Position numbers and translations under genes: made by a program
Notes under the pieces: generated by a model
Told to the model about the DNA's origin: nothing
Databases searched by the model: none
The model's input: the letters and a program-made list of their open reading frames with translations, nothing else
Shown here: positions 1 to 64,000 of the stretch, one piece after another
How the letters are laid out: the number at the start of each line of letters is the position of its first letter
Numbering within the stretch: the stretch's first letter is position 1
NCBI GenBank assembly: GCA_001630475.1
Contig: KV419420.1
Span: 332,097-396,096, forward strand
Direction: 5' to 3'
Source of the DNA: Sistotremastrum niveocremeum HHB9708
Lineage: Eukaryota > Basidiomycota > Agaricomycetes > Sistotremastrales > Sistotremastraceae
Length of the DNA: 64,000 nt

Positions 1-359
1 ATTAGCCAAAGTCTTGTTAAAGAAATCTCTCTCAAAGCTCGAGAGAAAAGCCTTAAAGAGAACGGCAGGACCTTGCGTCCAGTCTTGATATTCGCCCACG
101 TAAGTGGCCGAACGTGTCCCAGAGCTCTCAGATTTCCATCGTCCTGCTTCCTCGACTCGAGCCACAGTTGATAAATGTCCGATCGGTCATCGTCGGCCTT
201 CCTTTGAGTGATAGGTGATGGAGTAGATGCTTTATCTTTTTCGTTGAGGTCGAAGTCGTTGAGGGTGGTAGTCTCAGACTCAGAATGATCATTCAGGTCA
301 TGACCAGCAGTAAGTTTGGAGGGCCGAATGTAAGGCTGCGGAGCATCAGTTCGTTCCAT
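1..359 (-). CDS. ABC half-transporter, N-terminal part (cut by window edge)
   Basis: The reading frame opens with ATG at 357-359 on the minus strand and stays open to base 1, so only the first 119 or so residues are visible. They match the start of the complete ABC half-transporter at 6630-9352: both share a YIRPSK motif near residue 10, LWLESRK near residue 65-70 and an RPLTW motif soon after, with a variable acidic stretch between. By homology the missing part should hold one membrane domain and one nucleotide-binding domain. The visible part is the cytosolic leader and the beginning of the region before the first membrane segment. The two paralogs are 6 kb apart on opposite strands, which points to a local duplication. 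Seen: the shared motifs. Inferred: ABC function, because no ATPase motif lies inside the window. Confidence 0.7.
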   Translation of the reverse strand, partial: MERTDAPQPYIRPSKLTAGHDLNDHSESETTTLNDFDLNEKDKASTPSPITQRKADDDRSDIYQLWLESRKQDDGNLRALGHVRPLTWANIKTGRKVLPFSLRLFSRALREISLTRLWL

Positions 360-1107
360 CCTGTGATAACGAGGTCGATATCGCTCACCTCTCAAAGCCT
401 TATATACTCCAACGTCAGAAGCCTACGGTACCGCAGCTACGCTTTTGTTTAGTCGCCGAATCGTAATGGCGACTGCTACGCATGGGCGATCCGTCCATCT
501 CAATACATATTGATGACCTAAGAGCTCCGTAGCTCTACTGCCTGCGTGCTTATTCTCCAATAGACAATCGATGACTCGCTATTGTGGGGAGGCCTGGACG
601 CCGCGTACGAGTCATGGAAACGGTGTGCATGAGGCAAGGCCGAAAGCTGTGAGCGCAGAGAGCGGAACTTTTTGATCTCCGAAGAAATCGACCAGAAAAT
701 GGCTCATCCGGAGATAAGCGCCCGGATAACGGATGCCGCTGCTATGCCGGCGAATATTTTGTTTCTTTTTCCGGAAGCATCAGTGCGTCATCGGCCAGAT
801 AAAGAAGACTTGACATCCAGGAAAGGAGCACAGGATTACCAGTCGTGCCATCATGACGTCGTACAATCAGATCAGATCAACGGAAAGACGCGAGATCAGG
901 GAAGGAAGCACCCAACGGCATCCCCTTTTGTGAAGAGAACAGCCAACCAGAATCTTCCCAAGATATTGAGAAGTTCGACAAGCGTTAACTGCAATATCCT
1001 TTTATATATGCAGCAAAAAAGAATAAAATACATGCGGTTGGTATACAGGTATACAATATGACTCGGTTGCCAACTTCAAAGTACACGCCTTCAATCGATA
1101 GAACTTC
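360..1107. other. Intergenic, no gene seen
   Basis: This stretch lies between the start of the edge ABC gene and the stop codon of the F-box gene. It holds a 129-codon open frame on the plus strand (672-1061) with no domain, no sensible splicing and an A-rich end. I take that as chance. I see no repeat or RNA gene. Confidence 0.5.
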
Positions 1108-2794
1108 TCAACCTACAGTATGAATTCGTTTGAAAGTCATAATATCATTTCCCAAAGACCACCAAACGTTCAGCTCCTCCTCACTCTCAATATGAACCAC
1201 ACAAGAAATCCAACTCGGGAACGAAAAGTGAGACAAAGCCACTCGGCCTCTTCCGGGCAATGTTACTCCCGGCTCTCTCTCGCTGTACAACTCCTGTGGA
1301 GGAAGGACGCTCGGCATATGAGGATCATCCCTTGCCCGAAGAGGCCACGGTCGTAACGGCCGAGCCGTTTTCGGTGCGAGAGGTCTCTCAAGTGCAGCGC
1401 GAGGGACTAAGGGATCATCTACGAAGGCGACGAAGCTTCTCTGTCCTCGAGGAACGTTCGCATCCCCTGTGATCTTGACAGCTTCACTAAGAAATGAAAA
1501 TATGATTAGTTTCGAAAAGTCGTAGCAAAAAAAAACTTACATCACACGAACGCCTGGTCTCAAATGTCCAGGACTTGCAGCCACCTCTGCGGGGAACATC
1601 TCACGAACTATATTGAATCGACCATTCTGACTTGAGAACGGCCCATGATCCCCATCAGCCACAGATCCCTGCCCGAAATGGCCTTCCCAGAACCACGACG
1701 AACCAGCATCGAAATCCCGCTCCGTAAGCGTCCGCATTCCAATCCAAAGAAATTCGGAACCATGCGTTGCATACGTTGCGGTATATATACCCGCTTTGAA
1801 GAATATATCGGATGAGGAGGAGAAATCATGGGAGGGGTTAACGATGGGTACGTAATTTCGAGGGTGGATGCCTCGGTGTAGAAGCAGTGATAATTGAGGC
1901 GTTATGAGCGATCGAAGAGATTGACATTCTGCGGAGCGCAGGAGAGGAAGTAGGGGCGGGCTAGGATATGGCGTTGGAGGCATATCGTCTGGGCCCTCTA
2001 TGGAGAGTTCCAGTCTCTGTGCAAGATCTGGCCAAGCCTCGATTCGATCTCCAACTTCGACTGGTGGAATCCCTGCACGCGCGGTATTCTCCCCATAAGA
2101 GACCTGAAATCCTCTAGCAGCGTATGGTCGAACGCGAGGTTGATGATGTTCGATTCGAACGGTCGACCTCGGATCCCAATCATGAGGAATAACCTCTATG
2201 AACCTCGCCTCAACCCTAATCGTAACATCATGCAAGAACTGTTCCTGCGTCTGATCCAACGTATCATGCACCTCGAAAATGGACGGATCAATAATCTCAA
2301 GCGGCGCACAAAAGATAATTCCTTTCTCCCCGTCCGCAAGGATCGAGAGAACTTCGCCTGCAGGCACGGGAAAACTTTTCCGCTCGTCAGTATGGATCCA
2401 AAGTCCCAACCGAGGGGTCCATTCTCGAAGTAAATGTCGCCATAAGTCATAGAAAGAAGGTGCGCCCCAAATCTTATGATCGAGGCCCTCCACAGACCCC
2501 CGGAAGGTATAAGGACTCAATAGAGTCGTACAAACAGACTTCCAAAGCCCCTCATCTTGTGCGAACCGACGTAATCGCTGGGAAGTCTCACGTAAGGATT
2601 GAAGGGAATCGGCGTCTAAGTCGGAAGTGCATTGGAAGAGTAATTCGTCTGGAAGGGACTCAAGGGACGATAAGCCGGACTGGATCGCGAGGTAAATTAG
2701 AGAATTTGTTAGTGATCAACTAGCGAAATACGCCAAGGGGTTGACTGACAGGTTCCTTATCTATGATCGCAAAGCCCTCTTCTGCCCCTGTCAT
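1108..2794 (-). CDS. F-box protein with FBXO31-type middle domain
   Basis: Three exons (2794-2750, 2679-1541, 1486-1108) give an exact 520-aa frame. The first intron contains a CTAAC branch site and ends just before the F-box. The F-box follows at about residues 20-60 (LPDELLFQC, then a conserved Trp in DEGLWKSV). Later come GIYTATYATHGSEF and, across the second intron, KITGDANVPRGQRSF. Together these are the hallmark of the domain found in FBXO31 (Pfam FBXO31 or cyclin-D1-binding region), here interrupted by a proline-rich linker. Family role: substrate receptor of an SCF (Skp1-cullin-F-box) ubiquitin ligase. The substrate cannot be told from sequence. The start was chosen because the upstream frame is stopped and the short first exon splices in phase. 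Nothing looks broken. Confidence 0.8.
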
Positions 2795-3418
2795 TATAGC
2801 ACTCGCGTGGTTCCTGATGATCTGAGAACAGCGTTGCTCCCGTCAGATTGCTTCGGAAATCGAAGATGAGTCATATAACCCACTTCAAAGAATAAAAGGT
2901 TTGGAGATGGGAGCTGAACCAGCGAGATGGGGAGCCGTTGAGAGCGTGTGGTTCGGCAAATGCCTCGCGGGTTTAGGCTCCGATTTACAGTTGGAAATTA
3001 CGTCAGACGATCCGAGGATCACGAAAGTGCGGATGTAGCACACGATCGACCTATCTTACGTAATCGTTTACTTTGGGAACAAGGCTTACGTGGAAGCATG
3101 GAACACGGCTGGTCGGAACGTCCCAGTCAACGTGGGCTCTGTTGTTTACGTGCGTGGACTTCGACGTTGGCGAAGGAAGAAAGGAAGTTGTGTGCACCGT
3201 ATGCCGCGCGAGCCCGTACGAAACTGATCACTGAAACATGATGATTCCGAGAAATATATAAACAATGCAAATAATGACAGGGAACGAGAATGAGGGATTA
3301 TCAGGAACCAAGATGCGAGCGAAACAATGCAAAGGATGGAGACAACATGAAATGAAGATGAAGATGAGATAGGGAGACCGTGCAGTCGGTGTACTGTTCC
3401 ATCGTGTGGACATCAAGG
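2795..3418. other. Intergenic, no gene seen
   Basis: This is the upstream region of the F-box gene and the downstream region of the small membrane protein gene, both on the minus strand. Open frames here are short and unsupported. No clear TATA box or repeat was noticed. Confidence 0.45.
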
Positions 3419-3988
3419 TCAGGGCCGCAGACTTGGTCTGGGCGGCGGTGTGTTCATTGTTCCCATCATTGGGGGTCGTATACGGGAGCGTGAGCGTCTT
3501 GAAGGTCTTGATTGCTAAAGAAAGGAGATGATTGGATTAGCGTCTGAACGCCACCGAATGCGATAGGAGATGTGTGGGGTACGTACATGACGGGCCATAA
3601 TCAGCTTGGCCATCGATAATGGTCGTTGGGGTACAGGTTGACTGTACCCAAGAGACCCAGGCGGTGAGGGCGGCGGCGTTCTCACTGCGAAAAGACAGGC
3701 AGATAGTCAGTAAGCATCGTTCAGTGAATGAACGAGCTGGAATGGCGCCTGCTTACCTGGAGACGAAACTTTGGGGTCGACGGTGTGCATACTCCAATCT
3801 GCCATTATCAAAGCCTTTGAATTCCCAAGCTCCATTCTGAGCTCTTTTCTTAACCCCTCATCTTCCGCCAACGTCCGGATTCTGCTAGCAATGTTGGTGA
3901 CATGTCCGATGGAGAAGAGCGTTAGGAGGCTCGTTATCAGACTGAGGGCCGACAAGAGGAGGGATGTATTGCTGAGTAGGTCGAACAT
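3419..3988 (-). CDS. Small protein with one N-terminal membrane segment
   Basis: I do not recognise the family. Three exons (3988-3757, 3684-3587, 3514-3419) with GT-AG borders join in phase to a 141-aa protein. Residues 6-30 are strongly hydrophobic (LLLSALSLITSLLTLFSI), and no clear signal-peptidase site follows, so this may be a signal anchor. A charged helix-like stretch comes next (RIRTLAEDEGLRKELRM). The second half is rich in Pro, Arg and Ser and looks disordered. The exact agreement of three splice phases is the main support. An alternative reading continues the first exon upstream to about 4114, but the ATG at 3988 puts the hydrophobic segment at the N-terminus. Expression is not shown. 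Confidence 0.4.
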
Positions 3989-5716
3989 TGTTCCTAGAGC
4001 AGCGCGGCCGACGGTGAGCGACGTCCACCGATTGACGACGGTCTTGGAGGAAGAAGGTGAAAGTAGAGAGAGAGGATGGCACCTAAGACAGAACAGGCCG
4101 GGGTCGCTAATCACAACGGGAACAATGATGAGATCCGCTTATGTAAGCCGTGGGGCCGCTTTAGCGGGGTTTCTATGGAATTGGGGCAATGCATCATGCG
4201 CGAGGTTTGAGCGATTGATTGAACGGCAGATTAGGGGAGTAAGGCATGGAAGTACACTTCGTATTCTACCAGAAATCTTCTATTAGACTCCTAATGACGC
4301 CAGCGCCGTCCGACTTCCACGTCAACTCCGTGAATTTCGAGCTATGCACGAGTGAGCGGCGACGGCGTTCACGTGAACAGGAAGCCTGAATAGCTGAGCG
4401 TAGATGGCATCACATGTTGTAGAGATCTTCCGCAAGATAGTTGGTAGTATACCGATGCGTTCGAGCGCAAACTCCCTTCAAGCAGCCGAGGCGAAAGACT
4501 GATCGGATTTAGATGCGCAATATTTGCCAGGGGACCTGATCGCCAAATGACATAGACGCTTCGTCTGCCAGGGTTCACAACGAGGCTAGATTAGATCTTT
4601 TGATGAGGTCCCTGATACCCGTCAAGTAGCCAAAGACCTGATAAGTCCGCTCTTCTTGACAAAGCACACAGACTGCTTCTCGGGTCGAAGGGTTATGGAG
4701 GTGACGTTTCACCACAGGGTTTGAAAGTCGACAGTATCATATCACATGGACTCATAGAATATGAATGCATGAATATGACCCCAGGCAGCGGATATGAACA
4801 TGTGTTCAGCGTCTCCAGCTTATCCAAGGCACAAGAGACTGTGAAGACACGAGTCATTGAAGGCTTCTTGAGTATATAACTATATCAGTGTCAGGGAGCT
4901 GTCGACCACTAGCCGAGTAACGATATAGCTCCAGAATCTCGAGTGAAGCCAATGTTGAAGACCAGGTATGCATCCGGGCTGTTCCAAACGACCAAGGTAG
5001 GAAACAGAGATAGAACGACGTGACATTGATTTATGAACATCATAGAGGTGTTGACTGACGATGCATCCAGCGATTGAGAACTGTGGATGGTGAAATGTAG
5101 ATGCTCATAAGCAGAGCTCGCTCAGAGGCGGAGATTGAAAATGTCTCCTGCATTCGCTCGCATCCATCAGGGCGAGGAGCTGCAGCAACAAATGGTTTCG
5201 CATCCAAGCTTGTACTCCAAGGACAGCCTTGAAAACCCTTCAAAAACCTATATATGACGCAAAATTCGAACTAACTCTGTCATTGGCTCGTCTACTCGCT
5301 CCAGGCGGCTTCTCCGGATGTTTCAGAATCTTGACTACAGCCGATTCGCCCTGGTGTGGCCTTTCCGTGATCTATACTTTCCGAGACCTCCAGATCAACC
5401 TATGGCGTCAAGATATGTCGCGGTCCGTCTTGGGACGAGGCCGCATTTCCGAGACGCTCCGATGCGGTTTGCTTCCGCAAGACACCCTGGAACTGCATGT
5501 ATAAATATTCCGGGGGCGCCGTCTACAATCCCGTCAAGAAAACCCCCGTGTCACCACTAACATTGACATTGACATTCTCGTTTGACACGTTATTCTCTAA
5601 GAATATTCCATCCTAATCAACGAGTTCATAAAAGGTTCGTACATCATTCTGCATCCCAATCTGAGCGTCACACTAACAAATGTCTCAGTCGCTTAGACGA
5701 TCATCATTTTGTCGAT
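3989..5716. other. Long intergenic stretch, no gene seen
   Basis: I see several open frames of 60-90 codons on both strands (around 4369-4578, 5040-5243 and 5229-5560), none with recognisable domains, consistent splicing or a paralog in the window. No tandem repeat, terminal inverted repeat or RNA gene was noticed. Confidence 0.4.
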
Positions 5717-5980
5717 ATGCGTTCAAGACCTATCCTCATCTCGCTCGCATGTTGCGCTCTTCCATTCGCATCCTCCAGCGCTCTCCCACCTAAAATACAA
5801 AGCACATTATTGACGCTCGACCAACCCACTCCTTCACTCCCATATCCTCTCTCAATCCAATCCCCCCACCCTCCTTTCGGAGTCCACTCACGAGGCCTCG
5901 AAGAAGACGCATCGAACAATTCACATAGCCATCGTAGACCTGGTCATCGCCATCGTCGAAAAGCTCGTGCTCATCCCTAA
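5717..5980 (+). CDS. Small secreted-type protein, 87 aa
   Basis: Single-exon frame. The ATG at 5717 is an internal start within a longer open frame. It was preferred because it places a typical signal peptide at the N-terminus: two Arg, then a hydrophobic run (PILISLACCALPFASSS) and an Ala-rich exit. The rest is Pro/Ser-rich and ends in a basic His/Arg tail (HRRPGHRHRRKARAHP) with dibasic sites of the kind fungal kexin proteases cut. No cysteines remain after the signal region. No family is recognised. It could be a small secreted peptide precursor or a chance frame. It lies 650 bp upstream of the ABC half-transporter on the same strand. Confidence 0.35.
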   Translation: MRSRPILISLACCALPFASSSALPPKIQSTLLTLDQPTPSLPYPLSIQSPHPPFGVHSRGLEEDASNNSHSHRRPGHRHRRKARAHP

Positions 5981-6629
5981 GAGTCGAAGTTGAGACATCA
6001 AAACAGATTTAGGTCTGAGACATAAAATCCATCCGTGCATTTTCTGCACATATCATCATCGACTGCGTCTCTATCATTATTGAATGTAAGATATCAATAT
6101 GTATCTATAGCCATATGTGCCAGCGTGTACGCCTATCCAGAATCCCATTAATATTGTAACGGTGTCCTTTCCAAGTCGGGTTCTATCGGAAGCAGTCGGC
6201 GATCGGATTCACGGCCCTGCCGATCCCGTCAGCCGAGGGTGCCGACCTCACATTAGTGCAACGATGTTGACCACTTTTCATCCCATACACTGCTACACTT
6301 CTAAAGTAGATAATTAAAGATGGAATTTCTACCATTGACCCGATTCGGAACACCCTTCGCCTCAACCGTCGGCGATCAAAATATTTGCCGCGTGGAAGTG
6401 CACAGCCTTTTTGCCTCGTGTTGGTGAACGCACCTCCGGTGCAAGTTAACTGCCGCCCTAAATCTCATTCGGGAAATTCGATCTCAATTCTTCTCGCGAG
6501 CGCATGACTCAAAGGTAGTCAGACAACTTATCAATCGTGACTTGCAAGCTGCGGAATCTGGCTTTATATTGGATTCAGTGGAGCCTCCTTTCTAGACCCC
6601 ACCTTGCCCCTCTTCCGTGGGCGATCATC
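5981..6629. other. Intergenic, promoter side of ABC half-transporter
   Basis: No gene or repeat recognised. The open frame of the first ABC exon extends upstream to 6537, but the ATG at 6630 gives the better match to the paralog at the left edge. Confidence 0.4.
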
Positions 6630-9352
6630 ATGGATCTCTTAAGATTGACGCAGGCCTACATCCGTCCTTCGAAAAAGAAAGCCGAAACCAAATCGGAGGA
6701 GCCTTTGCTCACCCCTGAACCTGAGGAGGTCAAGAAAGGATACGTACCGAATGCTAGTTTACAAGATCTCTGGCTCGAGTCCAGAAAGGATGCAAAAGGC
6801 GAACTTCGTAGTCCTGGAGAACCACGACCCTTGACTTGGAATAATCTCCTCCTTGGTATCGCAATTGCGCCGAAGGCTTTGAAACCTTTCGTTGGAATAT
6901 TGACGCAAGCGCCTCGTGGTAAAGTGCTGTTGACGATCCTGTCGCGTACTACGGAGGGAATAAGTCAGTCATTCAATTTGGCAATCGAATAACACTTTTC
7001 TGATGCTACTTTCAGTTCCTGCTTGGAAAGGATGGGCGCTTGCACAATTGGTTGATTGTGTGAGTGTTTGAGGACCTCGCCCAGAAAATGCCTAAAGTGA
7101 TCGATCAGGCACAACACTCCATAGTATCGTCTTCGATAGACGGTAGGCGAGTGCTCTGGTGTACCGTCCAGTTGTTCTTGGCTCAGAATGCCGTACATCT
7201 TCGATCGTGGGCACTGTGAGTTGCTCCCAAATGACATCATACAATATTTATTCTGTCACCAGGGACGCAAATGATGCTACTCTGAAAGAAAAACTGGACG
7301 AAGAACTTAAGTAGGGAGATTTTATATATTCTGTATTTCTTTCTCAGGGTTTTTCTTCAAAAACAGCCTGGAATACATCGACATCCGGCTCGCCCTGACA
7401 CCGCACGATATTTCGAGAGAGGACGTCCAGGCTCTTCTGAGCGAAGCGGGTACACTGACAGGACATGGCTACATGCGAGTTGGCGATCGCATCGAGTCAT
7501 TTGATCCATCGACAATACTGACAGCCACAATCGGTTTATTTGCGCAACTGTAAGGAGCCGATTACGATCCCTGAGTCCCTTTGTTTGCTTATGGCCTGTC
7601 GACCAGGGTCTCTATTCTATCTTATCTCTCAATCGTGTGGTTCAATCTCCCTGCCGGCTCTTTCACTGCTACCCTCTTCCGACTCGGCATATTCTCTCTG
7701 TCTTTCATAGCACCGATCCTCGAATTCCTACAGGATGAAGGAGAAACGCTAGACGCCGAGGAAAACTCTATCTTCTCCCGCATGGAAATGATGCGTCGTC
7801 TAGCCATGGATGCTCAATATAAGCAAGAAACATATCTATTCGGGATGCGCAAGTGGATACTGGACGAGTGGGTCACAGCAAGAGATAAGCAAAATGCTAT
7901 TTGGAAGAAACCTAAATGGAGTCGGAACACGAACCTGCATATTACGATTGCTCAAGAAAGCGTTCAGACACTCCAATACGTTAGTACTTCTCCAATAGAT
8001 CGACAGGCTTGTTGTTCACGCTTTTCAGGCTCTCGTGGCACTCACCGCTTACTCCTCCGCGATGTCCGTCAGCGCCGTCACACTGTATCAGAGCACTGCA
8101 AGCTCCCTTTTGATGACCTTCTGGGAAATCAAATTCAGCCTCGAGAGGATACTACAATTTTTCTTCCTCGCTGCTGCATTCGCTCAGTTGAAAGTGATGG
8201 TCGAGGAGCGAGAGGAACTGGAAAAATCTTTGGTGGCTTATACTCCACGAGTTGATTCGAAGGGAAGACATGGGATGAAAATTGAAGCTAGGTTTGTGCG
8301 AATATGCGACGTTTTATCTGATTTGTTGACTCATTGAATTGGTTGTAGAAATCTGTCCTTCGCGTACCCCGGGGCTACCGAGCCTGTATTGAGGAATATA
8401 AATCTGGTCATCGAGCCTGGTGAGACTCTTGCGATCGTAGGATTCAATGGCGGAGGTAAACAGATTACACCGTGAAGTCATCGGTGCTGACAGACGCATC
8501 AGGGAAAACAACACTAGTCAAAGTGCTCATGGGACTGTACGTGTTGGGTTTACTCATATTTATACTCGAATTTCAATAACGTCGGTCCATCAGTTTCGAA
8601 CATGAAGGCCTTCTCGAAATTGATGGCCGGGACGTACGGGAATATAACCCTCAAACATTACATCATCATACGACAGCCTGCTTCCAAGATTTCCAACGCT
8701 ACAATCTCTCCACTCGCGAAAACGTAGGAGTAGGAAATTGGAAACTAATCACTAACGACGAGAGCTTAGAAAGCGCAATGAAGAAGGGCGGTGCATTAGA
8801 GATCGTCGAGGAAGTTGGAGGTCTTGATGCTGAGTTGACTATGTTTGGAGGATCCGTTCGGTCAACGCAGGCGAAACCACCTCCGAATCAACCGAAAGTC
8901 GCTCGGCTGAGCGGAGGACAGTGGCAGAGAGTTGCTCTTTCTAGAGCGTTCATTCGCTCGAACGATGCTACCTTGGTGGTCTTTGAGTGAGATTTCTTTT
9001 TTCTCCGAGACATGAGCGTAGTCTGACATTGATCGACAGCGAACCGTCATCAGCACTAGATGCTCGGGCGGAACACGAATTATTTGAACGCATACATTCT
9101 TTATCATCATCGGAGAACGGAGAACGTTGCCGGTATGTCTTGATTCCGACGGATGAAGAATTTACATTCGAATATTTTTCGTCTAGGACAACGATCTACA
9201 TTTCTCACCGCTTCAGCACCGTTCGGAAAGCAGATAAGATTGCCGTCATGGAGAACGGAACGATTTCTGAATTTGGGAATCATCAGTCCTTGATGCAGCT
9301 GGGCGGCCGATATGCCGAATTCTTCAAGCTTCAAGCCGATGCATTTGCTTGA
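6630..9352 (+). CDS. ABC half-transporter (one membrane domain, one ATPase domain)
   Basis: About twelve exons give roughly 715 aa. After a polar N-terminus (YIRPSK, LWLESRK, RPLTW) come hydrophobic segments spread over exons 2-7. The nucleotide-binding domain sits at the C-terminus. Visible motifs are Walker A GFNGGGKTT (its codons split by the intron at about 8457-8502), a Q-loop Gln in CFQDFQ, signature LSGGQWQRV, Walker B LVVFDEPSSALD split by the intron at about 8989-9040, and H-loop YISHRFS. All residues needed for ATP hydrolysis are present. Half-transporters work as dimers. The cargo and membrane cannot be told from sequence. The start was set by alignment with the truncated paralog at 1-359. 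The exon from about 7364 uses an acceptor inside a CAAAAACAG run, the only one that keeps the frame. It converges with paralog A, 201 bp away. Confidence 0.85.
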
Positions 9353-9553
9353 TCATCTCGAAAGCAGGGATGACCTGAGTGGAAAGCTCAGATCACTGTA
9401 CTGTGAGGGAAGGATACACTGCTGCTCCTAAATTAAATTGATACCCGCCAATCCATCCATGTAACAATATTTAGTCAATAAAGTTTAGTTGACCGATTAG
9501 CATGTCAGGCATTTGTATGGTAGGACGGTTCTTCATGTTGTATGTTTTACTTC

Positions 9554-12500
9554 TCAAGGCGAAGGGGTGCAAAGGTCGATAGTAGCACCCGAGACAAGTC
9601 TGCTCCGTTTGCGGGATGTTTCATCAGTAGATGGATCCGCAGGGTTCATTCGCTTGACGTTCTGAGAGACAGGCTGCAAAACCGACGCCGAAGAGGGCGG
9701 TCTCGGTGCGTCGACCTGGGAGGTGGGTGACGTCATCGGTGCGGCTGTATTGGCTTTAGCAGTTGCCGTGCTTATCGCACCGGAGGACGATTGCGGATTG
9801 AGAATGGCTGCAATTCGATCGCAATCGTCGCGTAGAATTTCCTGGATGTTTTGAGGACTTCCGAGAGCTTTTAGGGCTATAAGTGCTGCCTGCCGTCGCT
9901 CATTCCAGGATCCGATGCCGACGAGTGAATCTGGCTTAGTGATCTGGCGATGGTTCAGTTTCAGTCATTGGCATATTCATGAGGCAGGAACACACCTCCA
10001 GAGCATACGGTTTCTTCTCGCGAATAACCCGGAAATTCAATCCCAATCGCGACCTGATCCGACTTTCCAAGTGCTTTCGATCCTTGTCATTGCGTTGGGG
10101 GATGGCCACAATTCTCTCGGGCGCGGCCAGAGACTTCATAAGTTGAGCACACAATGGACATTGAGTCGAACATGCTAAGGCTGCAAGGCTCCCGTGCAAG
10201 ACTTGAAGATTGTTCGAAGGTCTCGGCTTGACGAAGCAGTCGACATATTTGACGATAATCTTTCGGCAGAATGCACCGTAAGGTTCCGCTGATATCGAGA
10301 TGTTATGCTCGGCGAGGACCTTCGAAAGCACGGCGATGAACGGCAGAGTTACTCTCAAGAAATGCCCGTTAACATCCTTCATCGGAGCTTTGATCCGAGA
10401 GAGAATGGACGGAATCAAGGCGACGGTCTCATTTTGGAAGCATAAGAGTAGTAGCTTCTTGGCTTCTTCAAGAGGGTCATAGACAGTGACGAATCTCGCG
10501 TACGGGTCCGGATTCGGGTGTTGGAAGAGAATATTCGCCTTGGAAATGGATATGGTCACCAACGACGCGACTAGGGCTTTGACCGCCACCCCTTCTTCAG
10601 TTTCCGGATCCGCCTTCCAAGTATCCGTCAGCAACTGCGCTAACGTGGCCGAGGTACTTGGACTGCTCCGGTATCCGTTGATGAACGACATGATCCTAGT
10701 TCATCGATAAGCGCCCAGGAATAAGCGGAAGATACGGAAGCAGACTTACTTGTCTTCCAGAATCTTGACTCCTTCATGCTTGAATCGCTTCACTGCGTTG
10801 ATAGCTGCCTTCCAATCCGGCGAATGTTCCTCCAAAATCCTGTCGACAAGTCGGACTGCAGTCGTTCGCAAGAATGGAGCATACGGGTCTACGGCAAGAT
10901 CAAGGGAGTGCGGGGGGCCGCGGAAGGAGTCCAATGCTGCGATGAGCGGCTCATGAACTTCTGATAGCAACTTGATTTGCGTGCCTCGATCTTCTTTCTC
11001 GTATCTTTGTGCCATTTTCTCGAAGATGGTACCACAAGATTCAGGAGAGTTGAAACTTAGACATGTACGGACAAGCTGGATGGTGGCATCGGGGTCGTAT
11101 TTGTATGGATTGTTGTCCTTCGTAGCGAATGGTTCGAGCTGGTCGAGGGCTGTCGTCAAAGTAGCTTTGATGACGTCATTGAGGGATTCGGCCGAAGAAG
11201 CGAGGTGGCTTTTATCGGCTCGTAGTCCCTCTAAGAAAGCAAACCAGAAAGCACGGGGAGACTTCAACGACTTGAGCTGAGGCAGCATTCTGAAGGAAAA
11301 TTATCAGAGTCCGCTGTGGATGAACCGTCATACGACCACTTACACATTGCGGACGTAGTCAGCTCCTTTGAGCCAACCGATTGCCAGCAAACACTCGACA
11401 TCAGCAGGGGAAGGTGTCTTCAGAGTACGAGCGGCTTCTTCACGCTGCTCGGCGCACCAGCTGGTTACTTCGGGCGATTTTCCGATCGGCGATTCCGACA
11501 AAGAACGGATGAGATTGAACCGATATGCGTTAGATAGACTCTTGGTGAGTACATCGGTCAATCTGAATACCATTAAATGGCGGGACATCATCCTGAACAT
11601 GAGGAACTCACACAGATTTGACCCTTTCGAATCCAAAAACGCAGGCCGCCTCGCTCAGTCTTTCACATTTGAATCCCGACGACGTAGATACGGCAGCGGT
11701 GAAGTTTCCGATCTGTGTGCCCCATAGACAGAGCTCATAGTCTTGCCATCTCAAAGCAGACTTGCAGACTTGCAAACTGGCTATATCGGAAGTTTGTCCT
11801 CCTTCAAAGTGAAATCTCATGCGCCGGATTATCCTTGCTTCTTCATTCGTCATGGCAGCGGATTCTGAACGTTTGAGTTTCTTCGAAGCTTCTTTGAACC
11901 AGTCTCGTCCCTGAACGGCCTCATCGCGATTTTCGGGCCATAGCAGAACAGCTTCCCAGCTGTACCCTAATGCGCAGTGAGAGGGAAGACGGAATCGGTG
12001 TTAGGCGATTACTTACAGCGTTCAATCTCAGCTTCCTGATGATTCAAGCAGCCGTATACGTCAGAAACAGGCAACAGTTGAAGGTGAGGACTACTCACTT
12101 TTTCATCATACCAGCCGTGATTAATCTTCTCGTCATCTGGTTCTTGTTCGTCTTCGTCTAGGCCGCTCGGATAGAAATCTCCGGTGTCCATTCCGAGATC
12201 GTCGAGATCGAAGTCAGGCGGGTTTTCATCATCATCGAAGAAGTCCTCCATCGTTAAACGGGTATCCGTAATTTCTTTCATCGTGTCATCGACCTCACCA
12301 TCAGAGTCCTCATCCGCGGTCCCCGTGACATGCAATCTCGCAGTTCCGAAATAGACTTTGAATCGCAGTTCCTCAGCGAGACAAACTAGAGCGTTGGAGA
12401 TGCTTGCGCGGTCTTCAGCGGAGTGTCCATCGAGAACGTAGGCAATCTTATTTGGAACACCCTTGGCAAAGTTTTGTCGCCAGGACAGAAGGACGTGGCG

Positions 12501-13770
12501 AATAGCGGAAGCTCTCGGAGCAAACCCGGATATCGCCGGACGAGGCGTTCCGATCGGTGCCGTCAGGTCAAAAACGAGAGCAAGTCGAAGGCCACTTTCG
12601 ACTGGTCGAGCTTGGTGTTGAAGACCGGTATACCAGCCAATGACGGAGGTGTTGTATGTGCTGTTGGCCGCAACGTCGAGAATTTTCGAACGACCATCAT
12701 GAGATACTCGTAGCTGGCCGTCTGTGAAGGGAGACGGGAGGACAACTAGGACTTCAGCGATGACGGATCCCGGTGTTTGAGGTCTATCAAGACTCAGATA
12801 AATGAGTGGTATCGAATTCAAATGATGACTCACTGTGAAGAAGAATGCCTGGAGAATATTCAATCATGGTTCAAAACTCGATGCTAATATAATGTGACTC
12901 ACGGAATATTTTTCCCACAAACGAGTCGTTTGAACGTCCAACTAGTGAAAGAGCGCACGCCAAGGTTTTGGGAGACAACGGGGAGAACGGAAGATCTGAA
13001 CCACTCGTCCCACGATGGGTTCTGCAGCCATACCTAGAGGCACGCGTAAACGATATGTACGTGGCGTTATAGAATTGATGACATACCTCATCGGGAGAGA
13101 GTTCCCATGTATCACGGGCCATATGTTGAGCGACACTAGTAGTCTGCGCATCTTTTCCAGACGCAAACCATTGGCACGTGTTAACCAAGTCCTGAGCACT
13201 GCGCGGGCTCAGAGGAAAAGAAAGCTCTCCTAGACCCGCAACAGTCAGCCCAGGCAGCGGAGCGGCAGTGAATATATGAGAGAAAGCTAGGTTGCCCTTG
13301 TATTGAGATACATCCATGTCGAACGCGGCCATCAGATCGGTCTGTTGATGCAATTAGTATATTCCGGGAAATTGTTCTCTTCATGAAGACAAGCTCACCT
13401 CAATATCTTCCGATGGATTCAATATTTTTTCATATTGGTCTTCATCATCTTCATACTCGGAGTCGTCCGAGTCACTGTCCTCATCCAGGTCGACGTCGCC
13501 CTCCTTGGAGCGAATTTCTTCGTGGACCTCTTCTACATCATGCGACTTGCTCTCGGCGGCTTCAACGGCGTCTACTTGCGTCACTGCAGGTTCTGGAAGG
13601 TTCGCAGGAGCCTGCTGTGAATCTGAGCCTGCTGGCAGGGTCGTGGCAACACTGGCATGCAGATCCACGCCGGGTTGTGCAGGCGGCGATGCCAAAGGCT
13701 TGTCTATCTCATAGCCAACGGGCTCCGCTAGGGCAGGAACAGATGCTGCTTGATCTCCGTGGGCGCTCAT
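9554..13770 (-). CDS. 2OG-Fe(II) oxygenase-fold paralog A, full length, HxD lost
   Basis: Multi-exon gene of about 1,000 aa or more. Exon 1 (13770-13399) codes a disordered acidic leader (SDSDDSEYEDDEDQYE). Next comes a PGL...LGEL.FPL segment, then the double-stranded beta-helix core (VVLPSPF, then WYTGL..Q.RPVESGLRLAL). A long helical region follows, a Cys cluster (CSTQCPLC), and a basic C-terminus (RKRSR) that could be a nuclear localisation signal. In paralog B the iron ligands HxD lie in an 18-nt micro-exon. Here the matching 15-nt micro-exon (12848-12834) reads PHSSSQ across the junctions, so the HxD column is SSS. The distal His and the 2OG-binding Arg ten residues later are kept. It is therefore probably not a standard oxygenase. 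A diverged copy of the cluster promoter block lies 59-79 bp upstream. Stop at 9554. Confidence 0.75.
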
Positions 13771-14469
13771 AGGGCCTCTCAGGAATCAGGCCTCAGCTGC
13801 GAGAAAGGCAGGAAGAAGGCGCGAAGAGCGTGACGCTACGTGTTGTCACGCGATAAATTCGGCTTTCGGTGCCTCAACACGCTTACTAAGCAGTAGTTCC
13901 TCGAGGCAATGTTTAATTATCTCAGATGTGAACGGGTTGAGTATTGTCGCTGCTCATATTTATTTTGACCAAGTGTGCTGATTTTTGTTTTAAAAAAGGT
14001 CACGAAATGTGTCAGATCTCACGGCAAGAGACGCAGAACATTCGCCCCTGCACGGCAAGGAACTCGAGAAAATTCGAGAGACACGGTATTGAACTCTCTC
14101 ATATCACATACGAGAATCAAGCTCATGACCAAAATATGCCGCTTCATATTAGGAAGTATACAGACAATTACAGAGATGCTAGTACAGCGCTAATACAGAA
14201 GGGATAATGGCCCTGAGAAGTACAGTGATAATCAGAACAGAATGTGTAAACGGACGGTACATCTAAGGAAATTCCCGATCGTGACCTGGATCAAGAATAT
14301 AATTATGTGGTCGCCGGGCCATGGGATCGGACCGAGGACGTTTTGGTTTCCGAAGTTACTGTTGCGAACGACGCGACAAATAGACCGATAGATAATATAG
14401 AGGAGATAGGATGAAAGCGGCATATTTTGGTAATTTTGGTGGTGATCAAGTGATGATTTTTGGGGTCAT
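13771..14469. other. Intergenic between paralog A and peroxygenase copy 1
   Basis: Holds the A promoter side, including the block at 13829-13849. The rest, up to the peroxygenase stop codon at 14470, shows only short unsupported open frames. Confidence 0.4.
13829..13849 (-). promoter_or_regulatory. Diverged copy of the cluster promoter block, upstream of A
   Basis: Read on the minus strand it starts GTGACAACACG and ends with an inverted GTCACG half-site. It begins 79 bp upstream of the ATG of paralog A. It shares its first eight bases with the 25-bp blocks upstream of B/C and D and keeps their orientation relative to the gene, but the later part is changed. Confidence 0.4.
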
Positions 14470-15879
14470 TTATTGACCAACGGGACCAGCTGGGAGGAGC
14501 TCGGGGCATCCGAAGGGAGTGGCAACAATCTTCAACAAGGTCTGGATGTTCTTCTTGAAAGTGGGGTTGGTGACGTTGTTGAGAGTGTGGGGAAGGTTGT
14601 TGAGGACGAAGTCGGAGTATGCGGCGTTGCACTACAGGAGCAATTGATATTAGCGGGGGATGTTAGTATAGAAAAAAATACGTACGCTAGTGTCAGTGGG
14701 ATCGAGGACATAGACTCCGTTGACGTTAGCACCGGGTTGGATAGGGTGGGGAGCGAGGACTTCGGCGGCGGTGTCGACAATGAAGTCGAAAGTACCGGGA
14801 GAGGAGCGACGGAACCAGTTGGGAGCGAATGTCTGGTTCTGGAAGATGGAAGTCAAAGCCTGTTTGCTCAAGAGACCGTCGGTTCCTGAAGAGGTTTTAG
14901 TGTGCGAGGATATAAATAAGAGGGGGGAAGCTTACCGTTAGCAAAGAAGGTGAGGATGAAGGCGGCCTCGTTGTAGCTGGAAGCGATGCGGCTGGAGTGG
15001 AAAGACACGGTCTTGTCCGCGGCTTGAGATTCCTGGAAGCGTTGGAATTTGAACTCTTGCATGACCTTCATGTTGACGATGGACTTGGGACCGTGGAGGG
15101 CGTTGTCATCTCCGAATTCCTCAATAGCGGAGAGGAACTATGTAATGTATGGTTGGTAAATCGACGAGTGGAAAGTAGGTGTATAAGTACCTCGTCGAAA
15201 AGATCGATCTGGAAGTGAACATCGTCACCGACGTTGAAATCTTGGCGGGTCATGGAGACATCGCCCTCGAAACGGTCATGCTTGGCGATACCGCCGGGAG
15301 GAGCAGGTCCATCGATGGCACCAGGGACGACTGGGATTTGAGGGGAGACAGAACCGATGGAGAGCTTGTTCAAGAAAGCGTTTCCGCGGGCCATCTAGGT
15401 AGACTGTCAGAATTGTTTGGATAGAATAATCCAGGAGTCTTACCATCGAGAAACCGGCCAAGAAACCTGCAAGATCACGATCCATGTTGAAACCCTCACG
15501 AGTTCCGGCGAGAATCTCCTCGAAGGATGCAATGCCATTGCGAGGAATATAACCGTGGTTAGCCAGAGTGTTCAAGGCAGCTAGGGGGTAGTGTTATTGG
15601 TTTACTTCCATTCTTTCCTGGAGCACTTACGGCAAGGTCCGCGCTGGTCGTTGGGTCCAGGCGCGATGAAGGGGTGGGCGGCGTCTGCGGTTCGTGTCAA
15701 GACTACGATGTGGAAGGTGGATAATATTACTAACCAGGAACCTTCTTGATACCGACATCCTTGGATCGAGGAGGGAGGGTGATGATCACACCTCCGTCGG
15801 AAGCAGTGGCTGCACCGAGGACAACGCTAGCGGACAGCGTAGCGGCAACGAAGGCAAATGCTTTGAGAGTTCCGAACAT
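14470..15879 (-). CDS. Secreted heme-thiolate peroxygenase, copy 1 (peroxidase family 2)
   Basis: Seven or eight exons code for a protein almost identical to copy 2 (33804-35210, about 367 aa). A signal-like N-terminus (LKAFAFVAATLSASVVLGA) is followed by the heme-ligand motif GPCPALN, split by an intron within the second Pro codon. Next come FEGDVSMTR (EGD Mg2+/heme-propionate site) and RIASSYNE (Arg and Glu seven apart). PCP, EGD, R and E together define the long unspecific peroxygenases, which use H2O2 to insert oxygen into C-H bonds outside the cell. A Cys pair near the C-terminus may form a disulfide, and NVT is a potential glycosylation site. The ATG is at 15879 and the TAA at 14470. 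A TATA box lies about 90 bp upstream. No defect was seen. Confidence 0.9.
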
Positions 15880-15966
15880 TTTAATTGGAGGTGAAGAGGA
15901 GGAGTGGTCGAGGATGACTTGTCAGAGAAGACTGGTCGATGGAGAACTCCTGCCTTCAATGATCTG

Positions 15967-15974
15967 CTTTTATA
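15967..15974 (-). promoter_or_regulatory. TATA box of peroxygenase copy 1
   Basis: TATAAAAG on the minus strand, 88 bp upstream of the ATG, followed by a CT-rich leader containing TCATCCTCGACCACTCC. The same arrangement precedes copies 2 and 3. Confidence 0.65.
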
Positions 15975-16405
15975 CAACCCATGTACTACCCGCATACTTC
16001 ATTGATGAATATTCACCAAGGCAGCGCATGGCCTGCTATACTGTTCGTCGATGTCACTCTGGGCGGCTTCTTAGTCATCGTGAGAGTTTCCATGAATTCA
16101 CTGTGTGTTACATCATAGTCAGCGAACTGCGAAGGAACACGAAGAGGTTGACGCACGAGCTAAAGAAGCCATCCATCACTACGCAGTGCGCACCTCAACA
16201 GCTCATTAAACCTATTTTGCTCTAGGAAGCCAGATATGCGAGCAAGCGTCGTCTATTATCCAGAAGATGGCCCACGATAGTGGACGTGCGGCAAGCTTAG
16301 CTTCCGTACCGAGCATTAATGGCGAATAAACTTGCAGTAGCTTCCTCTCGTCTCCTATCAATATAGACCCTACACGATCGACTAGGAGGCTTCAGGCTCT
16401 CCAGA

Positions 16406-17764
16406 TTAGGTAGCGGGATCGAACTTGTCCCTGAGTGAGCCTTTCGGAACCTTTTGATGTCGAAGAAAGACGTTCGACTCTGGATCACCAACTGGCAACT
16501 GCAGAGCACCTGATTGGATATCTAGTACGAATCCGTGCGCTCGGATTTCTCTCACCAAGAAACTTTTGCAGTATGGACCTACGGCTGTGGTTATCTTGGC
16601 GCACTGATGTAGATCACGGGAGCTGGAGGGACCTGACGAAACATCATTGGTGTCGTTATTGCGGTGACCGTCGCTGGAGAGGGAGCGTGGGAAAGCGGCA
16701 AGTCTCTGGTGCCTGATTGTCATGGGAAACGTCGGCGCTTAGCTCGGCTCTCGTTCCTTTTGGGGCGGATTTTTCGAGACGATTTTTCGGACAAACAGGT
16801 GCTATATGGTCTGGGGAGGTCCAGGACCTTCGAATTTCGTTTGTCTCGCCGCCGGGAAATCATGGTGCACTGGTATCAAACTACATTGCGAGATTGCTGA
16901 TTTTTGGGACAAATAATATCGACACTGACACATCCACCAAGCGAAGACAAGTATTCGCTTCGTGTGCTTTCCAAGCGGAGCAGACATGCGTCGGTGTTCC
17001 CACTGAACGCTCCCGGTGCGTCGTCGGCATCCGCATAAGGCGTAAATGGCTCTTCGACAAGATAGTGGGTACTGAAATCGGAGATCCGGCATGAGATCGA
17101 TTTGTAGACCGGGGTCCGGAACCTTAACGTGGCGAGGGGTACGATTAGGGAGGCACGCTGATCACTTAGCGACGACTAAGATTCTTCACAGGCACATACC
17201 AAATTGAGCCGTGGAGCCATCGATGACCAATGTGTTAAGGGGTAGACTCTCGTTCAAGGCATACGGGTGCAGCGCTGTGGTAGATGTTGATCCAAGCACC
17301 CGGTCATGCGGAGAATGTGGACGTACTTGTAGCGCGGCCGCGACTGAGCTCAGACTGGTGTTCGTATATGAAATTCGACCAATCGCACGGTTCGCGTTGA
17401 CGGGATCTAGCTGACAAGAAAGGTGAGCCACCGTCGATTCTAGAGAGGGCAAGGAGTAGCTCACACCGGTGGAGTCCGCAAAACACGCACAACTATAACA
17501 GTCGCCAGTGAACCATCAAATTCACTTACAGCCGTAGAAGTAGCCATACATTCTTATCAGAGGGAAAGGCATGTCGCGCATGAATGATCGATATCGAGTG
17601 CCTGATTTTGAAGTATTTTCTGAGACCAGATCATTACCGCCCAGAAGATTGATATCACGCCGAGGAAACATGAAACGTGGTCCGATAGTTTGTGAGAGCT
17701 GAGAGAGGTCTGGAAGGTTCGCACTACATTTGACAGAGAGGACCCGGGAGTGCTCCGCTAGCAT
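16406..17764 (-). pseudogene. Decaying gene of unknown function beside peroxygenase copy 1
   Basis: Two protein-like blocks are conserved in the duplicated flank. The first lies at 17764-17186: TRYRSF, MYGYFYGCK, then NANRAIGRISYTNTS and RPHSPHDRVLGS. The matching frame at 61255-61503 is nearly identical over its centre. A further conserved stretch near 17080-16930 reads HYLVEEPFTPYADADDAPGAF. The splice signals I can see between the blocks do not keep the best frame, and the matching regions near copies 2 and 3 have lost a donor site or carry stops. The second block, starting ATGACAATCAGG at 16723, is also shared by all three flanks but diverges in frame. I do not recognise a family. Probably a host gene copied with each peroxygenase and now decaying; the copy 1 version is the best preserved. 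Confidence 0.35.
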
Positions 17765-19499
17765 CGTAGTCAGGAATTCAACCGTTCTTTGCGGAGCGAC
17801 AGCGGGAAATGCATTATTAATCTGATGCAGACGAGTGCCGCCGAGACAAGTGAGTGAATTTTAGTCAAGGTTCGTGTTCGAGTGACGATACCGCCCGCAG
17901 TTGCAAGCAATTGATGGATGGATCATAATTCAGAACCCATGAGTTTGACATGAGAGTTTAGATATGTAGTTGGCAGATTTCGATTCTTTCTTCCCGTGCG
18001 CATCGTCCGTAAACTTGAAGCTCGTGGTGGTGAAATGACCGAGAGTAGAATCCTGACTAAGCGCCCACGTCAAGGCTGCCATGGCGTGGGATCTTCGAGG
18101 AGATTTTTCGTTCTAGACGCGGAGAGGAGCACGCCTGATGATCAGAAAAGATGAAGAAATATAAATATGAAGAGGGCCGGATTGATGGTGTATAGACATC
18201 GGAGATTTTGCTTCCGCATTCGTGTTCGCCGATGAGACCGAAAATCGAATGTTGTCCATCCTTTCAACACCAGTATGGCGACAGGGCTGGCGGAAGACCA
18301 AGAATTTTGTTGTTGGAAATATGCAGCTGGATGTTGGTGGATGGAACTGAGCAGCGTAGACTTCAGAATGAACGGGCCAAGGACGCCGGCGATTGGGGCG
18401 TTGAACGAGTGTTGCTTATCAAGATGAACTCGAGGTAGGCGGGCCATTGACTCGAGGATGTGATCAGTTGGAACTGAAGGCTAAAACCCATTGATAGTCA
18501 GATCATGTAACAAGCAATGCTGCAAGAACGAACCTCTGCAAAGTTTTCTGCGATGCGCCGATGCCTCCCATCCTTCGTCATTTGCAGGCTTCAGGGCATT
18601 GCGCAGCCAAAGAGCCCTACTAGTATGCTCCGCATATCCTCAATAATTTAAAGAAGGCATTATTGAAGACTTGAAAATGAAAAGGGGTTGAGTCGCAGTT
18701 GTTCGCCGATTGTAGTTGCTTGAATCGCCAGGTCGGAGAGCTCGCCCGGCAGCTGCTCTTGATCAGCCAGATACGTGTACGAGGTTTATAAGAGGTTGAT
18801 CAGAGATGTAGGGCAATAGAGACCAGCCAGGGAACGGTGATCGTTGGCAACGAGAGTCGTCGATGCCGTTGAGCGGATCCGAGTCCGAATAAGCGCTCGA
18901 AGACCGTGAACACGCTTCATTATCAAGAATATACAGTATCGACAGTTATTGACCAACACTAGTGACCATTAAGCATTCTCATGAAGAAAATTATATCTGG
19001 TGTTCATATGAATATGACGAGACGGTTCCGCGATCTCCCAGTACTTATATGATTTAGAGAGAGCCCTTATGGGTTGGTACGGCAGTTCGTCTATGATCGA
19101 AGGTTCAGAGCTGCAAGAGGTCAGCAGAGCAGCGCACTTCAAGATCGATCAAATTGAGCATCCCTGTATTTCGTGTCATTCGTGAAAATGTAACATAGAA
19201 CAAAAATGAGTACAGACGAGAATCCCGACTTCCCGCACCTATTGGGTTCCTCTACCCCGATCCCAACAGATCAGGCGTCACCCCTTTTTCGGATGAGATG
19301 GTCCCCAGTTCAGCGTTTTCAAGGAGAAGTCGTGACTCGTCCACCGGCACGCGGTCTCACTAAGGCCAGTCGTCAGCTATGTACCAGCACGTCCCCGTGG
19401 ACGCTTGACTGAGTTGAACCTGGGTCGCGACATCCAGTTACTCAGCCCTGTGATACACAGCGTTCTTCCGCCCAAGCTACCTCGCCCACCGTTAGTATA

Positions 19500-20160
19500 C
19501 ATAGTCGTAACAAACCTATAAGCAGTTGTTTTTCCTCTTGATGTTACATTCTCCCTCTTGTTTTTGAGAGGCGGTGCGGTTTGAGGTCCCGAAATCCAAA
19601 CGAAAAAAGGTTCAATTGTCCAAAAGGAAACGCAGGCGTGCGGCAGAGAACCAGGACGCGGAAACTGCAAACTAACCCCTTTCCCGGCGGGGACGGCCTT
19701 GGGGTACGAACTAACCGTCCGTAGTGACCCGTGCAGGCGTTTCCATTGCCTCGATTCTCGACACACGTCGCGCTGTTACATAGGGTGTTCAAGTCTGGCT
19801 ACCAGTGAGCAGAAAATTCCATTGTGAAAGCTGGCGGGTGGGTAGACGGTTGACCATAGTGATTCAAAGAGTGCTTCACCCAAGCAGCGCAAAAAGAGAA
19901 AGGTTGTCGATCCATAGTGCGTACAAGGGCACAAGGGGACGGGCCGCCGCAAGCCGAAGAAGTGAAAGGGATTTTGACTCTTTCTGCGTCTTCGATGATT
20001 CGTGATTCGTAAGCAGCCTGGAAGGCTCTCTTTGGCGAAATATAATTGATCACTTCTTTGCTGTATGTCGCCAGGGAAGGTACGAGCCTGAACACACAAC
20101 AGAATTCCTCGACTAATCCCAGACGATTTGAGGATAATTCCACGAAGACTGAGATGGGAC
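19500..20160 (+). repeat. Single end of long-terminal-inverted-repeat element
   Basis: Carries the family signature: a G/C-rich stretch around 19680-19720, then GCTGTTACATAGGG, and AAAATTCCATTGTGAAAG near 19810-19830. The same signature occurs in plus orientation at 21780-21960 and 52700-52860 and in minus orientation at 23930-24100, 54050-54240 and 59240-59420. No partner end lies close by, so this is either a solo or a truncated element. Confidence 0.5.
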
Positions 20161-21700
20161 AAAATGCTCGTCGCCAGACACGTAGTTTACAGCAGCTACT
20201 CCATTGACACGGCGAGATTATTTTCAGAATTCAGGATAGCCAGCGCTGGGTCCGCCACAGGCTGCATGGTTCAGGAGCACGAATCGAACGAATTGTTTAT
20301 CCAGATCACCACTTCGAAATTGCACAGAGCAAGAGTTTTCTGACGGCTTGAAAGAGATGTACGGCGAGTATCAACTTCGAGGCATTCGAAAATTGCTTTC
20401 GACATCATCGGGGTGAATAAGATCGAGATCGGATTTCGGTAATACGCATTCGGCACGACTCGGCAGGCAGGAGCCGAAAATGCGTACTTATCGGCGAGAC
20501 GCTGGTTCGATTCCCTGGTCAATAACTTACTTCCTATCGACCTGCACCAGCCTCACTGGCTGCCAATATTCAGATGTTTTGCGCCCGGAATTCAGTCGCT
20601 CTCGATATTACATTACTCTCGTCAACAATCAAGGCGCAGGATCCAAGAATTCCCAACGAGTTTTTCGACTCCTAGGGCGTCGGGGACGGATTAGATGACG
20701 CGAAGGATGCATCGACGCTCAGGGCGGAAGATGTAGAGATGTCTGTTAACTTTGAGGATGCGGAAGGGATATTGACGAAGAGCTCGGGACCTCGGAGTGA
20801 GTGAATCTCTTCTTCGACGTGGGAGGCCGACTGATAGCTTGAAAGGGTTTTAATGCCCCTCATTGCACCGTCGTCGTCACCTCATCGTCCTACGACTCCC
20901 TTTACCAGTCACATCCTCTCTTGTCGTACGTAGCTTTGTGCCCAAGTCATCGTCGTCTCGAATGTTTTGGTTCACTCTTTCACAGCACCGGGCTTCGCAC
21001 ATCCACTAGGTGGCTCTGCATGGGCATTCAACAGAGCTCGGCGCTACGCCGTCGGCTCTATTCAATGCAGCTACCATATCCTCTCAGGTGTGGAAGCGTT
21101 CGCGTTGCATAGCCAATGTCACTGAGATACTGCTGCTCGATGAGCTATGCTCAGTTCTCGGCTCCCAGAAATTCGTTCAATCCGTTCAGACGAGCTTGCT
21201 TCTGTTGCGATCGTGCCGAACGCCTTCGCTAAGGCTACAGACTTCCTGTGTCGATCTGCTAATCATCCACTGGCTTACTCGGTCTTGTTGGATGAAGCAC
21301 GAAATCGCATAGCTTTGTCTGACATTGCTACGACGTCTGGCGAACACTACTGGGACCGCTAGAATGCGAGGAGGGGTCAACCGCGAGATTCTGAGCATCG
21401 CTAGTTGCAATGCAGTACTAAATTGATCTCCAGTGTTGGCATCCTGAGCACGTCCATGACAGCAGACTGACCCCGTAAACATTCCTGACACTCAAAGCGG
21501 CGACTCGAGAAGGTGCTCCATAGCGACTTGGCGATTATTTGCGTAGCGAGTTTTGCACACTCCTTTGATTACATCCACCTATCATTCCTCCAAAGATAAC
21601 ATTCGTTGTTTTTCCACAGAGTTGCGATATCGGCCTTTCCACTGATTGCACTCGCTCGGTTGATTCGTCTTATCGCGGGTGCAGTTCGGGTGTGACTGAG
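20160..21700 (+). repeat. Decayed duplicated block, inverted relative to 54.3-55.6 kb
   Basis: Three segments match the minus strand of 54.3-55.6 kb in the same order: a B-box-like GGTTCGATTCC near 20504-20514 (minus-strand match near 55500), a stretch at 20690-20880 (match at 54930-55110, sharing TATTGACGAAGAGCT), and 21190-21480 (match at 54515-54740, sharing CGATTTCGTGCTTCAT on the minus strand of this block). Neither copy holds a complete gene. The 54.9-55.1 kb copy has the better open frame. Origin unknown. Confidence 0.5.
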
Positions 21701-22223
21701 AGAGATCTGGTCAGAGATCTGAGCAAAATAAGAACAAAAAAGAATTAACAGTGGCTACTCTTAGTTTGCGCCCCTAGCATGCCCCAGGGGTGGTGAGGTT
21801 GCGGGCTAACCGCCCGCAGTTACTCGGCACCAGCTTTTTCACGGAACGACTCCCAGTCACTCCTAGCATCTCTGCTTCACCGTTAACCATAGGGTACACT
21901 TTTGGCAGTGCCCGAAGTGAAAATTCGATTGTGAAAGGACGCGGGTGGGCGAATGCCTGAATGAAGAGGATAAATTCACGAGAACAAGGGCACTGCTACC
22001 TCGATTCATGAGGGAAATCAGTCCCGCATTCCGAAAGAGATTCGCCTCTCTTGCATTGGGTTCTATGACAAGTACATTTCCTGGAATTTCTCGTTGATTG
22101 TGATGCAGTTTGACAGGATATGAATATATGAATATTGAGGATTTTATTTGGAAACGACAGCAGCTTCCGACTTCCGACGTTCCGATCGCCCAGTAATAAA
22201 CGCCGAACTCGCAGAGTCATCCG

Positions 22224-22395
22224 GTATCACCGAGTCTCACTGAGTTTCACCGAACTACCGGTCTGTTTCATCGACATTCATCGAAGTTCACCAAAACTCA
22301 CTGAAGTTCATTGATATTCGTCAAAATTCACTGAATTTCTTTGCGCCTCCTCGAATCTCTGTGAACTCTATCGATATTCATCGCTTTTTTCGACC
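22224..22395. repeat. 10-bp periodic array, unit near TCGAAGTTCA
   Basis: About 17 consecutive decamers keep the same phase, with units such as TCGACATTCA, TCGAAGTTCA, CTGAAGTTCA and TCAAAATTCA. Each unit contains GAA and TTC arms, so it is partly self-complementary. Smaller arrays of the same unit lie at 22836-22876 and 22951-23000. A 10-bp step is close to one DNA helical turn. Confidence 0.75.
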
Positions 22396-22835
22396 GTCAG
22401 AGCGCATCCTAGGATTTTCTCCATATTCTTCGATACCTATATCTCATTTAGACGGGCTTCATGATTAAAATCTTGCAGGCCTCATAAATTTGTAGCTGAG
22501 ATCACTGTCTTTATGAAGACCATTCGCTAGTCAATAGTCATCAGACTCATTACTAGTAATTTGATTACTACCAGTAAGGCTGTTATCAAGGCTGTCTAGG
22601 AGTATGAATATTATTGATGATCTAGAACTTCCGGAGACAAACCCAGCTATGCCAATTGAGTTGTCACTGAAGTCAGTATGCGCTAGGGAGCCAGGACCGA
22701 CTTTGTGGTACAATATGCACCCAAAGTACCTCTGAAAAATTCTTAACAGAATGTATACTACTCGCGAGCTCAGACTTGGTCGAGATTTGATACACAACGG
22801 CACCCCGATTCGCCCGACACCGTTCATGACGTATG

Positions 22836-22876
22836 ATAGTTGAAGTTCATCGAAGTTCACTGAGGTTCACTGAAAA
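22836..22876. repeat. Short array of the same 10-bp unit
   Basis: Four decamers (GAAGTTCATC-type, then two GTTCACTGAG/GTTCACTGAA units) in phase with each other, 440 bp downstream of the main array. Confidence 0.65.
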
Positions 22877-22950
22877 ATGGATAATATTTATCGGAGTGCA
22901 AATAGTTTCGCCGAGTCCCTCGGAGTTGCGGTGAAGACCTATTTTTGGCG

Positions 22951-23000
22951 ATGATGTTCAACGAGTTTCATTGACTTTCATTGAATATCATTGACTTTGC
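22951..23000. repeat. Third short array of the 10-bp unit
   Basis: Five decamers with endings GTTCA, TTTCA, TTTCA, TATCA and TTTGC, again at exact 10-bp spacing. Confidence 0.6.
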
Positions 23001-24519
23001 TAGCTCCGCGCGTATAACTCCGATCGCCATCTTCGTCGTCCAGCCTCACTGACACCTGCCCCCAATTGCATCATGCCTCGCAGAGCCAGCAATATCCTCT
23101 AAAGATGTCATGAGATCCTCGTCATTTTCCTCACATGGGATGGACGCCGTTAAGAAAACTGCACCGCTGTAGAACTTCAATTTTTGGACCAGGTAAGTAA
23201 TCATTCTGCAGCAGTCTACCTGAAGTGCTGGCAAGGCTGACGTCCTGGATTTCACGTCTCTAGGCTCCATAAAATTGAAAGGGACGCCACACAAGTTCAA
23301 TCGTTCAGTGAGAGAGTGCCAATCGTGCGTGTCAATTTCTTTGGTTCCCCGCTGAAAAGTTTGACCCCTATTATCCACAGCATTTTGCTACCCATTTCTT
23401 TATCGACACTGTCATTATTCCGAACCACAATTTGCGCCGCTCGCTGCTGAGTTCATGCATCATAATGTTCGACGCAAACATCCACGAAGAGTCTGTTTGA
23501 GATGCACGACAGTGGATCATAATCCAATTTTAGGTTCTACCTTCAAAGACGACAGTCGTGACTTCTCAAACATCAGCATCAACATCAGAGGGCAAATCGG
23601 GTTGAGGATCGGTCGAGCAGGCTTATCACTACGGCAGAGAGGTTGATTCGGCGGCGACGTGGATCGCGGAACTGAAGGCCTTGAGGTGCGTATCTTGAAC
23701 TTTACGTTCTTGAGTTCGTGACCAATGCAACTTCGTCCCAGCTATCATTTCCCCAGTCTGACTCTGACCGGCGAACTCGGCGGCCCAGTCAGTTCGATTT
23801 TCTTGAACGGTTGCAGAAGACACGGCAGATTACTCCCCTTCAGCCTGCGGATCGGAAGCCTCTTACAAGTCGGCCCAGCAGTCCCCTTGTGCCAGTCGTC
23901 AGTCAACGCGCTACCGTCAGTGAGTCCGCTGCCCCCGTTCTTTCACAATCGAATTTTCAGCTCACCGGTTGTCAGAGGTGTACCATATATGCAACGGTGA
24001 AGCCGAAAGGCTAAGAGAGAGGCTCTGTGAACAAGTGGTGCGTGGTGCGGGTAGTAACCCGCCATATCGCGCTCGCCCAGGGAGACCCGCGAGGCCCGGG
24101 GTTATAGTAACCGCCGTTGAATTTTTATTCTTGTGAGCTGGGCTGATGATTCTTCAATCCACTTGATCCTGACAATGAATACAGCGCGTCTCTTTTAGCA
24201 TCGATGCTGGCATTCAGGAATTTTGACTTGTCACAGGTCGATTGCACTACTCAGTAGGCGTCACCCTTGATCGTGGTGGAGGCCTGCATATTGGATAGCT
24301 TGTGGCGCTTGTGCTGGATGTGAAGAAATACGACGTACACGTTACAGCGCATTGACGGCATGAGGCTCCGTCTCGGTCAGCTTGCTTGCTATTTAATCTC
24401 ATTTGGCTCTCAAGTGATACACCGTCAAATAATGTAGTATAAGGATACATGATTACTCTCGATTCGACGCCCTCAGCTGCTTCTGTTATAATGTTGATCC
24501 CTGTCGAACTGTATGATTA

Positions 24520-25604
24520 TCAGACGAATTTGCGAGCAATGCCTTTCAACTCTTTCACGGCCTCCTCCGAAATCTGCTCTTTCAAGCGATCGACGGTCCG
24601 CACTGTAACCGAAAGTCCCATCTGATGCATAAGTGAAAAGACACGATAGCTCGCCCCTTCGTCACGAAGAAATTGACCTAGAAGGAGCGGAAAATAATTC
24701 GTGGCGATATTGCAGGTATAAAGGAGGTTTGAAAGGCTTGCAGTGACGGCCTAGGATGATCAAATTACGTCAGTATATATATATTCGCACCTCATTGGCG
24801 AAAAAGAGGTAGACGTACGAGTTTCACGCGGTCTTCGCGAGTTTTTAACTGGCGAGCGTTGCGATCAGCTGTGCTTTCGATTTCCTGAACATTCTCATCG
24901 GCAACTGCGGCTGGTGAGCTCCCATCGTCGTGGTTGACATCCACGTCGACTCCTTCGAGCACTGGTCCCTCGATCTCCGGCCCTTCCTCCACTATAGCTT
25001 CTTCGTCGATGGCAACTTCATCCTCGTCTACAGCTTCTTCCATATCCTTGGCTTTCCTTTTGCGATAGCGATGTGGAGTATTCACGATGCATGACAAGAA
25101 GTCACAGATAAAGGGCATCTGCTCTGCATAGATTTCGTACGGAGCACCCAGGTTCAGCGTATCGCGAAAGGCTTTGTCCTCGAGAGTTTCCACAGTCAAA
25201 CGAAGGTTATCGTTCCTGATGGCTTTTGAAAACTCCGTCTGACCAGCTCGGAGAGCTTCTGGTATCACGATATGTTCCACAAGATGATCATACGACGATC
25301 GAAAATGCTCCTTCCAGAGCTCCCATATGATAAGTGGCCCAAATTGAAGTCCTTCCCTTCCGAATGTGCGGCTCGTGAATCGCGAAACGCGATGTTTGAT
25401 TGTTGGGTGAGGGCAGGAAAAGAGGAACGTCAGGAAGGAGGTGATGGTGATATTGAGGTGGATTATGAGTGACACTATAAGATAGAGTTTTCGTTGAAGG
25501 GTGTAATTTTTGACTTCGGGCGGTAGGATGGTGGCCCAAGACGTGGTCAGCGCTGATGCGTCGTTTGATGCATCGTCTTCGTCGTGGGTTGTGGCTGATG
25601 ACAT
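24520..25604 (-). CDS. DUF6589-like protein, N-terminal half only
   Basis: Two exons, joined across an intron at about 24815-24750, give a protein of about 340 aa. The first exon holds an S/T/D-rich start, hydrophobic residues 40-65, HRVSRFTSRTFGREGLQFGP, a segment with TLEDKAFRDTLNLGAPYEIY, a basic patch (RYRKRKAKDMEE) and an acidic stretch. The second holds NIATNYFPLLLGQFLRDEGASYR followed by VRTVDRL. This order (charged linker, then N.P...G..L...GAS.R, then a V..ERL-like segment) is what I recall of the N-terminal half of the large Agaricomycete family carrying DUF6589. Here the frame ends right after that segment, so the C-terminal domain is absent. It may be a shortened but expressed gene or a relic. 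Function unknown, and the family assignment is from memory. Confidence 0.5.
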
Positions 25605-26150
25605 GGGAGATGGATGGACGAGGTAAAAGGCCTATATTAAATAGTTATACGTTAAATGATCTGTCAAGAGTCGGACTGGCGCGATCCATGTAACCCTCGA
25701 GTGCGAGCGTAGCGAGAGATGGACGGTGGGCGCCTAAAAATTGCCTGCGGATTTCTTGAAAGCAGAGTGAGTGCTAAGATATTCTGTGGAAACGATACAA
25801 GGCCTGTTACAAGGATGTCATTTATTGCGCTACATTCTACAAGAACGAGACAGATCCATCCAGTACAAATGACGAGGAAACTCGGGTCCGTATATTTATC
25901 TGCAGCAGTCCTTAGTCAGGGTATCGTCTCTGAAGAAGATCATCATGAAAAGGAGAGAAGGCGTAAATGTGATCAAAAGAAGGATCATCTACAAAAGCGC
26001 ACCGTACACTATCGAGCGAAGCAATAAATGAACTGATAAATGTCAATAATTCGAAGAATAAATCAAGGGAATATTAGGTGAATGGTTGAATGAGATGTTT
26101 GGACTGAAAAAAGAATACCGAGATGCATACGCCGAATTAGTTCAGGCGGA
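25605..26150. other. Intergenic, no gene seen
   Basis: Lies between the start of the DUF6589-like gene and the stop of paralog B, both on the minus strand. One open frame (25719-26027) is highly charged and unsupported. Nothing else noticed. Confidence 0.4.
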
Positions 26151-28881
26151 TCATTGTCCCTGCCTCCTTCGTTTGGTAGGCTGCTCGGAGGCCGAAGTAG
26201 CAGCGGCACGTTTAGCAGTTGGGGGTACAGGATTGGAATCCGACCCCGGACCTGAGGACGGACCTGCAGTTGCGTGCTGAGATGAGCTTTCTCGTCTGGA
26301 TGTATTCGGATCACCTCCAGGAGGTCTAGGAGGTCCAGAAGTAGAGTTCGCTGGCCTTGCCTCCGAAGGCCTTGGGTATCGGGATTCCCCATACGTATGG
26401 ACGTGTTGTATAGTGGGCTGAGCGATATATGGTGCTGTCTTCGCTCGAGGATAGATGATATCCCCTGGCGGTGTAGCTTCAGCAAGAGCATGAGTGATAT
26501 CGGCGATGACGTCATCGACAGCGGTAGGCGAAGAAGGGATATGAGTCCGCCAGGCCCTCAGACTTTGCAAGAAGGTAGGCCAAAATTGTAGATCCACATG
26601 GAGCTCTTCGGAGAGCAGCTGCGGTAATATACTAGGAATAAAATCAGACTACATCAAGGTTCGTTAGTGAGCGAAAACTGACGTTGACTTGATGACGTCT
26701 ATCCCCAAGATCTGCGCAATCATGATCAGGGGGAGAGCGTCATGAACTGTCACATCTCGGAGTAAGCAGATCGCAATTCTGCGTTCTTCTCTAATCCAAT
26801 CCAGGATGCCTGTGTTTGCAGCCAATTTTGAGCCTCGCAGTGCAGCGAGGAAATCGAGACGTTCCATATTTGTCGCAGCATGATCGAGATATTCCTTAAA
26901 TCTGATAAGGAGTGAGATGATTGTCACAAGCGGATGTCAGAATTTCATACAATACTTTCACGTTGTCGAATCCAAGAGTTGCTGCCGCGTCAATGAGGTC
27001 TTCGATAGGGTGGACCAAGGCTCCGTTTTGGAAGCCTTGAATACGAGCAATAGATGCCCAGAAAACATGATCTTTCCACCTGAGAGTCGATTTGCGAATG
27101 ATATCAAGAGCGCGATCAGAGCGGGGAGCCCCTCCGTCCACACGGAATAATAAGCGATCCATGAGCTTGTCCTCCTTTGGAGTAGCAGAGGCCGAGGTAG
27201 ATTTTTCTAATTCTGCGCAAGCATAATCGAGCCAACTCCGTCCCTGGACATCGTAGTGTCGATTGTTGGGCCATAGAAGCACGACGGTTGTATGATACCC
27301 TGCGGAACGCGTGAGCAGGCTATACGAAGGGCAAGAATCGATTATTACAATATTTGAACTCACGGCCCCACTACGCGAGAGAGAATAGGAAGGGTCAGCG
27401 TCGCAGTGATTCAATGAGACCCAGAAAGCTCACATTTCCGTGGTATGGCTCGTATTCCTCTTCATCCGGTTCTCCAGAATTCAAGCGGCGAGGAAAGAAG
27501 TCACCTGGGTGACGGAAGTCTTTCGCTGGCCATTCCAAATTCACCGGTTCTATATCGAGATCGACCACATCCTCAATCTTGACCTCTGAAATGATTAAAT
27601 CCCCTGCTTGGCGAGCGCGTCCTCGGCCTTCCAGCGCATCCCGGACATCATGGCACTCAGCCTTCGCGTAATGCATTTTGAAACCACATTCTTGAGTGAG
27701 TTGCTGCAGGATTCCGACTGTTTGGACATCAGCTCCTCTGAACACTCCGTTCTGCAGTCCGTGTAGAGAGTATTGATGATCGAGCACGCAAGCTAACTTG
27801 AGCGGCGTCGTAGCATCGAATGATTGTTTCCATGAGAGGAGAACGTGACGGACGGCCGCTATCATCTTAGAATTGCCGGGGATGTCGGGTCGGGGAACGC
27901 CGGTTGGGATGATGAGGTTGTAGGACAGGGCGAGTCGATATCCACTGGTGATCGGTTTGACCCCGTGGCGCACGTCCGAATACCAAGCGAGAATGGAGGT
28001 GGCCGAAGCGCTGTGTTCTGCGATGTCGAGAATCTTTCTCCTTCCCTGGTGGGACAGGTGGACTTGGCCTCCTTCAAATTTGGACGGGAGTACCACGATT
28101 ATCGTCGCCACCATTCCTGGCGACTTCTCGGTGCTATAGAACAGGTGTCAAGGTGAGTGGCGATCTCAGAGGGGCAAGGGATGAGACTAACTCTTGATGG
28201 GGGAGAAAACTAGACAATACGTGTCAGTCGGTCGAATTCTCCCATGCCACACAATCACTCACTGAGATCCTTCCTGGTACAAGAGCAACTTGTAGAGCTC
28301 CAATCCGGAGATGGACGTCACGCCAAGTTTCTTCGCAACGTTATCGACAACAACGGATTTGAACCAAGTTTGCCAAAGAGGATTTTCGAATGAAATCTGA
28401 AGAGAGTGAGCAGATTGTATGGTCGCGAGGTGATTACTAACCTGGTCTGCGTTGATCTCCCATGTATCTCGCACCTCCTGATCGACGACTGTCTGTTCTC
28501 GTCTACCGAAAGGTGCCCGGTGGCAAACCCGTACGAGTTGGCGAGCCTTGTCTTCGGCGAGAGGTAGCGTGACTTTCCCAAATCCATTGACTCGAAGGCC
28601 AGGGTCTGGAGCTTCTTGAAATGTTTCGGATAAGCCATATTCGCTCTGGGAGCTATCCGTTGCGCCCATCGCCAAAGCAGACATTAAATTTTGCTAGGAA
28701 TAATGTCAGATTGGTCACTCAATTTTTGACCTGCGCATCCTACCTTGATGTTATTGCATGGATTGACCAGCCTTTCCCCGGGTTCATCATCCAGATTATC
28801 CGCGTCCACTCCAGCAAGAATGCGAGGATGAGGATCTTGTTCTCTCGATAAATATGGGTTGAACATATAGCCGTAGTTCAT
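26151..28881 (-). CDS. 2OG-Fe(II) oxygenase-fold paralog B, catalytic set complete
   Basis: Starts at the ATG at 28879-28881. The N-terminal exon ends NPCNNIK, and the next holds PGLRVNGFGKVTLPL. The 18-nt micro-exon 28209-28192 joins its neighbours to give GSHFLPHQDTEK, so HxD is HQD. The core goes on VVLPSKFEGGQVHLSH and WYSDVRHGVKPITSGYRLAL, giving the distal His and, ten residues on, the Arg that holds 2-oxoglutarate. B is thus the only paralog here with all four key residues. The fold matches the fungal prolyl-4-hydroxylase-like 2OG dioxygenases (HKDTPR and FFSDVEHEV in better-known members). The helical region follows, but the protein then turns into a Pro/Ser-rich tail ending TKRRRQGQ and lacks the Cys-cluster domain of A, D and E. 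The basic end suggests a nuclear location. Substrate unknown. Confidence 0.8.
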
Positions 28882-28993
28882 GATTGTTCGAGCTGTTATC
28901 TATGGGTCAGTACACGAACCGCCTCTTCGACGAAGTTTGTGTACAATTGTGTCGTCGTGTGTGGGACCTTGTGTGGGAGATGAGAAGACAGGC

Positions 28994-29018
28994 GTCACGC
29001 GTCACAGCGCGTTGTCAC
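28994..29018 (-). promoter_or_regulatory. 25-bp promoter block with three GTGAC pentamers, between B and C
   Basis: Read on the minus strand (towards B) the block has GTGAC at offsets 1, 14 and 21, with AACGCGCT and GC between them. It starts 137 bp upstream of the B start codon and lies 136 bp upstream of the C start. The block upstream of D (43243-43267) differs at two bases only and has the same orientation to its gene. Likely a binding site for a shared regulator; inferred from conservation alone. Confidence 0.6.
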
Positions 29019-29153
29019 GGGAAAAGGGACGCGCGTTCAAACTCCGACCGCAAGCCCAGGTCTCACAATTGTACATCACAAGGAACAAAATCAGAGGCAT
29101 CGTTCCAGTCTTTCTCTTGAACCTCAGTCGATGCTCATCACTGGCATTGTATA

Positions 29154-31271
29154 ATGAAGTCGCACACGAAAGCTCGAAAGATCCCGCAGACCAGCACCCA
29201 AGTCCATTCGACTCAGAAGACCAACCAAAAAGCATACAGAAACTTCAAAAGCTTGCCATCTACGCCCAAGAATTATCGACGGCTCCGCGTGATTGAATCA
29301 GAAGAAAGCCTTGGAGACGATTCAGAAGGAGGCTCAGAGGACGGCTCAACGATATTCTCTGATAAAGGTGAAGTTAATTTCTATGATAAATTCTACTGGC
29401 GAAGACTGATGAAATTTGAAGACTCTCAGGTAGACAGCGACTTCGGAGATTATAGAAGTGACGACAATGACGACGAGGAACCCGATTATGAAGAAGGGTG
29501 CAGCAAAGTCTCTTCGCCCAACCCGACAGAAAGAAAAATTGTCACCCAGTTGGGCAAAGATGTCCGGGTATGTTCTTCAATCTTGACGCGGAGCTCTGTA
29601 CAACTCGCTTATATCAATGTAATAAGGCTGCTTTGAGCGCAGCTTTCAAGCAGACAGGAGGAACAACGGGTGGCTCTGCGAACCTTGCCTTCGTCACATC
29701 CTATGAAGAGGCTCCAAATCCCGGTTTGCGAGTCTCTGGTCTCGGACGAGTCTCCCTCCCCTTGACCGATCGCGGAGCTCAAGAATTAGTTGATTCTTTT
29801 CAACCTAACTCCTCAAGAAAGACGAAGACTAAGGGAAGCAAGGAGAGCTCAGGCACTTTGGAGATATCTGCGGATAAGGTACGTCATGCCACCCTATTCG
29901 CATGATACACATTGATCTTAAATTACGTCTGAACTAGATATCGTTCGATAATCCGCGATGGAATACTTGGCTCAAGGAGACCGTGAAGCCTCAAATAAAG
30001 GAACGTTTGGATATTTCATGCGATGCCAAGTACAAACTCGACAAGATGCTTGTCTATGGAAAGGGGTCTCAGTGAGTCGTCATGCATCAGCCGACGTCCT
30101 CGATTAATTACGCCTGTACAGGCTTTGTTCTAAACCTGAGTCAGTGCTCCGCACTATCGCATTCCGATCCGCTTTCTCATTCTTCACGCAGTACAGATCA
30201 AACGAGCCCGACATTCGCTAGCCTTCTTGTCGTGCTTCCATCACCTTTCTCAGGTGGCCAAATTCAAGTCTCACACAATTCCCAAATTAAAACATTCACT
30301 CTCGCCGAAAACAGCGAGTACAATACGTCTTTCGTCGCATCTTACACCTCCACTGATCTCCAACTTCAACCAATCACCCGCGGATACCTCTTCGCTCTCT
30401 CATACAACCTCATCGTACCATCCTCTGTCCCTCGCCCTCGTCTGATCGATAATTCTGACCTCGTTTCGTCTGCTCGACGGGCGCTACTCTCTTGGAAGAA
30501 AGAGTCATTGAAAGAGGGTTCCACATCCGACAAAATAGCCTACATTCTGAAACAGGATCACGCCACTCCGCCAACAGCTCTCAAACGAGGCATCGGCATG
30601 CTGACAGGTCCCGACATCGCCATTGTGGATATACTCAGCTCTTTATCGATGGAGTGCGGGTTTGACATATACCTCGCCAAAGCTGTTTTGACGGTCCGCG
30701 GTAAAGCCGAACAGTGTATGGGATTCTGGGAGATGCAGTGGGTCGAAGGATCGTCTGTTGCTATCAGCCACGTCGTCGATTTAGATGGAACACCAGCCAA
30801 TCTGGCTCCTGGGGAGTTGAAATTCAAACATCCGGAAGATTTTATTCCTGGTCGTATGGATGTTGGTTATCCCGATAGAGAACATTGCAACGGTAATGCC
30901 TCGGACTCGGATAGCCGAGATTCTTTCAATAGCGATGGCGAACGGTACTATGATGTGCGTTATGATGTCCTGTTCGGTGTTTTCGAAAGCTGACGATATT
31001 TCCTCATCAATAGGAGCCGGCTGATATTCGACAATGTAGGAACTTCAGAGCATGTGTGTGTTTCAAAATACTCAGAACTTTCGTAGGGTACAATCGCACA
31101 GTTGTCTTACTGTGGCCTAGCAATCAAGACGCGGGCCATTCCAAGCAACATGATCCTGGATCAGAGCCTCCCACAGCTCAGGATGAGGAACCTGTCCAAC
31201 TTCCGAAACTGAAACGTGTGACATCTTTAACACCAAACGGCGAGGCTCGTCGAAAACGTCGCAAGACGTGA
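29154..31271 (+). CDS. 2OG-Fe(II) oxygenase-fold paralog C, short form, ligands lost
   Basis: Divergent from B with 272 bp between start codons. The first exon is charged (DDNDDEEPDYEEG). Next comes PGLRVSGLGRVSLPL, then the micro-exon 30122-30139, giving CSKPDTDQ at the HxD site: the first His is Lys and the Asp stays. The core continues VVLPSPFSGGQIQVSH, but the distal segment reads STDLQLQPITRGYLFAL, so the distal His and the 2OG-binding Arg are both Leu. After VVLLWPSNQ the protein ends within 55 residues in a basic tail (EARRKRRKT). The helical and Cys-cluster regions are missing. All frames are open and the splice sites are normal, so it looks expressed but catalytically dead: a candidate pseudoenzyme with a nuclear signal. 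Confidence 0.7.
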
Positions 31272-32359
31272 TTGAGTTCGATCAGATGGACTGGGGAATT
31301 ATAATTTATAAGACCTCGGGGTCTGAGATCTGAGTCTCTACCCTCCCACTAAAGTCACACTATATTTTTATCAGTATTTCATTGTATCAACATCAGTTCT
31401 GTACGAGCATGTAGTAGTAGAAGTATACTGGGTTGAGAATATTTGGCGGACCCTCGTCGTTGCTGGCCATGGAAAGACTGCCCGAGCGCGCTTAGTCAGC
31501 GTCTGACCTTGCTTCACAAACCGCGCTGGGGCGAGGCGCCAATCCTGCCTCGCTCAATTAGCTCGCCGGTCAAGTCTTGATTATAGCAGACTAAAACGAT
31601 CTCAAAGCTTTCGAATCATAAGGATCGATTAACACTACGTGGACCCACTCATTCATCCTTGCAATGCGTATTCTGTCACAATTTCTGTGGATTCGGTATC
31701 AGGCAACGTGATCCAATAAATCTCACAAAGTCGAAAACTGAGTACAGAGAGCCTGCTACATACTTCTGGCTCATCTCTCATTCCCGCGTCGCTGGAGCTT
31801 ACAGATTTAACTCTCCGAATTGGTGGCTGCACTCTGGGGCTGATGATCATGAGCAATGTCAACGATACCAATGAGGCACAGTCGATTTTCCTGTGGATGT
31901 TTTGGGTGTATAGAATGCTCGACCTGCATTGAATGCGTTCAGTCAGGCCAATTTCGTTATTTCAGCATGTTCAGCTGCAGCATCCCTCCGTCGCAGATAC
32001 CGCTGAATTCGGCCTTATACTACCAATCGCCCGAATCACTGTTTTCCATGCTCCGGATTTCATCATCACGTCCATGTTTCAAGGTCTGTTTATCTTCTGC
32101 CAGCAGTTTCTAAACGTTCTAATCAAATGACTATGATGTATTTACAGGTCCCTTGCAGGGCGCTTCGTAACCTGCGGCTGCCTGAGTTCCTCGGACAGGG
32201 CGAGACGTAAACAAAATCATTCTGGTCAACAGTCAATGTCAGCGGAAAGCACCCAATAGAGTCTTCGGGATTTACAATTCCGGATTTTCACACCAAAGAA
32301 ATCAGATTCCGATCTTGGGCGCTGCCGCACTACAGGCTCCATGACATTATCCTTGAGAG

Positions 32360-32960
32360 CTCTCCAGAGCTTGGCGGTACAAAACCCATCACCGCGTTAC
32401 ATTCCTATGCCTGGAACGAGACTTCGAACCTTGGTCATCTATGGCTCCACCGGCTCAGTTTGGTATGTGCCTGTGAAGAATCCTAGTCGTCGCTAAGTGA
32501 TCAGCGTATCTCCACTAATCTTACCCCTGATTTTTAAAGTTCCGGATCCCAAAGACCAAATCGATATCATGCCGGATTTCCGATCTCGGTGCCAACTATC
32601 TTGTCGAAGAGCCGTCTTAGCCATGTGCAGAAGCCGGGGACGTATCGGATAGGTCAAACTTATTCAGTGAGAATTTTCGCTGGACGTGCTCGCGGGTAGG
32701 AAGGCTGGACGAAGCGAATACTTGGTATTCAGTCGGTAAATGTACCCATGCACGTTCCAATACTTGTTATTCATCTCGAAACTCGTCGCTCTCGGCGCTG
32801 TTCTTGTCCCTACATGGGCTGTACAGAACAAAGCCTGATAATAAGATCAAATCCCCAGATTGTATAGCATTTGTTTGTCCGATATTCCCTCCTGAATAAT
32901 CCGTCCCAAAAGGAACCAGGTCCGAAATAGGCGCCAACGTTTCCCATGACAATCAGGGCG
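32360..32960 (+). pseudogene. Relic of the decaying gene, copy 2 flank
   Basis: Short blocks correspond to the copy 1 and copy 3 flanks: a donor-like GTATGTGCCTGTGAAGAAT near 32465, a GATATCATGCCGGAT-type stretch near 32560-32580 and YLVEEP near 32600, where the frame soon stops. It is the most eroded of the three. Function unknown. Confidence 0.4.
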
Positions 32961-33702
32961 GCTTTTAGTACTTTTAGTTCCCACGCTCCTCTTCTGGATG
33001 CCGTCTCCGCACAAACAACTGTGCACTCGTTTGATGTTCTCTCAAATGTTCCCTCGCCGCCGAGCTCTGGTGATGTGCGATGATCTGCCAAGAGCTTTGC
33101 GCTCATACTGTCATAATTATGTGCTGAGCGTGATCCATATGTCGATGCGCCTAGACTTCTGACTTCATCTCGACGTGTCCAATCAGATCTTGCTTGTTGG
33201 TGACCCATGTCTTGCGCATTCAGAACGAACGTCAATAGACCCCGAGAGACTCATCCAGGGCGAGATGTCATTCGCTAAATTGGTCCCGAAAACAGAACTT
33301 GAAATATGGATGCTTGTGTTCTCTCTCTATTATTAGAGACTTCGGGCTCTGAGTTTCTATACTGTCGGCTATGCAAGGTAACCTCGACGCACGCCCACTA
33401 TCGTGGGTCAACTTCTGATTAGACGACGCTTATTCGCATAACGGATGCAAAATAGGTTAAATGAGATCTTAAGGTGTGCCTGGTTGGCCGCGGAGTGACG
33501 ACGAGCGGGAAGCAGCGTGCGTCAATCCTTTCACGTTTCGTTGGATTACTTCGCTGACTATGATGTAGCACATTGTCAAGTTGCTGGTTCCTCTCACGCT
33601 GACTAAGAAAATGTTCAAAGTGACATCGACGAACCGTACAGCAGGCCATGCGCTGCTTTGAAGAATATTCATCAATGAAGTATGTGCACAGTACATGGGT
33701 CG

Positions 33703-33710
33703 TATAAAAG
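33703..33710 (+). promoter_or_regulatory. TATA box of peroxygenase copy 2
   Basis: TATAAAAG, 94 bp upstream of the ATG, followed by the CT-rich leader shared by all three copies. Confidence 0.65.
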
Positions 33711-33803
33711 CACATCATTGAAGGCAGCAGCTCTCCATCGACCAGTCCCACCTGACAAGTCATCCTCGACCACTCCTCCTCTTCCTCAACTCCAAAGAAA
33801 GAA

Positions 33804-35210
33804 ATGTTCGGAACTCTCAAGGCCTTTGCTTTCATTGCTGCTACGCTCTCCGCGAGCGCTGTCCTCGGTGCAGCGACCGCCTCTGATGGCGGTGTGATCA
33901 TCACTCTGCCGCCCCGTTCCAAGGATGTCGGTATCAAGAAAGTCCCTGGTCAGCGATATTTCCGACTGCCAGATGTTTCAATTACTAAATTTGCTTGCAG
34001 ACGCTGCTCACCCGTACATCGCGCCTGGACCCAACGATCAGCGTGGCCCCTGCCGTAAGTCTACCAGGCGATCTTATAGATTCACCAATAACACGACCTT
34101 TAGCTGCCTTGAACACTCTGGCCAACCACGGCTATATTCCCCGCAATGGTATCGCATCCTTCGAAGAGATTCTCGCCGGAACTCGCGAAGGTTTCAACAT
34201 GGACCGTGATCTTGCAGGTTTCTTGGCCGGTTTCTCCATGGTAAGACACTCGAGTCGTCTCATCTAAGCAATTCTGACACTCCACCCAGATGGCCCGCGG
34301 AAATGCTTTCTTGAACAAACTGTCCATCGGTTCCGTCTCCCCTCAGATCCCAGTCGTCCCCGGTGCCATCGATGGCCCTGCCCCTCCCGGTGGTATCGCC
34401 AAGCACGACCGTTTCGAGGGTGATGTCTCTATGACCCGCCAGGACTTCAACGTCGGAGATGACGTCCACTTCCAAATCGATCTCTTCGACGAGGTACGCG
34501 ATTCATCATTTGATGGTTACACCTAATATTTATTGGCCATCTAGTTCCTCTCCGCTGTTGAACAATTTGGAGATGATAATGCGCTCCACGGTCCCAAGTC
34601 CATCGTGAACATGAAAGTCATGCAGGAGTTCAAGTTCCAACGCTTCCAGGAATCTCAAGCTGCCGACAAGACCGTGTCTTTCCACTCCAGCCGTATCGCA
34701 TCCAGCTACAACGAAGCCGCCTTCATCCTCACCTTCTTTGCTAACGGTGAGTCAACCCAAATTTTCTGCAGACACCATATACTCAAATATCTTCAGGAAC
34801 CGACGGTCTCTTGAGCAAGCAAGCCTTGACTTCCATCTTCCAGAACCAGACCTTCGCTCCCAACTGGTTCCGTCGCTCCTCCCCCGGCACCTTCGACTTC
34901 ATTGTCGACACCGCCGCCGAAGTTCTCGCACCTCACCCCATCCAACCCGGTGCCAACGTCAACGGAGTCTATGTCCTCGATCCCACTGACACCAGCGTAT
35001 GTATGATTTCTAGAGTATAAGATTCACCGCTGACATCAATTTCTCTAGTGCAACGCTGCATACTCGGACTTCGTCCTCAACAACCTTCCCCACACTCTCA
35101 ACAACGTCACCAACCCGACATTCAAGAAGAACATCCAGACCTTGTTGAAGATCGTCGCCACTCCCTTCGGATGCCCCGAGCTCCTTCCTGCTGGCCCCGT
35201 CGGTCAATAA
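33804..35210 (+). CDS. Secreted heme-thiolate peroxygenase, copy 2 (peroxidase family 2)
   Basis: Spliced protein of 367 aa. Residues 1-26 form the signal region. The heme-ligand Cys is at position 66 (PCP 65-67), EGD at 155-157, and the acid-base pair Arg230 and Glu237. Introns were placed from GT-AG borders: the first ends the signal exon in KKVP, the second splits the last Pro codon of PCP, and one follows FAGFS-type residues at FLAGFSM. The C-terminal pair Cys315 and Cys356 may form a disulfide. The motif set is that of long unspecific peroxygenases (H2O2-dependent oxygenation of aliphatic and aromatic substrates, extracellular). It differs from copies 1 and 3 at a handful of residues, for example FLSAVEQ in place of FLSAIEE. 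Stop TAA at 35208-35210. Confidence 0.92.
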
Positions 35211-36106
35211 ACGAGTAACGTGATCGTCACTCGATCATCACCAAAAGTACCGAAATCCGTTGCCCGCGTCCTGTTCCATATACTTTATCCATTGGTCTAT
35301 TTGTTACATCACTCGCATCACTAAAATGGCGCGATTTGTATTAGTGTTGTATTTAGTAATCCTGTCATAGTTCCTATTTTATAGAGATGCCGCTGCGTAT
35401 TTCCATCATGATCTTAGTTCGACGTTTTTCGGTTTGCGTGTTCGATGAAAGGATCGGAGACTGAAAGTATCCGCCTTTGGGTTGAGCCGATAAATCCGTT
35501 CTCTCGATATTCGTCTCTTGCGTTGATTCCTGACTTTTCCCGCCCAGTTTCTATCATCGACATGAGAAGCAGTTGAATGTTATGAGAACACAGGCTGTGC
35601 GACATTAATATTTATCGGCGTGTCCTGGCCTTGAATATCAAATTTTACTTCTTCGGCTTTCTCGGCATGTTCTTATACCGCTCAAATATCAGAGCAACGA
35701 TAAGATGCCGAACTCCATGGAAAAGCTGTGTACAGAATGACGGCCAAGATAAGAACATTAGATTGCAGAACAGAGTGTGTTCTAAAGGAAGAACAAAATG
35801 TAGATGAAGGAGCCGGACCGGGTACCCGTTCCGCCTCAATGACGTGCTTCATTGTGAGAAAAGATTAGCTCCGCGCGTCTATTCCATGAGTCTAATAAAA
35901 AGTGTACGAATTGGCGGGCGGTACCGCGTGCTGTATCTCTCAAGGTCCTTGGAAGCGCTGACGGGGCCTAGTCATCTTGTATCTTGACTTGCTGGTGTTA
36001 GAGGTACGTTCTGCATAAACTAATTTATGAGCTCGCTCAGAACGAACCAAGAACAGGTAGACGCTTGGGAACTTTGAACGACAATCCAGTTTGAAGAAGG
36101 TCGAAG
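35211..36106. other. Intergenic, no gene seen
   Basis: Lies between peroxygenase copy 2 and the ABCC transporter. Open frames are short and without support. No repeat noticed. Confidence 0.4.
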
Positions 36107-42888
<6,782 letters not shown>

Positions 42889-43369
42889 ATTGACTCCAGG
42901 TAACATACTATGGAAATATGTTGTCGTTTAGTCGCAATATAGTACAATATTTGTGTCAGAACAGTCCCATTTAGGCCCTTACGCTTTTGAAGCCGTCCCA
43001 GTCTTATCGAGGCGCCGCTTTATCCGAGCTTTATCTGAGTTCAATTATGTCAGTCTACAGCACCGGGAACTTGGTAGTTCCTTGACTCTGGTCTGATTGG
43101 GCATACTGCTGTCGTTGCCAGGGCGAGGTTTTGAAACCCCTGGTCTTTCTTCTGAGAATTTCCTTGAGAATTTATCTAGCATCTTGTGCACATGCATTGA
43201 GGACGCGAAGAATTCGCAGGGAAATAAAACACGTGAACATGTGTGACAACGCGATGTTACGCGTGACAAGTTGATTTTCTTCTCCGCTTATCCGAGTGCT
43301 TGTCTCTGCTTATCATCAGCCAGCCAGCATTGCTTGAACAGTGTACTTAATTGTACGTCGATATAGCGA
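42889..43369. other. Intergenic, promoter side of paralog D
   Basis: Contains the 25-bp GTGAC block at 43243-43267. No gene seen. Confidence 0.45.
43243..43267 (+). promoter_or_regulatory. 25-bp promoter block upstream of D
   Basis: GTGAC at offsets 1 and 21, with the middle pentamer changed to GTTAC. It differs from the B/C block at two positions. It starts 127 bp upstream of the D start codon, in the same orientation to the gene as the B block (137 bp). Confidence 0.6.
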
Positions 43370-46300
43370 ATGCAAGGAATAGGTTACAGCAGCAGTGTAC
43401 CGGACTTTGCTATGCCTCAAGATATCCCCCGAGTGCCACGTCAACCCAGTGCACTGGGAATCCATGTTCAAAGAATCCTGCAAGCTGGAAGAAACCAGGC
43501 TCAACCAATTCGAATTCAAGATGACAATGATCAAGACGGAAACAACAGTGAAGATGAATTGGAAGACGAAGTTGAAAATCCGTGTAGAAATATCAAGGCA
43601 GATCGGTCCCCGCTTTGCAGCCGAGCCCGCTCATTCGTAATTCACAGAAGGGACTAACCGAAGCTTTCACTCCCGAACCGTCAACAAATTCTCAAGTCAC
43701 AAATGCTGGGAGACATCATACAGTCAGAGATGTGCCTGCGCGTGATTCGCCTATCGGTGAACACAGTAACGCTCCGTGGCCTTATCTCAGCACTGACTAT
43801 CATGCAGTGTTGAAAGTGCAGCATATCTTATTATCATGGAGACAAAGCTTCTCGGCCTCGACTCCTGACAAGCTTGCTTACGTTCTGGAGAAGAAATACC
43901 CATCGGACCGTCTTGCCATCAACGAGTTAGAGGGAGCGGACGCGCGCCATGCAGGGATCTTGCAACTGTTGGCTACGGAGTGTCGTTTCCGGATTTACCT
44001 TGCCACCGTACGCTTGACAGTGCAGGGTGAGATCATGGGAGGTGAAGAAGGAAACCGTCGGGTTGCCCCTGGAGCAACGCACGAGTGGACATTTCTGAAC
44101 ATCTTCAGCCTCAACGGTCGGAAGATAGACTTTACTGATGCCGACTCGAAATTCAACTATCCTCGGGACTTCTTTCCGCGCAAGTTGAATGAGGGAAAAC
44201 CCAGATCCGAAAAATCTGATGGCTATGTGGGTCTTCACGTCTATTCCAAAGTCTGTCTCATTATCTTATTCGTTATGTACCTACAGTGGGGAGGTGATGT
44301 CGAACAGTGTATGTTACCTTTCTTCAATTACTACCAGTACTCCATATCGCACCTCTAAAGCCTTATTCAGTGTACTTCAAGACTGTCGTACTCATTTGGC
44401 CGGAGAATCGACATCGCGGGATCTTAGGAAATGGTTGGCTCAGTAATGCAACCGCAGAACTGAAGGAATCTACCACAAGAAAACCCTCGCCCAAAGAAAA
44501 ACTACTTTGCCAACGCATGATGATTCGCCTTAGAAGCCTTGCGCGCCTGAAGAATGAAGCCTGGGGAGGCGATGCTGCCTGTCATGAGCTTTGCGTTGCT
44601 ACTTTGAGGTGGAGGAGCTCAAGGTTTTGGTTATCTGCGGCAAATCTTGGTCAAAATACTACTGGGCCGAGCTTCCTCAGCATCCCCGAGCTCGTGAACG
44701 CGACGGCTACATTCGGCTTTGACAAAGTGAAGTCATTGTATGTCAATTGTTGGACCGTTTGCGACAGAACTGAGGATTTCCTAGGTTGACCGATCATCTG
44801 ATCAATTCTGACACCAGTGTGCGTCGATTTGAGTTACTTGCTGCCCTCCGGTCGCCAGTCTCAGAGCAGGATCCCGATTTCATGTTCTGGTACCGAGACC
44901 AGCGATCCTGGGCGCTTAATAATCTGCGTAAGGCAACGCAAGCCGATGTCCCAGCTTTCGTCACCCTCGCTCAATCCCTTGGAATTCCCATCATCCAATC
45001 GTGCGTTTCCTCCCCCATTGACACTCTTTTGTGTTTATTTACTGATTTCTTCATCAGCACTGCCATTCCTCAGTTACTCCGTCTTGATTGTGATCGAGAA
45101 TTTTGGTTCGCTTTCTTGAGCGGCTTGAAATCGAATAGGGAGACTATTCCTCCTTCGGTGATTGCGGTTGATGACGTCATCAAGGCGACGCTTGCGTCAT
45201 TTCTGGAACGAACACATCCTCTCAGCTTAGCAGCCAAGGCCGTGCCGTTTGCGGAGGGAACACCGACATACGATTCACAGCCAACCATCCGCTTCGTTAA
45301 CTTCTGCGTGGAGTTGGAATGTCCGAATTCGTGCACTATCATTTTCGACAAGTTACACAGGAGCTATGCCCAAGCCGATGAACAGACACGTTCAGCTCTG
45401 ATTTCCGAAGTTTGGAGCCCTCTCATGGCAGCGATCAATTCTTGCGCGTCGCCTCCTCACTCAATCAATATATACGCACCTCCTTTCAGAGGCTTCTCGG
45501 AGACGATCGCATCTCAGATTCTCAACTTGGAAATCAATTGGGATCAGAACAGTCGGGAGACTGATTGGCCGGGAGTTATCGAAGCGGCAAAGTTCTACCG
45601 TGAATCGAACGGCCTCACTTACTTGGAGGATGAGTACGCGATTCGCCCTGTCTTTGCATTCGAAATAAACGCTGATATCATATAGGATAACAGCACGTTT
45701 GGCGATATCTTGCAATCCTCCTGTTGTCTCTGCGAGCGTCGCAAAGATCCTACAAGCTCACTGGGCCTCCGATGCAGGCACAAACGAGGGCCTCGGATTA
45801 CGGCGACTCATCAAGCAAATTCTTATCGCGTCAATATCGCGCGGGAACATATTGGTACCATCCAGTCAATATGGAACGCGAGATAACTCTACAGCCGATC
45901 ACTTGCAAACCTCCAAGGAGCTCCTCGTGCTCTGCTTCGAGACCAATAATGTTGCTCTAGTACCGCAGCTTCTCTCGCGATTGAAAACAACCGCAACGCT
46001 CTCGCATTACACGTCCGTGGCACTCCCATTTATCGAATTCCTGTGCGAAGAGTTGCCTTCGCGCGGCATATCGATCTCCTCCGATCTGTATGCGGCCTTC
46101 TGTCGGGATATTCTGACGATCTTCGCCGATCGAGTGCTTGATCCTCGACCTGTGGCATGGGCCAGCTGCCTTGAGGACGCGTTGAAGGTCCTGAATTGCG
46201 GATGTGACTATTGCGACCATATGATATCGAATCTGTTGAGCCCAGAATGTGTCATAGAAATCCGACAGCCAGCACAACCCCGGGCACATCTCGAGAAACA

Positions 46301-46711
46301 GATTGAACTCTATCCCGAATTCGGACTGAAGTACCACACGAACACTGATCGGCGTACCTTTCAATTCAATGGGAATTGTTATGGTCTTGTGGTAAGCTTG
46401 GAACTCTCTGATGTCGACGGTTTTTAGATAAATCTTTGCAGATTACTAAACCCGATTGGATAATGAATTTTGGTCGATGGAGCCGCTGTAGAGAGGTCGC
46501 ACTCGCCGCAATCAATGCAATACCCTCCGGCAGACGTCAGCGAAGCATCTTTGGCAATAATTACGCTCGGATCTTGGACAAGCTGGCCACCTCTGATCCG
46601 GAGACGCTTCCTATTCACGAGGCTCCGTGGGCCGGAACTTCAAAACGCGCATTGCCTTCCTCATTCGGCGGCGAGCAGGGTGCCAGCAAGAGAGGCAGGA
46701 ACGACCCCTGA
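43370..46711 (+). CDS. 2OG-oxygenase-fold paralog D, catalytic core missing
   Basis: The acidic leader (SEDELEDEVENPCRNIK) matches the first exon of B (ending NPCNNIK). It is joined through an apparent GC-AG intron (43646-43700) or direct read-through to an unrelated Thr/Asn-rich stretch. The protein then resumes family sequence at HILLSWRQSF, so the PGL..LPL segment, the micro-exon and the whole beta-helix core are absent. The rest is complete: VVLIWPENR, the helical region (GFDKVKSL, AVDDVIKATL, NEGLGLRRL), the Cys cluster CGCDYC and a tail with SKRGRNDP. If expressed, D would be a C-terminal-domain-only protein that cannot bind iron or 2OG. The remaining splice sites and frames look normal, which argues against simple decay. 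The 25-bp block lies 103-127 bp upstream. Confidence 0.6.
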
Positions 46712-47537
46712 TTATTTCGGGCACTTCCTGCTTGCTGTACATGGTTTATTTCGGTTGACGATTCTTATGGATCACCTCGAACATCTTACATTGACTTTCA
46801 ATGCTTTATATTCTGATTATTTAAACATGTACATGTACAGAAGGGGGATTAGAGCTGCCTTGTCATATATTAGTAGTAATCGATTGATGGCTCACTTCGT
46901 TACTAACTTCGACACATATATTTCTCAATTTCTCTGGATATTTCTTTATTTCTTGTAGTCAGGTTCAAACTCCGCTTTCGTCGCGCGCTCAAGGTGGTTG
47001 CTATCGTTCTACTGTAGAAAAACGACCATTGCGGCGCGGGTGGGGACAGGGGACAAGAAAATTACACTGCGGCGGTAAGGCACCAGGCACGGGGACAGGG
47101 GACAATGTGTAAAAAATGACTCTAAAACACGATATTTTGATGTAATCTAATCAGTATTGATCTGTGAATGCCTCGAGATGTCATAGACAATGTTTCCACA
47201 CAGCAGGGAATATTTTTGCGATTTTTTCGAATATTTAAATGATTTATTTATTAAATTACGACGAAAGGGACACGGGACAATTTCAAAACATAGCGGCACG
47301 GCGGACCCTGGGGACAGGGGACACGCCGCTGTGGTCTTTTTTCTACAGTATACGAGCTACTGTACGTACTACTCTCAAAGCCTTGTCTCTAGGCTTGTCC
47401 TTGTTCTCCTCCTGGCCTTTTGTAACAATGGCATCAACATCCGGGACTGAATCCAAAGCTTCAAAAGCCTTGTTCGCTCACTTCATCCTCCAACCCCCCT
47501 GCCAGTGGAGGCCAACTGCACGTTTGCAACCGCAGGA
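46712..47537. other. Intergenic between D and E with a MITE
   Basis: Holds the 337-bp TA-flanked element at 47012-47348. Upstream of it (46712-47009) the sequence is AT-rich with no gene. An ATG at 47428 gives a short frame that does not splice in phase with paralog E. Confidence 0.5.
47012..47348. mobile_element. MITE with TA target duplication (Tc1/mariner-like)
   Basis: The ends are inverted copies: CTGTAGAAAAACGACC on the left and the reverse complement of CTGTAGAAAAAAGACC on the right, with GCGGCG soon inside each. TA flanks both sides (47010-47011 and 47349-47350). At 337 bp it is far too short to code a transposase. Inside, GGGGACAGGGGACA or a close variant occurs four times, twice near each end, around an AT-rich centre. 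It lies about 190 bp upstream of paralog E. Confidence 0.75.
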
Positions 47538-50500
47538 ATGAAAATTCAGCCCGGTCCTACTCGGAAATCGCGAGGAAGAGTCTCAGGCGATCCGAAAAAT
47601 AGTGAAGATAGTGGAGTGGACTCCGAGGAAGATGAGTTTGAAATAATATCCAATCCCTCCAACGATGTTCGGGTGCGTCTTTCGAATCAACACTGCTCAT
47701 TGACAAATGACCGTATCCTGATCATGATTGAAATAGGCTGCTCTCACCGCTGCATTTGAGTTGCTGGTCGCAGCACGTTCTCGCGGAACATTTGCCTGCT
47801 CTACGACAGTGGATGAATTTCCCATGCCGGGCTTACATATCTGCGGATATGGATCCGTCGCTCTTCCATTAACCGAACGTATTGCCCAAGAGATTATCAA
47901 CTTCTGCTCCAAATCTGTTTCCTCACAGACAAAGGGTAGACATGTATCGGAGATTTCCGCAAACAACGTAAGTTCTGCCACGGCCAAACACCATGATCAG
48001 CCTGACTTCAATCAGATATCTCTGCAAAATTCCCGTTGGAGTACCTGGCTCAGAGAAAAAGTGTTACCAGAAATCACTTCCTCTCTTGGAGTGTTCTGCG
48101 AGGCGAAATGCGAACTTGATAGATTGATTTTGTACGAGGCGGGCTCACAGTGCGTTTTATTCTTCCCATCTTGTTCTCATATGGTATTCTGACTACATCC
48201 TTGATAGTGTTATTCCTCATCAAAGGTGAATATTTCTCGTTACCCCCCACAACCCATTCTTGAACATTCGTTTCCAGGTCTCAGGGAGAAACAAGTGCAT
48301 TTGGATCAGTCTTAGTGACACTTCCTTCCTCCTTCAAAGGAGGTCAAGTCCACATGTCGCACTCCGGACAAATTAAAACCTTCGACTTGGCCCAGACAAG
48401 CTCATTCGGCGTCTCGGCCCTTGGGTACTACACCGCAATCCACCAATCATCGAAGCCCATCACGAGCGGCTATCAGCTTGTTCTGGCTTACAACCTCGTC
48501 ACTCCTCCTGGTGTAAAGCCTCCTTCTCTCATCGATTCATCCGAGGTTGTAAAAGCTGTACGGCATGCACTTCTCTCCTGGAGTCAAGGGTACGGCCCCA
48601 CCAAGAAATTGGCCTATGCGCTTCAGGAACATTATGATCCCTTCGGAACCCGAGGAGAAAACCTCAGCGACCAAGATGCTCAGGTCGTCGATATTATTCG
48701 ATCCCTTGCTGCGGAATGTCGGATCGAAGCTTACCTCGCCAATGCAGAATTGTACGTCGCTGGTGAAGCAGAGCGTCGTCATGGCGAATATCAGATGGGA
48801 GCCATCACGAGCTCAGAGATGACGATCACGGATGTCACTGATCTATCCGGACAAGAACTCGATATAGATGGCTTGGAATTTGAGCACCCCAAGGAATTTA
48901 TCCCGAAACCTTTGGATGACTATCCGCCAGATGAAGAGGAACCTCCCCCACTGGAACCAATAGACAGCGAGTCCAGCGAGTCCAGCGACTCTAGCCACTC
49001 CCCTATTGATGATGATGTACGTTCGGCTTCACTGTTTCAATTTCGCCAGTCCTCAATTGATTTTTTCGCGCCCTGTTTCACAGGATTCCGATGTTTGTCA
49101 TGGAGAGATCTTTTACAGTAAGGTTCTTTCCATTTTTCATTCTCGTTGCTTACCCTATCGGTAGCGTACAGGAGAAGCGTACTCTTGTTATGGCCTACAA
49201 GACTACATGAAACGATTCTGAATGACGTTAACTGGCTAAAAGATGCGGCTTCAAAGTTGGCTCTGTCTAGTCAACGCACCCACACCCACTCAGACAAGAA
49301 GTTAGTCGAAGGGGTAGTGCGGAGATTAGAACACAATGGCTCGCCTTCACAGATATGCCGTGATATCTGTGGCGAAGCATTGAGGAGCCGTAATCTAGAT
49401 CTCTGGCTCCTTGGATCCGGTGCCGGGCGATTCGAAGGCGGATCATCTATTCTGTCCCATCAGGAGTTACTCGAGGCCATCTCGGCCTTCGGATTCAAAT
49501 CCGTGCAACCCGTGTAGGTGCCGCCGTCAAACTGACACATCCGAGAACTAAACGTGATCTCAGACTCGAATATGTACTGAAACACAGCCCCACGAATCAG
49601 CGTCGGCTGGCTTTGATTGCTTCAATAACGAGCTCTCCGTTCTACGAAACCCACGAAGTCGAAAAGTGGTGTCAAGATCAACGCGAGCTTGCCTTTAAGA
49701 CGCTGAAGACGGCAACACTCTCCGACGTCGAGGTGCTGGTCGCCTTAGCCGCATCCAGAGGAATCGCGTTTGTTCAACAATCGTAAGTTTGATCTTCCAC
49801 TTCGACGCGCTGTAATATTCAAGCTGTTCTAGGATCATCCCTCAGCTGTTACAGTTACAGTGTTCTCATGCTTTCTGGATCGTATTTCTGAACAAGTTAT
49901 TCGAAGAACGAAGCCGTATTGGGCCTTCCGCGCACGAAGTTCATACCGTCATCATTCAGGCTCTCAGTTTATATCTCCAGATGATAGATCCGATGGTCCT
50001 GAAGAACTCTGGAGATCCCCATGCTCCCGCTACCTACGATCCGCTCCCAGTCATGGAACTCATCGAGCTCTGTGTCGAATTAGAGATGGCCGAAACTTGC
50101 TCCATCCTCTTCGATAAGATACTTCAAGCTCCTATTCCCTCCGACGACGACATGCGCAGCGATCGCACGGCGCTGTTCTATCAGCCAATCTTGTCTAATT
50201 TGACAGATTTGGCCGGATCTCATGACGTGAATTGGAGTCACGAGACATTCGCTCCATCCGTGGAGATGTTACTTTCCGAGGTCATCCGTGACTATCTTCA
50301 AAATGAAGATCCTTGTTGGGAAGCAGCGATAAAGACGGCTCGGATCGGTGGGGTCAAGGGTTTTGGGCTCCTCGAAGCATGGTACGTATCAAACGGGTCT
50401 CCAACGGACCGAAATAATGCTGACGTCTTGGTAGGCTGATCTCTCATGTAAAGAGCCTGCATGGCGGTCACTGGGAATTCATTCGGGACCTCGGCCAGCA

Positions 50501-51375
50501 TTGGGATATGCATTCGGACAATGAGGAAGGTGTCGCAGTCAAGACACTGATCTCCAAGGTCATCACGTCCCTGATCGACTACCAAACGCTGGATATTCAA
50601 CGTTCCAAGAGCCTGCTGGTGCTGTGCTTGGAGACTGAGGATATAGCCCTCTCCGAGAGAGTTCTTACGCGTCTCAAGACCTCAGCAAATGATAGCCACG
50701 CCTATTACAGCGATGTCGTGATACCGTTCATCGCGATCCTCGGCCATGAACTCAGCACGCGAAAGATCAAGATTTCTTCGAAACCGTACGGCCCGTGGAT
50801 CGGAGAGGTTATGCTAGAATTTGCCGACAAGATCATGGGTCCTTTACCGGCAGCAAGTGCAGCCATTCGGCGTGAAGAGCTGGAGGACCTTGATTGTGGA
50901 TGTGAATCTTGTCAATGCATGATTGACGGATTGGCGAGTGATGACTCAGTGGTTTTGTTGAGGGGAACCGCAAAAGAGCGAGCGCATCTCGAGACGCAGA
51001 TTAACCTGTCTCGCCTTGACCTTCAATTTGACACAATCAAAGACGGGAAGCCTCACACTCTCCAGGTACGTCCATTTGGCGCTGGTTCGACATCGCACTC
51101 CCTGAACCCTTGCATCATAGATCATTAAACCGCCCTCACTCACCGCTGGAGGGATTTGGAATGATCGTCGGGATCGGGCGGTCGAAAGCATCCAAGCTAT
51201 CAAACCTGCCAAGATCTGGCAACAAATATTGGCGGACGATTTTCAGAGGATTCTCAAGTTTCTTGGACTGACTCTTTCGTCGCCGGCGCCTCGATCTTCC
51301 AGGCGACCTATTCCGACGAACACTGCATCGAAAGAGGCGCCTCATACCCGAAGCAAGACGACTTCCAACCGCTAA
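47538..51375 (+). CDS. 2OG-Fe(II) oxygenase-fold paralog E, full length, ligands altered
   Basis: About 1,050-1,100 aa in 11 or so exons. The first exon ends SNPSNDVR. Next comes PGLHICGYGSVALPL. The micro-exon 48208-48225 and its neighbours give GSHVIPHQRSQ, so HxD reads HQR: the His is kept and the Asp is replaced. The core then has LPSSFKGGQVHMSH and YTAIHQSSKPITSGYQLVL. The distal His column is Gln (a His sits one residue earlier) and the 2OG-binding Arg is Gln. Then come VLLLWP, the helical region, the Cys cluster CGCESC with RAHLETQI, and a basic tail (RSSRRPIP, RSKTTSNR). It has the most complete architecture of the family beside A, but is probably inactive as an oxygenase. The start was chosen at the first ATG after an in-frame GTG; the true start could lie upstream. 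Confidence 0.75.
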
Positions 51376-51509
51376 TGTTGAGAACATTGCGATCCCGTAT
51401 CTTGGATTTTTGGCAGCTGCTCATCCTTGCATATTTCTCGATCACCTCCAGAGACTGGAAGCGTGATTCTTGTGATCAATATATGGATGTGAATATTATT
51501 AGTTGACAG

Positions 51510-52401
51510 CATTCTCCTTCCCAGAGGTAATACAGTTGCTCGCTCCTATCGTTCTTATTCCGAGGGCGAAGGGGGGATATTAGGAGAGGGCGATAAGCGA
51601 GGGCGGAGATATCGGTTGAACAAGCGAACGAACAGGAGGAGCAACTGTATTAACCTCTGGCCAAAAAGACCTCCGGTTTGCGATCCGAGATCGAAGCGCC
51701 CAAGAACTTCGCTACTCAGCGTGACAGGCTCTATGCTTTCTGGTTGACCCAAAATCAGGACGAGAAGGCCTCCGATTACCCAATTGAAGATGTAACATAG
51801 TGAATACATTTTGTAAAAGAGATCTTCTGCATACGGTTTGCATTTCCGAACTCAAATCCAATTACTGTATCCGAGACTGTCATATTGCAGATGCTGGCCT
51901 GAAAATCCTTGCAGGAGGTTGTCATTCGAGAATCCGAGGCGCGTGGACCAATGAACAATGTTTTCAGCGTTTTGGGAGCAATCACCCCCGCGTTCACCAC
52001 GATCCTAGTGATATGCAGAGGTCGTTGAGCCCGGCAGCTAAGAAATTCATAGTTTTATAGCAAATCTCGTATGAGACTTCGGAGAAAGCTCGAACTTGAT
52101 ACTCTACTAGTATACGTCCTGTGATACTCTCGTCAACCGCATCGGGTTTCAGTAACAAAAAACAGAAGACTGCGATGAAATGGTGAATGCGTGACTACGA
52201 CGAGAAATTCGGCTCGGAACCCTGGGTCGGAATCGGAGGTCTTTTTGGCCAGAGGTTAATACAGTTGCTCCTCCTGTTCGTTCGCTTGTTCAACCGATAT
52301 CTCCGCCCTCGCTTATCGCCCTCTCCTAATATCCTCCCTTCGCCCTCGGAATAAGAACGATAGGAGCGAGCAACTGTGTATTACCTCTGGGAAGGAGAAT
52401 G
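51510..52401. mobile_element. Non-autonomous Mutator-like element with 9-bp target duplication
   Basis: The two ends are inverted repeats of about 168 bp (51510-51677 and 52234-52401), nearly identical apart from a 2-bp gap and one or two substitutions. The tips read CATTCTCCTTCCCAGAGG. The flanks carry a perfect 9-bp direct repeat, AGTTGACAG, at 51501-51509 and 52402-52410. Long terminal repeats with 9-bp duplications are characteristic of the Mutator (MULE) superfamily. The 556-bp interior has no credible transposase frame. Each arm holds its own palindromic sub-unit of about 140 bp bounded by CCAGAGGT and ACCTCTGG. The close match of the arms and intact target duplication imply recent movement. 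Confidence 0.8.
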
Positions 52402-52439
52402 AGTTGACAGCCCATTGCCGACGAGCCCGAACACATGAG

Positions 52440-52464
52440 GTGACAACGCGCTGTGACGCGTCGC
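52440..52464 (+). promoter_or_regulatory. Orphan copy of the 25-bp GTGAC block
   Basis: Matches the B/C block except for the last pentamer, where GTGAC has become GTCGC. No gene of the family follows: a long-inverted-repeat element begins about 200 bp downstream. It may mark a lost or displaced family member. Confidence 0.5.
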
Positions 52465-52663
52465 ACTTCTTCCTTCGAATCCGGCGTTCATAACTAGCAC
52501 AATCCCCACAAGCCATCTAACAGGCTGGCCTCAGCCTCAATGCAATCATCAATCCAAAAGCGAAGCACTACATCAAGACTCAAGGTCAACTTGAGCGAAC
52601 AATCCCAAAAACAATCTATCCACTCACCTCGCAAGGGAAGGCATTCGACCAACATTTAATGAT

Positions 52664-54290
52664 TGTCACTGCTTGTTGCGGCCCAGGCCAAAGGACACCC
52701 CAGGGCGGGGGACGACTCAGGCTAACCGCCTGCACCTCGTGCAACCCATTCGCAGGGTCGTTCTCGTAGCATCGCTGCTTCACTGTTACATATGTGGTAC
52801 ACCTCTGGGAACCGGTCAGCTAGGAATTCAATTGCGAAAGACGGGGCAGGGGAATGACTGACTGAAGAGGGTTGACCAAGTACCTGAACAAGGCGACCAC
52901 TGTCTCATTCGGCGAGGAAATTTTTATCCGCACCCTGGAGGGGAAATACTCGCCTTGCCTTGTAAGAGCGTATTAACCAACAACTGGCCCGTAGCTCGCC
53001 CATTAGCTGTGTAAGGGCCTGACAGGATTTGATGAAGTTCTGTTTGCGCTGTAGCGAGAGCATGAAAATGGTTCAGGAAGACCGAGATGGCCAGGCGGTC
53101 AAATGTGACAGCTGGAACGAAGAGGCCGTTAGTATCCGATACCGGGAATATGAAGATCAGGGTGTGCACCTTCCGTTCGACCATTCAAGCTCCCGACGAA
53201 TAAACCTCCCGGTCGTTGCTGTGATCCTGCTGATCCTCGCCGCACCTTTCCGTCTCATGTCAACAATTTAAAGGGGACGACTTTCGCTCTCGAAGAGAGG
53301 ACGAATGATCGGACCATGGAGCACTGCCATGAATCTAGATGGAGGTTCCGTGGGGGTTTGGGTGAGGTGAGACGCGCTGGCAATGAGAATGTGAATCCAG
53401 CAGCGAATGACATGGATTGCAGGCCATAATGAGTTATTGTGGAAACTATTAACAACACTCTGTGAATCATATGGATCAGGCTTTTCAGTGACGAAACAGA
53501 GAAAATGTGCACGCACGACAGAGAATTCTAGGACTGGACGATTGAACTTGCCCTGGCAGCTCTTTAAATTTGATTGTGATGGAACCTAGACACTAGTGCA
53601 TCAGCGTCTTGCGTATTCTAGGTAGACTGCTGCAGATTGATAACTTACCTGGGCGAAACTTGCAGTAGTATCGTAGTGAAATGATTGCTGACAGCATCTA
53701 AGTCAGTTGAGGGCAACTGGAGTAGTTTAGAGACCGTACTAGATTTTTAACAATGCTCGAGGCTCTTCGAAATATGATGCGATTGGGGGCAGGTGCCAGC
53801 ACTACTATACTGGTGAGGTTGGCCGTCGTTCGGGATGGCGATCGGAATGTCGGAGGCCGGAATCTGCTGTCGTCTTCAGAGCTAGAGAAAATCCTCAATA
53901 TTGGCCTCGATATTCACATTCTGTCAGATTGCTTCCCAATCCACGAGAAATTCCAGGAAATGTAGGTGCTCTGAAATCCAATGCAAGAAAAGTGAATCTC
54001 CTTCGGAATGCGGATCGGATTTCCCTCATATCAATGCGCTTGTTACTAATCCTCTTCAGCCATTTTGTCACCACCCGCGTCCTTTCACAATCAAATTTTC
54101 AGATCGCACGCTGGCAAAGGTGTACCCCATAAGTAGCAGTGAAGCAGCGATGCTAGGAGAGTGACTCCGCGAAAATGTTGGTGCGGGTAGTGCGGGCGGT
54201 TAGCCCGCAACCTCGTCCAGCCTGGGTACCCGTTGGCCGGGTCTCAGACAAAGAGTAACCACTGTCAGAATTTTTTTCATTTTTAAGTTT
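52664..54290. mobile_element. Second long-inverted-repeat element
   Basis: The ends are inverted copies of about 260 bp. The left end reads TGTCACTGCTTG, a G/C-rich tract, GCTGCTTCACTG, GGTACACCTCTGG, then AATTCAATTGCGAAAG. The right end carries the reverse complements of CAGTGGTTACTC, GCTGCTTCACTG, GGTACACCTTTG and AAAATTTGATTGTGAAAG. Same family as 21730-24130. The interior (about 52940-53920) has no recognisable coding sequence and no 10-bp array. Target duplication unclear. Confidence 0.55.
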
Positions 54291-54299
54291 TAAGGTCAG

Positions 54300-55570
54300 A
54301 TTTCGCATCAGATGTCTCTTATCATCTACCGGAACTACGCCGACGACAAGACGAAATAAGCTGAGCCATTACAATCCAATCATCGGAAAGGCATATTCGG
54401 CCTCGAAAACAAGTACATATAGGGAAGGTGGTATTTTGAGGAATGGCGGGTGGATGCTCAAAATCTTTACGGCTTCGGATCACCTTCCCCAGCCGTTGCT
54501 GTTGGACCCAGGATTGTTCAGTGTCAGTCTACTGTCGTGGACGTCCAGCATTCCATTCTAGGTGGACGACAATTTAGCTCTGTATTTCGGTTGATGGTCA
54601 GGATCTTGCGATTGAATCCGGCTCGGATTCCTGCGCTATCACTGGCAGTAGTGTCCTCAGACGCAGTACGAATTTTAGAGAAGATATGCAATTTCGTGCT
54701 TCATTTGACAAGGACCGAGAAGGCCAACGGATCATCAACGAGAGAACATTGAATGTCTTGAAAGAGCGACGTCGGAGGGCTGAGATCTGTTGAACGTGCA
54801 TGCAGGGCCGCCCAGTAGATTTGCAAAGCCCCGTGCTACTCAGGATCGATCCGAGTCAATCCAGCCGACGAAGTCATGGGCACAGAGCCGAAGGAGGCAA
54901 GAGAGAGTGTAGGTGTGAATACCCCCAAGATTGATAGGACAGTATGCTCGGATTTGCAATGAGGGTCGTTGAGACCCTATCAAGCTATCAGCTGAGCCTG
55001 TGAAGTCGAAGAAAGAAACCACGCACCTTAGAGTCCCAAGCTCTTCGTCAATATACATGCTTAGCATATAGCTTTGTATATTCCATTCAGAAAATCCTTT
55101 CGCATCGTCTGATCCGTCGTCGGCAGTAGCCAAGGCATCGCGATAGAGCGCAGATGTACTTATATAGCTCGCCTAGTCTTCTACGATTGTACAGTCTTAC
55201 TCAGAGGTGTTAATGATTGACAGCGACAGTCAGACAAAGCATCAGGCAGAGCAGAGACATTGAAGAACCACCAGACCGAGGCCGAGGCAATCCAGTTGTG
55301 ATCAAGCCCCTTTGCAAAGTCGTCCGCTGACGACGCCCCAGGGCTCACATAAAGATCAGGAAGACTGAGTAGGTATGGTTTGTCTTGTTGGCTTGTTGGC
55401 AAAGGTCTTGATACCGGAAGCGTTCGTCTCGAGGAGCAGGATATTTGAACATTGAAAGCAGGTGGACGTTCACGTGAAGAAAAGTTACTGAGCGGAGAAT
55501 CGAACCAACGTCTCGCCGATATATTCCGCACGTGCCGACGGCTTGTTACCGAGTTCCGATTCCGTTTTTG
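54300..55570 (-). repeat. Decayed duplicated block, inverted partner of 20.2-21.7 kb
   Basis: On the minus strand it holds the same ordered segments as 20160-21700. The stretch 55130-55025 has a good open frame (ADDGSDDAKGFSEWN, YIDEELGTLR) ending at a donor-like GTGCGT, so a spliced gene once lay here. Family not recognised. Confidence 0.5.
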
Positions 55571-55793
55571 TCGACCACGATGTCGAAAGTAAATTTTCCA
55601 GGAATACCACTTCTTCGCATGCCTTCCAGTGTATCGAGGACCTCGACCATCAATTTATCAAGAAATAGGTATTTGAATTCAAGGGAAAGTCCTTTTTTCT
55701 TCGGAACTATATAGTGCGTCCTTCGTATTTCTGACCTCTAGACTCGCATCTCACCTAATGGCTCAGATCATGGGAATGTCATAAATATATGTA

Positions 55794-58090
55794 TCAAATG
55801 TTCTGAATTAAGGATGTCAGTCGATTTCCAATGTCCAACGAGGATATCTACTCACTGTCAATTTGCGCTGTTCCTCACACCAATCTTTGACGCCCGGGAT
55901 TTTCGATAGTTCGGAATAAGATATGGAAGAAATCTCGTAATCACGTTTCCACTTCTTGGGCATCTTCTCAAGAACGGCGGCCATCCTACGCGGATCTCAG
56001 CTTCGCGACGTTTGACTGATGGATGTTACTTACTGTTCTTTGACGTTCTCGAAACCGAACGAAGAGGCTGCAGTTCTGAGTTCTTTCATATCGAGCAAGG
56101 CATCGCCACGTTTCTCTTCGCTAAGTCGGAAGACCGACTGCCAAAGACCAAGGGCCTTCCATTTCATGGCAGTCAAACAGATTGACCGAAGAACTCTCCG
56201 GTTTGTGTGAGTTGTTTGTCGTCCCAGTGTTTCTTCGATTTCTTTGATTAGTGACTGTTCATCCAGCGTAGGTGATGAGGATCTCGAATGCAGTACTTTC
56301 GATACAGAAACCTGGAGCCAGTCGTTGCCCAAGACAAAGTCTCGTGATTGGCTGGGCCAAAAGATGACCACGATCCCTTCGTACCCTAGCAAATCATTAG
56401 CAAAAGGCTAGCAGAAGAGTATACGTAGTTCAAACATTCAGACAACTCAATTGCCGCCTGCAGATTGGGAACGGTCAGTATGATATTGAGTGGGAAGAGC
56501 GTGTGGGATACTGACGTCGTGGAGTAGATCGTGGTGGTGGAAAAACTCCTCATCTTCGAGTAGCTCGTAAACACGTTCATCATCATTCTCTGTCGTGACT
56601 GGTGCTCTGTCGTCCAGTTTCAGAGAAATAAATTCTTGAGGGTGCTCGAATTCGAAGTCTTGCAGATCCACTTTGTTTCCCTCCAGATTGACAACTTTTT
56701 CAATAGAAAGCGAAGAGTCGCTTATCTCTCCCATGTGGTAATCACGACAGTAAACATCGTCGGAATCATCTCGCTTCGCACTTCCAGTGACCTCCAACTG
56801 AGCCTTAGCAAGGTAGATATCAAACCCGCATTCCTCGGCGAGCGTTCCGAGAATGTCGACTACCCGTATATCGTCCAGGTTCAGCGAGCTAGGATTGATA
56901 CGGGATTTGAATGCGGTGCTGTAGGACTCGTAATCGTCGGCGAGAACATACGCCAATTTTTCAGGCAGGGAATCATCTGAACTTTCTTTCCAGGAGCGGA
57001 GAGCATCTCGAATTTTCGAGACGATGTGTGTGATGTCAGGAGCATGAGGTGCTTTGACTCCGGGGTCCGCAACTAGGTTGTAGATGAGGGCCAATTGGTA
57101 TCCTTCCGTGATTGCGTCTCTTTCGACGTGCACGTTATTGTATTGCGCTATGACGGACGTCTGAAATTCGCTATTGTGGGATGTGGAAAAGGTCTTGGTG
57201 AGGGAGCTGTGGGAGAGCTGGAGCTCGCCGCCTTCGAATGAAGATGGTAATAGGACCGTGATTGTGCCAAAGGTTGACGAAGGTTCTTCAGTGCTATGTC
57301 AAGAAAAGGAATTAGTGACGTCATTGGTCGAACATATCGACATGACTGACTCTTTGTTGTGAAAGGGACTGAACATTTCAACATATAATCAGATACCGTA
57401 GGGAGGGACTCACGTGGATCCTTTTCCGTATATCTTCAACTCTCGGAGCTCGCATTTTACGGATGAGTCGATGGAGAGACGCTTCTTCACTTCACGTATC
57501 ACGGAGGCTCTGAACCATGCGTCCCACTTAGGGTTATGGAACGAGATCTATTTCAGCGGTTAGCGACAGCAACGATCTTGGGTTGAAGAGCCTGAACGCA
57601 CCTGGTCTGCAGATATTCCTGCCTCATTACTAGTAGATTCCAGAGACGAAAGAGAGGATGCAAGCTCCAGTATCTCCTGCGCAGCACGCTCGTACAGAGG
57701 CAGTGGAAGTCTTCCGTATCCCTTGATGTCGATTCCGGGCGATGGCGCGTCGGTGAACGTTTGTGAACAGGCGTAGACCCCGTAGAACTCTTCCGCTTCT
57801 TTGTCCAAAGTTGCACCGAGAGAACCGAGAGTGGCCTATTGATACGACGTTGAGATCAGCGATGAGTCTAAGTCATGCGTGGTGTTACGCACTCGTATCT
57901 GGTCGCCTAGGTTGGGTGGTTGATTGGGAACTTCCTTCGGGTCTGTGGATTTCTGTACGGCGAGGATTAGAGTAATGATCGTATGGACGTATGCCACATA
58001 GTCTCTTACGCGTCCATCGACATTCTGAGGCGCTTCATCACTGTCAGAGTCGCTAGGGCTGGCCATCCTGACAGAGTAGGTTCGCGGCAT
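55794..58090 (-). CDS. 2OG-Fe(II) oxygenase-fold paralog F, C-terminally short, ligands altered
   Basis: Exon 1 starts at the ATG at 58088-58090 (a second in-frame ATG follows at 58066). Exon 2 ends NLGDQIR and exon 3 contains PGIDIKGYGRLPLPL. The micro-exon 57368-57351 gives PFHNKDTEE: the Asp is kept, the iron His column is Asn, and a His stands one residue early. The core shows NNVHVERDAITEGYQLAL, with distal His and Arg columns Val and Gln. After VVIFWPSQS the helical region runs to VKDWCEEQRKLT and stops soon after, near 55794. The second half present in A, D and E is therefore absent, as in B and C. The tail has no basic signal as clear as in B or C. Frames and splice sites look intact. 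Probably a catalytically dead short form. No 25-bp block was found upstream. Confidence 0.7.
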
Positions 58091-58241
58091 GATTAAAATT
58101 CGGGGAGCCACCTGATGAGGTCAAGGACAGAGACGTTGAAAGAGCTGATGAAGGTAAAGAATGCAACGGTCTGGAGGAAACCATTGTTGTCTCGTCCTTA
58201 TATATCGTTTTAGTGGTCTTGACTTCAATACGGGAACAAAG

Positions 58242-58514
58242 ATGAATGCCACAGAGCCAACACAGAGCGGTAACCAAGTCGAAGGCCGATATGTCCGTCA
58301 CGCTTGTTTTCGACCATTTCTGACGCACCAGAGTCGCAAGACGCCCAAGAGGCAGATCTCGTCTATTGAACTCTCTGAATCTGAATATTCGCTAGTGATC
58401 ACTCAGAGGCGAGTGAGTAAGAGGGCTTTACAAAGAATGACCAAAAGAGTCCACCGATGCCCATCATGCCACCTGATTCATGCGGGCTTCCGAGTCGATG
58501 CCACAGATTGCTAG
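58242..58514 (+). CDS. Possible small protein, 90 aa
   Basis: Single open frame divergent from paralog F, 150 bp away. It starts MNATEPTQSG and contains a basic stretch (RRVSKRALQRMTKR) followed by CPSC near the C-terminus. No family, signal peptide or paralog recognised. It may be chance; listed because it lies in an otherwise unique gap and begins with a clean ATG. Confidence 0.15.
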   Translation: MNATEPTQSGNQVEGRYVRHACFRPFLTHQSRKTPKRQISSIELSESEYSLVITQRRVSKRALQRMTKRVHRCPSCHLIHAGFRVDATDC

Positions 58515-58999
58515 CGCCTTTTGTTTGTTTCACTATCGCGAGGATGAGTGAGCCAAGCAAACGTATAACTGATACGCTATCTAGACGCCGTGGTATGTCC
58601 ATAGAAGATCACCGAAATTGGGGTATTATTGGGCATGCTCTTTTCCGGACGTTGGACTCGGAGGCGCGCGATAGCTACTAAGGTGCAACTCAGGTCCTGA
58701 CAGGAACACAGCACGAGTTACTCATGCATCTCTTGTAGCCGTCTCGGTTAGAACTGATTATTCGGCGAATACAATGACCGGAAGGACCCCGCGACGTTTC
58801 ATTTTTCGTGGACCGGTGTCTCAGCTTATAGCTACCTTTCGCTTCCTGGCTATGCGTGTTTTGATCGAACGGAAGATGTAGTGCTTCTGATCCTTCTACG
58901 TACTTCCCTTGCTCATAACAATCAGCCAAAGTCTTCTCTGGTGTCGATTCGGACCGTGTCTTACAGACTCTGACCTAACCTGTCAGCCGAAATTCAATG

Positions 59000-59520
59000 C
59001 AATCAACTTGGTCATACGCAGCAAACAAGTTTCCAATTGTATGGCACCAGAAGAAAGCTATCGAGGCTACTAACTCTTCACGATGCGCCGAAAACACAGG
59101 AAGATCAAATCCCCTTCGTAATTTCGGCTTGCTTCGGCTCGTCCCCTTGTGCGCAACTTGGATCGACACTCTTTCCTCTTTTACGCTGCTTGGGCGAGGT
59201 ACTATTCGACTCACTATGAGCAACCGCCAAGCCACCCGCCAGCTTTCACAATCGATTTTCCAGTTCAGACCTTGCCAGAGGTGACCACCCTATGTAACAA
59301 CAAGGTGTGTGTCGAGGATCGAGACGATGGAAACGCCTGCATGGGGTACTACGGATGGGTAGTCCGTACCCCCTAGGCCGTCCCTGCGAAGGAGGGGTTA
59401 GTTAGCAGTTTCCACGTCCTGATCCTACGGCGCACGCCTGTGGTATCTTTTGGACAATCGGGTTCTCTTTTGAATCTGTTTTCTCTCGTAATTGGGAAGC
59501 TGTCAGCCTTTTTTAAAATC
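59000..59520 (-). repeat. Single end of long-terminal-inverted-repeat element (partner of 19.5-20.2 kb)
   Basis: On the minus strand it holds GGTCACCTCTGGC, AAAATCGATTGTGAAAG and an AT-rich tip with GCTGACAGCTT near 59500. It is the duplicated counterpart of the end at 19500-20160, so its position reflects the segmental duplication rather than an independent insertion. Confidence 0.5.
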
Positions 59521-60920
59521 TAGAAAAATCCGTATCAGTTCAAGGAACTTCCGTGAAACGAATGACGTCGAATCTTCAATGAATCAACCTTGCATCATAT
59601 ATTTACGAATCCTATAACTCGGTTTCTGCGTAGATGGAGAATCACCTCCCCATTGCACTGGCATATAACACAGCGTCGACATTTTTTCAGAAGAACCCTC
59701 GATGACCATTCAGTAGCAATAATAGTATCTTTCACCGAATGCCCATCTATATATACTGACATTTTTTTCTCAAATTTTCCGATTATGAAATATTAATCAT
59801 GATGAACCTCGGGCGCTTATTTCCATCTGCCTGAAACGGCAACCACAACTTTCCTCGCGACTGCTCGACGTTCATCGATGTCTGGCTAGTCTCTGTCGTC
59901 CGATATCGTTGATAGGTCCCTCAGAAGCCTCATACAGAAGAACTCCCACTTGGCTGATCAAGAGCAGCTGCTTGACAAACCCTTCCACCTGGCGACTCAA
60001 GTGACCCAATCGGCGACAGCGAACAACTGCAACTCGACCCCCTTTTCGTCTTCAAGTCTTCAGTAATCCATTATCGTATCACGAAGGATATGTGGAGTGT
60101 ATGAATCTTTCGATTCAGGATGTGCTAAGGCTTGAACGAAAAAGCTTGGGAGGCATGGCGGAATATTTTGCATGAGGTCTGTGCTTCATACATTGCGTGT
60201 TACATGAGCTCAAGATTAATGATGTCCAGCTAGAGCTCTGGAGGAGCCGCTCCTTAAAGATATGCTCTACCAATCTCTAGCGCATCATGATCATCCATTC
60301 TCATCCAAGATTGCTGTCGTGGCCCGGCATCCATCGAGTTTACACTTCTCATATGCATCCACGACTGTTCAGCTGTGTGTCTTGCCATCGGCCATGGTGA
60401 TCCGTCGGTTATGTCGCCATACTATTGAAAGAATGGACAGCTTTCAAATTTCGGGCTTCTCGGTCAACACGAACGGTGGAAGCAAATGCTTTGATCTCCC
60501 TACACCATCAACCTCGGGCTTACTGATGTTTCCTTGCCTTTTCTCTTGATAATTAATTGGCGTGCTTCTCCCTGCGTCTCCGGCCGGAATTCCTCTCCAG
60601 AAATTCTGCGCCACGACAGCCTCGACATGGGCGCTTAGTCATGGTTTCACCCTTGGTCACTTCTCATCGCCACGAGCTGCAAGGTTGGAGATGATGCTGC
60701 CATGAAGAGAGCCTTACAACCCGCGCAATGTTCATCCCTCACTCTCATGTCAAGCTCATGGGTTCTGAATAATTATCCATCCATCAATTGCTTGGGACTG
60801 CGCGCGGCATCGTCACTGTAATACGAGCCTTGACTAAAATTCACTCATTATTCTCAACGGCACTCATCTGCATCAGATTACTAATGCATTTCTCGCTGTC
60901 GCTCTGCCCAGGACTGATGA

Positions 60921-62205
60921 ATGCATGACTACGATGACAGCGGAGCACCTCGGGATTCTCTGTGTCGACATATCAGTTATATTGTGAACGTTCCAGACCT
61001 CTCTCGGATCTCGAAGTGTATTGGAGAGTGTATTGCGGAGTGTTTCGTGTTTCCTCGACACGGCCTCGATTTTCCACGCGGGGATGATCTAGGCACTACG
61101 TATCGGTCATTCACGGCATTCTATCCCTCGAAACTATGATGTATGGCTACTTCTTCTCAACGGTGCCTTTGATGGTGTACTGGTACTGTTACGGTTCTGC
61201 GAACTCTTCGGACTCCACTGGTGAGAACGAGTTAATGCCCGCTCAGATACGTCGGTGGCTTACCTTTCTTGTCAGCCAGATCCCGTCAATGCGAACCGTG
61301 CGATTGGTCGAATTTCATATACGAACACCAGTCTGAGCTCAGTCGCGGCCGCGCTACAAGTACGTCCACATTCTCCGCATGACCGGGTGCTTGGCTCAAT
61401 CTCTACCACAGCGCTGTACCCGTATTCCTGGAACAGGATGGTACTCCATATCGCATTGGTCATCGATGATGGCTCCATGGCTCAATTTGGGATATGCCTG
61501 TGAAGAATCTTAGTCGTCGCTAAGTGATCAGCGTGCCTTCCTAATCTTACCCCTGGACATGTTAAGGTTCCGGACCCCAGTGACCAAATCGATCTCATGC
61601 CGGATCTCCGATTTCGGTACCCAATATCTTGTCGAAGAGCCATTTACACCTTATGCGGATGCCGACGACGCACCGGGAGCGTTCAGTGAGAACACCGACG
61701 CATTTCTGCTCCGCTTGAAAGCCACACGAAGCGAATACTTGTCTTCGGCTTGGTAGATGTGTAAGGGTCAATATTATTTTTCATGAATATCAGCGCTCTT
61801 GCCGCCTGGTTTGATGCTGGTCAACTAGAGGTCCCCATAGTCGAACATACGAGTAAAAATGGAATCAATGAACATCCCCAGAGGCTACAGCACCTGTTTG
61901 TCCGAAAAATCGTCTCAGAAAATCCACCCCAAAAGGAACCAGCGCCGGAATAAGCGCCGACGTTTCCCATGACAATCAGGCACCAGAGACTTGCCGCTTT
62001 CCCACGCTCCCTCTCCAGCCACGGTCACCGCAATAACGACACCAAACGTTTGATGTTTCGTCAGGTGCCTCCAACTCCCATGATCTGCATCAGTGTGCCA
62101 AGATCACCACAGCCGTACGTCCATACTGCAACTATTCTATGGTGCGAAAAATCCGGGAGGGCGGATTTGTACCAGATATCCAATCAGGAGCTCTGCAGTT
62201 GGTGA
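60921..62205 (+). pseudogene. Decaying gene of unknown function beside peroxygenase copy 3
   Basis: Shares with the copy 1 flank the stretches VPDLSRIS and TTYRSF, NANRAIGRISYTNTS with RPHSPHDRVLGS (61255-61503), YLVEEPFTPYADADDAPGAF (about 61625-61685) and the ATGACAATCAGG block (61969). The donor after AQFG has changed from GGTATG to GGGATA, and a stop closes the upstream frame at 61137. The central blocks remain highly similar to unit 1, so decay is recent or parts are still under constraint. Confidence 0.35.
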
Positions 62206-62718
62206 TCTTAGTGTTGAACGTGGTTTTTCGACGCCAAAAGGGTCCGAAAGGCTCACTCAGGGACAAGTTCGATCCCGCTACCTAATCTGGAGAGTCTGAA
62301 GCCACCTCGTCGATCGTCTAGGGTCTATATTGATAGGAGACGAGAGGAAGCTTCACTACAAGTTTAATCACCATTAATGCTCGGTACGGAAGCTAAGCTC
62401 GCCGCACGTCCACTATCGTGGGTCGTCTTCTGGATAATAGACGACGCTTGCTCGCATATCTGGCTTCCTAGAGCAAAATAGGTTTAATGAGCTGTTGAGG
62501 TGCGCACTGCGTAGTGATGAACGGCTTCTTCAGCTCGTGCGTCGATGTATTCGTGCTCCTTCTCAGATCGCTGACTATGATGTAACACACAGTGAATTCA
62601 CAGAAACTCTCACGATGACTAAGAAGCCGCCCAGAGTGACATCGATGAACAGTATAGCAGGCCATGCGCTGCTGTGAAGAATATTCATCAATGAAATATG
62701 TCGATAGTGTATCGTCTG

Positions 62719-62726
62719 TATAAAAG
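62719..62726 (+). promoter_or_regulatory. TATA box of peroxygenase copy 3
   Basis: TATAAAAG, 90 bp upstream of the ATG, with the shared CT-rich leader behind it. Confidence 0.65.
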
Positions 62727-62815
62727 GCCATCAACGAAAGCATAGTTTCTCCATCGACCAGTCTCCTCTGACAAGTCATCCTCGACCACTCCCCCTCTTC
62801 CTCAACTCTACAGAA

Positions 62816-64000
62816 ATGTTCGGAACTCTTAAAGCCTTCGCTTTCATCGCTGCTACGCTCTCCGCCAGCGTTGTCCTTGGTGCCGCAACCGCCTCTGATG
62901 GCGGTGTGATCATCACTCTCCCTCCCAGATCCAAGGATGTTGGTATCAAGAAGGTTCCTGGTATGTATTATTTACTCTTTTTACAGGGTAGTCCTAACAC
63001 AACTCGCAGACGCCGCTCACCCTTACATCGCGCCCGGACCCAACGATCAGCGTGGCCCTTGCCGTAGGTCCTCCAGGCAATATTATAGAAGTCAATTGAT
63101 CACGCGACATTTTAGCTGCCTTGAACACTCTGGCTAACCACGGATACATCCCTCGCAATGGTATTGCATCCTTCGAAGAGATTCTCGCCGGAACACGCGA
63201 AGGTTTCAACATGGACCGTGACCTCGCAGGCTTCTTGGCCGGTTTCTCCATGGTACGACACTCGAATTGTCTCATCCGAATGATTCTGACAGTGTGCTCA
63301 GATGGCACGCGGCAATGCCTTCTTGAACAAGCTCTCTATCGGTTCGGTCTCTCCTCAAATTCCAGTCGTTCCTGGTGCCATCGATGGCCCCGCCCCTCCC
63401 GGCGGTATCGCCAAGCACGACCGTTTCGAAGGAGACGTTTCCATGACCCGCCAGGACTTCAATATCGGTGACGATGTTCACTTCCAGATCGATCTCTTCG
63501 ACGAGGTACTTCTACTCCTACTTTCCAATTATCGATTTATCAATCATAAATTATCTAGTTCCTCTCCGCTATTGAAGAATTCGGAGATGACAACGCGCTC
63601 CACGGTCCTAAGTCCATCGTCAACATGAAGGTCATGCAGGAGTTCAAGTTCCAACGCTTCCAGGAATCTCAAGCCGCCGACAAGACGGTCTCTTTCCACT
63701 CCAGCCGCATCGCATCCAGCTACAACGAGGCCGCCTTCATCCTCACCTTCTTCGCTAACGGTGAGCTTCTTTACTTTTCTTTATTGAACCGCGGACTAAA
63801 GCGTCTTCAGGAACCGACGGTCTCTTGAGCAAGCAAGCCTTGACCTCCATTTTCCAGAACCAGACCTTCGCTCCCAACTGGTTCCGTCGCTCCTCCCCCG
63901 GTACCTTCGATTTCATCGTTGACACCGCCGCCGAAGTCCTTGCTCCTCACCCCATCCAGCCCGGTGCCAACGTCAACGGTGTCTACGTCCTCGACCCCAC
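62816..64000 (+). CDS. Secreted heme-thiolate peroxygenase, copy 3 (cut by window edge)
   Basis: Begins at the ATG at 62816 and runs off the window inside the exon coding NVNGVYVLDP, so about the first 310 of 367 residues are visible. The signal region, PCP, EGD and the R...E pair (RIASSYNE) are all present. The differences from copies 1 and 2 that I could see are few, for example NIGDD for NVGDD. Introns sit at the same places but differ in sequence. Same secreted H2O2-dependent oxygenase role as the other copies. The last exon and stop codon lie outside the window. Confidence 0.9.

Follow-up and report, generated by a model that had tools for sequence, protein, structure and literature searches.

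Probable pseudoenzymes in a tandem-expanded Fe(II)/2OG oxygenase-like gene family of Sistotremastrum niveocremeum

A complete 2OG oxygenase carries an H-x-D...H iron triad together with a 2OG-binding Arg. Within a 64,000-nucleotide stretch of the Sistotremastrum niveocremeum genome (hereafter, the window), six genes resembling such enzymes lie close together, and only one of them has the whole set. This raises the question of whether the other copies are decaying duplicates, enzymes with altered chemistry or proteins kept for something other than catalysis.

Gene models and extent of the arrays

Gene modelling bore out six paralogous genes, A to F, at 9.55–58.1 kb of the window; their motifs are given below in the order H-x-D, distal His and Arg. 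Gene A (9554..13695, minus strand; SSQ/H/R) is near full-length with 1,147 modelled codons and retains a CSTQCPLC cluster, a bipartite basic tail and a TIDLCTPSP end, its first exon and start codon being uncertain. Gene B (26151..28881, minus strand) encodes 765 aa in nine exons with a complete HQD/H/R set; it is without the Cys-cluster domain and ends in a bipartite basic tail. Gene C (29180..31271, plus strand; KPD/L/L; 5΄ end uncertain) stops after the post-barrel segment and then has a basic tail with terminal ARRKRRKT. Gene E (47469..51375, plus strand; HQR/Q/Q) is near full-length with 1,087 modelled codons, and has a CGCESC cluster without the bipartite basic tail; its start codon is not fixed in the model. 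Gene F (55795..58248, minus strand; NKD/V/Q; both model ends uncertain) has lost its C-terminal half. The micro-exon architecture proposed from the letters alone is indeed common to these five genes, and the micro-exon encodes the HxD position: 15 nt in A (12834..12848, minus) and 18 nt in B (28192..28209, minus, bearing the H-x-D site), C (30122..30139, plus, K-P-(D)), E (48208..48225, plus, H-Q-(R)) and F (57351..57368, minus, N-K-(D)).

Gene D (43412..46711, plus strand) has no core, as had been noticed earlier. Its 972-aa open model of eight exons, in which intron 1 needs a GC donor, joins exon 1 and the initial codons of exon 2 in frame to the middle of exon 5, so that the barrel is deleted; every exon past the fusion point is open, and the acidic N-terminus, later domains, a CGCDYC cluster and the basic tail are retained.

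The array, C27, reaches ~47 kb further upstream of the window, where ten extra paralogues were found (t1–t10; C27:285.2–329.5 kb), six of them with a complete catalytic set. The 16 genes of C27 thus comprise seven with the full H-x-D/H/R, eight barrels that have lost the set (A, C, E, F, t1, t2, t3 and t5; hereafter, broken) and D. Intron positions and phases are concordant across the array, and the length alignable to t10 ranges from 451 codons (C) to 1,167 (t8). The C-terminal domain is absent from the truncated genes B, C, F and t3. Repeats of mobile appearance sit between the genes. Elsewhere in the genome, a second array, C45, has at least eight copies (genome-search copy numbers are lower bounds), and the mixture recurs there, with five intact and three broken among the eight found. 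Two further complete copies, C56 and C16, lie singly outside the arrays; C5 holds one more relative and C3 one PF13640 match, both outside the complete and broken counts. The sequence-only reading, that one active enzyme is surrounded by pseudoenzymes, was accordingly an artefact of the window edge: a single complete set holds inside the window, but not across the array or among the single copies.

We scored PF13640 (cut-off 27 bits) against B, t10, C45:144097, A, C, E, F, t2, t3 and C45:99687. The cut-off was exceeded by B (34.9–40.4 bits; E 3.1e-8), t10 (39.2) and C45:144097 (36.3), t3 scored 14 bits, and a Pfam scan found no 2OG-domain match at E ≤ 1 for A, C, E, F, t2 or C45:99687. Routine domain annotation would therefore overlook the broken copies, since six of the seven scanned have no 2OG match and the seventh falls under the cut-off. 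The NCBIfam PKHD-type hydroxylase models NF003972–NF003975 matched weakly (t10 barrel, 21.4 bits versus a cut-off of 143). Assignment to the TET/JBP dioxygenases was not supported, PF12851 reaching only 11.8 bits on the barrel of B versus a cut-off of 34.9. A sequence search of solved structures returned nothing relevant, and a scan of viral contigs found no relative of the family. AlphaFold predictions of exon 5 (six window pieces) had a mean pLDDT of 47.6 and were set aside; the C-terminal domain (three window pieces) was predicted to be all-helical with a pLDDT of 72.5, and had no match in the PDB at E ≤ 0.001.

Open frames and selection in the broken copies

If the broken copies were duplicates drifting toward loss, caught before their first frameshift and without a function of their own, their reading frames should bear marks of decay. 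The models of D and of all eight broken C27 barrels are free of stops and frameshifts, as are the ~190 aa modelled in each of three broken C45 copies; the sole frameshift among the final C27 models falls in t6, a gene with a complete catalytic set. In a neutral simulation (200 runs), the first stop appeared at a median of 0.015 substitutions per codon, and 95% appeared within 0.068. With 0.055 nonsense changes per missense change (computed range 0.051–0.057), ~26–57 stops are predicted for neutral terminal branches in five long broken copies, and none was observed. In addition, none of the four catalytic residues remains in either t1 or t2, which fits an inactivation before their divergence with the frames staying open since.

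Among the inactive copies, the dN/dS analysis covered only the eight broken C27 barrels. On the branches of t1, t2, E, t5 and A, dN/dS was 0.137–0.191 and a value of 1 was rejected for each (2ΔlnL 39–83); these values are rough because synonymous sites are saturated (3.6–7.5 neutral substitutions per codon on five broken terminal branches). A value of 1 was also rejected for C, F and t3 (core only; 2ΔlnL 12.7–24.9) and for the barrel alone (2ΔlnL 139), and constraint on the barrel was slightly weaker in broken than in complete copies (0.189 versus 0.122; 2ΔlnL 4.05). An omega of 3.9 on the t1–t2 ancestor is left uninterpreted because of the saturation and because two constrained fits brought it down to 0.076 and 0.1. 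The tested broken C27 copies thus show none of the usual marks of a pseudogene, be they stops, frameshifts or a dN/dS close to 1. The view of A, C, E and F as pseudoenzymes that have been retained, which a dN/dS near 1 would have contradicted, agrees with these results and with their retention of structural columns and, where present, of the Cys cluster.

Loss by drift would account for several features: the tandem arrangement with truncations in B, C, F and t3, the barrel-less D, the mobile-looking intergenic repeats and the longer protein branches of broken C27 copies (0.42–1.05) compared with complete copies and C56 (0.12–0.57, a range that excludes C16, a complete outlier at ~1.7). In particular, C, F and t3, whose C-terminal halves are lost, could be on their way out. 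Given the open frames and low dN/dS, however, we consider it unlikely for the broken copies in general. Our preferred reading, which we hold to be probable, is that this is a tandem-expanded Fe(II)/2OG oxygenase-like family in which the broken copies are pseudoenzymes that purifying selection has kept for a role outside catalysis, probably in the nucleus.

Pattern of active-site loss

The catalytic set is incomplete in the eight broken barrels, D and three C45 copies, and complete in 7 of the 16 C27 genes, C56, C16 and five of the eight C45 copies. Of the four residues, each broken C27 barrel lacks between two and four, and what stands in their place follows no consistent pattern. Loss is concentrated at the active site: retention in these barrels was 9/59 cells for the loop and 180/262 for other invariant barrel positions; the 8/32 obtained for catalytic cells, with A read as SSQ (9/32 as computed before that reading), is partly circular because those residues define a copy as broken, a definition that leaves out the loop, Tyr196 and the Cys cluster. 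Tyr196 is gone in 11/11 broken barrels and present in 14/14 complete ones. The claim that each copy is broken in a different way was only partly right, since an Arg-to-Gln change is common to t1, t2, E and F, and loss of HxD with retention of Arg to t3, t5 and A. None of the four residues is missing from every broken copy, so no single residue loss accounts for all eight. The eight cluster in a bacteria-rooted tree with modest support, and the AU test does not reject a single clade for them (p 0.16).

Could the altered sites instead support catalysis with migrated ligands or a different chemistry? Migrated catalytic residues are known among pseudoenzymes (PMC10211241), the His of F sits one residue ahead of the lost position, and A retains its distal His and Arg. 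A also has tandem acceptors after its micro-exon, GAG (exon at 12792) and TAG (exon at 12783). The canonical TAG gives S-S-Q through a split codon (CA/A), which corrects the earlier call of SSS and leaves those of B, C, E, F and the distal residues of A standing; GAG, 9 nt upstream, would read HLD. We dismissed the latter as splice-implausible. Acceptors at 117 conserved-position introns of the final models were CAG in 53, TAG in 50 and AAG in 14, a tally that is not an independent count because GAG was barred; when permitted, GAG was taken by the aligner for A and for a handful of stretches with weak support. The inconsistent replacement of two to four residues in each of eight barrels, the eroded loop, the universal loss of Tyr196 and the absence of any barrel from D argue against new catalysis, which we regard as quite improbable. 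That errors in gene models or assembly conceal intact motifs is very improbable: micro-exons are easily misplaced, and the readings of A, t1 and t3 differed among model versions and when inspected by eye, but introns are concordant across the array, the distal His and the Arg, neither of which remains in t1, t2, C, E or F, lie within a large uninterrupted exon, and a three-frame reading by eye of the micro-exon interval in all eight broken genes yielded the GAG of A as the sole alternative.

Retained domains, relatives and possible roles

The six full-length complete members of C27 (B is not among them) have a CxCxxC-type cluster domain beyond the barrel, and their ends combine a bipartite basic tail with an IDL(C/S) motif. 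The Cys cluster is present in 6/6 broken copies that extend that far, and is not universal among complete copies: B lacks the whole domain, and the C16 model shows no cluster. A basic, NLS-like tail ends seven of the eight broken copies tested (the C27 set, D included, apart from F), the exception being E. The bipartite pattern occurs in 14/15 C27 genes tested compared with 10/57 bacterial relatives, although it was defined post hoc and shuffled tails match it at up to 0.16 in positive C27 genes. IDL(C/S) stands near the end of t4, t6–t10 and A, the last being the only broken copy to retain an IDL(C/S/T) end. C16 terminates in VIDLTLSP, and VIDLT is the core of the SUMO-interacting motif (SIM) of PIAS1 (PMC3901395). 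The proteins of the C27 family are probably nuclear.

The search for relatives recovered 72 bacterial loci (L052–L123) encoding 2OG oxygenases of mostly ~800 aa, from many Planctomycetes and also Nitrospira, Acidobacteria, Gammaproteobacteria and others. Their barrels are mostly 43–61% identical to that of t10, the ORFs inspected have the identical region order, and a C-terminal CxCxxC...RxHL occurs in 34/57 ORFs with a complete 3΄ end. Unlike the broken copies, they retain the distal His and the Arg in 69/72 each; His and Asp are present in 72/72, a count biased, as is that of Tyr, because the search seeds contain these residues. They also differ from the fungal family in having neither an acidic stretch upstream of the barrel nor an IDL(C/S/T) end (0/57 for each). 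The L052 and L056 ORFs have Lys-rich ends.

Pseudoenzymes are described as lacking the conserved catalytic residues of active relatives (PMC10211241), a description that applies by sequence to the eight barrels and D in C27 and to three copies in C45. Where pseudoenzymes are paired with active relatives, as for FAM20A and STYX, the inactive member regulates, scaffolds or competes; no comparable array is described for such systems in the accessible part of that review, and its main text has neither 'oxygenase' nor 'JmjC' as a word or word start (PMC10211241). Epe1 of fission yeast is a nuclear protein with a 2OG-oxygenase fold whose iron-binding set is non-canonical; no activity has been shown for it in vitro, and its C-terminus carries a non-enzymatic function. 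The likeness is one of description, Epe1 being a JmjC protein, and no array figures in the accessible portion of its account (PMC7192584). Basidiomycete TET/JBP expansions likewise show 2OG dioxygenase genes multiplied in fungi, but those are DNA dioxygenases, some transposon-encoded (PMC8889193, PMC12730594). Among the literature matches listed, there was no account of the arrays of the present family or of fungal 2OG pseudoenzyme arrays, which is a weak negative.

For retained pseudoenzymes, the conserved domains, with an inert barrel in most copies, would most likely bind a substrate or partner of the active paralogues, and the broken copies could thereby act on the active members as competitors, scaffolds or modulators. 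The evidence does not discriminate among regulation, competition and scaffolding. The case of D, in which little apart from the barrel is missing, points to a role for which no barrel is required. More speculatively, and we hold this to be improbable, the two arrays might constitute a fast-diversifying nuclear recognition system, in which the chemistry would come from a few active oxygenases, and variable binding from many pseudo-oxygenases, one of them barrel-less, as partners able to direct or mask the active ones or to compete with them. Pseudo members would then have arisen several times, with at least two inactivations in C27 by the logic of shared residues and, judging from the C45 tree, about two others there. 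Such a system, if real, might work against selfish DNA, for instance, or in the recognition of non-self.

Members of one oxygenase family thus occur in two arrays of a single genome in complete, partly broken, fully broken and barrel-deleted form, unlike the bacterial relatives found, which are nearly always complete. These arrays allow one to ask in what order the parts of a catalytic site are lost, what use is made of the remaining protein and whether active copies are tuned by inactive ones.

Catalytic motifs in the window and across the genome

A six-frame comparison of the window (C27:332097–396096) displayed paralogous ORF blocks where the sequence-only reading had placed the six genes A–F. 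B was assembled by hand as a protein of 765 amino acids in nine exons, and the other genes were modelled with a purpose-written splice-aware protein-to-DNA aligner. The key columns of the PF13640-type 2OG oxygenase core (the barrel) are H210, D212, H268 and R278 in the numbering of the upstream paralogue t10; we write them as the H-x-D triplet, carried by a micro-exon, followed by the distal His and the 2OG-binding Arg, and call a set complete when all four residues are kept. The gene models confirmed the earlier motif readings of B (HQD/H/R), C (KPD/L/L), E (HQR/Q/Q) and F (NKD/V/Q). For A, the loss of HxD with the distal His and Arg kept was also upheld, except that the triplet given as SSS reads SSQ through the normal TAG acceptor; HLD would result from a GAG acceptor 9 nt upstream. 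D had been described as lacking the core, and its open 972-amino acid model indeed runs from exon 1 and the first codons of exon 2 to the middle of exon 5 and then through all later exons, with the barrel removed in frame.

Using the barrel of B as a query, we searched the whole 34.7 Mb genome and found ten more copies upstream of the window, on the plus strand of the same contig (C27:285.9–326.5 kb), together with one copy on each of the contigs C56 and C16, a group of distant copies on C45 and a weak match on C5. The upstream genes t4, t6, t7, t8, t9 and t10 are HQD/H/R and complete; t1 (DQS/Y/Q), t2 (PPS/R/Q), t3 (DGT/H/R) and t5 (DSS/L/R) are broken, the micro-exons of t1 and t3 being read by eye. 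The description of six paralogues with one complete member is therefore right inside the window but misleading about the locus, because the C27 array of 16 genes contains seven complete sets, eight broken barrels and one gene without a barrel. The catalytic set is complete in both single copies, and no other copy is as close to B as that on C56 (L038; 81% in the barrel). The diverged second array (C45:87.8–150.3 kb), modelled without the micro-exon, holds at least eight oxygenase-like genes, of which five are complete and three (99687, 102310 and 87795) have lost HxD.

A long repeated element, probably mobile, occurs in both orientations at window positions 14446–20230, 32500–35230 and 58974–64000, with copies about 40–100% identical in short translated pieces; two of its ORFs gave no Pfam match. 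A near-identical short inverted repeat (51479–51744 and 52152–52490) lies just downstream of E. The row of plus-strand ORFs between C and D (36322–41720) includes one (37547–38317) with a match to PF00664, the membrane region of ABC transporters, and the minus strand carries an F-box protein ORF (PF12937; 1540–2715) and, downstream of B, a 279-amino acid ORF (24795–25631) that contains an acidic stretch and matches no Pfam family.

Position and number of the losses

Loss in the broken barrels is focused. With A read as SSQ, the eight broken C27 barrels keep 8 of 32 catalytic cells (9 if the micro-exon of A is aligned one step off) and 9 of 59 cells in the otherwise invariant loop columns 206–225, compared with 180 of 262 cells in the other invariant barrel columns (Fisher P = 2.6e-6 and 5e-14, respectively); the catalytic count is partly circular, whereas the loop count is not. 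Tyr196, fourteen residues ahead of the first His, is missing from all 11 broken barrels of the two arrays, whereas 14/14 complete barrels have it (Fisher P = 2e-7), A having Phe or Lys at this column depending on the alignment. A Pfam scan at E ≤ 1 gave no match for the broken barrels A, C, E, F, t2 and C45:99687; t3, the seventh scanned, lay below the cut-off.

Among the broken C27 copies, E retains His210, C and F retain Asp212, t3 and A retain both His268 and Arg278, and t5 retains Arg278. With every one of the four thus present somewhere among these copies, no single loss explains all eight on any tree. The pattern fits two routes, one (t1, t2, C, E and F) in which Arg was lost with the distal His and, in four of the five genes, became Gln, and another (t3, t5 and A) in which HxD was lost and Arg kept. 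Full-alignment trees roughly gave this split with weak support, whereas the core tree and the bacteria-rooted tree placed C with t5 and t3, and a single clade of all eight was not rejected. Within C45, one of the three broken copies pairs with a complete copy (support 80) and is separate from the remaining two broken copies (100).

Open frames and selection in the broken copies

The models of the eight broken C27 barrels contain no stops or frameshifts, five of them spanning 1,087–1,147 codons, and D is likewise free of both. The sole frameshift of the final C27 models, in the catalytically complete t6 (C27 near 309185), may reflect a real lesion, unusual splicing or an error in the assembly. 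With 0.055 nonsense changes for every missense change, neutral terminal branches predict about 26–57 stops in each of the five long broken copies and 20–33 in C, F and t3. In a neutral simulation (200 runs, 1,021 codons), the median number of substitutions per codon before the first stop was 0.015, and 95% of runs had a stop within 0.068.

Synonymous change is saturated, so that the size of ω is rough; the open frames are independent of it. IQ-TREE gave 0.163 for five broken versus 0.211 for six complete full-length genes, and our own branch model gave 0.170 for broken branches (including the t1–t2 ancestor) versus 0.208 elsewhere, with 2ΔlnL = 773 when the former were fixed at 1. Single-branch values were 0.142 (t1), 0.137 (t2), 0.168 (E), 0.180 (t5) and 0.191 (A), and ω = 1 was rejected singly for each (2ΔlnL 39.4–83.1); from the core only, it was also rejected for C (19.1), F (12.7) and t3 (24.9). 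In the barrel columns alone, ω was 0.189 for the broken copies versus 0.122, a slight relaxation (2ΔlnL = 4.05), and 1 was again rejected (139.2). A dN/dS near 1, which the sequence-only reading had set against a retained role, was thus rejected for all eight broken C27 barrels.

Bacterial relatives, C-terminal regions and possible function

Scanning bacterial and archaeal genomes with the complete barrels yielded 72 loci, mostly at 43–61% barrel identity and with ORFs mostly near 800 amino acids. His210 and Asp212 are kept in 72/72 and Tyr196 in 68/72, counts biased by the presence of these residues in the search seeds; the distal His and the Arg are each kept in 69/72. CxCxxC...RxHL is found in 34 of the 57 ORFs complete at the 3΄ end. 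By the rule used, 57/57 lack an acidic stretch upstream of the barrel, so the fungal genes seem to be extended forms of an older family of oxygenases.

In full-length C27 members, the region after the barrel contains a CxCxxC-type cluster, which is more widely spaced in t8, t9, t10 and A. Most of these members also have an ITKP segment there. The cluster is kept in 6/6 broken copies that reach it (t1, t2, t5, A, D and E); the models of B and the C56 copy end before this C-terminal domain, and the C16 model has no such Cys cluster. The predicted structure of the domain is all-helical (pLDDT 72.5), with no confident match in the PDB. A bipartite basic tail, by a pattern set after the tails were inspected and matched by shuffled positive C27 tails at 0.002–0.16, occurs in 14 of the 15 C27 genes with a resolved end (all but F; E is the exception), including B, C, D and t3 despite their other missing parts. 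Since the last 60 residues of 10/57 bacterial relatives also match, the tail is enriched in the fungal genes but does not prove that they carry a nuclear signal. IDL(C/S/T)-type ends are found in t4, t6–t10, A and the C16 copy, and in 0/57 bacterial relatives; that of C16 reads VIDLT, which PMC3901395 gives as the SUMO-interacting motif core of PIAS1. We infer that the fungal proteins are probably nuclear and may bind SUMO.

Epe1 is one example of a non-catalytic model, its C-terminus acting without known enzyme activity (PMC7192584), and competition and scaffolding are among the modes reviewed for non-catalytic proteins in PMC10211241. These sequences are best read as a family of probably nuclear proteins, resembling 2OG oxygenases, that would have given up catalysis several times while the protein itself was kept.
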